Positions 1 through 64,000 of a stretch of 64,000 bases of DNA are shown here, piece after piece; the stretch's first letter is position 1; each line of letters begins with the position of its first letter. Below the pieces are notes generated by a model. It searched no databases. It had not been told where the DNA came from and saw nothing but the letters and a program-made list of their open reading frames with translations. Made by a program: the position numbers and the translations under genes. The DNA lies in the NCBI RefSeq assembly GCF_014203735.1, contig NZ_JACHJQ010000010.1, forward strand, positions 248,001 through 312,000. Direction: 5' to 3'. The DNA is from Actinophytocola algeriensis (GTDB taxonomy: Bacteria; Actinomycetota; Actinomycetes; Mycobacteriales; Pseudonocardiaceae).

Positions 1-12023
<12,023 letters not shown>

Positions 12024-12039
12024 CTCACGGCCCCCCAAG

Positions 12040-12059
12040 GATCTCGTCTGATCTCGTCG
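12040..12059. repeat. 10-bp tandem direct repeat near the PKS-NRPS start
   Basis: GATCTCGTC(T/G) occurs twice in tandem (12040-12049 and 12050-12059, 9 of 10 bases identical). It ends 17-36 bp upstream of the GTG of the minus-strand PKS-NRPS gene. The period is close to one helical turn, as in some activator sites, but no regulator can be named. Confidence 0.5.
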
Positions 12060-12222
12060 CCGTTTGCCTCGACGCGCCGACTGCCGCGGGAGACGAGGAC
12101 GTAATCTCGCAGCCGGTCCTCTCCGCCCGGCATCCGTCGCGCCGCCGCGCCGATGCCCGGCAGGTGCGCCGGGGATGTACGGGCGATGCATTTCGGATGG
12201 CAGGCAGGTGTCGACTCCCCAG

Positions 12223-12242
12223 GACGAGCTCCGACGAGCTCC
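12223..12242. repeat. 10-bp tandem direct repeat upstream of P450
   Basis: GACGAGCTCC is repeated exactly in tandem (12223-12232, 12233-12242), ending 16 bp before the P450 ATG. It is probably within the leader or promoter. It could be a regulator site on one face of the helix or simply low-complexity GC-rich sequence. Confidence 0.5.
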
Positions 12243-12258
12243 GGGAGGGCCTGCTCAC

Positions 12259-13692
12259 ATGGACACACGACGGCGGAACGTCGCCACGGAGAACGCCCGC
12301 CTCGTCGAGGTGGACACGTCGCACTGGTTCGACGCGCTGCTCGAACGCGCGCCGCTGCGCGCGGACGTGCTGGCGGAGCCGCCATCGGGCAGCGGGCTGA
12401 AGCCGGTGATGGGCGACCGCGGCATCCCGTTCGTCGGTCTGGGCATCAACACCGTGCGCCACGGCCCGGCCTTCCAGATGCAGCTGATGCGCAGGCACGG
12501 GCCCGTGGCCTGGTGGCAGGCCTTCGGCCGCAAGGTCGTCGCCGCGTCCGGGCCCGACGCGGTGCACGAGGTCCTCACCAACAAGAACAGGGCGTTCGCG
12601 AGCGGGTGGCCCGACATCATCGGGCCCTGGTTCGACGGCGGCCTGCTCGCGATGAACTCGTCCGCGCACCTCACGGACCGCAGGCTGATGCAGGCGGCCT
12701 ACGGCGAGGACGCGCTGGCGGGCTACCTCCGGCAGATGGCGGCCGACGCCGACGCGTACGTGGCGCGATGGCCGGTGGAGCACCGGTTCCCCGCTGTTCC
12801 CGCGCTCCGGACACTGTCCGGGCAGATGACGGCGATGGCGCTGCTCGGCGTGCCGTACGACACCGAGGGCCGGGACATCATGACCGCGGTCGAACAGTGC
12901 ATCCGCGCGGAGACCGCACTGGTGCGCCTCCGGGTGCCCGGCACCCAGTGGCACCGGGCACACCGCGCGCGGCGCGCGCTCATCGCACACCTCGCCGACG
13001 AGGTGCCCGCCGCCCGCTCGCGTGCGGGTGCGGACTTCCTGTCGGTGCTGAGCCGGGTCGGCGGAACAGACGGGTTCACCACCGAGCAGATCGCCCACCA
13101 CATGCTCTTCACGCTCATCGCGTCCCACGACACCACGACGACCGCCGCCTTCGCCGCGGTCTACTTCCTCGGCAAGCACCCCGAGTGGCAGCGCAGGGCC
13201 AGGGCCGAGTCCGTCGCGCGGGCCGGCCTGCCCTACGGCGTGGACCGCCTGCGCGGGCTCGACACGCTCGAACTGGTCGTGAAGGAGAGCATCCGCCTGG
13301 TCTCGCCGTCACCGATCGCGATGCGGGTGACGACCAGGGACACCGACATCCTCGGCCACTTCGTCCCCGCGGGCCACCTGGTGTCGGTGTGCACAGCGGT
13401 GAACCAGCTCCTGCCGGACCAGTGGCCGGAGCCGCACCGGTTCGACCCGGAACGGTTCAGCGGGCCGGGCGGCGAGGACCGCGCCCACCGCCTGACCTGG
13501 TTGCCGTTCGGGGCCGGGGTGCACAAGTGCATCGGCATGCACTTCGGCATGGCGAAGGTCAAAGCCACCCTCGACGCGTTGCTGCGCCGGTTCGAATGGA
13601 CCTTTCCCGCCGCCTACGAGGCGCCGTGGCGGTTCACCTCGCTGCCCGCGCCCGCCGACGGGTTGCCCATCGTGCTCCGCGAAACGGCCTGA
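12259..13692 (+). CDS. cytochrome P450
   Basis: A 477-residue haem monooxygenase. The I-helix oxygen motif is ASHDTTTT (Ser where Gly/Ala is usual), ExxR is ESIR, and the haem loop is FGAGVHKCIG with Cys424 as thiolate ligand. No transmembrane segment or signal is seen, so it is probably a soluble bacterial P450 needing separate ferredoxin and reductase, which are absent here. I chose ATG 12259 because GGGAGGG lies 8-9 nt upstream; the frame is open further 5' without a better start. It is the first gene of a plus-strand set with the StrR-type regulator and aldehyde dehydrogenase, divergent from the PKS-NRPS. It is plausibly a tailoring oxidase for the lipopeptide or a precursor. It shares the HKCIGMHF haem loop with the second P450 at 51186-52529, so the two are related. 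Confidence 0.93.
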   Translation: MDTRRRNVATENARLVEVDTSHWFDALLERAPLRADVLAEPPSGSGLKPVMGDRGIPFVGLGINTVRHGPAFQMQLMRRHGPVAWWQAFGRKVVAASGPDAVHEVLTNKNRAFASGWPDIIGPWFDGGLLAMNSSAHLTDRRLMQAAYGEDALAGYLRQMAADADAYVARWPVEHRFPAVPALRTLSGQMTAMALLGVPYDTEGRDIMTAVEQCIRAETALVRLRVPGTQWHRAHRARRALIAHLADEVPAARSRAGADFLSVLSRVGGTDGFTTEQIAHHMLFTLIASHDTTTTAAFAAVYFLGKHPEWQRRARAESVARAGLPYGVDRLRGLDTLELVVKESIRLVSPSPIAMRVTTRDTDILGHFVPAGHLVSVCTAVNQLLPDQWPEPHRFDPERFSGPGGEDRAHRLTWLPFGAGVHKCIGMHFGMAKVKATLDALLRRFEWTFPAAYEAPWRFTSLPAPADGLPIVLRETA

Positions 13693-13729
13693 CCACGGCA
13701 TGGTGCGTCACAACCGAAGGGAAACACAC

Positions 13730-14707
13730 GTGCTGCCAGTGGCCGGAGGGCCACCTCGGGACGACGGGCGGTTCTCCCCCGCCGTGGTGCCGGTCGGCGT
13801 GCTGCGGCCCGCCGACTCGCCCCGGCTGCGAGGTGAGAACGCGGCGCACAGCAGGAAGATCGCCGACTCCGGCGAGCCCCTGCCGCCGATCCTCGTGCAC
13901 CGGCAGACGATGCGGGTGATCGACGGGACGCACCGGTTGCGTGCCGCCCGGCTGCGCGGCGACGAGACGGTGGCGGTCCGCTTCTTCAGCGGCGGCGAGG
14001 ACATCGCGTTCGTGCTCGCCGTCGAGTCGAACCTCACGCACGGCCTGCCGCTGACGCAGGCCGACCGGGAGGCGGCCGCGGCACGCATCGTCGCGGCGTT
14101 CCCGGAGTGGTCGGACCGGGCCATCGCGGAGTCCACGGGCCTCACCGGGAAGTCCGTGCGCGCCATCCGGCGGTGCGCGGCCGCGGAGCTCCCGCAGCCC
14201 CACGCCCGGCTTGGCCGGGACGGCCGGGTCCGCCCGATCAGCAGCGCGGAGGGCAGGCGGCTGGCGAGCCGGGTGATCGCGGCGCGGCCGGAGGCCTCGC
14301 TGCGCGAGGTGGCGAAGATCGCCGGGATCTCCCCCGGGACCGTGCGTGACGTGCGCAGACGCATGCAGGCCGGGGAGGACCCCATCCCGGAACGACAGCT
14401 GGCCAGGGAACGCGGGACCAAGGACGCCGCGCCGGTGGCGAGCGTCCGGGACAGGTTCGCCTGGCTGCGGGTGCTGAAGGACGACCCGTCGCTGCGGTTC
14501 TCCGACGGCGGCCGCGACCTCCTGCGGTGGCTGGACGGACACGACATCGACCGCGCGGGCTGGGAGAAGGCGGCCGAGGCGGTACCGGCACACTGCGCGA
14601 CGATCGTGGCCGAGCTGGCACGGCGGTGGGCGCGGGAGTGGCAGGAGTTCGCGGAAGAGGTCGAACAGGCACCCGGCAGGCCGGAGCTCAGATCCTCCGC
14701 CGGCTGA
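13730..14707 (+). CDS. StrR-family (ParB-like fold) pathway-specific transcriptional activator
   Basis: About 325 residues. The N-terminal ParB/sulfiredoxin-like part has the pattern SPRLRGEN, LPPILVHRQTMRVIDG, THRLRAARLRG (residues about 20-90). A helix-turn-helix region follows (WSDRAIAESTGLTGKSVRAI, near residue 130), then a second HTH-like stretch (ASLREVAKIAGISPGTV, near 185). This layout is that of StrR, the streptomycin activator, and of related cluster-situated regulators of aminocoumarin and glycopeptide clusters. I chose GTG 13730 (GAAGGGAA about 8 nt upstream) over ATG 13700, which follows the P450 stop with no ribosome site. Cotranscribed with the P450. It likely activates the large minus-strand operon and the PKS-NRPS gene. 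StrR-type proteins bind inverted repeats, and I did not find a clear match to the classical StrR box. Confidence 0.88.
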   Translation: MLPVAGGPPRDDGRFSPAVVPVGVLRPADSPRLRGENAAHSRKIADSGEPLPPILVHRQTMRVIDGTHRLRAARLRGDETVAVRFFSGGEDIAFVLAVESNLTHGLPLTQADREAAAARIVAAFPEWSDRAIAESTGLTGKSVRAIRRCAAAELPQPHARLGRDGRVRPISSAEGRRLASRVIAARPEASLREVAKIAGISPGTVRDVRRRMQAGEDPIPERQLARERGTKDAAPVASVRDRFAWLRVLKDDPSLRFSDGGRDLLRWLDGHDIDRAGWEKAAEAVPAHCATIVAELARRWAREWQEFAEEVEQAPGRPELRSSAG

Positions 14708-14760
14708 CCGGAGTGACCATAATGCGAGTGGCACATCAGACGTAGCGGAGGGAAATCGAC

Positions 14761-16329
14761 GTGGGTGGTCCCGCCATGCTCACCTCAGTGATCGACGGCA
14801 AGGAGATCGGCTCCGGCACCACCTACGAGTCGCGGAACCCCGCGGTGCTCGACGACGTGGTCGCACGGGTCGAACTGGCCGACGCGACGACGCTGCGGGA
14901 GGCGTGCGCGTCCGCGCGGCGCGCTCAGCGCACGTGGGCCCAGGTACCGGCCCCGGTGCGCGGCCAGGTCGTCGGCGCGTTCGGCAGGCTGGTGGCGGCG
15001 AACAAGGAGGCACTCGCCGGGTTGGTGACCCGCGAGATCGGCAAGCCGAGGGCGGAGGCGCTCGGCGAGGTCCAGGAGATCATCGACACCTGCGACTTCT
15101 TCCTTGGCGAGGGCAGGCGCCTGTACGGCCAGACCGTGCCGTCGGAGATGCCGGACAAGCAGCTGTTCACCTACCGCGTACCGGTCGGCGTCGCGGCGAT
15201 CGTGACGGCGGGGAACTTCCCGGTGGCGGTCCCGTCGTGGTACCTGGCCCCCGCGCTGCTGTGCGGCAACGCCGTGGTGTGGAAACCGGCCGAGTACGCG
15301 TCCGCGACCGCCCGCGCACTGGCCGAGCTGGCGTGGCGGGCGGGTGTGCCCTCGGGCGTGCTGAACCTCGTCCACGCCGACGGGGAGACCACCTACGCGG
15401 GCCTGGACGCGGCGCTCGCCGACGGCCTGGTGGACAAGGTCGGCTTCACCGGCTCCACGGCGGTGGGCAGGCGGATCGGCGAACTGTGCGGACGGCACCT
15501 GCAGGCACCGTGCCTGGAACTGGGCGGCAAGAACCCGATGGTCATCGCGCCGGACGCGAACCTGGACCTGGCGGTGGAGGCCGCGCTCTTCTCCGGTTAC
15601 GGCACCGCGGGCCAGCGCTGCACCTCACTGGGCACGGTGATCACCCACACCGACGTGCACGACGAGTTCGTCCGCCGCTTCGACGAGGCAGTGCGCACCG
15701 CGAAGGTGGGCGACCCGACGAAGGACGTGGTGTACGGCCCGCTGCTGGACGAGCGCTTCGCGCAGGGTTTCGAGAACGTGCTGAGCTGGCTCGACGACCA
15801 CCACAAGGTCCTGGGATCGACTGCGACGGGCCGGATCACCGAGGCGGCCCCCCGCGACGGTTTCGTCGGCGACCCGCGGACGGGCCTGTACTACCACCCG
15901 GTGCTGCTGGACGGCGTCCGCACCGACGACAAGGTCTTCACCGAGGAGACGTTCGGCCCGCTGGTGGGTGTGACGACCTACCGGACACTGGACGAGGCGA
16001 TCGAGCTGGGCAACGCCCCCGGCTACGGCCTCTCCTCCGCGATCTACACGAACGACCCGGCGACCGCCTTCCGCTTCCGGCAGGGGATCGGCGCGGGCAT
16101 GGTCAGCGTGAACAACTCCACGTCGGGCGCGGAGGCACACCTCCCCTTCGGCGGCAACGGGAAGAGCGGCAACGGCAGCAGGCAGTCCGGCGTCTGGGTA
16201 CTCGACCAGTTCACCCGCTGGCAGTCCATGAACTGGGACTTCTCCGGCTCACTGCAGAAAGCACAGATGGACGTGGCCACCATCGACACGGACGAGAACT
16301 TCCGGCTGCCGGAGTCGTTGACGGGCTGA
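14761..16329 (+). CDS. ALDH7-like aldehyde dehydrogenase (piperideine-6-carboxylate / alpha-aminoadipate semialdehyde dehydrogenase candidate)
   Basis: A 522-residue NAD(P)-dependent aldehyde dehydrogenase. Catalytic Glu253 lies in LELGGKNP and the nucleophile Cys287 in GTAGQRCTS. The stretch GEVQEIIDTCDFFLGEGRRL, followed by YGQTVPSE and later VAAIVTAGNFPVAVPSW, is the pattern I associate with ALDH family 7 (antiquitin, Pcd). That family oxidises alpha-aminoadipate semialdehyde/piperideine-6-carboxylate to alpha-aminoadipate. GTG 14761 has GGAGGGA at 7 nt. It lies 53 bp after the regulator, so it is probably in the same transcript. Inference: it may supply 2-aminoadipate to the third NRPS module, whose code resembles Lys2. 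No lysine 6-aminotransferase is in the window, so the semialdehyde would have to come from elsewhere. A general cluster aldehyde dehydrogenase is the alternative. Confidence 0.85.
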   Translation: MGGPAMLTSVIDGKEIGSGTTYESRNPAVLDDVVARVELADATTLREACASARRAQRTWAQVPAPVRGQVVGAFGRLVAANKEALAGLVTREIGKPRAEALGEVQEIIDTCDFFLGEGRRLYGQTVPSEMPDKQLFTYRVPVGVAAIVTAGNFPVAVPSWYLAPALLCGNAVVWKPAEYASATARALAELAWRAGVPSGVLNLVHADGETTYAGLDAALADGLVDKVGFTGSTAVGRRIGELCGRHLQAPCLELGGKNPMVIAPDANLDLAVEAALFSGYGTAGQRCTSLGTVITHTDVHDEFVRRFDEAVRTAKVGDPTKDVVYGPLLDERFAQGFENVLSWLDDHHKVLGSTATGRITEAAPRDGFVGDPRTGLYYHPVLLDGVRTDDKVFTEETFGPLVGVTTYRTLDEAIELGNAPGYGLSSAIYTNDPATAFRFRQGIGAGMVSVNNSTSGAEAHLPFGGNGKSGNGSRQSGVWVLDQFTRWQSMNWDFSGSLQKAQMDVATIDTDENFRLPESLTG

Positions 16330-16401
16330 GCCAGGGGCCACCGGTGACCGTGCCGGTCGTAGTTGTGGTCGTGGGTGTTCGGTTTCGCCCGGCCGGCGGG
16401 C

Positions 16402-18669
16402 TCAGGCCCCCGGCTCGGCGTAGGTGTCCCGCGCGATCGTGCGCCCGTACCCGAACGCCCACGACGGCAACGCGTCCAGGACCTTGGCCATGTCCGGTCC
16501 GGTCTCGACGAACACCTGGTCGACCTCGATCCGCACCGGCCCGGACCGGTCGACGGCGGCCACGAACCCCTCCGGCCGCCCGACGACGTCGACCACGGCC
16601 TCACCACCGGAGAACGACCGCCCGTTGACCGCGGTGACCGCTCCGGTCACCGTGATCCGGACGAGGTTCGCCGAGTTGGCCCCGAGCCGGACCTCGACCG
16701 ACCCGGCCGAACCGGTGACGTCGACCCGCCCGGACGGCACCGAGACCTCAGCCCCCACGAGCGTGTCACCGTCGACGGCCAGCCCGGTCGCGCCCGCGAG
16801 GTCGTCCACCAGCCCCAGCGACTGCGGTGTGTGGAAGTCCCGGCCCTCGAGCTCGATCCGCGTGCGGCCGTCCTCCTGCACCTGGAACGCCTCGACGTAC
16901 TTGGGCCGAGAGGCGTCATAGGGCCCGGCGACGGCACCGGTCACCAGCCCCGCCACAGTGACCACGACGACCGCGAGCGCCACCCGGCGCACGTGTCCCC
17001 CGTGGAACACGAACGGCCCCAGCACGAACGCCAGCAGCACACCGACGAGCGCGACGACCACACCGAGCACCGGGTCCATGGGAATCGCGGCAGGCACCCG
17101 CCCGAGCATCGGCACGGCCAGGGTCAGCAGGTTCCGCGCCAGCTCGGCGACCAGGAGCCCCTGCACCACAGCGGCCACCACGAGAGGCACCAACCGCCAC
17201 CGACCACGCAACAAGAGCGCCACAAGAGTGGCCACCACGCCGAGCGCGGTGGCGGTCCACAACAGATAAGCCGCCCCGACGCCGAGAACAGCGGCGAGCA
17301 GACCGAGAGCCGCGACGAGCAGGAGGTTCGCGTACCACACGACCTCAGCCGACGAGTCCAGAGTGGATTGAGCACGGCGGGCACGCCTGCGCCGCAACAG
17401 GACCTGGGGCAGCACCGCGGCGAACACCGTCAACGGCAGCGGCACCACGTAGACCAGCCACGGATGCGCGAACCAGGCGTGCGAACCACCGACCAGCCAC
17501 GCGAGCGCACCGGCCAGCACACCGGCGACCACCGCCGCGAGCACACCGAGCAGCCCCGCCCCGGCGGACGCGACCACCTGCCCGGGACGCGCCGACCGCC
17601 ACACCAGCACGCCCACCGCAAGAGCCAGCACCAGGAGAGCGAGCACGGCCACCAGCGGGTCGACGGTCACCCACCACCGGGACAGGACGTCGAAGTAGTA
17701 CGGCGTGGCACCGGCGACACCGGAGTCGTCCACCGCGGCACCGACATAACCGGTCGCGAGATCCACATAGGACTGCGCGGTGCCGGGGGTGATGCGGTCG
17801 GTGCGGTCGAGCGGTGTGTCGTAGCCGTACCCGTTCTCGATGATCGCGTAGTCCAGCCCGGACCAGCCCGCGCCCCGCCACACCCTGCTGTCGGTGTCGG
17901 AGTTGATCAGCCCGGCGCCGAACAACGTCTGCCCGACAATCGACCCGTACGGCCGCGGCGTGCTCCCGACGAGCTCGACGAGCGCCCCGCTGTCCGCACC
18001 CGCGTTGAACATCAACGGCTGCCCGCCCGCGCCGATCGACTCGAGGTTGAGGAACCAGCGGACATCGCGCGCCCACGGGTGCCGCGTGAACGCGTCCGCG
18101 CCGGTGAGCCCGACCTCCTCGCCGCCGTTGAACAGGAAGACGACCGTCCTGCGGTGATCCGCGCCCGCCAGCTGCCGCGCCGCCTCGATCATCGCGCCGA
18201 CCGCCAGACCGTCGTCGGCTGCTCCGGTGCTCCCCCACGCCGAGTCGACGTGCGCGTTCACGAGCAGCGCGTCGCCGGACTCGCCCGGGATCCGCGCCAC
18301 CACGTTGTCCACCGCGTACGCGACGTCCCGGTCGTGGAACCGGTAGGTGCCCGACGCGTGCTGCCGCTCGACCTGAAGGCCCGGGATCCCGCGCAGTTCA
18401 CCCTCGACGAGGTCGAGACCGCGGGTCAGCTCCTCGGTGCCGGGCACCCGGACCCCGATGTCCTGCAGCCGCTGGGACGTCGCGAGCGCGCGCCTGCCGG
18501 TGTCGCCCTCCGGCGTCGGCCTCGTCGCGAGGTACGTGCCGCCGAACGACACCACGAGGAGCAGCACCACGACGGCCCACGTCGTCCAGAACGGGTCTCG
18601 TCGCCGCGGTGCGCCGTCGGTGCCGGGTTCCCGGCCTGCTTCGCGCGTCGGGATCCGCAGGGAGGTCAT
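16402..18669 (-). CDS. M28-family membrane metallopeptidase
   Basis: A 755-residue protein with an N-terminal transmembrane segment (about residues 28-48) and an extracytoplasmic M28 aminopeptidase-type domain (about 60-300). Its metal-ligand motifs are NAHVDS, GAADDG, NGGEEVG and NLESIG. About eight or nine hydrophobic helices follow (about 335-590), then a C-terminal beta-rich domain (about 610-755). The arrangement resembles FXNA/ERMP1-like M28 membrane peptidases. It is the last gene of the long minus-strand operon, 18 bp after the hydrolase. Its cluster role is unknown. Possibilities are trimming of an exported prodrug peptide, peptide degradation for self-protection, or a chance neighbour. 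It converges on the aldehyde dehydrogenase with 72 bp between, where I see no strong terminator. Confidence 0.88.
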   Translation of the reverse strand: MTSLRIPTREAGREPGTDGAPRRRDPFWTTWAVVVLLLVVSFGGTYLATRPTPEGDTGRRALATSQRLQDIGVRVPGTEELTRGLDLVEGELRGIPGLQVERQHASGTYRFHDRDVAYAVDNVVARIPGESGDALLVNAHVDSAWGSTGAADDGLAVGAMIEAARQLAGADHRRTVVFLFNGGEEVGLTGADAFTRHPWARDVRWFLNLESIGAGGQPLMFNAGADSGALVELVGSTPRPYGSIVGQTLFGAGLINSDTDSRVWRGAGWSGLDYAIIENGYGYDTPLDRTDRITPGTAQSYVDLATGYVGAAVDDSGVAGATPYYFDVLSRWWVTVDPLVAVLALLVLALAVGVLVWRSARPGQVVASAGAGLLGVLAAVVAGVLAGALAWLVGGSHAWFAHPWLVYVVPLPLTVFAAVLPQVLLRRRRARRAQSTLDSSAEVVWYANLLLVAALGLLAAVLGVGAAYLLWTATALGVVATLVALLLRGRWRLVPLVVAAVVQGLLVAELARNLLTLAVPMLGRVPAAIPMDPVLGVVVALVGVLLAFVLGPFVFHGGHVRRVALAVVVVTVAGLVTGAVAGPYDASRPKYVEAFQVQEDGRTRIELEGRDFHTPQSLGLVDDLAGATGLAVDGDTLVGAEVSVPSGRVDVTGSAGSVEVRLGANSANLVRITVTGAVTAVNGRSFSGGEAVVDVVGRPEGFVAAVDRSGPVRIEVDQVFVETGPDMAKVLDALPSWAFGYGRTIARDTYAEPGA

Positions 18670-18687
18670 GGGGCGTCGGGCCTTTCG

Positions 18688-19515
18688 TCAGGTCACCACG
18701 TGTCGCACCCAGGCGCGGAGCTCCCGCTCCACGACGTCCGGGTGCTCGAGCACGAGCATGTGCGCGGCGTCCGCCACCTCGACGAGCGTGGCGCGGGGGC
18801 AGTCGCTCTCGACCGCGGCGGCCATGGCCTTCATGCCGGAGGTGTCGAGGTCGCCGGTCAGCACCCGCACCGGACACGTGATCTCCGCCAGCCGCCCGGC
18901 CGCGGGCGGTTCGAACGACTCGAAGTCGGGGGTCTTGTCCTGCTGCGCGTAGCTGACGCGGGCCATCTCCGCGACACTCGCGCGCATGGCCGCGCGCCGG
19001 TCCTCCAGGTCGCGCAGCGGACCGTCGATCAGCAGCCGTGCCTCGCTCGCGATGATGCCCTCGGTGTCGCCCGCGTCGTCCGCCGCCTCCATCGCCGCCA
19101 GCAGCGCGCGTTCGGCGTCGGTGGCGGGCGCGTCGTAGCCGGAGACGTCGGGGGCGGCGAGGAAGAGCCCGCGCACCCGGTCCGGGTGGGTCAGCGTGAA
19201 GTCGATCGCGATGCGGGTGCCCCGGGAGGCGCCGACCAGCAGCGCCGACTCCAGCCCGTACGCGTCGAGCACACTCGCGAGGTCCGCCACGTCGGAGTAC
19301 GTGCCCTCCAGCGAGGTGACGGACCGGCCGAAGCACCGGCAGTCGTAGGCGACGAGGAACAGCTCGTCGCTCATCGCCCGCATCAGACCGGTCCACATGT
19401 CCGAGTGCGCGATGCCGGCGTGGACGAGGACGGCCGCGGGGTTGGCGGGATCCCCCGCGGTGGCCGTGTGCAGCGATCCACCGGGTACGGCGATGGCGCG
19501 AGTGTCGATCATCAT
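18688..19515 (-). CDS. alpha/beta hydrolase
   Basis: A 275-residue alpha/beta-hydrolase-fold protein. The oxyanion segment is VLVHAGIAHS, the nucleophile elbow GASRG, the acid is in TGDLDT and the His in DAAHML near the C-terminus, so the triad looks intact. Cytosolic, without signal peptide. Its start overlaps the thioesterase stop by 4 nt, which indicates translational coupling. GGAGG sits directly before the first of two adjacent ATGs. In a lipopeptide operon it could hydrolyse or cyclise an ester, act as an editing thioesterase, or process a side chain. The sequence alone does not decide. Confidence 0.85.
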   Translation of the reverse strand: MMIDTRAIAVPGGSLHTATAGDPANPAAVLVHAGIAHSDMWTGLMRAMSDELFLVAYDCRCFGRSVTSLEGTYSDVADLASVLDAYGLESALLVGASRGTRIAIDFTLTHPDRVRGLFLAAPDVSGYDAPATDAERALLAAMEAADDAGDTEGIIASEARLLIDGPLRDLEDRRAAMRASVAEMARVSYAQQDKTPDFESFEPPAAGRLAEITCPVRVLTGDLDTSGMKAMAAAVESDCPRATLVEVADAAHMLVLEHPDVVERELRAWVRHVVT

Positions 19516-20261
19516 CCTCCTGTCAGTCGCAGGTGCCGCTCCGCGACGAACCCCGACAGCTCCTCTGCGCGGTCGCGCAGATACATGTGGTCACCGTGCC
19601 ACAGCCGGGTCTCACACGACGCCCGGGTCTGCGCCGCCCACGCCGCGAGCCCCGCCTCCGGCACGCCGTCGTCGGTCGTGCCGCCGAGGGCGAACACCGG
19701 CGTGGTGAGCGGTGGGGCGTCGCGGTAGCGGTAACCGAGCGCCATCGCGTAGTCCGCGCGGATGCCGGGCATGACCAGCTCGAGCAGGTCGGGCTGCTCG
19801 TACAGCTCGGGTGGGGCGACCCCCTGGGAGCGCAGGTCGAACAGGATCTCCTCGTCGGTCGGTGTCGGCCGCGGCACCAGGGTCTGGGGCGCGGCCATCC
19901 CCGACACGAACAGGCCGTGGACCGGGCGCGACCGGTCCCGCAGGCGCCGGGCCAGCTCGAACGCGACGAGCGCGCCGAAGCTGTGCCCGAAGAGACTGGC
20001 CGGCCTGCCGTCCGCGCAGACGGCATCGGTCAGTGCGCCGACGAGGACCTCGATGTCCTCGACCGGTTCCTCCAGCATCCGGTGCTCGCGCGCGGGCAGG
20101 TCGGGCACCCACAGCTCGACACCGGCCGGGAGCCACCGCGTCCAGTCCTCATAGGACGATCCGCTGCCGCCCGCGTACGGCAGGCACACGAGACGGCTGG
20201 TGCCCTCCCCCGTGCCGAGCCGCCGCAGCCACGACACAGCCGCCCGGTCAGCCGCGAACAC
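19512..20261 (-). CDS. type II thioesterase
   Basis: About 249 residues with the external thioesterase pattern: [17 protein letters not shown], nucleophile elbow [25 protein letters not shown] and His in WHGDHMYL. Such enzymes (GrsT/TycF type) remove misprimed acyl or aminoacyl groups from carrier domains of NRPS and PKS lines. I chose GTG 20261, which overlaps the end of the MbtH gene by 14 nt; GTG 20237 is an alternative start. The 3' end overlaps the hydrolase start. Its place in the operon supports a proofreading role for the synthetases encoded upstream. Confidence 0.92.
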
Positions 20262-20475
20262 TGCGGGGACGCATGTCCGTCCACACCTTCTCGATGTGGT
20301 CGAGGCACTCGTCCTTGCCGCCCACCACACCCGCACGGGACCAGCCCGCCGGCAGCTCGCCGTCGGCAGGCCAGATCGAGTACTGCTCCTCGTCGTTGAC
20401 CACGACCGCGTACCGCGGCCCGCTGTCGTTCTCCGTCACCGCTTCTGTCACCGCTTCTGTCACTACCTCAGTCAC
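20248..20475 (-). CDS. MbtH-like protein
   Basis: A 75-residue MbtH-family chaperone that binds NRPS adenylation domains and supports their folding and activity. It has the family signature: [15 protein letters not shown], a Cys-Leu-xx-His-Ile segment and [11 protein letters not shown]. The start is GTG 20475, with GAGGAGAGG about 2-5 nt upstream and a GTGA overlap with the exporter stop. The N-terminus is unusual: VTE is repeated four times ([14 protein letters not shown]), encoded by 12-bp tandem repeats that each contain a possible in-frame GTG start, so the true N-terminus could be up to 16 residues shorter. Confidence 0.95.
20440..20475 (-). repeat. 12-bp tandem repeats at the MbtH start
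   Basis: Two identical 12-bp units (20440-20451, 20452-20463) and a third degenerate copy (20464-20475) encode the Val-Thr-Glu-Ala/Val repeat. Each begins with GTG in frame. Slippage would add or remove four residues and a potential start without breaking the reading frame. Confidence 0.75.
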
Positions 20476-21737
20476 TGCCTCTCCTCGGTGGTTGTCGGGA
20501 TGTGGGTCGTATCGCGGGAAACGAGGGTGCCGCCCGCCGCGACGAGGACGCTGACGAGCACGCAGCCCGCGCCGATCGCCGCGAGCGTCACCGCGCCGGA
20601 GGTGGCCTCGAGCGCGACGCCCGCGACGAACACCGACAGCGGGCGCAGGGCGAACGTCGCGACCTGCGCGGTGGTCGTCACGCGGCCGAGCAGTTCGTCC
20701 GGGGTCAGCTGCGCACGCAACGTCGAGTAGACGACGGTGGCGAACGACTCGCCCACGCCGGCCAGCAACGCCACGAACAGCGTGAGCGGCAACCAGGACG
20801 TGACGGACAGGACGAGCAGCGCCACACCGCCGACGACGGTGCCGCCCACCATCAGGCGGCCGGGTGCGTGCCGCAGGCGCGGCGCGAGCAGTGCGCCCGC
20901 GATCGCGCCCACCGCGTACACGGTGATGATCACGCCGAGCACGCGCGGCGACCACCCGAGGTCCTCGCGGACGAAGAACGTCGCGCAGATGACCACCGGT
21001 GCGGTGAAGAACGTGATCGCCGCCCAGTACATGAGCGTCACCCGCAGCAGGCGGTGCCCGGCGATGAACTGCAGGCCGTCGCGGACCTGCCTGCCCATGG
21101 TGCCCGTGGCACGTTCCGTCGCCATCTGCAGCGGCCGCCGGATGAACACCAGCGTCGCCGCCGACACCGCGAACGTCACCGCGTCGACCCCGAGCGCCGT
21201 CGCGCCGCCCACGGTCGCCACCAGCACACCGGCGAGGCTCGGGCCCGCGACGTAGCCGAGCGCGTTCCCGATCGACAGGGCCGCGTTCGCCTCGCCGAGC
21301 CGGTCCCGGCCGACGAGGGCGGGCACGCACGACAGGCACGCGGCCTCGAACACGACGTACAGGACGCCGATCGGGACGGCGATCGCGTACAGCACCGGCA
21401 GCACCGGCACGCCTGCCACCGCCGCGATCGGCACCAGCGCGATGAGCACGGCCCGCCCCACGTCCGACCACAGCATCATCCGCCTGCGGTCGAAGCGGTC
21501 GGCCCACGCGCCTGCCGGGACGCCGAGCACGAGCATCGGCAGGGCCGACAACATGGCGATGAGGCCCATGTGCAGGCCCGAGCCGGTGAGCACCAGCACC
21601 AGCAGCGGCATGGCGGTCTTGCTCAGCGAGTCGCCGAGCGCGGACGCCCCCTGCCCACTCGCGAACAGCAGGAAGTCGCGGTCGCGCAGCAGGCTCGTGC
21701 CGGTGCGGGGCGCGTCGGCCACTCCGGTGTCAGCCAC
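20472..21737 (-). CDS. MFS transporter (EntS/MFS_3-like exporter)
   Basis: About 421 residues with some twelve hydrophobic helices. The typical MFS loop after TM2 reads [14 protein letters not shown], and further helices follow a central loop around residue 200. The short cytosolic N-terminus ([26 protein letters not shown]) is typical of the MFS_3 group that includes enterobactin exporter EntS and many lipopeptide or siderophore exporters. GTG 21737 lies 2 nt after the cupin stop, and the stop overlaps the MbtH start (GTGA). It is likely the product exporter and self-resistance pump. Confidence 0.92.
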
Positions 21738-21739
21738 CG

Positions 21740-22798
21740 CTAGGCCCAGTCGTCCCAGTCTTTCGCGCCCGTGACGTTGCGCAGTCCTCCCTTGGACTTG
21801 AAGTACAGCTGGGCGAGGTAGCGCTCCGGGATGCAGGTGAGCCAGCCCAGCGCGTTGTCCTCGTTGACGATCTGGTGGCTGTAGGAGATCGACGCGTCCA
21901 TGGCCTCGATCGCGTGCCAGTAGCCGCTCGGGACGTACAGCGTCTCGCCGGGGTGCAGCACCGTCTCCTCGACGACCACGTCCCGGAACAGCGGCTGCTT
22001 GTCCAGGTCGGGCTTGCGGTAGTCGACCTGCGCCATGCCGAACTGGCGGCGGAAGGCGCGCGGGTACAGCTTCTTGTGCTGGTCGGGTGACACGAAGTAG
22101 CAGCGCTTCCTGCCGACGACCTGGCACAGGTACGCCGCGGTCTGCATGCCGTCGCTGTGGAACGGCGTGACCGTGCCCTTGCTGCCGACGAACATCACCG
22201 CGGCCATGCGGGAGGAGATCTCACTGCGCGTGGCCTTCTTGCCGCTGCCCCGGTTGAGGAACGTCTTGGCCAGCAACAGGCCGAACAGCTTGGCCGGGTT
22301 GCGCGTCCCGGTCCGCCACTTCGCGGGGAACCGGATGTCGGCCCAGTTCGGCACCAGGTCGGGCAGGTCGTAGTCCTCCTCGAGCTCCGGGTAGTGGTCG
22401 ACCATGCGGTGCACCGGGTACGCGCGCAGGTAGTTCGCCCGGCCGGGCTCCTCGTCGTTCTCGATCTCGTCGAGCAGCTGTTCGAGCTTCATGGCGCGGA
22501 ACTTGCCGACCTGGCCGAGGATCAGCTTGCTGTCGAGGTTCTGGATGTTGGCGTGGATGTCGAGGTCGCCGAAGAACTTCCGGAAGTAGTCGAAGTCCCA
22601 GCGCTCCATCGCCGGCCAGTTGTCCATGAGCCCCGTGATGATCGCCGGACGTCGCTTGTAGACGTACTCGCGGGTGAACTCGTCGGGATCGGGGTTGTGC
22701 AACCGGTCGATCGCGTCGAGCTTGAGCTCCACGTCGGCGAAGAACGTGGGCGGCGGCACGGCGTCGTCCTGGTCCTGTGGGGTGAAGCTGGATGTCAT
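21740..22798 (-). CDS. cupin_8/JmjC-like Fe(II)/2-oxoglutarate dioxygenase
   Basis: A 352-residue protein. The N-terminal region has YVYKRRPAIITG, typical of JmjC-like cupins. The metal facial triad is visible as His-x-Asp in VTPFHSDGMQ and a distal His in PSGYWHAIEAMD. No membrane segment. Such enzymes hydroxylate amino acid side chains or peptides, and in NRPS clusters they can act on carrier-bound residues. A strong GAAGGAGGACGA ribosome site precedes the ATG, 29 bp after the aminotransferase. With the SyrP-like enzyme it gives the cluster two independent hydroxylases. The substrate residue is not evident. Confidence 0.88.
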   Translation of the reverse strand: MTSSFTPQDQDDAVPPPTFFADVELKLDAIDRLHNPDPDEFTREYVYKRRPAIITGLMDNWPAMERWDFDYFRKFFGDLDIHANIQNLDSKLILGQVGKFRAMKLEQLLDEIENDEEPGRANYLRAYPVHRMVDHYPELEEDYDLPDLVPNWADIRFPAKWRTGTRNPAKLFGLLLAKTFLNRGSGKKATRSEISSRMAAVMFVGSKGTVTPFHSDGMQTAAYLCQVVGRKRCYFVSPDQHKKLYPRAFRRQFGMAQVDYRKPDLDKQPLFRDVVVEETVLHPGETLYVPSGYWHAIEAMDASISYSHQIVNEDNALGWLTCIPERYLAQLYFKSKGGLRNVTGAKDWDDWA

Positions 22799-22827
22799 TC
22801 GTCCTCCTTCTCTTGGTGCCCGGGCGA

Positions 22828-24150
22828 TCAGCGGAGACGCACGCGGGAATCTGGTGGCGGCTCGGCGGGGAGCACGGACCGGACCGCGTCACGGATCAGC
22901 TCGCAGCCGGCTCTCAGCACGGCGAGGTCCATGTTCAGCGCGGGCAGCAGCTTGACCACCGCCTTGCCGCGGCCGGTGGACTCCACGACCAGTCCGCGTT
23001 CGAAACAGCGGGACACCACGGCGTTCGCGGCGGCGCGGCCGCCGACGGCGGTGAGGTCGATCCCGGCCGCGTGCCCTTCGCACCGCACCTCGACACCCGG
23101 CAACGGGTTGTCCCGCCAGAAGTCGCGCAGCAGGCGGGCGCCGTCCCGCGCGGTGGCGAGGAACTCCGGGCGCTGCCACAGGTCGAGCGCGGCGCACGCG
23201 GCCACGAAGGCCAACTGGTTGCCGCGGAACGTGCCGGGGTGGTCCCCAGAGTCCCACGAGTCCATGCCCTCGCGGATGAGCAGGATGGACATCGGCAGGC
23301 CGAGACCGCTGATCGACTTCGACACGGTCACGAGGTCGGGCACGATCCCCGCTCGCTCGAAGGAGAAGAAGTCACCGGTGCGGCCGCAGCCCGCCTGGAT
23401 CTCGTCGACGATCAGCACGATCCCGTGCCGGTCGCACAGTTCGCGCAGGGCACGCAGGTCCGCGTCGGGGAACCGGTAGACGCCGCCTTCCATCTGGACG
23501 ACCTCGAGGATCACCGCGGCGGGCAGCTCGACGCCGGACAGGTCGTCGGTGAGCATCCGCTCGATCAGCGCCACCGAGGGGAAACCGCCCTGCGGGCCGA
23601 CCGGGAACGGCACGAACGCCACCTCGTCGAGCGGCACGCCGGCCGCCTTGCGCAGCCCGAGGTCGGCGGTCGCGGCGAGGCTGCCGCGGCTCACCCCGTG
23701 GTAGGCCCCGGAGAACGCGATCACCTTCGCGCGGCCGGTGTGCTTGCGCGCGAGCTTGAGAGCCGCCTCGACGGCGTCGGTGCCGGTGCTGCCACAGAAC
23801 TGCACGCGGTGCGACAGCCCTCGGGGTTCGAGGACCTCCTGACCGAAGCGTTCGAGGAAGTCACGTTTGGCCGGTGTATAGCAGTCCAGCGCGTGCACCA
23901 GCCCGTCGCGCTCGAGGTGGTCGATCACCCGGCGCCGGATGTGCTCGTGGTTGTGCCCGTAGTTGAGCGCGCCCGCCCCGCAGAAGAAGTCGACGTACTC
24001 CACGCCGTCCTCGGCGAAAATCGTCGAACCCCGCGCGGCGGCGAACACCGCGGGGAACGCGCGGCAGTAGGACCGCACGACGGACTCGCGTTCCTCGAAC
24101 GCGCCGAGCGGGTCAGTGGTCGGGGCTGCCACGGCCACCAGTTCGGTCAT
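22828..24150 (-). CDS. class III aminotransferase, diaminobutyrate-2-oxoglutarate type (EctB/DABA-AT-like)
   Basis: A 440-residue PLP enzyme. It shows the EctB/DABA-aminotransferase pattern: ESxVRSYCRAFPAVF at the N-terminus, FFCGAGALNYGHNH, CGSTGTDAVEAALKLARK, AYHGVSRGSLA, VDEIQAGCGRTG and PLP lysine in TVSKSISGLGLPMS. The family makes L-2,4-diaminobutyrate from aspartate semialdehyde. No ectoine genes (ectA, ectC) are adjacent, so it probably serves the NRPS by supplying Dab or a related diamino acid. The start overlaps the stop of the preceding NRPS by 4 nt. Confidence 0.92.
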   Translation of the reverse strand: MTELVAVAAPTTDPLGAFEERESVVRSYCRAFPAVFAAARGSTIFAEDGVEYVDFFCGAGALNYGHNHEHIRRRVIDHLERDGLVHALDCYTPAKRDFLERFGQEVLEPRGLSHRVQFCGSTGTDAVEAALKLARKHTGRAKVIAFSGAYHGVSRGSLAATADLGLRKAAGVPLDEVAFVPFPVGPQGGFPSVALIERMLTDDLSGVELPAAVILEVVQMEGGVYRFPDADLRALRELCDRHGIVLIVDEIQAGCGRTGDFFSFERAGIVPDLVTVSKSISGLGLPMSILLIREGMDSWDSGDHPGTFRGNQLAFVAACAALDLWQRPEFLATARDGARLLRDFWRDNPLPGVEVRCEGHAAGIDLTAVGGRAAANAVVSRCFERGLVVESTGRGKAVVKLLPALNMDLAVLRAGCELIRDAVRSVLPAEPPPDSRVRLR

Positions 24151-27100
24151 CGGTGATCTCCCATTCTCCTGCGCGGGATCCCGGCGGGGTCGCCCGCGCC
24201 CGCCTCCGCGATCGAGCCGAGCACGGCGAGGTAGTCGTCGAGCAACCGCTCGGCCTCCCCGTCACGCAGGCGGTCGGCGTAGTAGGACAGGACGACCCGG
24301 GGCCGTTCGTCGTCGGTGACGTCGAGCCGCAGCGAGAACTCGGTCTGGTTGCGGGTGCCGTCCGGTTCCCCGGCCCCCGCGTCGCCGTCGGCGGCGGCGT
24401 CGGCGGACTGCTGTGCCCGCAACGCCGCCGACACCGGGTAGTTGGCGACCACGACGACCGAGTCGAACAGCGGGCCGTCACCGGTACCCATGCGCTGCAC
24501 CGTGCCCGTGTCGACCGCGGCGTGTTCGGCGCCCTCGACCCGCGCGAGCTGGAACCGGTCGAACAGCGCGGTCAGCGACTCGCCCGCGTCGACCGCGACC
24601 CGCACCGGGAGCGCGGCGACGAACATGCCGACCGCTCGTTCGACGCCGTCGACGGCGAAGTCGCGGCCTGCCGACACGATCCCGACCGTCACGTCGGCGC
24701 GTGCCAGCCGCTCGGACACCAGCAGCGCCCAGGCGGCGCACACGACCGTCGAGAACGTGTGCCCGTGCTCTGCCGCGCGGGCACGCAACCCTTCCCCGGT
24801 CTCGGGGTCGAGCCGTGCGGCCCGGCGGCGGAACCGGGACGGCCCGTGTGTGCCGGGCGCGGCCGCGAGCCGGGACGGGCTCGCACCACTGAGCTGGCCG
24901 CGCCAGAAGGCGGCGTCCGCGACCGGGTCCGCGTCGTCGCCGAGCGTGCCGACCACCGGGACCTCCGGCAGTTCGGCCTGCCCGCCCGTGACGGCGGCGA
25001 GGTACAGGGCCAGCAGTTCGTCCAGCAGCACCAGGTTCGACCAGCCGTCTGCCAGCAGGTAGCTCTGGACCTGGCCCATCCACCACGAGTCCGGCCCGCG
25101 CACGAGCCACACCCGCCACAGGGGTGCCACCGCGACGTCGACGGGTTCTGCGCGCACGGTCTCCATGAGGTCGACCAGGTCGTCGGCGGCCGAGGGCCGG
25201 TCCCGCCAGTCGAGCACGTCGATCAGCGGCGTCACCTCGTCGGCGACGACGCGGCGCCAGCCGTCACCGGCCCTGCGGAAGGTCGTGCGCAGCGCGGGGT
25301 GCCGGTCGCACAGCAGGCGCCACGCGGTGACGAAGCACCCGGGGTCCACCTCGAACGGAAGCTGGGTCGTCGACTGCATCCGGTACAGGCCGGGCACCCA
25401 CGCCTCGTCGAGCACCGTCAGCATGTGGTGCTGGGTCGGTGTCACCGCGTCGGCGTCGGCAGGCGCGGCGGCCACCGCGGCGCCGGACGTGCCGGCCTCG
25501 TCGAGTGCCGCCGCGAGTGCCTCGACCGTCTGGTGCGCGAACACCATGCGCGGCGTGATCGCCAGCCCCGCGCGGCGCGCCGCGCTCGCCATCCGGATGA
25601 CCGCGATGGAGTTGCCGCCGAGGGTGAAGAAGTTGACGTCGACCGGGACGTCGTCGGTGGCCAGCGCGGCGCGCCACAGTTCGACGAGCCGCCGTTCGGT
25701 CGCGGTCGCGGGACCACGCCCGGCACGGCGTTCCGCCGTCGGCGCGGGCAGCGCCTTGCGGTCGATCTTCCCGTTGTGGGTCAACGGGAACGCGTCCATG
25801 CGGACGAACGCGGCGGGCACCATGTGCTCGGGGAGGCGGACCGCCAGCGCACGCTTCAGCTCGTCGTCGCCAGGACCGTCCGCGTCGGGGGCGACGAGGT
25901 AGGCCACGAGTGTCTTCGCGCCGTCACGCGGGCCGTGGGCCGCGACCAGGACGGCACCACCGCCGAGGAGGTCCCGCAACGCGGCCTCGACCTCACCCGT
26001 CTCCACGCGGTAGCCGTTGATCTTGACCTGGAAGTCGATGCGGCCCAGCAGCTCGAGGTTCCCGTCCGGCAGCCACCGCGCGCGGTCGCCGGTCCGGTAC
26101 AGGCGGGCGCCGGGCACCGCGCCGAACGGGTCGGGCACGAACCGCTCCGCGGTCACCCGCGCCCGGTCGTGGTAGCCCCACCCGACGCCGACGCCGCCGA
26201 GGTACAGCTCGCCAGCGACACCGACCGGCAGCGGGGACAGCGACTGGTCCACCACGTAGGCGGTCTGGTTCGCCATCGGCGCGCCGTACGGGATGCTGCG
26301 CCACCCGGGGTCGAAGCCGTCGATCAGGTAGATCGTCGAGTCCATCGACACCTCGGTCGCGCCGCCCATGCTGACGAGCTGAGCCGCCTCGTCCACCACC
26401 GCGGCGGCACGGCCGGGCAGCGACAGGGGGATCCAGTCACCACCGAGCAGGACCAGCCGGATCGGCAGGCGCGCACCCGGCCGCGCCGCCGCCCTCACCT
26501 CCGCCTCCTCGACCAGCAGCCCGAAGAGGGCGGGCACCGAGTGCCACACGGTCACCCGCTCGCGTTCGACGATCTCGAGCCAGCGGTCCGGCGACCGCTC
26601 GTCCTCGGCGGACGGGAACACGACGGTTGCACCCGCCATCAGGGTGCCGAACACGTCGTAGGCGCTCATGTCGAACGCCAGCGCGGACACCCCGAGGACC
26701 CGGTCCCCCTGGCCGACACCGAAGCGGTCGTTGAAGTCGGTGAAGTTGTTGACGCGCCCGCGGTGGTCGAGCAGGACACCCTTCGGCAGGCCCGTCGACC
26801 CGGACGTGTAGATCAGGTACATCAGGTCGTCCGGTCGCACCGGGACACCGGGCCGCGTGGCCGGGTAGCCCGCCGCGTCCTCCGGATCGAGGACCGTGAC
26901 GTCGTCCGAGGTGATCCGCTCGTCGCGGCCGAGCACGAGCCGCGCGCCGGAGTCGGCCAGCAGCCACCGCAACCGGTCGGCCGGGTACGCGGGATCGAGC
27001 GGCACGTAGCCCGCGCCGGTCTTGGCCACCGCGAGCTGGGCGACGACGAGGTCGATGCCGCGGTCCAGGCAGACACCGACGCGTGCCCCGCGCCCGCAGC

Positions 27101-28739
27101 CCCGGTCCAGCAGCGCGTTGGCGAGCCGGTTGGCGCGCGCGTCCAGCTCGGCGTAGGTGACCGCGCCGTCGCCGCAGACCACCGCGACGGTGTCCGGCGC
27201 GCGGTCCGCCCAGTCCTCGAACAGGCCGTGCGCGGTCCGGTCGCGCGGGAACTCCCGCTCCGTGCGGTTCCACCGGCCGACGACCAGCGCGTGCTCCTCC
27301 GGCGTCAGCAGTGCCAGGTCGCCGGCCCGGCGGGACGGCGACTCGCACATCCCGGTGAGCAGCCGGTGGTAGTGGCCGAGCAACCGGTGCGCGGCGGCCT
27401 CGTCGAGCACCGAGTCGTCGAACTCCAGCGACACCATGACCGCGTCGCCGGTCACCGCGCAGGACAGGTCGAGCGGGAACTTCGCGGTGTTCGAGTGCAG
27501 CTCGGCCGGGGTGAGGGACAGCCCGGGCAGCCGCAGCTCGTGCGCGGGCCCGTTGTTGAACACGAACATCACGTCGAACAGCGGGCTCTCGGCCGTCGAC
27601 CGCCTCGGCGCGAGGCCCTCGACGAGCACGTCGAACGGCACCTGGTGTTCCCGCACCCACAGGGTCCGGTCGGTGGTCCTGGCGAGGACGTCGGTGATCC
27701 GGTCCTCCTGCGCCACGTCCACCATGACCGGCGCCGTGTTGGCGAAGTAGCCGATGAGGCCTTCCGTCTGCCGGTTCCGGTTCGCCATGACCGTGCCGAC
27801 CGCGAACCGGGACGCACCGGCGTACCGGTGCAGGAGCACGGCGAACGCGGTGAGCGCGACGTTGAAGACGGTGGTGCTCCGCGCGGCCGCGAGCCGCTCC
27901 AGCTCCCGGGCCAGCCCCGCGTCCCAGGTGGCGCGGACGCGCTGTCCCGTCTTCGCGGCGCCCCGGTCGCCCGGCGACAGCGCGAGCGGCTGCGCGCCCG
28001 CCATGTGCTCGCGCCACTGGGCGACGAGCCCGTCGTGGTCGGCCGGCTCACCGGCGCGTTCGTGCGCGGCGGCGTCGGCGTAGTCGATCTCCAGCTCCGG
28101 CAGGCGGGACGGTCGTCCGGCGCGGGCCGCGTCGTACAGCTCGGCCAGCTCGCCCAGCAGCACACCGACCGACCACGCGTCGGTCGCGATGTGGTGCACG
28201 ACCAGGACCAGCAGGTGGTCCTCCGGCGTGATGCGCAGGAGCCTGCCGCGCAGCACCGGGCCGGTGCGCAGGTCGATCGAGCCCGCCGCCTCGCGCTGCG
28301 CCGCGGCGAACGCGGCCGCCTCGTCCGCCACCTGCTCGACCGGGAACGCGAGCGGGCGCGGCGGCAGCACGACCTGTTCGAGGCCGCCACCGGTCGCGCC
28401 GGACCGTTCGCGGTACACGGTTCGCAGCACCGCGTGGCGGGTGACGATGCCGTCGATCGCGGTGCGCAGCGCGGTCTCGTCCAGCTCGCCGACCAGCCGC
28501 ACGCCGTAGGGCACGTTGTACAGCGGCTGCCCGTCCGCGAGGGACTCCGACACCCACAGCAGCTCCTGACCGCGGGACAACGGGCAGGGCACCGCCGGGT
28601 CGCGGCGCGGGATCACCCGCGCCGCACCGCGTTCACGGCCGCGGGCCAGCAGCATCGCGGCCAGCAGTTCCCGCTTCGCGCCGGACAGCCCGGACAGGGT
28701 CCGGTGTGAGCTGTGCTGTTCTTGCCCGAGGTCCACCAT
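24147..28739 (-). CDS. NRPS, C-A-PCP-C* with degenerate terminal condensation-like domain
   Basis: A 1530-residue synthetase. C domain (about 50-470, HHIATDAW intact), A domain (about 480-1000), PCP (FFTLGGNS, Ser near 1043) and a second C-like domain (about 1100-1530). In the last domain the catalytic HHxxxDG is replaced by SYLLADG near residue 1224, so ordinary condensation is unlikely. It could be an interface, docking or hydroxylase-recruiting domain. The A domain belongs to the subfamily with GGATE instead of YGPTE, which is common in Cys/Gly-type domains. Its code reads D-M-Y-H-L-G-M-M-D, which I cannot assign. The ATG at 28739 overlaps the stop of the FAAL-NRPS gene by one base, so the two proteins are coupled and probably adjacent in the line. 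No TE or E domain. Confidence 0.94.
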   Translation of the reverse strand: MVDLGQEQHSSHRTLSGLSGAKRELLAAMLLARGRERGAARVIPRRDPAVPCPLSRGQELLWVSESLADGQPLYNVPYGVRLVGELDETALRTAIDGIVTRHAVLRTVYRERSGATGGGLEQVVLPPRPLAFPVEQVADEAAAFAAAQREAAGSIDLRTGPVLRGRLLRITPEDHLLVLVVHHIATDAWSVGVLLGELAELYDAARAGRPSRLPELEIDYADAAAHERAGEPADHDGLVAQWREHMAGAQPLALSPGDRGAAKTGQRVRATWDAGLARELERLAAARSTTVFNVALTAFAVLLHRYAGASRFAVGTVMANRNRQTEGLIGYFANTAPVMVDVAQEDRITDVLARTTDRTLWVREHQVPFDVLVEGLAPRRSTAESPLFDVMFVFNNGPAHELRLPGLSLTPAELHSNTAKFPLDLSCAVTGDAVMVSLEFDDSVLDEAAAHRLLGHYHRLLTGMCESPSRRAGDLALLTPEEHALVVGRWNRTEREFPRDRTAHGLFEDWADRAPDTVAVVCGDGAVTYAELDARANRLANALLDRGCGRGARVGVCLDRGIDLVVAQLAVAKTGAGYVPLDPAYPADRLRWLLADSGARLVLGRDERITSDDVTVLDPEDAAGYPATRPGVPVRPDDLMYLIYTSGSTGLPKGVLLDHRGRVNNFTDFNDRFGVGQGDRVLGVSALAFDMSAYDVFGTLMAGATVVFPSAEDERSPDRWLEIVERERVTVWHSVPALFGLLVEEAEVRAAARPGARLPIRLVLLGGDWIPLSLPGRAAAVVDEAAQLVSMGGATEVSMDSTIYLIDGFDPGWRSIPYGAPMANQTAYVVDQSLSPLPVGVAGELYLGGVGVGWGYHDRARVTAERFVPDPFGAVPGARLYRTGDRARWLPDGNLELLGRIDFQVKINGYRVETGEVEAALRDLLGGGAVLVAAHGPRDGAKTLVAYLVAPDADGPGDDELKRALAVRLPEHMVPAAFVRMDAFPLTHNGKIDRKALPAPTAERRAGRGPATATERRLVELWRAALATDDVPVDVNFFTLGGNSIAVIRMASAARRAGLAITPRMVFAHQTVEALAAALDEAGTSGAAVAAAPADADAVTPTQHHMLTVLDEAWVPGLYRMQSTTQLPFEVDPGCFVTAWRLLCDRHPALRTTFRRAGDGWRRVVADEVTPLIDVLDWRDRPSAADDLVDLMETVRAEPVDVAVAPLWRVWLVRGPDSWWMGQVQSYLLADGWSNLVLLDELLALYLAAVTGGQAELPEVPVVGTLGDDADPVADAAFWRGQLSGASPSRLAAAPGTHGPSRFRRRAARLDPETGEGLRARAAEHGHTFSTVVCAAWALLVSERLARADVTVGIVSAGRDFAVDGVERAVGMFVAALPVRVAVDAGESLTALFDRFQLARVEGAEHAAVDTGTVQRMGTGDGPLFDSVVVVANYPVSAALRAQQSADAAADGDAGAGEPDGTRNQTEFSLRLDVTDDERPRVVLSYYADRLRDGEAERLLDDYLAVLGSIAEAGAGDPAGIPRRRMGDHR

Positions 28740-31700
28740 CACGCGTCTCCCTCGTGGTCGGACGCGAGCAGGGCACGCGCCTCCTCGTCGGTGACACCGT
28801 CGATGAGCGCCTCCAGCTCGCGCCGCTCGTCGTCGGTCAGGCTCGCCAGCTGCATCTCCTCGAGCGCCTCCGCGACACCGCGCACGGTCGCGCGTTCGAA
28901 GACGGTCCGCAGCGGCAGCTCGACACCCGCCTGCGTGGACAACTCCGTCACCAGCCGGGTGGCGAGGAGCGAGTGGCCGCCCAGCTCGAAGAAGTTGTCC
29001 AGCGCACCGACGGTCGGCGCGCCGAGCAACGCGGCGAACACCGCCGCGACGAGCGACTCGGTCGGGCCCGCGAGCGGCTCGAACCGCCGTCGCACCCGCT
29101 CGACCACCACGTCGTCGCCCTGCAGCGCGGCCCGGTCGATCTTGCCGTTCCTGGTGCGCGGCAACCGGTCCAGGAACACGTAACCGGTCGGGATCATGTA
29201 CTTCGGCAGCCGGGCCGTGAGCGCGTCGGCGACCGTCGCCGCGTCGCGTTCGGTGCCCGCCAGGCACGCGACCAGGCTCTCGTCGTCGGCACCTCGCACG
29301 ACGACGGCGTCGGTGACCCCGTCGACCTCCCGCAGCGCCGTCTCCACCTCCGCGGCCTCGATGCGGAACCCGCGGATCTTGAGCTGGTCGTCGAAACGGC
29401 CGAGGAACTCCAGCCGCCCGTCGCGGGACAGCCGGGCGCGGTCACCGGTCAGGTAGAGCCGCGCGCCGGGCACCTGGCTGAACGGGTCCGGCACGAACCG
29501 CGCGGCGGTCGCCCTCGGGTCCCCGAGGTAGCCGCGGCCGACGACGAGACCGCCGATCGCGAGCTCGCCCGGCACGCCGAACGGCTGGCGCGCACCGTCC
29601 GCGTCGACGACGTGACTGGTCACGCCCGCGACCGGGTGCCCGATGGTGAGCGCGCGGTCGGTCCTCGGCGGCTCGGTGAGCAGCGCGAGGTGCGTGTCGT
29701 CCGAACACTCCGCCGGCCCGTAGGCGTTGACCACCGGGATGCCGGGGAAGCGGCGCAACCACCGCGCGCACAGGTCCGGCGGCAGCTCCTCACCGGTCGC
29801 GATCAGGTACCGCAGGTGCGCCACGGCCCGGTCGTCGGTCCAGTCGCCCGCCCGGTCCAGCAGCGCCCGGATCATCCCGGGCACCAGCTGCAGCACGGAG
29901 ACCCGCCGGTCACGGACGAGCGCGAGGAGCGCGTCCGGGTCGCGGCTGGTGTCGTCGCCGCTGACGACCGTGGCCGCGCCGCGGGTCACGCCGACGAGCA
30001 TCTGCCAGATCGAGATGTCGAACGACTGCCCCGCGGTCTGCGCGATGACATCCCGCTCGGACAGCGCCAGGTCGTGCCCCATCAGTTCGAGGTGGTTGCA
30101 CAGACCGGCCTGTTCGACCACGACGCCCTTCGGCTCGCCCGTCGTACCCGACGTGAAGATCACGTAGGCGCGTTCGCGGTCGTGGCCCCGACGGGCGCCC
30201 AGCACCCGCGCGGGGTCGGCCACCACGTCGTCGAGCACGAGCCGGGGCCGGTCCGGCCCGGCGAGCGTGCCGAGGCGGTCCGCCTGCTCGGCGTCGGTGA
30301 CCACCACGGCGTCGCCGAGCAACGCGAGGACGGACGCGATCCGCTGGTCGGGGAAGTCCGGGGTGACCGGGACGTAGGTCGCCCCCACCTCGCCGCAGGC
30401 GATCGCGGCCGCGATGTGCGCCGCCGAACGCCGGGCGCACACGAGCACCGCGGGCTCGGCGCCGGTGACCGCACCGGCGAGTCCGCCGGCGACTCCGGCG
30501 GCGAGGTCGCGCAGCTCCCGGTAGGTCCAGACGGTGTCCCCGTCCACCACCGCGGTCGCGTCCGGCGTGCGGTGCGCCCAGTCCTCGAGCGCCGCGGCGG
30601 GCGAGCGCCCCAGCTCCGGCGCCGGCCCGGCCGACAGGGCTTCCTGCGCACGCACCTCGGCGTCCGGGCGCAGCTCGAGTCCGGCGATGGTGGTCGCCGG
30701 ACCCGCGACGATGCCGCGCAGCAGGGTCTCGAAGTGGTCGAGGAGCTGCTCCCCCGTCTCCTGGTCGAACAGGTCGGCGTTGAGCTCCAGCGTCGCGTGC
30801 AGGCCGTCCCGCTCCTCGGCGAGGTCGAAGCTGAGGTCGAACTTGGCGGTGTCCTCCTCCGTGTGCAGCCGTTCGAGCTTCAGGTCGCCGAGTTCGATCT
30901 CCGTGTAGGGCGCGTTGTGCAGCACGAACATGACCTGGAACAGCGGGCTGCGGCTCAGGTCCCTGCTCGGCTGCAGCGCGTCGACGACCCGGTCGAACGG
31001 GACGTCCTGGTTCGCGTAGGCCTCCAGGGTGGTCGACCGGACCCGTTCGAGCAGCTCGGTGAACGTGTCGTCGCCCGCGATCCGGTTGCGGAACACGATC
31101 GTGTTGACGAAGAACCCGACCACGTCCTCGACCTCGACCGACCGCGTCGACACCGGGGTGGCCACGGCGATGTCCCGCGTGCCGCCGTAGCGGTGCAGCT
31201 GGGTGTTGAACGCGGCGAGCAGCGTCATGAACAGCGTCGCGTTGTGCTCGCGACCGACGCGCCGGACCTCGTCCACCAGCTCGCTCGACAGCACCCGGCG
31301 GACCGTCAGGCCCCGGTTGCTCATCGTGGCGGGCCGCGGGCGCTGACCGGGGAACTCCAGCAGCGGCGCGGGATCGCGCAACCGGTCGCACCAGAAGTCG
31401 AGCTGGCCGGCGAAGTCGCCGCCCTCGACCCGGTCGCGCTGCCAGCTCGACCAGTCGGCGTACTGCACCTCCACCGGCGGCAGCGGCGATGCCGTGCCGT
31501 CGCGATCAGCCTGGTACAGCAGGGCGAAGTCGCGGACGAGCACCTGGAGGCCCCAGCCGTCCGCGACGACGTGGTGCACCGTCAGGACGAACACGTGGTC
31601 GTCCTCGCCGATGCGGATCAGCGTCGCCTTCTCCAGCGGCGACACCCCGAGGTCGAACCGGTGCGCGGACGCGGCGGCCACACAGGCCTGCCAGCGCTCC

Positions 31701-34700
31701 TCGGCGGTCGCGGCGTTGTCCCCGTGGTCCGCGCTCAGGTCGACGAAGTCCAGCGGCATCGTCACGTCGGCCGCGGCCTCGACGATCTGGCACACCGCAC
31801 CGTCCCGCATCACGAGCCGGGTGCGCAGTACCTCGTGGCGTTCGACGAGCTTCGCCAACGTGTCCGACAGGGCCCGCCGGTCGAGCGGGCCGCGCAGCCG
31901 GACGACCGTGGAGCTGTTGTAGGCACCCGTGTCACCCTCGAGCCGGTCGAGCACCCACAGCCGTTCCTGACCGTAGGACGACCGGAGCGCGCCATCGCGC
32001 GGCAGCACGGCGATCGGTTCGGTCCGCGACGCGCCGCCCGCCATGCCGTCGATGTGCTCGGCCAGCTGGCGGACCGTCTGCTTCTCGAACAGCGTCCGCA
32101 GCGCGATCTCGCGGCCGAACACGCGCCGGATGCGGGACACGACCTGCGTGGCCATCAGCGAGTGCCCGCCCAGGTTGAAGAAGTTGTCGTCGGGCAGCAC
32201 CCTCGGCGCACCGAGGACGTCCTGCCACACACCCGCGACCAGTTCCTCGGTGGGGGACACCGGTGTCTGCGGCCCGTCCTCCTGCGCGCCGCCCACGACC
32301 GACGGCGCGGGCAGCGCGGCCCGGTCGACCTTCCGGTTCGGGGTCAGCGGGATCGACTCGAGCGGCACGACGAACGCGGGCACCATGTACTCGGGCAGGC
32401 GGGTGCGGACGTACGCCTTCACCTCCGTGCCGACGACCTTCGTGCCCGCTTCGGCGACCACGTAGGCCACGAGCCCGGTCTCACCGCCCGCGTCCTCGCG
32501 GGCGACGACGATCGCGTCCCGCACCCCGGCCGCGGCCCGCACCGCGTGCGCGACCTCGTCCGTCTCCACCCGGTAGCCCCGGATCTTGACCTGGTTGTCG
32601 GCCCGCCCGACGGGCAGGACCGACCCGTCGGGTGCGTAGCGGCCGAGGTCGCCGGTGCGGTAGGCCCGGTCGGCCTCGGCGCCTTCGGAGTCGTTGCCGC
32701 CCAACGGGTTGCGGACGAACCGCGCGGCGCTGAGCGCCTCGTCGCCCGCGTAGCCGAGCGCGAGGTGCGGCGACCGGATGACGAGCTCGCCGACCTCCCC
32801 GATGCCCGCCAGCTCACCCGCGTCGTTGACGACGAGCAGCTGGACGTCCTTCATGCCGTGGCCGAGCGGGTAGGTGACACCCGGGTCCTCGGCCGCGGTG
32901 CCGTCGGCGGTGGGCACGACGTGGTAGCCGACCGCGCGCTGCGACTCGGTCGAGCCGTAGAGGTTGACGCAGGTCGCGGAACCCGCCATGCGGGTCACCG
33001 CACGCACGTCCCGGCTCGTCAGCGTGTCCCCGAGGAAGAACACGCGTTCCAGCCACGGCAGCGTGCCCGGTGCCACGGTCAGCTGGTCGAACAACCGCGC
33101 CATCGGAGGCGTGAGGTGGCTGACCGAGATCTGCTGGGTGCGGAACCACTGGGCGAGCCTGCCCGGGGTCTCCACGTCGAACCGCAGGGGCACGCAGATG
33201 CACGCGCCCGTCACCAGCGGGGTGAAGACCTCGCGGTGCAGCGGGTCGTGGCTGATCCCGGAGATCATGCTGTAGCGGTCGGTGTCGCGCAGGCCGAACC
33301 GCTCGACCATCCACGGCACGAAGTGGGTGAGCGAACCGTGCCCGCCGCGGATCCCCTTGGGCTTGCCGGTCGAGCCCGACGTGAACGCGACGTACGCGCA
33401 GTCGGTGGGACCGACCGGAACGGCGCTCGCCTGTTCCGCGCCCTGCGGCACGAGGTGCCGGACGTCGGCGAGCTTGGTCGGCAGCTCGAAACGGCAGCGC
33501 GGATCGTGGCGCCGCAACGCGTCCTCCACGGCGAGCGGGACCGTGCCGGCACCTTCCAGCTGCAGGAAGGCGACCGGACGTGCGACGTCGAGGCAGTCGG
33601 CGATGCGGTCGGCCGGATAGCTCGGATCGAGGATCGCGAACGCGGCACCGGTCCGCATGACCGCGAGGACCGCCCAGACGAGCGAGGCGCAGCGGTCGCC
33701 GTAGACGGCCACCACGTCGCCCTTCTCCACCCCGTGCCGGGTCAGGACGCTCGCCAGCGCCGCGGTCGCCCAGGACAGCTCGCCGTAGGTGAGGTCCTGG
33801 CCGGGCTCGGTGATCGCGATGCGCCGCGGCTCGCGCTCGGCCCAGGACTCGAACCGCTCCACGACCGAGCCGTGCCAGGCCGCGTCGAGCGGCTCGGCCG
33901 GGTCAGGGAGCACCGCACGCGCGCGGGGGGTGTCCAGGCGCAGCGCACCGATCGCGCGCCCGCTGTCGCCGACCGCCTGCTCCAGTACGCGGACCCACTG
34001 CGCGAGCAGCTCGTCCATCGACTCCTCGTCGAACCGGTCGGCGGCGTACACGAGGTCGAGGCCGAGCCCGGACTCCTCGGTGCGGACGTAGAAGGAGAGG
34101 TCGAACTTGGTGCCGATCTCGGGCACCGAGAACTCCTCCACCGACAGCCCCGGCAGCGCGACCTCGTGCGGCGGGATGTTGAGCATGTTCAGGTAGACCT
34201 GGAACAGCGGGGTGGTGGTGAGGTCGCGCTCCGGTGCGAGCCTGCCGACGAGCGTCTCGAACGGCACGTCCTGGTGCTCGTAGGCGTCCAGGGTGGCGGT
34301 GCGGACCCGGTCGAGCACGGCGGCGAACGACGGGTCACCGGTCAGGTCGGCGCGCAGCACCACCGAGTTGATGAAGAACCCGATGAGGTCGGACACCTCG
34401 CGCCGCCCGCGGCCCGCGATGGGCGCGCCGATCGCGAAGTCGTCCTGGCCCGCGAGCCTGCCGAGGGTGACCTGCAGTGCGGCGGCCAGCACCATGAACA
34501 CGGTCGCGCCGGAGTCCGAGGCGAGCCGTTCGATGTCCGACCGCAGCCGGTCCCCCACGACCGTCCCGACCCGGTCCGCGAGTCCGGACGGCTGCCCGGC
34601 CACGTGCCGCGTCATCGGCAGGGTGAGCGTGGGCAGGTTCTCCAGCTGCTTGCACCAGTGGGCGATCGAGTCGTCCAGGTCGCCGTTGTCGAGCCGGTGG

Positions 34701-37700
34701 CGCTGCCACCGCGCGAACTGGTCGTAGGTCACCTCGAGCTCGGGCAGGCCGGTCTCCGGTGCCTGTCCGGTCTCCTGTGCGTAGAAGTGGGCGAGGTCGC
34801 GCTTGAGGACCTCCATCGACCAGCCGTCGCCGACGATGTGGTGGAGCGTCAGCACCAGCACGGCGTCGTCGCGGTCGAGCTCCAGCAGCCGCAGGCGCAG
34901 CAGCGGGCCCTCGGTCAGGTCCATCGGGGTGTTCGCCTCGCCGGCCACCACCCCGACCGCCTCCGCGCGGCGCTCCTCGGCGGTCGCGCCGGTCAGCGCG
35001 GTGCGGGTCACCGGCACCTCGACGTGGTCGCGCACCCGCTGCGTCAGCACACCGTCGTCGTCGGCCAGGACGGTGCGCAGTGTCGTGTGCCGGTCGACGA
35101 GCGCGGCGACGGCCCGGTTCAGCGCGGCCTCGTCCAGCTCGCCGGTGAGCCGGAGCGCGCCCGCGAGGTGGTAGCGCCCGGTCGCGGCATGCGCGTCCGC
35201 GCCGCGGTCGAGCTCCTCCAGGATCCACAGCCGTTCCTGCATGACCGACGGCGGACCGGCCGCGGCACGCGTGTGCGCGGCGATGTCGTTCGCCGTGTCC
35301 CGGACCGCCGCGGCGTCGCAGCGGGCGGCGTAGTCGCGCAGGACGGGCACCTCGAACAGGGTGCGCAGCGGCACGTCCCGGCCCAGCTCCTCGCTCACCC
35401 TCGCGGTGGCCGAGGTCGCGAGCAGGGAATGACCGCCCAGCGCGAAGAAGTCGTCGCCGTTCCCGATCTCGTCGAGTGCCAGCAACTCGGCCCACACGCG
35501 GCCGACGACCCGTTCGGTGCCGGTCTCCAGCGCGGTGGCCGTCGCGTCGGCGAAGTCGCCCCGGCGCGGCCGTTCGAGCCCGCGCACGTCGAGCTTGCCG
35601 CCGGGCAGCCGCGGCAGCTCCGGCCGCACGACGAACGCGGCGGGCACCATGTGCGCGGGCAGCACCGCGGCGCAGGCCTCGGCCAGCACCCGGGGGGACA
35701 GCGCCGCGTCGGCGCTCTCGACGTGGGCGACCAGCGCGGCGTCGAGCCGGGTGACGACCGCGGCGGAGACGTCGTCGCGGGCCAGCAGCACGGCCTCGAT
35801 CTCCCCCGGCTCGATCCGGAAACCACGCACCTTGAGCTGGCTGTCGGCGCGGCCGAGGTAGTCGATGGCGCCGTCGGCGCGCACCCGCACCAGGTCCCCC
35901 GTCCGGTACATCCGGGCGCCCGGGACGGCGGAGAACGGGTCCGGCAGGAAGCGTTCCGCGGTGAGCGCGGGCCTGCGGTGGTAGCCCAGCGCCAGGCCGG
36001 TGCCGCCGACGTACAGCTCGCCGACCGCGCCGGGCACCGCCGGGTGCAGGTCCTCGTCGAGCACGTACGCGGTCCCGCCCGGCAGCACGGCGCCGAGCGA
36101 GGGCGTCCGGCCCGGTTCGCAGTCCGCGGCGGTGATCGCGACGGTGCACTCCGTCGGCCCGTACGCGTTGACGAACCGCCTGCCCGGCTGCCACCGGTCG
36201 ACCTGTTCGGCACGGCACGCCTCGCCGCCCGACACCAGGGTCCGCAGGTTCGGCAGGTCGCGGGCGGGCAGCGTCGCGAGCACGGAGGGCGGCAGCAGGC
36301 AGACGGTGATCTCCCGCTCGGCGAGGGTGTCCGCGAGCTCCGCGCCGACCAGCGCGTGGTCGCGGCCGACGACGCACAGCGTGCCGCCCGCGGCGAGCGT
36401 CGGGAAGATCTCCCAGACCGAGGCGTCGAAGCTCAGGCTCGCGAACTGGAGCATGCGCGAGGAGGAGCCGATCCCGAAGCACTCGGCCTGCGCGCCCGCG
36501 AGGTTCGCGAGCGCCCGGTGGGACAGCACCACGCCCTTCGGCCTGCCGGTCGAGCCCGACGTGTACATCAGGTACGCGGGGGTGTCCGGGTGCAGCGCGG
36601 GCAGCCGGTCGTGCAGCGGGGGCCTGCGCAGCGCCTCGGCGACGAGGTCGCCGGTCACCAGCAGGCGGGCCCCGGAGTCGGCGAGCATGAAGGCACGCCG
36701 CTCGTCCGGGTAGGCCGGGTCGACCGGCAGGTACGCCGCACCGCAGCGCTGCACGGCGAGGATGGCGACGACCGCGTCGACCGACGGCTCGATCGACACC
36801 GCGACGACGTCCCCGCCGTCCACGTCGTACTGCCGCTCCAGGACCCGCGCGACGTGCTCGACCTGCCTGCGCAGCTCCCCGTAGGTCACCACGCGGTCGT
36901 CGCTCTCGATCGCGACGGCGTCGGGTGTCGCGGTCGCGACCCGCTCGAAGCGGGTGGCGAACACCTCGGTCTTGTCCGCCGCCGCGTCGTTCGTCACCGC
37001 CGTGACCGGCCAGCGGGCGATGGTCGCCGCCGCACCCGGCGTGGTGATCCGCTGGTCCGGCCGCCGCGACATGGCGACGGCGGTCTCCCGGAAGAGGCCC
37101 GCGATGCGCCGCGCCGTGTCCGGGGTGAACAGGTCGGTGTTGTACTCGAGCCACCCGGTCAGCGCGCCGCCGTCGTCGGTGACCTCGAAGGTCAGGTCCG
37201 TCTTGGCGGTGCCGGTGTACAGCGGCGCCGTCTCGGCGCGCAGCCCGGACATCGCGGGCGACGGCAGCGCGCCGGTGTGCACGTCCAGCAGCACCTGGAA
37301 CACCGGGCTCCTGCTGGGGTCGCGGTCGTGGCCCACCGCCTCGACGACCGCCGAGAACGGCACCCACTTCCACGCCATCGCCTCGACGGCCGTGGCCCGC
37401 GTGCGGTCCAGCAGCGTCCTGGCGGTGTCACCGGCAGGCACGTCGAAGCACATCGGCACCGTGTTGACGAAGAAGCCGACGACGTCGTCGTACCTGCCGT
37501 CCTCCGGGCGGTTGGCGTCGGGCACGCCCACGACGACACGGCGCTGCCCCGACAACCGCGACAGCGCGGACGCCGTGCACGCGGCGAGCACCATGAACAC
37601 CGTCGCGTGCTGCTCGCGGGCCAGGTCGCGCAGCAGCGCGGAGTCCTCGGCGCTCAGCACGAGCGGGACCCGGTCGCCGCGGAACGTCTGGAGCGCGGGC

Positions 37701-40700
37701 CGCGGCCGGTCGACGGGCAGGTCGATGGCCGGTGGCGCACCGTCGAGGTGCCGCGTCCAGAACTCCAGGCCCTCGCGGCCGGCCGCCGACTCCAGCCGGG
37801 CGTGCTCCTCGTGCGCCCATGCCAGGTAGTCGTGTGCGGGCGCGGGTGGCTCGCCGCCCGCGTACAGCGCGGCCAGGTCGTCGGCGAGGACCTGCATCGA
37901 CCGGCCGTCGGACACGATGTGGTGGAACGCCAGCAGCAACGCGTGCTCGGTCTCGGCGAACCGGACGAGTGTCGCGCGCATGAGCGGCGGCTCGTCGACC
38001 GCGAACGCCCGCGTGGCGTACTCGCCCGCCAGGCGCGTCAGCTCCGACTCGCGCTGTCCGGGTGCCACCGCGGTCCGGTCCAGCTCGTCGAACGGCGCGG
38101 CGAGTCCACTGTGGACCTCGGGGACGGGGAGTCCGTTCTTCTCGCGGAAACCGGTCCGGACGGCGGGGTGCCGCTCGACGACCAGGTCCAGGGCACGCCG
38201 TAACCGGTCGCGGTCGAGTGCGCCGTACAGCCGCAGGACACCCGGCACGACGTACGCGCTCGACCCGGGCGCGAGCTTGTCGAGGAACCACAGCCGCTGC
38301 TGCCCCGGCGACACGCGCGGCTCGAACACCGCGGCGGCGGACTCCGCCACCGCGGGATCGGTGGCCTCGGCGAGCAACTCGTCGATGCGGCTCGCCTGGG
38401 CCCGCACCGTCACCGACTCGAAGAACATCCGCAGCGGCGGCTGGACCCCGAACTCCCTGCGGACGCGGGTGTTGAGCGCGGCCGCGCGCAGCGAATGCCC
38501 GCCCAGCGCGAAGAAGTCGTCGTCCGGCCCGACGCCGTCGACCCCGAGCACGTCGCACCAGACGGCCGCGAGCGCGCGCTCGGTGCCGGTCATCTCGGCG
38601 GCCGGGCGGACGACGGCACGTGCCTCGGCGCGCAGCGCGGCCGAGTCGACCTTGCCGTTGGCGGTGAGCGGGATGTGCGCCAGGACGAGGAGCCGGGTGG
38701 GCACCATGTAGCTCGGCAGCCGGGTCTGGAGCCAGTCGCGGAGGGTCTCGGCGTCGAGGTCGCCGGTGACGGCCGCGATCAGCTCCGCCGCACCGGGACC
38801 GCCCGACGCGACGACGGCCGCCTCGACGACGTCCGGGTGGCGGCGCAGCACCACCTCGATCTCGCCGAGCTCGATCCGGTAGCCGCGCACCTTGACCTGC
38901 TGGTCCGCGCGGCCGACGTAGCGCAGCTCACCGTCGGCGGAGCGGCGCACCAGGTCGCCGGTGGCGTAGAGCCGCGCGCCCGGCGTGGAGGCGAACGGGT
39001 CCGGGACGAAGCGCTCCGCGGTCTTGCGGGGCGCGGACGCGTAGCCCCGGCCCACCCCGACACCGCCGATGTAGGCCTCGCCGACGACCCCGTCCGGCAC
39101 CGGCCGCAGCGCGGCGTCGAGGACGTGGATCACGGCGTCGATCATGTCCGCGCCGATGGAGATGTCGCGGGCCCGCGCCACCTGCCCCGACTCCGGCCCG
39201 AGCAGCGCGACCGTCGAGCAGACCGTCGTTTCCGTGGTGCCCCAGCGGTTGTACAGCGTGACGTGCTCGCGTGCGGCCGAGAACCACCGCGCGAGCTTGT
39301 CGGGGTGTGCCGCCTCGCCGCCGATCAGCACCGTGCGCAGCGTCGGCGGCACCGTGACCTCGCCGTCGAGCGCGGACACGAGCACGTGGAAGAACGCGGT
39401 CGGGATGTCGATCATGGTGAGCCGCCGTTCCGCGCACCACGACCAGAACCGCTCCGGTGACGCGACCACCGACTCGTCCCGCAGCACGAGCGTCGCGCCC
39501 CGGATCCATGCCGAGAAGATCTCCTCGAGGCACGGGTCGAAGGTCAGCGGCGCGAACTGCAGCACCCGGTCACCCGGCCGGACGTCGAACGCGTCCAGGA
39601 AGGACATCAGGTAGCTCAGCAGCGACCGGTGCTGGATCTGCACGCCCTTCGGCCGCCCGGTCGACCCCGACGTGAAGATCACGTAGGCCAGGTTGTCGTC
39701 GCCGATGAGGAGGTCCGGGCGCTCGCCGGAGCCCGGCCGGTCCTCGTCGACCCGGATCGCGGTGCCGAGTTTCTCCGCCAGCTCGGCGGTCCCGGCGTGG
39801 CAGAGGATCCGCGCGCACCGCGCGTCGCCGACCATGTCCGCGAGCCGGGCCGGGGGCAGCGCCGGGTCCAGCGGCACGAACGCGGCGCCGGACTTCATCA
39901 CGGCGAGCATCGCGATGACGAGCTCGGGCGACCGGCGCAGGCACAGCCCGACGGTGTCCTCCGGCCGCAGCCCCAGTCCCCGCAGCTCGTTGGCGAGGCG
40001 GTTGGCGGCCTGTTCCACCTCCGCGTAGGTCATTTCGAGGCCGGCCGCCTCGAGCGCGACCGCGTCGGGCGTGAGCGCGGCCGTCGACTCGAACAGCTCG
40101 TGGACCGAGGTCACCCCGGGCCGTTCCCTGGCGGGGACGTCGGCGCGGGCGAGCGACTCCGTGGTGCCCGCGAGGCGGAGGGCACTGGCCGGCGCGTCGC
40201 GCAGCCGGCCGAGCTGTCCCAGCAGGTCGAGGTACTGCGCCGCCAGCTCGCCGGCGAAGCCCTGCTCGAACCGGTCGGCGCGGACCAGCAGGTGCGCGAG
40301 CAGCCCGTGCTCGACGGGGATGGCGTGCAGGGTGATGTCGAACTGGGTCGCGAGCTCACCGACGGCGAACGGCTCCAGCGTGAGGTCGCGCAGTGTCGCC
40401 GAGGCGGCGCCGGCGCCGAACACCACGGACGTCACGTCGCTCGCGATGGCGCCCTGCGGCCGTTCGAACACGACGGCGGCGTTGACCGCGGCCGCCGCGT
40501 TGCCCCGCGCACGCAGCAGCTCCACGAGCTTGCCGTACGGGAAGTGCTGGTGGGTCAACGACTTCCGCAACTGCGCGCCGGTGCCGCGGACGAGGTCGCC
40601 GACCGTGGTGGCACCGCCGAGGTCGGCGCGGACGGGGACGGTGTTCGCGAAGTAGCCCGCGGTGTTGCGGAACCGGGCCTGTGGCCTGCCCGTCGTCGTG

Positions 40701-43591
40701 GCGCCGACGAGGAACTCCGACTCGCCGCTGTGCGCGCCCATGAGCACCTCGAAGGCGACCATCAGCACCGCGAACAGCGTCGTGCCCGCCTCGGCCGCGA
40801 CCTGCTCCAGCTCCGCGACGACCGCGGCGTCCACCACGACGCGCTGGTGCTCGACGCCCGTGTCGTGCGCGTTCCCCTCGCGGTACGGCAGGGCGGGTGC
40901 GTGCACGTCGCCCGCCAGCAGGTCGAGCCAGTAGCGCTCGTCGGCCGCGCCGCGCGCGGAGCGTTCGTACTCCTGCTGCCAGCGCACGAACTCCTCGTAG
41001 CCGGTGGCGGGCGGGAGCTGTGGGGTCGTGCCCGCCAGCACGGCGCCGTAGATCGTCGCCAGCTCGTCGAGCAGCGTGACGACCGACCAGAAGTCGGTGA
41101 TCGCGTGGTGCTGCGCGAGCACGAGAACAGGTGCGCCGATCCCGGTGAACAGCGCGGCGCGTGCGACGTCGCCGTGTTCGATGTCGAAGGGGGCGAGCGC
41201 GTGGTCGTCGACCCGCGCGCGCAGGACGGTCTCCTCGCCCGTCATCGGCACGACGGCCAGCTCGAACGGTCGCCCGCCGTCGATCCGGTGGGTGCGGCGG
41301 CCGCCATCGGTGCCGAACCGCGACGTGAGGATCGGGTGCCGCGCACCGAGCAGGCGCACCGCGTCGGTGAGCGCGCCGACGTCGACCGGCTCGGCGAGGC
41401 GCACCGAGACGGACACGTTCTGGCGGCAGTCCGGCCCCTCCAGGTCACGGATGAACAGCAGCGCTTCCTGCCCGGCGGACAGTGGCCCGAGGGTGGCGGT
41501 CCTGGTCGCGGGCGCCGGGGCAGCCCCCGTTTCGCTGCCCGGTTCGCTGCCGGGAGCACTGTCCGGTTCGGTGTCCGTGAGCCGGGACGCGATCACGGTC
41601 GCGAGGTCGCGCAGGCTCTCCGGCCGCAGCAGGTCACCGGCGTCGAGGACGACGCCGAGCCGGTCCTCCAGCTCGAAGGCCAGTTCGACCGCCGCGAGCG
41701 AGTCGAGGTTCAGGTCGGCGACGGTCGCCGGACCGTCCTGGACGTCCCCGTACCTGCGCAGCTCCGACTCGATCGCGTCGGCCCGTTCCCCGGGCGGCAG
41801 CGCTCGCAGCGCGGCACCCGACAGGGCCGCGAACAACCGGCCTTCCGTCGCGGGGACGGCGGACCGGCGGTACTTCTCGCCCTCGACCGCGCCCGCGAGG
41901 TACGCCGTCCGGCTCGCGAGGCGCTGGACCTTGCCGCTCGACGTCTTCGCGATGCTGCGGGCCGCGAGGAGCACGACGTCGTGCAGCGCCACGCCGTAGT
42001 CCGCCAGCACCGCGGCGGCGATCGCGTCGGCCACCGCGGGGAGTTCCTCGTCCGGCGTGCCTGCCGCGACCTCCTGCAGCAGGACGCACTGCTCGCCGTC
42101 CTCGGTGTCCACCGAGAACGCCGCGCCGCACCCGGGACGCGACCGCGGCGACGCGAGGACAGCCGTCTCCTCGAGGTCGTGCGCGTAGAGGTTCCGGCCG
42201 CGGACGACCATCATCTCCTTGAGCCTGCCCGTGATGTGGAGCTGCCCGTCCAGCACGAACCCGAGGTCACCGGTTCTGAGGAAGGGGCCCGTGCCGTCGG
42301 GGAGGTGCGCGTCGAAGGTCGCCGCCGTCGCGGCCTCGTCCCTCCAGTAACCCGCCGCGACCGACGGACCACGCACCCACAGTTCCCCGACGGCACCTGG
42401 CGTGACCCGGGTACCGCTCCCCTGGTCCACGATCGCGATGTCGTGCCCGATGGCCACCTGTCCCGACGACACGAGGACCTGGCCGCTGTCGCCACCGGTC
42501 TCACTGTCGCCGCTCTCCTGCGCCCGGCCGCCCTCGAGTGCCGCCCGGTCCACGACGAGCCGCCGCACGCCGTTCCCGCGCCCGGCACCGGCGACGAACA
42601 GCGTCGCCTCGGCGAGCCCGTAGCACGGCAGCAACGCGGACGGGTCGAACCCGCTCGGCGCGAACGCCTCGGCGAACCGCGTCATGGTCCGGTGCCGGAC
42701 CGGCTCCGCACCGCAGAACGCGACCCGCCACGTGGACAGGTCGAGGCCGGCCCGCTCGGCGGGCGTGCTCTTGTTCACGCACAGGTCGAACGCGAAGTTG
42801 GGGCCACCGCTCGCGGTGGCGCCGCGCGCGGCGATGGTCTCGAGCCACCGCATGGGCCTGCGCAGGAAGTCCAGCGGGGACATCAGGATCGTCGAGATCC
42901 CGCTGAGCAGCGGCTGCAGCACGCCGCCGAGCAGGCCCATGTCGTGGTAGAAGGGCAGCCAGGAGACATTGACGTCGTCGCCGGTGAGCCCGAAGTTGCC
43001 CGCGATGGAACGGCCGTTGGCCACCAGGTTCCGGTGGGTCACGACCACCCCGCGCGGGGTGCCGGTCGAGCCGGACGTGTACTGCAGCAACGCGACGGCG
43101 TCGGCGTCGAGCACCGGCGGCCGCCACCCGTCGGCGTCCTCGGCCATCGCGTCCTCAGTGGACAGCCAGGGCAGTGTGGCCAGCTCCGGCGCGTGCGCGA
43201 ACAGTTCCGTGGCGAACGCCTCGACGAGGCGGGTCGACAGGACGATCGCCGCGTCCGAGTCCCGCGCCACGGCACGCAACCGCGGCATCGTGCGCTCGAG
43301 ACTCGTGGGGTCCGGCGGGTAGACGGGCACCGCGACCATGCCCGCGTACAGCGAGCCGAGGAAGCCGACGACGAAGTGCTCACCGGGTGGGTAGAGCAAC
43401 AGCACCCGCGCACCCGGCCGGGCCCGCTGCGCGAGGGCGACGGCCACCGCGCGCGCACGCGCGTCGAGCTCGGCGATGCCGAGCGTCGTCGCGGTCGCCC
43501 CGCTCTCGGCGAGGAACTCGTAGTGCACGGCGGTGCCGCGCTCTTCGACGTTGCGGCGCACCGCGTCAACGACAGAGCAGTCCCAATCCAT
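28739..43591 (-). CDS. FAAL-primed NRPS: FAAL-ACP-(C-A-PCP)x4
   Basis: About 4950 residues. An N-terminal fatty acyl-AMP ligase (1-585: YTSGSTGTPRG, WLPFYHDMGL, PCYGLAEAT) and ACP (DLNLDSL, about 600-665) load a fatty acid. Four C-A-PCP modules follow. All C domains have intact HH motifs (HHAITD, HHIVSDG, HHIVGDG, HHVVADG) and all PCPs have LGGHSL. Codes aligned by eye to GrsA: A1 D-P-E-D-L-G-R-V-C (odd NRWGTTE core), A2 D-A-W-L-V-G-A-V-A (hydrophobic type), A3 D-P-R-H-F-L-L-R-A (Lys2-like, 2-aminoadipate candidate), A4 D-I-W-Q-I-T-A-D-D (acidic at 330/331, perhaps a basic residue). No E or TE domain, so any D-residues would need dual E/C domains. I chose ATG 43591 (CGGGAACG 6 nt upstream) over ATG 43621, which has no ribosome site. 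It begins the acyl-peptide chain. Confidence 0.95.
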   Translation of the reverse strand: MDWDCSVVDAVRRNVEERGTAVHYEFLAESGATATTLGIAELDARARAVAVALAQRARPGARVLLLYPPGEHFVVGFLGSLYAGMVAVPVYPPDPTSLERTMPRLRAVARDSDAAIVLSTRLVEAFATELFAHAPELATLPWLSTEDAMAEDADGWRPPVLDADAVALLQYTSGSTGTPRGVVVTHRNLVANGRSIAGNFGLTGDDVNVSWLPFYHDMGLLGGVLQPLLSGISTILMSPLDFLRRPMRWLETIAARGATASGGPNFAFDLCVNKSTPAERAGLDLSTWRVAFCGAEPVRHRTMTRFAEAFAPSGFDPSALLPCYGLAEATLFVAGAGRGNGVRRLVVDRAALEGGRAQESGDSETGGDSGQVLVSSGQVAIGHDIAIVDQGSGTRVTPGAVGELWVRGPSVAAGYWRDEAATAATFDAHLPDGTGPFLRTGDLGFVLDGQLHITGRLKEMMVVRGRNLYAHDLEETAVLASPRSRPGCGAAFSVDTEDGEQCVLLQEVAAGTPDEELPAVADAIAAAVLADYGVALHDVVLLAARSIAKTSSGKVQRLASRTAYLAGAVEGEKYRRSAVPATEGRLFAALSGAALRALPPGERADAIESELRRYGDVQDGPATVADLNLDSLAAVELAFELEDRLGVVLDAGDLLRPESLRDLATVIASRLTDTEPDSAPGSEPGSETGAAPAPATRTATLGPLSAGQEALLFIRDLEGPDCRQNVSVSVRLAEPVDVGALTDAVRLLGARHPILTSRFGTDGGRRTHRIDGGRPFELAVVPMTGEETVLRARVDDHALAPFDIEHGDVARAALFTGIGAPVLVLAQHHAITDFWSVVTLLDELATIYGAVLAGTTPQLPPATGYEEFVRWQQEYERSARGAADERYWLDLLAGDVHAPALPYREGNAHDTGVEHQRVVVDAAVVAELEQVAAEAGTTLFAVLMVAFEVLMGAHSGESEFLVGATTTGRPQARFRNTAGYFANTVPVRADLGGATTVGDLVRGTGAQLRKSLTHQHFPYGKLVELLRARGNAAAAVNAAVVFERPQGAIASDVTSVVFGAGAASATLRDLTLEPFAVGELATQFDITLHAIPVEHGLLAHLLVRADRFEQGFAGELAAQYLDLLGQLGRLRDAPASALRLAGTTESLARADVPARERPGVTSVHELFESTAALTPDAVALEAAGLEMTYAEVEQAANRLANELRGLGLRPEDTVGLCLRRSPELVIAMLAVMKSGAAFVPLDPALPPARLADMVGDARCARILCHAGTAELAEKLGTAIRVDEDRPGSGERPDLLIGDDNLAYVIFTSGSTGRPKGVQIQHRSLLSYLMSFLDAFDVRPGDRVLQFAPLTFDPCLEEIFSAWIRGATLVLRDESVVASPERFWSWCAERRLTMIDIPTAFFHVLVSALDGEVTVPPTLRTVLIGGEAAHPDKLARWFSAAREHVTLYNRWGTTETTVCSTVALLGPESGQVARARDISIGADMIDAVIHVLDAALRPVPDGVVGEAYIGGVGVGRGYASAPRKTAERFVPDPFASTPGARLYATGDLVRRSADGELRYVGRADQQVKVRGYRIELGEIEVVLRRHPDVVEAAVVASGGPGAAELIAAVTGDLDAETLRDWLQTRLPSYMVPTRLLVLAHIPLTANGKVDSAALRAEARAVVRPAAEMTGTERALAAVWCDVLGVDGVGPDDDFFALGGHSLRAAALNTRVRREFGVQPPLRMFFESVTVRAQASRIDELLAEATDPAVAESAAAVFEPRVSPGQQRLWFLDKLAPGSSAYVVPGVLRLYGALDRDRLRRALDLVVERHPAVRTGFREKNGLPVPEVHSGLAAPFDELDRTAVAPGQRESELTRLAGEYATRAFAVDEPPLMRATLVRFAETEHALLLAFHHIVSDGRSMQVLADDLAALYAGGEPPAPAHDYLAWAHEEHARLESAAGREGLEFWTRHLDGAPPAIDLPVDRPRPALQTFRGDRVPLVLSAEDSALLRDLAREQHATVFMVLAACTASALSRLSGQRRVVVGVPDANRPEDGRYDDVVGFFVNTVPMCFDVPAGDTARTLLDRTRATAVEAMAWKWVPFSAVVEAVGHDRDPSRSPVFQVLLDVHTGALPSPAMSGLRAETAPLYTGTAKTDLTFEVTDDGGALTGWLEYNTDLFTPDTARRIAGLFRETAVAMSRRPDQRITTPGAAATIARWPVTAVTNDAAADKTEVFATRFERVATATPDAVAIESDDRVVTYGELRRQVEHVARVLERQYDVDGGDVVAVSIEPSVDAVVAILAVQRCGAAYLPVDPAYPDERRAFMLADSGARLLVTGDLVAEALRRPPLHDRLPALHPDTPAYLMYTSGSTGRPKGVVLSHRALANLAGAQAECFGIGSSSRMLQFASLSFDASVWEIFPTLAAGGTLCVVGRDHALVGAELADTLAEREITVCLLPPSVLATLPARDLPNLRTLVSGGEACRAEQVDRWQPGRRFVNAYGPTECTVAITAADCEPGRTPSLGAVLPGGTAYVLDEDLHPAVPGAVGELYVGGTGLALGYHRRPALTAERFLPDPFSAVPGARMYRTGDLVRVRADGAIDYLGRADSQLKVRGFRIEPGEIEAVLLARDDVSAAVVTRLDAALVAHVESADAALSPRVLAEACAAVLPAHMVPAAFVVRPELPRLPGGKLDVRGLERPRRGDFADATATALETGTERVVGRVWAELLALDEIGNGDDFFALGGHSLLATSATARVSEELGRDVPLRTLFEVPVLRDYAARCDAAAVRDTANDIAAHTRAAAGPPSVMQERLWILEELDRGADAHAATGRYHLAGALRLTGELDEAALNRAVAALVDRHTTLRTVLADDDGVLTQRVRDHVEVPVTRTALTGATAEERRAEAVGVVAGEANTPMDLTEGPLLRLRLLELDRDDAVLVLTLHHIVGDGWSMEVLKRDLAHFYAQETGQAPETGLPELEVTYDQFARWQRHRLDNGDLDDSIAHWCKQLENLPTLTLPMTRHVAGQPSGLADRVGTVVGDRLRSDIERLASDSGATVFMVLAAALQVTLGRLAGQDDFAIGAPIAGRGRREVSDLIGFFINSVVLRADLTGDPSFAAVLDRVRTATLDAYEHQDVPFETLVGRLAPERDLTTTPLFQVYLNMLNIPPHEVALPGLSVEEFSVPEIGTKFDLSFYVRTEESGLGLDLVYAADRFDEESMDELLAQWVRVLEQAVGDSGRAIGALRLDTPRARAVLPDPAEPLDAAWHGSVVERFESWAEREPRRIAITEPGQDLTYGELSWATAALASVLTRHGVEKGDVVAVYGDRCASLVWAVLAVMRTGAAFAILDPSYPADRIADCLDVARPVAFLQLEGAGTVPLAVEDALRRHDPRCRFELPTKLADVRHLVPQGAEQASAVPVGPTDCAYVAFTSGSTGKPKGIRGGHGSLTHFVPWMVERFGLRDTDRYSMISGISHDPLHREVFTPLVTGACICVPLRFDVETPGRLAQWFRTQQISVSHLTPPMARLFDQLTVAPGTLPWLERVFFLGDTLTSRDVRAVTRMAGSATCVNLYGSTESQRAVGYHVVPTADGTAAEDPGVTYPLGHGMKDVQLLVVNDAGELAGIGEVGELVIRSPHLALGYAGDEALSAARFVRNPLGGNDSEGAEADRAYRTGDLGRYAPDGSVLPVGRADNQVKIRGYRVETDEVAHAVRAAAGVRDAIVVAREDAGGETGLVAYVVAEAGTKVVGTEVKAYVRTRLPEYMVPAFVVPLESIPLTPNRKVDRAALPAPSVVGGAQEDGPQTPVSPTEELVAGVWQDVLGAPRVLPDDNFFNLGGHSLMATQVVSRIRRVFGREIALRTLFEKQTVRQLAEHIDGMAGGASRTEPIAVLPRDGALRSSYGQERLWVLDRLEGDTGAYNSSTVVRLRGPLDRRALSDTLAKLVERHEVLRTRLVMRDGAVCQIVEAAADVTMPLDFVDLSADHGDNAATAEERWQACVAAASAHRFDLGVSPLEKATLIRIGEDDHVFVLTVHHVVADGWGLQVLVRDFALLYQADRDGTASPLPPVEVQYADWSSWQRDRVEGGDFAGQLDFWCDRLRDPAPLLEFPGQRPRPATMSNRGLTVRRVLSSELVDEVRRVGREHNATLFMTLLAAFNTQLHRYGGTRDIAVATPVSTRSVEVEDVVGFFVNTIVFRNRIAGDDTFTELLERVRSTTLEAYANQDVPFDRVVDALQPSRDLSRSPLFQVMFVLHNAPYTEIELGDLKLERLHTEEDTAKFDLSFDLAEERDGLHATLELNADLFDQETGEQLLDHFETLLRGIVAGPATTIAGLELRPDAEVRAQEALSAGPAPELGRSPAAALEDWAHRTPDATAVVDGDTVWTYRELRDLAAGVAGGLAGAVTGAEPAVLVCARRSAAHIAAAIACGEVGATYVPVTPDFPDQRIASVLALLGDAVVVTDAEQADRLGTLAGPDRPRLVLDDVVADPARVLGARRGHDRERAYVIFTSGTTGEPKGVVVEQAGLCNHLELMGHDLALSERDVIAQTAGQSFDISIWQMLVGVTRGAATVVSGDDTSRDPDALLALVRDRRVSVLQLVPGMIRALLDRAGDWTDDRAVAHLRYLIATGEELPPDLCARWLRRFPGIPVVNAYGPAECSDDTHLALLTEPPRTDRALTIGHPVAGVTSHVVDADGARQPFGVPGELAIGGLVVGRGYLGDPRATAARFVPDPFSQVPGARLYLTGDRARLSRDGRLEFLGRFDDQLKIRGFRIEAAEVETALREVDGVTDAVVVRGADDESLVACLAGTERDAATVADALTARLPKYMIPTGYVFLDRLPRTRNGKIDRAALQGDDVVVERVRRRFEPLAGPTESLVAAVFAALLGAPTVGALDNFFELGGHSLLATRLVTELSTQAGVELPLRTVFERATVRGVAEALEEMQLASLTDDERRELEALIDGVTDEEARALLASDHEGDA

Positions 43592-43678
43592 AACCGTTCC
43601 CGTGTCGGCTCGAGGTTCCATGGCACGGTCGTGCCGGGGAGGGGCGCCCGGCGCCCGGTGTCCGTCCGTGGTCCGGGG

Positions 43679-45046
43679 TCAGTACCCGGCGAGTGGCCTG
43701 CGGCCGCAGATGGCCCCGATCCGCTTGCGCGCGTGCGCACGGACCTGGGGGTCGAGGGTGTGGACCCTGGCCGAGGCGCTCTCCGCGGCGGTCAGCACAT
43801 CGACGACGACCTCGGCGATCTCCGCGACGTCCTCCGCGTCCAGCCCGCGGGCCGCCATGCTGTTGCTGCCGAAGCGCACACCCGAGGCCACGTTCGCGGG
43901 GTGGACGTCGCCGACGATCCGGTTCTTGTTGACGAGGATGTCGCACTCCTCCAACGCCTTCTCGGCGTTGACCCCCGTGATGCCGAACGACGACAGGACG
44001 TCGGCCACCACGATGTGGTTGTCGGTGCCCTCGGAGATGACCCGGACACCGCGGCGCATCAGCTGGTCGGCGAGGGCGGCCGCGAGCGAGCGGACCCTGG
44101 CCATCGTGTCGGCGAACCGCGGCGTGTCCACGGCGCCGAGGGCGTAGGCCTTCGCGGCGATGCTGTTCACCACCGGTGCGCCCTGCATCAGCGGGAACAA
44201 CCCGCCCTGCATGGCCTGTTCGAGGGTCCTGCCGTCGGGCAACGTGGTCGTGGCCGACTCGCCGAGGAGGATGAGCCCGCCGCGCGGCCCGTACAGCTGC
44301 TTGTGCGTGCAGGTCGTGACGACGTGCGCGTGCTCGATCGGCGACGGGTGCAGCCCGGCCACCACGAGACCGGCGATGTGCGTGATGTCGGCGAGCAGGT
44401 AGGCGCCGACCTCGTCGGCGATCGCGCGGAACGCCGCCCAGTCGATCGTGCGCGGGTAGGCCGTGGTGCCCGCGATGATGAGGCGGGGGCGGTGCTCGAG
44501 CGCCTTGGCCCGCACCTCGTCGTAGTCGATCAGCCCGTCGGGCGCGAGGCCGTAGCCGCGGGCCACGAACACCCGGCCGGACACGTTCACCGGGGCGCCG
44601 TGGCTGAGGTGGCCGCCCGCGTCGAGGTCCATCCCCAGGATCGGGTCGCCTGGGCTCAGCAACGCGTTCATGACCACCTGGTTGGCGGTGCTCGCGGAGT
44701 GCGGCTGCACGTTGGCGTAGCGCGCGCGGAAGGCGTGCTTGGCCCGGTCCACGGCGAGCCGCTCGACCTTGTCCACGTTCACACAGCCCGCGTGGAACCG
44801 GCGGCCGGGATATCCCTCCGCGGTGACGTTCGCGAAGATGCTGCCCTCGGCGAGCAGCGCCGCGGGTGAGACGGGACTGCACGACGCGACCAGCGCGAGG
44901 GTCTCCCGCTGTCTGCCGAGCTCGTCGTTCAGCAGCCCGAGCAGGACCGGGTCGTCGAGTTCCAGTGAGTCGAGTGCGTTCTCGTAGAAGGAAGGCAGTG
45001 AGGTGCCGGCCTGTGCGGGCAACGGCAGACCCGCGACATTGGTCAC
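43679..45046 (-). CDS. serine hydroxymethyltransferase-like PLP enzyme with altered active site
   Basis: About 455 residues, SHMT fold. PLP lysine lies in VVTTCTHKQLYGPRGG, and YANVQPHS, DITHIAGL and MQGG are conserved. Positions that in E. coli GlyA are Tyr55 and Tyr64-Tyr65 (KYAEGYPGKRYYGGCE) read here VTAEGYPGRRFHAGCV. Tyr55 becomes Thr and Tyr65 becomes His, while Glu57 is kept. The upstream IASEN is VASCS. Such changes suggest another substrate, for example an alpha-substituted serine or another aldol product, as for SHMT paralogues in other NRPS clusters. GTG 45046 (GGGGGA 4 nt upstream) is preferred to TTG 45058. It lies between the SyrP-like gene and the FAAL-NRPS gene and is probably a building-block enzyme. 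Confidence 0.88.
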   Translation of the reverse strand: MTNVAGLPLPAQAGTSLPSFYENALDSLELDDPVLLGLLNDELGRQRETLALVASCSPVSPAALLAEGSIFANVTAEGYPGRRFHAGCVNVDKVERLAVDRAKHAFRARYANVQPHSASTANQVVMNALLSPGDPILGMDLDAGGHLSHGAPVNVSGRVFVARGYGLAPDGLIDYDEVRAKALEHRPRLIIAGTTAYPRTIDWAAFRAIADEVGAYLLADITHIAGLVVAGLHPSPIEHAHVVTTCTHKQLYGPRGGLILLGESATTTLPDGRTLEQAMQGGLFPLMQGAPVVNSIAAKAYALGAVDTPRFADTMARVRSLAAALADQLMRRGVRVISEGTDNHIVVADVLSSFGITGVNAEKALEECDILVNKNRIVGDVHPANVASGVRFGSNSMAARGLDAEDVAEIAEVVVDVLTAAESASARVHTLDPQVRAHARKRIGAICGRRPLAGY

Positions 45047-45080
45047 AAAATCCCCCAACGGGTGCGTGAATGGACGGGTC

Positions 45081-45953
45081 TCAGAAGTTCGGCATGGACA
45101 ACATGGCCGCCACCCGCCGGTTCGGGTCCTCGAAGGCGCGGCGTCCGTGCATCACCCGTTTGTTGTCGATCATGACGATGTCGCCGACCTCCCATTCGAG
45201 GTCGACCGCCACTTTCTCGGTGGCGTCGAGCGCGTCCCAGCGACAGTGCTGCGGAATCGGTGACCCGTCCTCGAAGGACACGATGGCGCCGGAGCCGAGA
45301 TAACTGTTGCACAATGTGCGGGAATCGATGTACGGCGCCTGCGGCACCGCCGAAACGGTGTAGCTCCAGTTCAGGTTACCCGCGTCATCGAAATCGTACG
45401 TGAAATCGTCGAACTCGGCGAAGAGCCGGTCGAGCTCGGCCCGATCGGACGTCCCGAAGACACGTTCCTGGTGCTCGGGCCCGGTCGCGAACGGGAGGCG
45501 CCACGTCAGCCTCTTCTCCTCGAACAGGTCCCGGGTCTCCTTCGCGAGCAGGTCGAGCGCCGCGACACCGTCGTACACCGTGGTGGCACCGCCGGAACTG
45601 GCGGGTTGCACGCAGTAGAACCACTGCAGCCCGGGATGCAGTGGGCAGTAGCTCATCTCGGCGTGGGCGGGGATCGGGTTGCGGTGCGCGTCGACCAGCA
45701 GCACCGCCCCGTCCTCGGAGATCGTCTCCCGGTTCGGGTTCTGGTGGAAGTACAGTTTTTCGGAAAACCTCTGGACCAGTTCCCGGAAATCGTCGGCGGT
45801 CGCCTCGAAGCCGCGAAACATCAGCGTGCCGTGCTGCTTGAACAGGTCGACGACCCCTTCGTAGGGCAGCTCGGCAAGAGCGGCACCACCGCCCTTTTCG
45901 ATGACCAGGCCGTGATGCTCACTGAGAAGGGACGTCGACAGTAACGTCGTCAT
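45081..45953 (-). CDS. TauD/SyrP-like Fe(II)/2-oxoglutarate dioxygenase
   Basis: A 290-residue TauD-family enzyme. The metal triad is His-x-Glu in PAHAEMSY and a distal His in DNKRVMHGRRAF. The Arg pair in NRRVAAML can bind 2-oxoglutarate. The HAEMSY variant with Pro soon after is the form found in SyrP-like hydroxylases, which beta-hydroxylate carrier-bound residues such as aspartate. ATG 45953 has CGGAG 7 nt upstream, and a TTG at 45971 is the less likely start. It is the first gene of the long minus-strand operon, 34 bp before the SHMT paralogue. Halogenation is unlikely because the carboxylate ligand is present. Confidence 0.9.
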   Translation of the reverse strand: MTTLLSTSLLSEHHGLVIEKGGGAALAELPYEGVVDLFKQHGTLMFRGFEATADDFRELVQRFSEKLYFHQNPNRETISEDGAVLLVDAHRNPIPAHAEMSYCPLHPGLQWFYCVQPASSGGATTVYDGVAALDLLAKETRDLFEEKRLTWRLPFATGPEHQERVFGTSDRAELDRLFAEFDDFTYDFDDAGNLNWSYTVSAVPQAPYIDSRTLCNSYLGSGAIVSFEDGSPIPQHCRWDALDATEKVAVDLEWEVGDIVMIDNKRVMHGRRAFEDPNRRVAAMLSMPNF

Positions 45954-46331
45954 AAACCACTCCGAGGTCAAATGATTTCGCCACTGCTGGCGACACGAAC
46001 GACTTTAAGCACTATCCAGCGCAGGGCGCAACCACCGTCCAAAAAGACCCCGCGCCCATTTCTCCGCCATTCCGACATGACACGCCAACCCCCTACCGGC
46101 ACCAGCCGCCGCGATGTTCTTAGTACAGCGGAACCCGGGCCGCAAACGTCGCGGACGCAGTTGCACACCGGATCGCGGCAGACGGTTTTCCCGTGCTCAG
46201 CGCGTCGAAGCCAGTACCGGCACGCGCGCACCGCCGCACACCGCTGTGCAACTGCGACCGCTCCTGGACGCCGGCCGTCGACGACTGCACGATGGGAACA
46301 GCCGACCGGCGACCGCACGGAAAGGGGTGCC
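45954..46331. promoter_or_regulatory. divergent regulatory region of the main NRPS operon and FAD oxidase
   Basis: This 378-bp gene-free stretch lies between the divergent SyrP-like dioxygenase and FAD oxidoreductase genes. It must contain the promoter of the 29.5-kb operon. Its part near the dioxygenase is richer in A/T than the surroundings. It contains a perfect 12-bp inverted repeat with half-sites 89 bp apart, listed separately. I could not assign -35/-10 elements with confidence. Confidence 0.6.
46156..46256. repeat. widely spaced perfect 12-bp inverted repeat
   Basis: CGCAGTTGCACA at 46156-46167 is the exact reverse complement of TGTGCAACTGCG at 46245-46256. The centres are 89 bp apart, about 8.5 helical turns. 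Two copies of one asymmetric site in opposite orientation, inside the only control region of the main operon, suggest regulator binding at both with possible looping. No regulator can be named. Confidence 0.6.
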
Positions 46332-47501
46332 ATGGCGGGTCCCCGCGCTCCCCTGCCGGACCGCGCGCCGGTCGTGGTCATCGGCGGCGGTGTGATCGGC
46401 ACGAGCATCGCGTTCCACCTGGCGGAGGCGGGTGTGCCCGAGGTACTCCTGCTCGAGCGCGGCGAACTCGGTTCCGGGTCGACCTGCCGGGCCGCCGGCG
46501 GGGTCCGCGCCCAGTTCTCCGACGAGTTGAACATCGCACTGGGCGCGCGCAGCCTGGCGGCGTTCACCCGGTTCGGCGAGCGGCCGGGCCAGGAGATCGA
46601 CCTGCACCAGGTCGGCTACCTGTTCCTGCTGTCCACCCCGGAGGACGTGGCGGCGTTCGAACGGGACGTCGCGCTGCAGAACGAACTCGGCGTCGACAGC
46701 AGGATGATCGATGTCGGCGAGGCGCGGCGGCTGTCCCCGCTGATCGACACCGACGGACTGCTGGCGGCCGCGTTCTCCCCGGACGACGGCCACTGCACCC
46801 CGGAGTCGGTGGTACTCGGCTACGCGAGCGCGGCGCGCGGGCTGGGCGCCACCCTCCGCACGGGCACGACCGTCCTCGACATCGAGACCAGAGCCGACCG
46901 CGCGACGGCGGTGGTGACCGACCAGGGCACCGTCGCGACCGGCGCCGTCATCTGCGCGGCAGGCGCGTGGTCGGCGGCCGTCGGCGCGATGGCGGGCGTC
47001 GACCTGCCGGTCACCCCGGTGCGCAGGCAGGTGATGTTCACGGCACCGATGCCCGGCCTGCCCTCGGCGGTGCCGTTCACCATCGACTTCGCGACGTCGT
47101 TCTACTTTCACCGCGAGGGCCGGGGCCTGATGTTCGGCATGTCGGATCCCGCACAGGAACCGGGTTTCCACCTCGACTACTCCGACGCGTGGCTGCCCAG
47201 GGTGGCCGCGGCGATCGAGGCCCGCGCACCCGGACTGCTGGACGTGGGCCTGTCACCGGGGTGGGCGGGGCTGTACGAGGTCACCCCGGACCACAACGCC
47301 CTGATCGGCCGCGCAAGCAGCCCGTCCAACCTGTTCTACGCGACGGGGTTCTCCGGCCACGGCTTCCTGCAGGCCCCGGCCGTCGGCGAGGTGATCAGGG
47401 ACCTCTACCTGGACCGCGACCCGTTCGTCGACGTCCGGCCACTCAGCGCGCAGCGGTTCGCGACCGCGGCGGGCGCCCGCCCCGAGACCCACATCGTGTG
47501 A
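46332..47501 (+). CDS. FAD-dependent oxidoreductase (DAO/sarcosine oxidase beta-like)
   Basis: A 389-residue flavoprotein. N-terminal Rossmann motif VVVIGGGVIGTSIAFHL and then LLLERG, the flavin-contact segment TCRAAGGVRAQF and C-terminal YATGFSGHGFLQAP. The pattern matches the DAO superfamily close to SoxB-like and glycine/sarcosine oxidases, which oxidise secondary or primary amino groups. ATG 46332 follows AAGGGG at 5-6 nt. It is divergent from the main operon and converges on the acyl-CoA synthetase with 12 bp between. It might oxidise an amino acid precursor for the NRPS, or be unrelated. Confidence 0.88.
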   Translation: MAGPRAPLPDRAPVVVIGGGVIGTSIAFHLAEAGVPEVLLLERGELGSGSTCRAAGGVRAQFSDELNIALGARSLAAFTRFGERPGQEIDLHQVGYLFLLSTPEDVAAFERDVALQNELGVDSRMIDVGEARRLSPLIDTDGLLAAAFSPDDGHCTPESVVLGYASAARGLGATLRTGTTVLDIETRADRATAVVTDQGTVATGAVICAAGAWSAAVGAMAGVDLPVTPVRRQVMFTAPMPGLPSAVPFTIDFATSFYFHREGRGLMFGMSDPAQEPGFHLDYSDAWLPRVAAAIEARAPGLLDVGLSPGWAGLYEVTPDHNALIGRASSPSNLFYATGFSGHGFLQAPAVGEVIRDLYLDRDPFVDVRPLSAQRFATAAGARPETHIV

Positions 47502-47513
47502 CGCCGCGCCGCC

Positions 47514-48995
47514 TCACTCGGTGAACAGGACGCGCACGGACTTCCGGTCGATCTTGCCGACGCTGGTCAGCGGTACGGCGTCCAGCACGACCACCTCGCG
47601 CGGATACTTGTACTTCGCCAGCCGCGACCTGGCGAACTCGACCAGCTCGGCGCCGGTCGCCTCCTGACCCGGTGCCAGCTGGACGGCCGCGACCACCTCC
47701 TCGCCGCGTTCCCGGTCGGGTCTCCCGACGCAGGCCGCCACCTGCACCGCGGGGTGCTCGAGCAGCACGTCCTCCACGTCGCGCGGGTAGACGTTGAAGC
47801 CGCCGCGGATGATCAGGTCCTTCATCCGGTCCACGACGTACAGGAAGCCGTCCTCGTCGAGGCGGCCCAGGTCGCCGGTGTGCAGCCAGCCGTCGCGCAC
47901 GGTCCGCGCGGTCAGGTCCGGGTCGTGCCAGTAGCCGAGCATCACCCCGGGACCTCGGACGCAGATCTCGCCCTCCTCCACCACGTTCCCCTCGGGATCG
48001 AGGATGGCCACCTCGGCGTGCGGCAGCGGCTTGCCGACGCTGCCCGGCCGGTGGTCCTCGACCGTCTCGGCCGACACCACCGCGCTGGACTCGGTGAGGC
48101 CGTAGCCCTGCAGGACGGTCACCCCGAAGACCTTCTCGGCCTTCTCCCGCACGGCGGGCGGCAGCGTGGCGCCGCCGGAGCCGAACGACCGCAGCGACGA
48201 CAGGTCGTGGTCGGCGAGCGGCTGGGCGAGCAGCGCCTGGAGCATGGCGGGGACGACCGGGCTCGTCTCCAGCCGGTGCTCGGCGACGAGCGCGAGCCAG
48301 CCGGCCGGGTCGAACCAGCGCTGCAGGACCGACACCGGTCTGCGGTCGGCGTGCAGGCCGCCGATGGTGACGATCAGGCCGTAGGCGTGCGAGAGCGGCA
48401 GCGGCAACAGCGACCGGGTCGTGTCCATGCTCCTGGCGACCGCGCTCAGGCCGCGGCCGGACTCCCACAGCCCGCGATGGCCGAGCATCACGCCCTTCGC
48501 CCGCCCGGTGGTGCCGCCGGTGTAGAGCAGGGCCGCGAGGTCGTCGTCCGCGCGTGGCTCGATGCCGGCCGGCTCGCCGCTTTCCAAGGCGGAGAAGGAC
48601 TCCTCGCCCACCACGAAGGTGGTGATGCCGAGGCCTTCCCCGGCACCGAGGAACAGGCGGGCCAGCTCCGGGCTGATGATCGCGGCCTTCGCCCCGGAGT
48701 CGGTGAGGATGTGCCGCAGCTCCGGCACGGTCTGCAGGAAGATCACCGGGGTCACCACGGCACCCGCCCGCCAGATCGCCCGGTACGAGACGAACACCTC
48801 CGGCGTGTTCATCATCATCACGACCACCCGGTCGCCCGGTGCCACACCGTGTGCGCGCAGGCCGCCCGCGACCCGCGCCGACCGGTCGTGGATCTCCCCC
48901 GAGGTCAGCCACCTGCCCTCGAAGAACAGCGACTCGTAGTCGCCGAGGCGGTCGAAGGCCTGCTCGGCCAGGACGGCGAGGTTGTACTCGGTCAT
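47514..48995 (-). CDS. acyl-CoA synthetase (AMP-forming, FadD-like)
   Basis: A 493-residue ANL-family enzyme. The P-loop reads LLYTGGTTGRAKGV, then GYGLTESSAV, WLHTGDLGRLDEDG, DLIIRGGFNVYP and the C-terminal lysine motif SVGKIDRKSV. These indicate a free-standing acyl-CoA ligase, not a carrier-linked FAAL. ATG 48995 overlaps the stop of the small acyl-CoA dehydrogenase by 4 nt. It is the last gene of the P450-dehydrogenase-dehydrogenase-ligase operon. It would form an acyl-CoA that the dehydrogenases oxidise, either for the lipid tail or for a catabolic route. Confidence 0.92.
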   Translation of the reverse strand: MTEYNLAVLAEQAFDRLGDYESLFFEGRWLTSGEIHDRSARVAGGLRAHGVAPGDRVVVMMMNTPEVFVSYRAIWRAGAVVTPVIFLQTVPELRHILTDSGAKAAIISPELARLFLGAGEGLGITTFVVGEESFSALESGEPAGIEPRADDDLAALLYTGGTTGRAKGVMLGHRGLWESGRGLSAVARSMDTTRSLLPLPLSHAYGLIVTIGGLHADRRPVSVLQRWFDPAGWLALVAEHRLETSPVVPAMLQALLAQPLADHDLSSLRSFGSGGATLPPAVREKAEKVFGVTVLQGYGLTESSAVVSAETVEDHRPGSVGKPLPHAEVAILDPEGNVVEEGEICVRGPGVMLGYWHDPDLTARTVRDGWLHTGDLGRLDEDGFLYVVDRMKDLIIRGGFNVYPRDVEDVLLEHPAVQVAACVGRPDRERGEEVVAAVQLAPGQEATGAELVEFARSRLAKYKYPREVVVLDAVPLTSVGKIDRKSVRVLFTE

Positions 48996-49960
48996 CGCGT
49001 CACCGCCAGCCGCGCGACCTCGTCGTACGCGGACACGTCGTCCCCGAGGAGGAATCTGTCCACTTTGGACCGTCGCCAGTACAGGTGCGCGTCGTGCTCC
49101 CAGGTGAACCCGATGCCGCCGTGCACCTGGATCACCGCCTCCGCCGCCTGTTCGAGGGTGGTGGCCGCGGCCGCCTTCGCGGCGGCCGAGGCCAGTGGCA
49201 GCTCGTCCGGCGCGTGGTCGGCGGCCCACGCCGCCCACCAGACCAGCGAGCGGAGCTGCTCCACCTCGACGTAGGCGTCGACGAGCAGGTGCTTCACCGC
49301 CTGGTAGGAGCCGATCGCACGGCCGAACGCGTACCGCTCCTTCGCGTACGCCACACCGATCTCCAGCACGCGGGCCGCCGCGCCCAGGCCCTCGGCGGCG
49401 AGGATCGTCCTGCCGACGCGCTCGCCGTGGAGCCACCGCTCCGCCGCGTCCGGCACCAGCTCCTCGGTATCGCCGAGGGTGACGTCGCCGAGGCCGCGGG
49501 TCGGGTCGATCGGCTCGCGTGCCGTGACGGTGCCCGGTCCGCAGACCAGCGCCCCGTCCCGCAAGGCGAGGAAGGTGTCGGCGCCGACCGCGTCCAGTAC
49601 GGGCCCGTCGTGGTCGACGACCGCGACGGACCGGTCGCCACCGGCGAGGTCGGCCAGCCGGTCGTCGCCGGCCAGCAGCACGGCCGCCCGCGCGAAGGTC
49701 ACCAGTGACGGACCCGCGAGCAGCCGCCCGGCCTGTTCGGCGACCACGGCGAGGTCGAGGACGCTGCCGCCGCCCCCGCCTGCGTGCTCGGGGATCGTGA
49801 TGGTCGCGAAACCGCTCTTGACCAGCTCCGCCCGGCCGGGCCGCACAGTCGCGCCGTCGTCCAGCATCGCCCTGGCCGCGGCCGGGGAGGCGGTGGCCGA
49901 CAGGAAGTCCCGCGCGGCGTCGGCGAGGTCGCGGTGTTCCTGGTCCAGGTCGAAGTTCAC
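48992..49960 (-). CDS. acyl-CoA dehydrogenase, small subunit type
   Basis: A 322-residue acyl-CoA dehydrogenase, shorter than the usual 380-400. N-terminal helices (DLDQEHRDLADAARDFL), FGRAIGSYQAVKHLLVD and IQVHGGIGFTWEHDAH near the C-terminus. The Glu in FTWEHD is at the place of the catalytic base in FadE29-like subunits. The GTG start overlaps the stop of the neighbouring larger dehydrogenase (GTGA). Size and pairing suggest it forms an alpha2beta2 complex with that protein, as in actinobacterial steroid side-chain dehydrogenases. Confidence 0.9.
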   Translation of the reverse strand: MNFDLDQEHRDLADAARDFLSATASPAAARAMLDDGATVRPGRAELVKSGFATITIPEHAGGGGGSVLDLAVVAEQAGRLLAGPSLVTFARAAVLLAGDDRLADLAGGDRSVAVVDHDGPVLDAVGADTFLALRDGALVCGPGTVTAREPIDPTRGLGDVTLGDTEELVPDAAERWLHGERVGRTILAAEGLGAAARVLEIGVAYAKERYAFGRAIGSYQAVKHLLVDAYVEVEQLRSLVWWAAWAADHAPDELPLASAAAKAAAATTLEQAAEAVIQVHGGIGFTWEHDAHLYWRRSKVDRFLLGDDVSAYDEVARLAVTR

Positions 49961-51183
49961 GGCGTGCCCCTCTCGGCGGCCAGGCTCTCCTTGAACGTCA
50001 CGCCCTTGTCGGCGCGGGGTTCGGCGGGCAGCCCGAGGACGCGTTCGCCGATGATGTTGCGCAGCACCTGGTCGGTGCCGCCCGCGATCGCCATGCCGGG
50101 GAGCCCGGCCTGCAGCTCCTGCCAGAACCCGCCCGCCACGCGCGCGTCGGCGCCGAGCACGCGCACCGCGAGGTCGGCAAGGTCGCGTGCCGATCGCGTG
50201 CCGGAGAGCTTCCCGGCCGACGCCTCCGGGCCGGGCAGCTCACCGCGGCTGATCCTGGAGAGCTGGCGGTAGCCGGTGTACCGGGCGCCGAGCACGGCGA
50301 CGTACGCCTTTCCCAGCTGCTGCCGGACCAGCGCCTGCCGGTCGGGCGACAGCGCGCCGAGGTGCTCCGCGACGTGCCGGGCGACGGTCTCCGCACGAGG
50401 GCCGATGCCGGTGCCACCGCCACCCAGCGAGAGCCGCTCGCTCATCAGGGTCGTCAGCGCGACGCGCCAGCCGTCGCCGACGTCACCGAGCCGTTCGGCG
50501 TCGGGGATCACCACGTCGTCGAAGAAGACCTCGTTGAAGTCCGCGCCGCCGCTCATCTGCCGCAGCGGCCGCACGGTGACGCCGGGTGCCTTCATGTCGA
50601 CCACGAACATGGTGAGCCCTCGGTGTTTGGGCACGTCCGGGTCGGTCCTGGTGAGCAGGATGCCGTAGTCGGACTGGTGGGCGCGGGTCGTCCACACCTT
50701 CTGGCCGTTGACCAGCCAGTGGCTGTTGTCACCGCCGTTGTCGCTGTCACCGCCGCGGACGGCCCTCGTGCGCAGCCCGGCGAGGTCGCTGCCCGCGGCG
50801 GGTTCGCTGAACAGCTGGCACCAGATGTCGTCGGCGCGGAGCAGCCGCTTGAGGTAGCGCTGCTTCTGGTCGGCGCTGCCGTGCACGATCACGGTCGGCC
50901 CGCACATGCCGATGCCGATGAGGTTGATCAGCGGCGGGAGGTCGAGCCGCGACATCTCCTGGTCGATGATCGCCTGCTGCATTGGTGTGCCGCCGCGGCC
51001 GCCCGCCTCGACGGGCCAGGTGACGCCGACGAACCCGGCGTCGTACAGGGTGGCCTGCCAGGTCCTGGCGGTCCCGGTGTCCCAGACCGTGTCCCGGTCG
51101 GTGCCGTCGTCGCGGTGCTGCTCGAGGAACGCACGCACCTCGGCGCGCCAGGCGGCTTCTTCCCGCGTGTCGTCGAAGTCCAT
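49957..51183 (-). CDS. acyl-CoA dehydrogenase, large subunit type
   Basis: A 408-residue acyl-CoA dehydrogenase. Motifs: EPAAGSDLAGLRT, WLVNGQKVWTTRAHQSDYG, MFVVDMKAPGVTVRPL and GGTDQVLRNIIGERVLGLP. Where single-chain family members have the base Glu (EGT), this protein has AGGT, so it may lack its own catalytic base and rely on the partner encoded next to it. ATG 51183 is 2 nt after the P450 stop, so all four genes are coupled. The low-complexity insert DSDNGGDN near residue 150 is unusual. Confidence 0.9.
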   Translation of the reverse strand: MDFDDTREEAAWRAEVRAFLEQHRDDGTDRDTVWDTGTARTWQATLYDAGFVGVTWPVEAGGRGGTPMQQAIIDQEMSRLDLPPLINLIGIGMCGPTVIVHGSADQKQRYLKRLLRADDIWCQLFSEPAAGSDLAGLRTRAVRGGDSDNGGDNSHWLVNGQKVWTTRAHQSDYGILLTRTDPDVPKHRGLTMFVVDMKAPGVTVRPLRQMSGGADFNEVFFDDVVIPDAERLGDVGDGWRVALTTLMSERLSLGGGGTGIGPRAETVARHVAEHLGALSPDRQALVRQQLGKAYVAVLGARYTGYRQLSRISRGELPGPEASAGKLSGTRSARDLADLAVRVLGADARVAGGFWQELQAGLPGMAIAGGTDQVLRNIIGERVLGLPAEPRADKGVTFKESLAAERGTP

Positions 51184-51185
51184 GT

Positions 51186-52529
51186 TCAGTTCCTGATCAG
51201 GGTGATGGGGAGGCCGTCCTTGGGGAACGGCAGGGAGTGGTTGTCCATCGGCGGCACGTAGCCGGGATCGACGCGCCAGTGGTACCCGCGCAGCAGCCGG
51301 TGCATGATCGCCTTGACCTCCAGGCCCGCGAAGTGCATCCCGATGCACTTGTGCACACCGCCACCGAACGGCTCCCACGCGAACCGGTGCGACTTGTCCT
51401 CGCGGCGTTCCGGCGAGAACCGGCCGGGGTCGAACTCCTCGGGGTTCGTCCAGTAGTCGGCCATGAGGTGGGTGAACTGGATGCCGAGCGCGACGCTGGT
51501 GTCCGCCGGGATGCGCACGCCCTGGACGACCGTGTCCTTGACCGTGTGGCGGACCAGCACCGGGACGGGCGCCCGCAGCCGGAGGGCCTCGCGCATCACC
51601 AGGTCGAGGGAGACCAGGCCTTCCAGCTCCGCCGCGGACGGTGCGGGCCCGAGGGCCTCGGCTTCGGTGCGGCACCGTTCCTGCCACGCCGGGTGCTGGC
51701 CGAGGTACTGCAGCATCGTGGCGGTGGTGATGGTGGAGGTGTCGTGCGCCGCCATCATCAGGAACACCATGTGGTTGACGACGTCGTCGTCGGTGAAGCG
51801 GTCGCCGTCGTCGGTCTCGATGTGGCAGAGCACGGAGAAGATGTCGTCGGTCTGGTTCGCGCGCTTGGCGGGCAGGTAGTGGCGGAGGAAGCTCTCCAGC
51901 ACCTTGCGGCCGCGGTAGGCCCTCCCCCACCGGGTGCCGGGCACGTTCGCCCGGATGATCCCCGCGGCGGCCTGGACGCAGGCGATGAACGCCTTGTTGA
52001 CCCGGTCCATCTCGGCCTGGCTGGTGTCCCGCGCGCCACCCATGAACAGGTCCGCCGCGATGTCCAGCGTCAGCTGCTTGAGCCGCCAGTACGCCGGGAA
52101 CTCCTTGCCCGTCTCCCAGGCCGTCATCCCGTGCTCGATGGCCGGGTGCAGCCTGCGGGTGTAGGTCTCGAGCCGCGGCCGGACGAAGGCCTCCTGCATG
52201 ATCCGCCGGTGCCCCAGGTGCTCGTCGAAGTCGATGAGCATGAGGCCGCGGTGGAAGAAGGGTCCCACGAGCTGCGACCAGGCAGGCTGGTTGGCGAACG
52301 CCTTGTCCTTGTTCTGCAGTGCCTCGCCGCAGGCGTCGGGCCCGAGCAGCATGGCCGCGTTCGTGTTGAGCGTCCGGAAAGGCGCGACGGGCCCGTAGCG
52401 CTCCCAGTGGCGCCGGTACAGGCCGACCGGGTCCTTCGCGTACTCGAGGACCTGACCGATGAAGGGCAGGCCGCGGTCGTCGCGGCGCAGCACCGGAATC
52501 GGTCGTGGTTCGAGGGTTTCGGCCGTCAT
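51186..52529 (-). CDS. cytochrome P450
   Basis: A 447-residue P450. I-helix AAHDTST, ExxR as REALR, haem loop FGGGVHKCIGMHF with the thiolate Cys. It resembles the P450 at 12259-13692 in haem loop and C-terminus (DGLPI). It is the first gene of the operon with two acyl-CoA dehydrogenases and an acyl-CoA ligase, a layout like the steroid side-chain igr region (cyp125-fadE28-fadE29). Its own sequence lacks the usual CYP125 FGxGxHFCLG form, so it may act on fatty acids or another terpenoid. ATG 52529 follows AGGTGAG. Confidence 0.92.
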   Translation of the reverse strand: MTAETLEPRPIPVLRRDDRGLPFIGQVLEYAKDPVGLYRRHWERYGPVAPFRTLNTNAAMLLGPDACGEALQNKDKAFANQPAWSQLVGPFFHRGLMLIDFDEHLGHRRIMQEAFVRPRLETYTRRLHPAIEHGMTAWETGKEFPAYWRLKQLTLDIAADLFMGGARDTSQAEMDRVNKAFIACVQAAAGIIRANVPGTRWGRAYRGRKVLESFLRHYLPAKRANQTDDIFSVLCHIETDDGDRFTDDDVVNHMVFLMMAAHDTSTITTATMLQYLGQHPAWQERCRTEAEALGPAPSAAELEGLVSLDLVMREALRLRAPVPVLVRHTVKDTVVQGVRIPADTSVALGIQFTHLMADYWTNPEEFDPGRFSPERREDKSHRFAWEPFGGGVHKCIGMHFAGLEVKAIMHRLLRGYHWRVDPGYVPPMDNHSLPFPKDGLPITLIRN

Positions 52530-52623
52530 TGGCTCACCTCGCGCTGGTGCGGCAGCGGTCGAGCCAAGCCTGATTCAGGAAGGACGTCCTGTCAACCTTG
52601 GTCCGGTGTGGCATCGTGAGCAC
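52530..52623. promoter_or_regulatory. divergent promoter with TetR operator candidate
   Basis: On the minus strand a perfect TTGACA (52595-52590) is followed after 17 bp by CAGGCT (52572-52567), a plausible -35/-10 pair for the P450 operon. The exact palindrome AGGACGTCCT (52581-52590) lies in the spacer and overlaps the -35 edge, as expected of a repressor operator. The divergent TetR gene is the obvious candidate. Confidence 0.65.
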
Positions 52624-53235
52624 ATGGCTGTGCGGTCAGGGGTGTACCGGGGTGTCAGCGCCGAAGAGCGCGCCGCCGCCCGGCGGTCCCGGCTGCTCGA
52701 GGCGGCGCTCGCGGTGTGGGCGGACGAGGACACCAGGACGACGATGACCGCCGTGTGCGCGGCGGCCGGCCTGTCGGAGCGGTACTTCTACGAGAGCTTC
52801 ACCGGGCTCGACGCGCTGCAGGAAGCGCTGATGAACGAGATCGCCGCCGAGATCGAGGAGACGAGCAGGCGCGCGGCCGACCAGGCGGGCTCGGATCCGG
52901 AGAAGCGGGTGCGCGCGTCGATCCGCGCGTTCGTGCAGCTGCTGCTCGACGACCCCCGGAAGGGCCGGGTCGCCATCGTGGAGTCGGTCGCCGTCCCGAA
53001 GCTGCGCAGACGCCGGACCGAACTGCTGCGCCACCTGGCCCACCAGTCCGCGGTTGAGGCCCGAGAACACCTCCGCACCCCCGGCCGCACCGAGAACGAG
53101 GACGAGACCGCGGGCCTGCTGTTCATCGGCGGCATGGCCGAACTGGTCACCGCCTGGCTGGACGGCGCACTGACGGCGTCCGCCGACGAGATCGTCGACG
53201 CGGCGTCGCGGTCCCTGCTCGGTCTCTATCGCTGA
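52624..53235 (+). CDS. TetR-family regulator
   Basis: A 203-residue one-domain regulator. The N-terminal HTH covers about residues 20-60 (LLEAALAVWADEDTRTTMTA, then AAAGLSERYFYESF), and a helical ligand domain follows. Divergent from the P450-acyl-CoA dehydrogenase operon with 94 bp between. It probably represses that operon and is induced by an acyl-CoA or the P450 substrate. The ribosome site before ATG 52624 is weak. Confidence 0.9.
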   Translation: MAVRSGVYRGVSAEERAAARRSRLLEAALAVWADEDTRTTMTAVCAAAGLSERYFYESFTGLDALQEALMNEIAAEIEETSRRAADQAGSDPEKRVRASIRAFVQLLLDDPRKGRVAIVESVAVPKLRRRRTELLRHLAHQSAVEAREHLRTPGRTENEDETAGLLFIGGMAELVTAWLDGALTASADEIVDAASRSLLGLYR

Positions 53236-53269
53236 ACCGGACCGCTCGCGACGATAACTCATGGTTTCG

Positions 53270-53318
53270 TTGAAGTTACGGTCGGATACGTATACGCTCC
53301 GTTCTGGGAGCGCTCCCA
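53270..53318 (+). promoter_or_regulatory. LPMO promoter with CebR-type operator
   Basis: TTGAAG (53270-53275), a 17-bp spacer and TACGCT (53293-53298) form a promoter. Seven bases further is TGGGAGCGCTCCCA (53305-53318), a perfect 14-bp palindrome identical to the operator of the cellobiose-responsive LacI-family repressor CebR of Streptomyces. Binding at about +1 would block transcription. This predicts induction of the LPMO by cello-oligosaccharides. Confidence 0.85.
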
Positions 53319-53361
53319 TCGCGGGCACATTCTGATCAGCCGGAGAATGGAGGCTTCACTT

Positions 53362-54021
53362 ATGCGTATGCGCACAAACTCCGGATCCATCGCCAGACGG
53401 CGGGGGTTCCTCGCTCTGGTCATCGGTACGATGGCCTGCCTGTTCGTCTTCACCCCGACAGCGTCGGCACACGGCACGATCGTCGATCCCGCCTCGCGTG
53501 CCTACCAGTGCTGGCGTGACTGGGGCAGCCACCACATGGATCCGGCCATGCAACAGCAGGATCCCATGTGCTACCGGGCTTTCCAGGCCAACCCCGACAC
53601 CATGTGGAACTGGATGAGCGCGCTGCGGGACGGCCTCGGCGGGAATTTCCAGGGCTCGACCCCCGACGGGCAACTGTGCAGCAACGGCCTGGCACGCAAC
53701 AACTCCCTGAACTCCCCGGGGCAGTGGAAGAGCAAGACCATCAGCAACAACTTCACGATGCACCTGTACGACCAGGCCAGTCATGGTGCGGACTTCTTCC
53801 GGGTCTACATCAGCAAGAACGGGTTCAACCCCGCCACCCAGTCCCTGGGTTGGGGAAACCTCGATTTCATCATGCAAACCGGCCGCTACCCACCGGCCAC
53901 CGACATCACGTTCAATGTCCAGACCTCTGGATATACTGGACAGCACGTCATCTTCACGATCTGGCAGGCCTCACACCTCGACCAGACCTACATGTGGTGC
54001 AGCAACGTGAACTTCGGCTGA
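53362..54021 (+). CDS. AA10 lytic polysaccharide monooxygenase
   Basis: A 219-residue secreted copper enzyme that cleaves chitin or cellulose oxidatively. Signal peptide about 1-36 with a Tat-like RRRGFLAL core. Cleavage after ASA exposes His37 (HGTIVDPASRAYQCW), the first half of the histidine brace. The second His is in ASHGADFFRVYISK, and the C-terminal CSNVNF holds the axial aromatic. The catalytic domain stands alone without a carbohydrate-binding module. ATG 53362 has GGAGG 8 nt upstream, preferred to ATG 53347, whose GGAGA is too close. The CebR-like operator favours a cellulose-related role. Confidence 0.95.
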   Translation: MRMRTNSGSIARRRGFLALVIGTMACLFVFTPTASAHGTIVDPASRAYQCWRDWGSHHMDPAMQQQDPMCYRAFQANPDTMWNWMSALRDGLGGNFQGSTPDGQLCSNGLARNNSLNSPGQWKSKTISNNFTMHLYDQASHGADFFRVYISKNGFNPATQSLGWGNLDFIMQTGRYPPATDITFNVQTSGYTGQHVIFTIWQASHLDQTYMWCSNVNFG

Positions 54022-54035
54022 CCGACCGAAATTCG

Positions 54036-54072
54036 GGAACCCGGCGCCGGCCCCTGGCCGGCGCCGGGTTCC
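54036..54072 (+). terminator. strong hairpin terminator after the LPMO gene
   Basis: A perfect 17-bp stem (54036-54052 with 54056-54072, GC-rich, ends GGAAC/GTTCC) with a 3-nt loop, 14 bp after the LPMO stop. There is no U-tract, as is common in high-GC actinomycetes. Confidence 0.85.
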
Positions 54073-54190
54073 TTCGCTCGATGCCCCGGTGCTACATGAC
54101 GGCACTTATCCGCGGCTTAGCCTCGATGTAGGCCCGGTCGGCAGGCTTCCCCCTGTCAATCGAACTCCACGGATGATCGGGGGATCTCCC

Positions 54191-54604
54191 ATGCGTAAGA
54201 AGTACCTGCTCGCACCGCTCGCCGCCGCCGCGCTGGCCACGACCGCGTTCACCGGTGTCGCCGGTGCGGACACCGTCGGCACGATGGCCGCTCGGGACGG
54301 CAAGTGTGACAACCTCGAGTTCTGCCTGTACTACAACAGTGAGCTGGGTGGCTCGGTGTCTGACTTCGACCAGCGGGTCAGCGACTTCGCGAACTACGTG
54401 TTCAAGGGGCCGGGTGCCGGCCAGGGCCAGTCGGTGAAGAACAACGCCGCGTCGGCGTGCAACAAGACGGGCCGCTACACCGCCCGCGTGTACTACAACT
54501 CCAACTACAAGGGCGTGTACGACGACATCCCGCCCTACACCTGCTACAACCTGACCAGGACCTACAACGAGAACGCGTCCTTCCAGTGGCTCGTGGTGGC
54601 CTGA
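54191..54604 (+). CDS. secreted peptidase inhibitor I36-like (beta/gamma-crystallin fold) protein
   Basis: A 137-residue exported small protein. Signal peptide about 1-26 (KKYLLAPLAAAALATTAF, then AGA). The mature part has four Cys (CDN, EFCLYYN, ACN, YTCYN) and the FCLYYNSELGGS and ARVYYNSNYKG strands typical of I36/SMPI-like inhibitors. It probably inhibits a metalloprotease or is a structural extracellular protein. Its 3' end overlaps the 3' end of the opposing AfsR-like gene by 43 bp. GGGGG lies about 8 nt before the ATG. Confidence 0.88.
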   Translation: MRKKYLLAPLAAAALATTAFTGVAGADTVGTMAARDGKCDNLEFCLYYNSELGGSVSDFDQRVSDFANYVFKGPGAGQGQSVKNNAASACNKTGRYTARVYYNSNYKGVYDDIPPYTCYNLTRTYNENASFQWLVVA

Positions 54605-57468
54605 TCCGCGGTTAGGGAAACGTCGCGGCCGGTCGCGCCGACGGACTGCCAGAGCGTGCGCGCCTGGTCGAGGTGCCGTCGGGCGCCGGCCGCGTTCCCG
54701 TGCCGGGACTCGAACCCGGCGAGCAGCTCCCAGCAGCGTGCCTCGTCGAGGCGGGACCCGTTGCGGCGGAAGATGCCCGCCGCGCGTTCCAGCGCGGGTA
54801 CCGCCCCCGCGCGGTCCGCGTGGATCTCTCCCGACTTCACCAGCGTGTACGCCACACAGCGGTCGTCCGCCAGCTCGGTGAAGATGTCGAGGGCTCGTGC
54901 GAGCCGCGCGAGCGCCTCCTCCTGGTCGAACAGGTCGCTCATCTCGCGCAGCACCACGGCTTCGCGGTGCCGGTCGCCGAGTGCGCGGCACAGGTCGAGC
55001 GCCTCGGTGAACCACGACGCGGCGGGGTCGAGGTCGCCGCGGGCCAGGTGCATGGCGCCGATCGCGCACATCAGCTGCGCCTCGGTGTTGCGGTCACCGG
55101 ACGCGGCGACCAGCTCCAGCGCCTCCGTGGCACGGGCGAGCGCGGGGCCGTGCTCGTCGAGCACGCGGTGGATGGTGCCGAGCCCCGCGGTCGCCAGTCC
55201 CTCGCCGAGCTTGTCGCCCACCTCGCGGAACAGCGCCACGGACCGGGTCAGGTTCGCGGTCGCCGGCTCGAACAGGTCGCGGTAGATGTCGACCTGCGCG
55301 AGCCCGCGCAGCAGCACCGCCTCGCCGAGCCGGTCGTCCCCGGCGCGGACGGCGGTCAGCGCCACTTCGTGCCCGCGCCGCCAGTCCTCGTAGCGGCTGT
55401 GGTGGTCGTAGTAGGCCACCGCGACCGTCGCCAGCTCCCACGCGGGACCGGCGAGGCCCCACTCCGCGGCGACCGACACCGCGCCGAGCAGCGCGGCGCG
55501 TTCCGCGTCGAACCAGCAGACCGGGTCGGCGACCGCCCGGCGGACGACGTCGGCGGGTGCGCACCTGCGGGGCGCCGTGCCCGGCGGCGGGCGGAACAGG
55601 CTGGGCGGCAACGCGTCCGCGACCCGGGTCGCCAGGTCGAGCCACGTGGCCAGCAGCCGGGCGAGCGCGGCACGGCGCTCGCCGGACGGGATCGACTCGG
55701 CCCCCTCGACGGCATAGGCACGCACCAGGTCGTGCAGGCGGTAGCGGACCTCGCCGTTGTCGTCGGTGCCGACGACCCGCAGGAGGTTCGCGTCGACGAG
55801 CGCGTCGAGCTGGTCGTCCGCGGTGCGCTCGTCGGTGCCGCCGCGGTCCAGCAGCGGCCCCAGTACCCACCCTGGCACCGTCTGCGGGCCGAGCGTGCCG
55901 AGCAGCCGCAGCGCCCGGACGTCGTCCGGCGCGAGGTGGTGCAGGCTCAGGTCGAAGCTCGCGCGCACCCCGAGGTCGCCGAGCCGCAGCTCCGACAGCC
56001 GCCGCGACTCGTCCTCCAGCCGTTCCCGCAGCACCCGCAGCGACCAGCCGGGGCGGCCCAGCAGCTTGCCGCCCGCGATCCGGATGGCGAGCGGCAGGTG
56101 CCCGCACGCACGGACGATCGCCGCCGCGTGCTCCGGCTCACGCGCCACGCGCTCGGCGCCGACGATGTGGGTGAACAGCTCCCCGGCCTCGGCGATGCCC
56201 AGGACGTCCAGCTCGAGGTGGCGCGCGCCGGGCAGGCCGGTGAGCACGCCGCGGCTCGTGACGATCGCCGCGCTCGCGCCGGTCGGCGGCACCAGCCAGC
56301 GGACCTGTTCCGCGGTCGCGGCGTCGTCGAGCACGAGCAGCATGCCGTGGTCGGCGAGCAGCGACCGGTAGAGCGCGGCGCGGGCGCCCAGCCCGTCCGG
56401 CACGGCCGCACCGGTGACGCCCAGCGCGTGCAGCACCTCGGCGAGCAGCACCGCCGGGTCACGCGGACGCGGTGCCGTCCCCGCGAGGTCCAGGTAGAGC
56501 TGCCCGTCCGGGAAGCCGTCCGCGACGGCACGCGCGGCGTGCAGCGCGAGGGTCGACTTCCCGATCCCGGGACCGCCGGAGAGCACGGCGACCACCGGCG
56601 GCGCGTCGGGCGACCGGTCCGCGAGCAACGTGGTGAGCGTGCCGAGCTGGTCGCGGCGGCCGGTGAAGTCGGGGATGTCGGCGGGCAGCTGGCAGATCCT
56701 CGGCACCACCACCGCGGGCCGCACGGGGTCCGCTGGCTCCTGGTCACCGTCGAGGATCCGGCGGTGCAGGTCGCGCAGCGCGGCGCCGGGCTCGACACCC
56801 AGCTCCCCGACCATCACGTCACGCACGCGCTGGTAGGTGTGCAACGCCTCGGCCCGGAGGCCGGCGCGGGACTGGGCGACCATCAGCTGCTGCCAGAACC
56901 GTTCCCGCAGCGGGTGTTCCCCGACGAGCCGGGACAGCTCGGCGACCAGCGCGGTGTGCCTGCCGCAGGCGAGGTCGGCGTCGACGCGGGCGTCGAGGGC
57001 GGCGAGCCGCTCCTCCGCGAGCCGGACCGCCTCGGCGGCGACCTTGTCCGACGCGGGCACGTCGGCGAACGCGGGCCCGCGCCAGACCGCGAGCGCGGCG
57101 GCCAGCAGCTCGGCGGCCCGCTCGTGATCACCGTCGCGGCGGGCCTGGTGCCCGCGCTCGGCGAGCACCGCGAACTCGGCGGCGTCGGTGGCGCCCTCGG
57201 CCAGCCGGTAGCCGGGCGCGACGGTGCCGAGCACGCGGCCGTCGCGGTCACCGAGCAAGCGGCGCAACCGCAGCACGTACCCGTGGACCTGTGTGGCCGC
57301 GGTCTTGGGCGGGTGCTCACCCCACAGCTCGTGCACCAGCTGTTCGGTCGGCACGACCTGACCCGCGCGGACGAGCAACGTCGCGAGCAGCAGCCGCTGC
57401 TTTCCCGCGCCCGCCCCGACCCACCCGGTGCCGTCGTGCACCTGCAACGGCCCCAGCAGCCGGAACAT
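54562..57468 (-). CDS. large AfsR/SARP-family transcriptional regulator
   Basis: A 968-residue regulator. N-terminal OmpR-like winged helix (1-95: FRLLGPLQV, KQRLLLATLLVRAGQVV, VHGYVLRLRRLL), BTAD domain (about 100-255), NB-ARC NTPase (about 290-560; P-loop VLSGGPGIGKSTLALH, LLVLDDAATAEQVRWLVP) and C-terminal TPR-like helices (about 700-960). It is like AfsR, a global regulator of antibiotic production that binds direct repeats. ATG 57468 has GGGGGAGG 4-5 nt upstream. It is not adjacent to the NRPS operon and its targets are unknown. Confidence 0.93.
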   Translation of the reverse strand: MFRLLGPLQVHDGTGWVGAGAGKQRLLLATLLVRAGQVVPTEQLVHELWGEHPPKTAATQVHGYVLRLRRLLGDRDGRVLGTVAPGYRLAEGATDAAEFAVLAERGHQARRDGDHERAAELLAAALAVWRGPAFADVPASDKVAAEAVRLAEERLAALDARVDADLACGRHTALVAELSRLVGEHPLRERFWQQLMVAQSRAGLRAEALHTYQRVRDVMVGELGVEPGAALRDLHRRILDGDQEPADPVRPAVVVPRICQLPADIPDFTGRRDQLGTLTTLLADRSPDAPPVVAVLSGGPGIGKSTLALHAARAVADGFPDGQLYLDLAGTAPRPRDPAVLLAEVLHALGVTGAAVPDGLGARAALYRSLLADHGMLLVLDDAATAEQVRWLVPPTGASAAIVTSRGVLTGLPGARHLELDVLGIAEAGELFTHIVGAERVAREPEHAAAIVRACGHLPLAIRIAGGKLLGRPGWSLRVLRERLEDESRRLSELRLGDLGVRASFDLSLHHLAPDDVRALRLLGTLGPQTVPGWVLGPLLDRGGTDERTADDQLDALVDANLLRVVGTDDNGEVRYRLHDLVRAYAVEGAESIPSGERRAALARLLATWLDLATRVADALPPSLFRPPPGTAPRRCAPADVVRRAVADPVCWFDAERAALLGAVSVAAEWGLAGPAWELATVAVAYYDHHSRYEDWRRGHEVALTAVRAGDDRLGEAVLLRGLAQVDIYRDLFEPATANLTRSVALFREVGDKLGEGLATAGLGTIHRVLDEHGPALARATEALELVAASGDRNTEAQLMCAIGAMHLARGDLDPAASWFTEALDLCRALGDRHREAVVLREMSDLFDQEEALARLARALDIFTELADDRCVAYTLVKSGEIHADRAGAVPALERAAGIFRRNGSRLDEARCWELLAGFESRHGNAAGARRHLDQARTLWQSVGATGRDVSLTADQATTSHWKDAFSL

Positions 57469-57605
57469 CGAGCCTCCCCCGCCGCGCTCATGACCGCCGA
57501 CCACCTTATCCCGGCGCCGGTCGCGCGCACCTGCCCGCGCGCCGTGTGTGACGTGGTTCGCGCCGCGGCTTAGGCTGCGTCCCACGCGACCACAGGGAGG
57601 CCGAG
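57469..57605. promoter_or_regulatory. divergent promoter region, AfsR-like / AlkD-like genes
   Basis: This 137-bp gene-free stretch holds the divergent starts. On the plus strand TGTGAC (57547-57552) and TAGGCT (57571-57576), 18 bp apart, could form a weak promoter for the repair gene, followed by a CAGGGAGG ribosome site. Nothing clear is seen for the regulator side. Confidence 0.4.
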
Positions 57606-58292
57606 GTGACCGGGACAGCGCGCACCGACACCGTGCTCACCGACGTGCTGGCCGAACTGGCCGCGCTCGAGGACCCGAAAGCCCGCGAGGTCAACGAGAG
57701 GCACGGCGACGACCACGGTGTGAACCTCGGCAGGCTGCGCGCGGTCGCGAAGCGGCTGAAGACACAGCAGGACCTCGCGGTCCGGCTCTGGGCGACCGGC
57801 GACACCGCGGCGAAACTGCTGGCACTCCTGATCTGCCGCCCGAAGGCGTTCGGCCGGGACGAGCTGGACACCATGCTGCGCGCGGCCCGCACCCCGAAGG
57901 TGCACGACTGGCTCGTGAACTACGTGGTGAAGAAGCACCCGCACGCCGAGGACCTGCGGGTGGCGTGGACGGCCGACCAGGACCCGGTGGTCGCGAGCGC
58001 GGGCTGGGCACTGACCACCGAACGCGTGGCGAAGAATCCCGCAGGTCTCGACCTCCCGGGACTGCTCGACGTCATCGAGGCGGAGATGCGCGACGCCCCT
58101 GACCGCCTCCAGTGGGCGATGAACCACTGCCTGGCCCAGATCGGCATCGAGCACCAGGAACACCGCGCCAGGGCGATCGACATCGGGGAACGCCTGCAGG
58201 TCCTCAAGGACTACCCGACTCCCCCGAACTGCACGTCCCCGTTCGCCCCGGTCTGGATCACCGAGATGGTCCGCCGACAGGGTGACACGTAG
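57606..58292 (+). CDS. DNA alkylation repair protein (AlkD-like HEAT fold)
   Basis: A 228-residue all-helical protein with the DNA-alkylation-repair family pattern: NLGRLRAVAKRLKTQQDLAV, LWATGDTAAKLLALL, VHDWLVNYVVK and WALTTERVAK. AlkD-type enzymes excise N3/N7-alkylpurines using HEAT-like repeats. GTG 57606 has AGGGAGG upstream. Adjacent genes give no functional link. Confidence 0.85.
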   Translation: MTGTARTDTVLTDVLAELAALEDPKAREVNERHGDDHGVNLGRLRAVAKRLKTQQDLAVRLWATGDTAAKLLALLICRPKAFGRDELDTMLRAARTPKVHDWLVNYVVKKHPHAEDLRVAWTADQDPVVASAGWALTTERVAKNPAGLDLPGLLDVIEAEMRDAPDRLQWAMNHCLAQIGIEHQEHRARAIDIGERLQVLKDYPTPPNCTSPFAPVWITEMVRRQGDT

Positions 58293-58910
58293 TCACGTCA
58301 ACCGTTTCAGGCCCGCGCGGGCGAAGGTGAAGACCTGGTCCACGAGTGGTGACAGGTCGGCGTCCTGGCGTACCTCGCGGGTCGTGTACAGCTCCCGGAG
58401 GCCGCCGATGAGGGCGTAGGCCGTCAGGCGGGGGGCCATGGCGTCGGCGGGGAGGTCCACGTCCTCGCCGATGGCGGCGGCGATCAGGAGTTCCAGGTCG
58501 CGGTAGGCGGCCCTGGCACGCCCGCGGAGGTCGTCGTCCTCGGCGATGAGGGCGGCCCGGCGGGTGCGGCGGGCCCAGACCTCGCCGGGTTCGCGGCAGC
58601 GGTCGGCGTCGTGCCGGTCCAGGGAGCCCATGGTGTCGCGCATCCACTCGCGGACCACGTCGAGTGCCGGCTTCGTGCGGCCGGTCAGTCGATCCGCCAG
58701 CGATGCCGGGGTGAACGGGTCGTCGGCGAAGAGGAGGTCCTCCTTCGTCGGGAAGTGCAGTGTCACCGTGCGGGTCGCGACGTCGGCGTGTTCGGCGATC
58801 GCCGCGATCGTGGTGTTGCGGTACCCGTGCGCCGTGAACAGGTCCAGCGCCGCTTCCTGGATGCGGTCGCGGGTCTGTCGTTTCTTGCGGTCCCGCCTGC
58901 TCTCGTCCAC
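58293..58910 (-). CDS. TetR-family regulator
   Basis: A 205-residue protein. HTH at about 10-55 (RDRIQEAALDLFTAHGYRNT, then TIAAIAEHADVATRTVTLHF) with a helical C-terminal domain. The start is GTG 58910. Divergent from the SDR gene with 81 bp between, it is likely its repressor. Confidence 0.9.
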   Translation of the reverse strand: MDESRRDRKKRQTRDRIQEAALDLFTAHGYRNTTIAAIAEHADVATRTVTLHFPTKEDLLFADDPFTPASLADRLTGRTKPALDVVREWMRDTMGSLDRHDADRCREPGEVWARRTRRAALIAEDDDLRGRARAAYRDLELLIAAAIGEDVDLPADAMAPRLTAYALIGGLRELYTTREVRQDADLSPLVDQVFTFARAGLKRLT

Positions 58911-58991
58911 GGGCGCACACTAGCACGCCTCCTATTAATACATCCTGTGCTACTTTTAGAAGGGAAGGTATCCACAAGAGAGGTGAGCAGC
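58911..58991. promoter_or_regulatory. TetR/SDR intergenic operator region
   Basis: An AT-rich 81-bp stretch. TAGCAC (58921-58926) and GTGCTA (58947-58952) form an inverted repeat that spans the 8-bp palindrome TATTAATA (58933-58940). It is a good candidate operator and promoter core for the TetR/SDR pair. A GAGAGGTGAG ribosome site precedes the SDR ATG. Confidence 0.6.
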
Positions 58992-59795
58992 ATGGCCAAG
59001 ACCTGGTTCATCACCGGCACGTCGAAGGGTTTCGGGCGCGAGTGGACGGAGGCCGCCCTCGAACGCGGTGACCGGGTCGCCGCCACCGCCCGCGACACCG
59101 GCCGACTGGACGACCTGGTGGCACGGCACGGAGACGCGGTCCTCCCGCTGCGTCTCGACGTCACCGACCGGGCGAGCGTCTTCGCGGCGGTGCGGCGGGC
59201 GGCCGAGCACTTCAATGGGCTGGACGTGGTGGTCAACAACGCGGGGTACGGCCACTTCGGCATGGTGGAGGAGCTGACCGAGGCCGAGATCCGCGCGGTG
59301 ATGGAGACGAACTTCTTCGGCACCCTGTGGGTGACACAGGCGGCGCTGCCGATCCTGCGCGCGCAGGGTGGCGGCAGGCTGGTCCAGGTGACGAGCGAGG
59401 GCGGTGTCCGCGCGTTCCCGGGCATCGGCGCCTACCACGCGTCGAAGTGGGCGGTGGAGGGTCTGTCCGAGTCGCTGCGCAAGGAGGCGGCCGTGCTCGG
59501 CGTCGAGGTCATCTGCCTCGAACCCGGCCCGTACGCGACGGACTTCGGCGGCGGCAGCATCCGCACCAGCGACGAGCACCCGGACTACGCGGTGGTCCGC
59601 GCCGAGCTGTCCCCGACCTGGGACCTCGGCGATCCGAAGGCCACCCGCGCCGCGATCCTCGAGCTGGCCGACACGGACGACCCGCCCGCGCACGTCTTCT
59701 TCGGCAAGTCCTATGAGGACGTCGCCGCCGAGTACGAGGAACGCCTTGCCACGTGGCGGAAGTGGCAGCCGGTGTCACTGGCCGCGTTCGGCTGA
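58992..59795 (+). CDS. short-chain dehydrogenase/reductase
   Basis: A 267-residue classical SDR. Nucleotide motif TGTSKGFG, NNAGYG, Ser in VTSEGG, catalytic YHASK and EPGPYATDF. It is an NADP(H)-dependent oxidoreductase of unknown substrate and a common stress or xenobiotic gene paired with TetR. It is separated from the convergent membrane cassette by 7 bp. Confidence 0.92.
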   Translation: MAKTWFITGTSKGFGREWTEAALERGDRVAATARDTGRLDDLVARHGDAVLPLRLDVTDRASVFAAVRRAAEHFNGLDVVVNNAGYGHFGMVEELTEAEIRAVMETNFFGTLWVTQAALPILRAQGGGRLVQVTSEGGVRAFPGIGAYHASKWAVEGLSESLRKEAAVLGVEVICLEPGPYATDFGGGSIRTSDEHPDYAVVRAELSPTWDLGDPKATRAAILELADTDDPPAHVFFGKSYEDVAAEYEERLATWRKWQPVSLAAFG

Positions 59796-59802
59796 CCGCG
59801 GG

Positions 59803-61128
59803 TCACGACGACCCGGGGCCGATGTCGAACCGCTTGATCCGGAAACCCGCGTAGACCGCGGTCGCGTGCACGGCCCTGGTCCGGACGTCCCGGTGGATCC
59901 GCGCGGCTTCCTCGTCCGTCAGGCCCGGCCGCTGTTCGCGGGCCGCGCTGACCGCGTCGTCCGCCCGCCGCCACAGCTCGTCGAGTTGTGTCCTGGTCAT
60001 CTCGGTGGCGGCGAGCCCGCCGCCGTCGTCGGTGACGAGCGCGCGCACGTAGTAGTACTCGAGGGTCCCGGATTCGACGGCGTCCGCCAGCTCCTTCGGC
60101 ACCGTCCCGAACCTGCCGGCCGCCTTCATCACGTCGAGCACCGTCTTCAGGTACTCGGGATGTCCCTGTTCGTAGCGGCGGCCGTCGAGCCCGTACCGCG
60201 CGCCCTGCGTTGCTTCCGGGCCCTTGGTCTCCAGCACGATCATGGCGACGGTGCCACCGGCGCCGCGCACCCGGTAGATGTCGTCCAGCGTGCCCGCACC
60301 GCCCAGTTCTCCCGCCAGGACCCGTTCCAGGGTGTGGCCGGGGAACCGGGCCCGCAGCACGGTCCGCGCGGCGTGGCTGCCCGCGTACTCGCCGAGCTTC
60401 TCGCCCCAGTTGCTCGCGAACTCGTTGAACGTCGACCGGTCGACTCGAGCCGGCCCGTCCGGGCCGAACCTGCTGTCCTCCCCCGGTCCTGCCTTGACGC
60501 TTTCCTTTGCCTCCGCGAGGTTCTTCAGGTTCTCCAGCCGCGCCTGGGTCAGCCAGTCGGCCGCCGCGAGCGTCTCGTCGTCCAGGCCCGACCGGTCGTG
60601 GCGTTGCTCCCACGGCGCACCGCTGCCGTCCTTGTGGAACACCGCCCGGATGGCGTCGGGCGCGCCGGGCGGTTTCACCCGGAGCAGGCCTTCCGTGCTG
60701 CGATCCACCATGGGAAGGGGATGTCCGGCGACCGTCGCGTGCGCGTCCTTCCTGCGGACCGTCCGCTGTTTCTCGTCCTTCAGGTACAGCTCGCGGATCG
60801 CCGGATCGCCCGCGTTGAGCCGACGGACGATCTCCTCCTGGAACGCGGCCAGGTTCTCCTCGTCCGTACCGGAAAGCTCGCGGGCGAGGTGCGCGAGGTC
60901 GGCCACCGCCTGGCCGCTCTTCACCTTGATCGCCACGAACGCCGCGGCACTCGCGAGCACCGCGGTCGCCACCACGCCCGCGGCGACGGCGGGCGCCGTT
61001 CCCCCGCAGACCTCACCGGCAGGCCCCGACTGGTAGGACACCGTGCACGCCGCGGCCGGCCCCGCGGTCCACAGCGACCACGTGACGGCCGCCGCCACGA
61101 TCGCCGACAACCGGACGAGCAGCGTCAT
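59803..61128 (-). CDS. membrane-anchored protein with PD-(D/E)xK/polymorphic-toxin-like C-terminal domain
   Basis: A 441-residue protein of unrecognised family. N-terminal signal-like segment (1-26, AAAC possible lipobox), a second hydrophobic helix (about 45-67) and a central helical region. The C-terminal domain (about 260-400) contains Asp282-Asp283, then E300-T-K302-G and RYEQGHPEYLKTVLDVM. The pattern D...ExK followed by EQGxxEYL resembles restriction-endonuclease-fold domains of polymorphic toxins, which is my judgement from memory. ATG 61128 overlaps the PrsW-like stop by 4 nt. It could be a nuclease effector, or a structural relative without activity. The function is unproven. Confidence 0.6.
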   Translation of the reverse strand: MTLLVRLSAIVAAAVTWSLWTAGPAAACTVSYQSGPAGEVCGGTAPAVAAGVVATAVLASAAAFVAIKVKSGQAVADLAHLARELSGTDEENLAAFQEEIVRRLNAGDPAIRELYLKDEKQRTVRRKDAHATVAGHPLPMVDRSTEGLLRVKPPGAPDAIRAVFHKDGSGAPWEQRHDRSGLDDETLAAADWLTQARLENLKNLAEAKESVKAGPGEDSRFGPDGPARVDRSTFNEFASNWGEKLGEYAGSHAARTVLRARFPGHTLERVLAGELGGAGTLDDIYRVRGAGGTVAMIVLETKGPEATQGARYGLDGRRYEQGHPEYLKTVLDVMKAAGRFGTVPKELADAVESGTLEYYYVRALVTDDGGGLAATEMTRTQLDELWRRADDAVSAAREQRPGLTDEEAARIHRDVRTRAVHATAVYAGFRIKRFDIGPGSS

Positions 61129-62531
61129 GTGCCGACCTTCTCTCCGCGGTCCGGCGACAGCGGCGCGGCGGCCCGGATGGCGAGCACCCGGTCCCGCAGC
61201 TCGGTCTCGCCCGGCTCGTGCGCGCCCGCCTCGCCGCGACGCTGGTGCCACAGCCGCATCCCGAGGTCCAGCTGCGCCGCGTGCAACCGCCCTAGGTGCC
61301 GGTAGGCGGCAAACCCGTGGCGCCGGGCGGCGAGCACCCTGAGCAACCACCGGCGCAGCGGGTCGAGCAGCACCGGCACCTCGGCGTCGGTCACCGCGCC
61401 GTGCGGCGAGCCCGCCTCCACGAAGAACTCCCGGGACAGCCCGGCCGTCTGCGCGCGCACCCCTCCGCGCAGCAACAGGAAGCCGATCAGCAGGTACGGG
61501 CCCTGCAGCACGAGCATCGTCACCGGCGGCCCGGCCACGGCGAGGACGGTGTCACCGAACCCCAGCTGCTGGAGCCAGCGGGTGAACGAGGGACCGACGG
61601 CGTTGTAGACGAAGTGCCCGCTCATCGCCATCAGGAAGCCGAGCAGGATCACCCCGCGCCGCCTGCGCGGGTCGGCGACCTGCCGCGCGATGCCGAACCC
61701 GGCCCCGACCAGTGCCGAGAACGCGGTGTGCGCCCCGAACAGCATGACCGACTGGCGTGCCCAGTACTGGAACTCCGGGGCGCCCCGCGCCATGTACTCG
61801 ACGCTTTCGGCCAGGTTGAACCCCAGCCCGACGGACGCGCCGACCACCATGCCGGAGAGCACGCTGTCGAACCACCGGCGGGCCAGCAGGTACAGGATCG
61901 CGATCCCGGCGCCCTTGGCCAGCTCCTCGATGACCCCGGCGTGCACCATGTTCAGGGTCTGCACGGTCTGGTGGATCGCCAGCTGTTCGTCGACCAGGTC
62001 CTCGAGGTCGAACGAGCCCGACCGGATCCCCTCCGACATCGTGTCCGACCGCGCCTGCGCCTGCCACAGCCGCGAGTAGACCAGGAAGAGCACGTTCATC
62101 CCGCCCGCGACGCTGATCGCGACGAGCCCGCCCCACCCGAGCGCGGCGAGCGAGAGACCGGCAGGCATGTGGCGGTGGCGTTGCCACGCACGAACACCCC
62201 ACAGCGCGAAGACCGTGCTGGGCAGGCACACGAGCACCAGCGGCAGCTCGACGACGAGCCTGCTCACCGCCACGGCGGCGAACGGCGCCACGAGCACGGC
62301 CGCGGCCACGAGTTGTCCCTGGCCACCCCTGCGGACGAGCAGGACCGCGCCCGCCACCAGCCAGCTGAACGGCGCGGTGAACATCAGCACCACGCCGGTG
62401 GTGCCGAACAGCTGCCCCGGCTCCGGCATCGGCTCCACCTCGGGCCGGGTCTGGTAGAGCACCAGCCACAGCAGGTAGAGCGCGGACAGCCCGGCCGCGA
62501 GCAGCAGCACGGTTCCCGGTTTGCGGTTCAC
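61125..62531 (-). CDS. PrsW-family intramembrane glutamic protease
   Basis: A 468-residue multi-pass protein with about ten hydrophobic helices. It carries PrsW motifs: EELAKG near residue 202 (EExxK), FNLAESVEY near 239 (FxxxE), GAHTAFSA near 265 and SGHFVYNA near 304 (conserved His). A long cytosolic tail (about 370-468) rich in Arg follows. Members cut membrane-bound substrates such as the anti-sigma factor RsiW. GTG 62531 overlaps the MmpS-like stop. No anti-sigma gene is near, so its neighbours may be the substrates. Confidence 0.85.
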   Translation of the reverse strand: MNRKPGTVLLLAAGLSALYLLWLVLYQTRPEVEPMPEPGQLFGTTGVVLMFTAPFSWLVAGAVLLVRRGGQGQLVAAAVLVAPFAAVAVSRLVVELPLVLVCLPSTVFALWGVRAWQRHRHMPAGLSLAALGWGGLVAISVAGGMNVLFLVYSRLWQAQARSDTMSEGIRSGSFDLEDLVDEQLAIHQTVQTLNMVHAGVIEELAKGAGIAILYLLARRWFDSVLSGMVVGASVGLGFNLAESVEYMARGAPEFQYWARQSVMLFGAHTAFSALVGAGFGIARQVADPRRRRGVILLGFLMAMSGHFVYNAVGPSFTRWLQQLGFGDTVLAVAGPPVTMLVLQGPYLLIGFLLLRGGVRAQTAGLSREFFVEAGSPHGAVTDAEVPVLLDPLRRWLLRVLAARRHGFAAYRHLGRLHAAQLDLGMRLWHQRRGEAGAHEPGETELRDRVLAIRAAAPLSPDRGEKVGT

Positions 62532-63193
62532 CGCTCCCCCAGCTCCCGCTCGAGGTCGAACGAGGGGGGCACCGCGGGCTCGGCGGCACACGCCACGAAG
62601 AACCCGCCCACCGCGATGAGCAGGGTGACCGCGCCGGCCACGCCCATGAGGCGGACGTGTGGTTCCCGCTCGAGCCCCGGCGCGGCGGTCTCGGGCGCGC
62701 GCGACCGCCACCGCACGGCGACGAACCCGAGCAGCACGACGGAAAGCCCACCGGCGGACCACAGGACCACGTCGCCGATCGCCGTCCCGTCACCCGGCGG
62801 CTCGGCGCCACCACCGAGCGGCGATGCCCGCCCGGAAGACGACGGCTGGAGGCCGGCCAGGTCGAAGCGGCACTCGACGGTGCCCACCGCGCTGTCCCGC
62901 ACCCGCTCGACCCCGTCGACGACGATCACACACGACAGGGCCTGCGCTCGCGGAGCTGTCGGCGCGGCGGCGGCGAAGACCCGGACCTCGTCGGTCCGCG
63001 CGGAGTCCACCTCCACTCGCCTGCTCCAGGCCGACGCGGTGATCTCCTGGGTCACCAGCCGGTCGTCGCCGTCGACGTACCGCACGTGGACCTCGGCGTC
63101 GCCCCGCACCTCGACGGCGTACTCCACGGTGTGCGTGGCACTGCCCGCACCACCGGCGGCCAGCACGAGGGCGACCATCCCCCAGGAGAGCAT
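62528..63193 (-). CDS. MmpS-like exported membrane protein
   Basis: A 221-residue protein. N-terminal hydrophobic segment (signal), then a small beta domain (about 20-112: HTVEYAVEV, VHVRYVDGDDRL, SAWSRRVEV, SCVIVVDGV, CRF) that recalls MmpS/DUF4333-like folds with two Cys. A low-complexity linker and two transmembrane helices (about 140-160, 182-202) follow. It is first in the three-gene cassette. Likely a surface sensor or substrate of the protease encoded next. Confidence 0.65.
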   Translation of the reverse strand: MLSWGMVALVLAAGGAGSATHTVEYAVEVRGDAEVHVRYVDGDDRLVTQEITASAWSRRVEVDSARTDEVRVFAAAAPTAPRAQALSCVIVVDGVERVRDSAVGTVECRFDLAGLQPSSSGRASPLGGGAEPPGDGTAIGDVVLWSAGGLSVVLLGFVAVRWRSRAPETAAPGLEREPHVRLMGVAGAVTLLIAVGGFFVACAAEPAVPPSFDLERELGER

Positions 63194-63240
63194 GCGTCGT
63201 TTATCCCACTGCGGTCACACCCGAACAAGCCCGAATCGCG

Positions 63241-64000
63241 CTACGCGGGCTGGGCGGCGAACGCGGGCATCACGTGGTCGTGGACCAGCCGCAGTTGTTC
63301 GCGCATCGTGGCCACGCCCGGCAGGTCCATGCCGGAGAACGCCTTCACCAGCGCGGCGTCGGTGATGGCGAGGATCAGGTGGTTGACGCCCGTCGACGCG
63401 ATCTCCGACTTGATCTTCTCCGCGCACTCCTCCGGGGTGCCCGCGATCGAGAGCTTGTCGGCCAGCTCCGGCGGGGTCAGCTCGAACGCGCGGTCCACCC
63501 TGCCCTCGCCAACGGCGGCGATGATGTCGGTCAGCGATGCCGGGTCGACGTCGTTGCGCTCCAGCTGTTCGGCAGGCATCGACGACGCGTACAGGCCCAC
63601 CATGGCGCGAGCCGCGTCCTTCGCCGCCCGGGAGTCCTCGCCGGTCGCGAACACCACCCACGCGCCCATGTCCAATGTGGACGCGTCCCGGCCTGCTCGT
63701 TCGGCGCCGATGCGGACGTTCTCCACCATGTACTCGTACGCGCGTTTGGTGTAGCTCAGCGCGTGGTGCACACCGTCCGTCAGCTCCCCCGCCGCCTGGA
63801 ACGACTTCGGGCCGCGCATCGCGCCCAGCTTCACCGGGACGTGCTCCTGCACCGGACGGGCGAACGTGAACAGGCCGCTGTACCGGAAGAACTCCCCGTC
63901 GAAGTTGATCGCGCCGTCGTCCAGGAGGGTGCGCACCACGTGGTGGGCCTCCTTGAGGCGGGACAACGGTTTCGTCTTCGCCCAGTCGATGCCGTACTGG
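63241..64000 (-). CDS. LLM-class (F420-dependent) oxidoreductase, 5' end outside window
   Basis: About 253 residues, C-terminal part of a luciferase-like (TIM-barrel) flavin or F420 enzyme. FDGEFFRYSGLF, VPVKLGAMRGPKSFQAAGE and the tail SIAGTPEECAEKIKSEIAST are typical of F420-dependent LLM reductases such as methylene-H4MPT reductase-like members. The frame continues open to the right edge, so the start lies outside. The substrate is unknown. Confidence 0.85.
   Translation of the reverse strand, partial: QYGIDWAKTKPLSRLKEAHHVVRTLLDDGAINFDGEFFRYSGLFTFARPVQEHVPVKLGAMRGPKSFQAAGELTDGVHHALSYTKRAYEYMVENVRIGAERAGRDASTLDMGAWVVFATGEDSRAAKDAARAMVGLYASSMPAEQLERNDVDPASLTDIIAAVGEGRVDRAFELTPPELADKLSIAGTPEECAEKIKSEIASTGVNHLILAITDAALVKAFSGMDLPGVATMREQLRLVHDHVMPAFAAQPA

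Follow-up and report, generated by a model that had tools for sequence, protein, structure and literature searches.

Two biosynthetic units lie side by side in the 64,000-nucleotide stretch of Actinophytocola algeriensis DNA analysed here (the window): a FAAL-primed lipopeptide operon and a PKS-NRPS. The question is whether the two form one pathway, in which the acyl pentapeptide of the operon is handed over to the PKS-NRPS as the original prediction proposed, or whether the operon makes a product of its own.

Layout and conservation of the unit

Eleven minus-strand genes form a head-to-tail series running from 45953 to 16402, in the order TauD, SHMT-like, NRPS A, NRPS B, EctB-like, JmjC, MFS, MbtH, type II thioesterase, alpha/beta hydrolase and M28. 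This series, as first described, is borne out by its coordinates, by the Pfam matches and codon-position composition of its genes and by synteny with Streptomyces; the earlier description of a FAAL-primed five-module operon with precursor, hydroxylation, MbtH, editing, export and peptidase genes is also supported. Stops and starts overlap by four bases at NRPS A/NRPS B, NRPS B/EctB-like, MFS/MbtH and type II thioesterase/alpha/beta hydrolase, and the remaining measured gaps are 22, 57, 29 and 18 bases. The starts of the predicted MFS exporter (20472..21743; Pfam MFS_1, 7.2e-32) and of the type II thioesterase (19512..20261, start 20261 or 20237; Pfam Thioesterase, 1e-33) are uncertain by a few codons, so their two junctions carry no exact measurement. 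The first gene encodes a TauD-family Fe/2OG dioxygenase (45081..45953; Pfam TauD, 1.8e-34) and starts at an ATG at 45953, with an alternative TTG possible at 45971.

The conserved unit comprises twelve genes: these eleven and, as an addition to the original prediction, a convergent aldehyde dehydrogenase (ALDH) gene (14761..16329, plus strand). The four Streptomyces regions examined all carry the twelve in this order, with 55–82% identity (comparison rows >60 aa and >40% identity). Identities to the four Streptomyces orthologs are 78–79% for TauD and 71–73% for NRPS B, and 56–58% for the M28 peptidase; the ALDH gene keeps its place and orientation in 4/4 (81–82%), as the gene for the MbtH-like protein (20248..20475; Pfam MbtH, 2.6e-20) keeps its position. 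This conservation of gene order is far beyond chance, and the unit is conserved and self-contained. Its distribution is narrow. The TauD marker was found in four Streptomyces by a pattern-based scan of named genomes that covered close relatives, and among 394 genomes of the class it occurs in two, the source genome and one that is very probably among those four Streptomyces; within the order, the JmjC protein was found in the source genome alone (1/298 at 1e-60). In Je 1-79 an Sfp-type PPTase and LuxR-type regulators lie directly upstream of the unit. The helix-turn-helix regulator beside ALDH in the window (13700..14707, plus strand; weak HTH matches) has five matches in its own genome and several paralogs across the genus, and is therefore unsuited as a cluster marker. 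Promoter and tRNA scans found nothing.

Assembly line and building blocks

NRPS A (28739..43621, minus strand; 4960 aa) has the architecture FAAL-ACP-(C-A-T)x4. At the limit used, Pfam returns five AMP-binding, four Condensation and four PP-binding stretches, and the fifth carrier was read from the sequence; with the single C-A-T module of NRPS B, the elongation modules number four plus one. The loading domain (41867..43621) scores 414 bits with the best FAAL-named model, 412 with a FadD32-type model, 410 with PRK12476 and 398 with PRK09192, against 315 bits for PRK07768, which is named a CoA ligase, and 143 for a generic CoA ligase model; none of these scores exceeds its model's own cut-off. 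By these scores its closer kin appear to be the fatty-acyl-AMP ligases, with CoA ligases further off, and an ACP with an LDSL motif follows it.

Adenylation pocket codes were read by hand in GrsA numbering. Those of A1, A3, A4 and A5 are identical in all five species (that of the window and the four Streptomyces), and that of A2 varies between A and V at one position. Aminoadipate is activated by the adenylation domain of Lys2; A3 (32297..33904), unlike the known aminoadipate-activating domains, lies mid-assembly-line in a bacterial lipopeptide NRPS. The residue calls come from comparison with one published code survey, and among the codes seen there none matches A1, A2 or A5 exactly (PMC12283262). 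There, the aminoadipate code is DPRHLALLAK and an Asn code, DPRHVSLLAK, is also close to A3 (PMC12283262). The A3 code, DPRHFLLRA, has D235, P236, R239, H278, L322 and A331 in common with this aminoadipate code and is unlike it at 299, 301 and 330; A3 thus reads as aminoadipate-like, with a residue that may be linked via its side-chain carboxyl. By comparison with the same survey, A4 (29102..30649; DIWQITADD) reads as Dab-like, and the Dab may be beta-hydroxylated. A1 probably takes an Arg-like basic residue and A2 a hydrophobic one, and A5 has what appears to be an enlarged Ser pocket, possibly for alpha-methylserine. The predicted product is acyl-(Arg-like)-(hydrophobic)-(aminoadipate-like)-Dab-(Ser-like).

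Several genes would provide or modify such residues. The EctB-like class III aminotransferase (22828..24150), with a predicted role in Dab supply, scores 523.3 bits with NF006733 (cut-off 438) and 476.8 with the strict EctB model, below its cut-off of 552.2. Both hydroxylases retain their catalytic motifs in 5/5 species, HxE and a distal His in TauD, and HxD and a distal His in the JmjC/cupin_8 hydroxylase (21740..22798; Pfam Cupin_8, 1.6e-36). The nearest solved structures to the latter are JMJD5 and FIH, and its matches in plasmids reach 22.8–25.8% in the rows listed (15 of 26). The divergent SHMT-like PLP enzyme (43679..45058; Pfam SHMT, 2.7e-118) departs from the folate/PLP motifs regarded as canonical for SHMT: SHMT 6ymd has ASEN, NKYAEG and SGLRLGSPAMTTRG, and the five orthologs have in common the altered motifs ASC, NVTAEGYPG and THKQLYGPRGG (SGVRFGSNSMAARG), which are partly found in PDB 7qcw. 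It is likely an amino-acid building-block enzyme. A nucleoside-type transaldolase role for the SHMT-like and TauD proteins, as in the LipK/LipL pair, was also considered; the fluorothreonine transaldolase model scored 79 against a cut-off of 650.

The ALDH falls together with the four Streptomyces copies, and five family homologs lie outside this group (support 99/99). Its best NCBIfam model is piperidine-6-carboxylate dehydrogenase (360.7, below the cut-off of 730), and it matches 6fjx, named only aldehyde dehydrogenase, at 502 bits versus 293 bits for the Pcd structure. Genes like it occur in 37 of 100 family genomes, the source genome included, and no lysine 6-aminotransferase over the cut-off was found in the genome. 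Because of its score, its widespread relatives and this missing partner, the ALDH is weak as proof of aminoadipate supply. Neighbourhoods were read in five of the 36 other ALDH-bearing family genomes; in three (L077, L079 and L080) a DAO-type oxidase (63–68%) directly follows the ALDH, which suggests an oxidase-dehydrogenase pair in those genomes.

The terminal domain and chain release

NRPS B (24147..28742, minus strand; 1531 aa) reads C5-A5-T5-Cx and in all five species ends in Cx without a thioesterase. In Cx (24153..25466), SYLLADG or SYLVADG replaces HHxxxDG; both histidines are lost in 5/5 orthologs, none of which has the motif of an active condensation domain. The AlphaFold2 model (pLDDT 70.8) nevertheless has the condensation-domain fold. 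Among its structural matches are true condensation domains, one of them the terminal HtmB2-CT (ranks 35, 38 and 39). In its fold, its missing HH pair and its place after a carrier, Cx resembles the X domains of glycopeptide synthetases and the interface domains of siderophore synthetases, which are thought to recruit tailoring oxygenases (PMC12230676). It differs from them in standing at the very end of the synthetase, no thioesterase following it, and no X-domain entry was recognised among the 38 sequences compared.

Since NRPS B has no thioesterase and Cx no catalytic histidines, we infer that the peptide is released in trans, with Cx as a docking platform either for the alpha/beta hydrolase (18688..19515; Pfam Abhydrolase_1, 5.7e-20), a candidate release or proofreading enzyme, or the type II thioesterase, or else for the action of a hydroxylase. 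The thioesterase motif GHSFG and the nucleophile Ser and His of the hydrolase are kept in 5/5 species. Comparison of orthologs shows that the catalytic motifs of the M28 peptidase (16402..18669; Pfam Peptidase_M28, 3.4e-39) are kept; judged by eye from its long hydrophobic stretches, this would be a membrane protein, and it may trim the product or protect the host. Cx might instead carry out closure or release of the peptide on its own, like some terminal condensation domains of NRPSs, through residues other than the lost histidines. This would fit both its conserved terminal position without a thioesterase in 5/5 species and its fold matches, HtmB2-CT among them; given the replacement of both histidines in every ortholog, we regard this as unlikely.

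Relation to the neighbouring PKS-NRPS

The PKS-NRPS (1..12191, minus strand) reads KS-AT-DH-ER-KR-ACP-C-A-T-C-A-T-TE and continues past the window start to −1359, where it ends in its thioesterase. The original prediction had taken it for a divergently controlled synthetase at 1–12023 with no loader; the KS indeed lacks a loading domain, but the gene shares its strand with the operon, and its only divergent neighbour is the P450 upstream (12262..13692, plus strand, start uncertain; Pfam p450, 5.2e-54). A genome-wide search of the four Streptomyces returned no ortholog of its NRPS half, the best match covering one module at 39% and the others being to the operon's own NRPS (33%); the KS half was searched in Streptomyces regions of 80–100 kb (non-core rows >80 aa, any identity). 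Near full-length orthologs (63–80%) occur in four family genomes, G141, G143, G021 and G119. All four have the same PKS-NRPS with its adjoining P450 (82, 67, 65 and 58%, respectively), and no lipopeptide operon was found within the 40 kb read (rows >30% identity, acyl-CoA-ligase rows left out). In the four Streptomyces regions nothing matched the P450, and by these comparisons it travels with the PKS-NRPS, not the operon. A further P450 near the PKS-NRPS is best kept in G141 (88%) and G119 (64%), and a SARP regulator there is kept in G141 (73%).

The proposed hand-over is unsupported because the Streptomyces have the operon without the NRPS half and the family genomes have the PKS-NRPS without the operon: the two units were found separately across species. 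It would have the acyl pentapeptide pass from NRPS B to the KS, be extended with methylmalonate and reduced, then receive Ser and a Pro-like residue before thioesterase release. The shared strand and close spacing fit this route, as does the pairing of a KS lacking a loader with an operon lacking an integrated thioesterase. A decayed piece of TauD, seen in G141 only, beside the same P450, further implies that the units were once neighbours there and that the PKS-NRPS survived alone; their adjacency thus occurs beyond the window strain, and some functional tie stays conceivable. Nonetheless, NRPS B terminates in a dead condensation-fold domain and not in a carrier facing the KS, and together with the separate occurrence of the units this makes the joint route very unlikely. 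As at least one other lineage had the two units next to each other, a mixed product may still arise in the window strain. Across the species compared the operon is separable from the PKS-NRPS, and the neighbourhoods suggest two separate pathways.

Could the operon by itself make a siderophore? Cupriachelin is a lipopeptide siderophore, and a product of this type, in which TauD would hydroxylate an amino acid at the beta position and Cx would be its interface domain, would account for the FAAL start, the Dab aminotransferase and TauD-family hydroxylase and the likeness of a condensation-like domain without HH to interface domains; the MFS protein also matches the enterobactin exporter EntS, at 123.9 bits, far below the cut-off of 324. 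We consider it quite improbable, however, as an aspartate-type code is missing from the adenylation domains and none of the twelve genes was recognised as one for hydroxamate or catechol. No match to one iron-box consensus was found in the window with up to three mismatches. The daptomycin, friulimicin and cupriachelin systems share with the operon the FAAL and carrier start, MbtH and a type II thioesterase, and those of friulimicin and cupriachelin also the Dab aminotransferase. The operon differs from all three in its five modules, its lack of an integrated thioesterase and its dead terminal domain, and in combining an SHMT-like enzyme with two Fe/2OG hydroxylases within one operon.

With good confidence, we therefore favour a self-contained twelve-gene, FAAL-primed cluster for a lipopeptide of five residues released in trans, next to a PKS-NRPS that makes a different compound. 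In this pathway, NRPS A would turn a fatty acid into its acyl-AMP, load it on its first carrier and add four residues, and NRPS B would add the fifth. Dab would come from the EctB-like enzyme; unusual residues would be supplied or decorated by the SHMT-like enzyme and the two hydroxylases, perhaps with the ALDH as well; and the MFS protein would export the product. More tentatively, and with considerable doubt, the window species and Streptomyces may share a lipopentapeptide family with side-chain-linked aminoadipate, hydroxylated Dab and trans release, in which Cx recruits the releasing or oxidising enzyme.

No product with this feature set was found in the literature searched, a scope exclusive of MIBiG and subscription papers, and none of the five loci has a compound that we know of. 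A reader, and possibly software that calls cluster regions automatically, would merge this pathway with its neighbour; the analysis separates the two. The absent thioesterase and the dead terminal domain, which is conserved, turn chain release into a question that can be tested directly. The work thus delimits a rare orphan lipopeptide pathway and offers five loci for expression, whose predicted peptide cores are almost the same.

Conservation of the lipopeptide operon

The window spans 248001-312000 of contig 10 in a 9.73 Mb genome of 23 contigs, and the survey of open frames reached 60 kb upstream and 20 kb downstream of it. A series of eleven genes on the minus strand, linked by four-base overlaps or short gaps, extends from 45953 to 16402. 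By Pfam and NCBIfam matches, they encode a TauD dioxygenase, an SHMT-like enzyme, two NRPSs (A and B), an EctB-like aminotransferase, a cupin_8/JmjC protein, an MFS exporter, an MbtH protein, a type II thioesterase, an alpha/beta hydrolase and an M28 peptidase. A pattern-based scan of a named genome collection located four TauD loci, all in Streptomyces (CB02261, F-6492, Je 1-79 and S. nymphaeiformis), at 78-79% identity. Around these lie all eleven genes and a convergent aldehyde dehydrogenase (ALDH; window 14761-16329, plus strand) in identical order, at 55-82% identity, with MbtH found in place in all four at a lower search threshold. The lipopeptide operon that the original prediction placed at 16402-45953 was seen correctly.

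Outside these five species the operon is rare. Among 297 genomes of the window's own family, TauD was found in the genome itself with two further matches at 31-35%, and the EctB-like gene, at 1e-170, in the genome itself only; in a class sample TauD was present in 2 of 394 genomes, own included. In Je 1-79, an Sfp-type phosphopantetheinyl transferase and two LuxR-type regulators lie upstream of the operon, and a KptA-type gene lies beyond the dehydrogenase, with one unnamed frame in between. All four Streptomyces also have a second MbtH gene, which lies ~1.1-1.5 kb upstream of TauD.

The window ALDH appears to have moved together with the operon, because in a ten-sequence tree, which took in five of 36 family homologs, it groups with the four Streptomyces copies (support 99/99), apart from those homologs. 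In three of the five family loci read (L077, L079 and L080) a DAO-type oxidase directly follows the ALDH homolog, and it resembles the window gene at 45972-47501 (plus strand), on the operon's far side. ALDH and oxidase together flank the eleven genes, the four Streptomyces regions contain no DAO match, and the operon may have ended up between two partner genes. A further minus-strand group at 47514-52529 (an AMP-dependent ligase, two acyl-CoA dehydrogenases and a second P450) is matched in the Streptomyces regions by generic adenylation similarity only. The window also holds a lytic polysaccharide monooxygenase gene (LPMO_10; 53347-54021) and an AfsR-like SARP regulator (54562-57585), which scored 531, below the AfsR cut-off of 1430.

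Substrates and chain release

NRPS A comprises FAAL-ACP followed by four C-A-T modules, while NRPS B is composed of C-A-T and an extra condensation-like domain, Cx. The count of condensation-family matches left no room for an epimerase domain in either, and the Pfam search found no thioesterase domain in them. Hand reading of the nine-residue adenylation codes in GrsA numbering gave DPEDLGRVC (A1), DAWLVGAV(A/V) (A2), DPRHFLLRA (A3), DIWQITADD (A4) and DMYHLGMMD (A5); they are identical in 5/5 species at all but one position, whereas the NRPS proteins differ by ~28%. In the code survey PMC12283262, the aminoadipate code DPRHLALLAK and the similar Asn code DPRHVSLLAK are close to A3, and the beta-hydroxy-Dab code DVWQMIGDDK is close to A4. 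A1 resembles the Arg consensus of the survey (E239, D278, I/V/L299, G301, V/I330), departing at 236, 322 and 331. An aminoadipate route is possible: the ALDH resembles piperidine-6-carboxylate dehydrogenases, with a score below the cut-off, and its homologs in three of the five family loci are paired with the DAO-type oxidase. Several motifs of the SHMT-like enzyme depart from those of 6ymd, and it has ASC and NVTAEG in common with PDB 7qcw. A5 has the Ser-type H278 and D331 in a wider pocket, which, together with the SHMT-like enzyme, suggests alpha-methylserine as its substrate. The closest structures to the JmjC protein are JMJD5 and FIH, which hydroxylate Arg and Asn residues.

The five condensation domains keep HHxxxD; Cx has SYLLADG instead. 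A Cx model built from the window's own condensation domains (pLDDT 70.8, pTM 0.70) resembles genuine condensation domains of the PDB. The loss of the histidines in 5/5 species makes the usual catalytic route unlikely. Cx is inferred instead to serve as a docking domain, like an X domain or interface domain, and the chain would be released by the alpha/beta hydrolase or type II thioesterase. Literature searches, which did not extend to MIBiG or subscription papers, turned up no product that matches, so newness is provisional. As a lipopeptide cluster the operon is of a known kind; it is an orphan, and its end is unusual.

The neighbouring PKS-NRPS

The PKS-NRPS (12191 to -1359, ending before the window start; locus L003) encodes 4516 aa arranged as KS-AT-DH-ER-KR-ACP-C-A-T-C-A-T-TE, with hand-read codes DVWHFSLVD and DVQFVSQVV, Ser and Pro/azetidine-like. 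At 1e-150 the four Streptomyces genomes contain two matches to its NRPS half, one of 39% that spans a single module and one of 33% that falls on the NRPS of the operon; neither its KS nor its adjoining P450 (12262-13692) has a match in the Streptomyces regions. Its C7-A7 part, at 1e-150, has matches in 13 of 150 family genomes, own included (five others at 64-78%, seven at 44-50%). Of the five, G141, G143, G021 and G119 have near full-length orthologs (63-80%), each adjoined by the P450 (82, 67, 65 and 58%, respectively). In G010 (contig 1, 210-250 kb; L067, L068) the ortholog aligns over the NRPS half only; its open frame is 2348 aa and the KS-to-ACP module is apparently absent. A SARP regulator lies downstream in G141, and the PKS-NRPS is kept in the family with P450s.

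Within 40 kb around these five loci, no operon genes beyond generic NRPS similarity were found, except in G141; by their handles the five genomes should belong to the 297 of the TauD search, in which not every one of the five is named. The two units thus occur separately, in Streptomyces and in family genomes, and the original prediction's joining of them into one assembly line is probably wrong. On G141 contig 34 (~70.01-70.29 kb; L060), a decayed TauD piece adjoins the P450, with 80% DNA identity to window 45561-45315 over 247 bases and 87% to 45207-45161 over 47 bases. By the simplest reading, the operon was apparently once present there and later deleted while the PKS-NRPS stayed. The remnant points to an old adjacency of the two and argues against PKS-NRPS dependence on the operon. 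Judged from sequence, the PKS-NRPS is a unit apart, an orphan cluster of its own.
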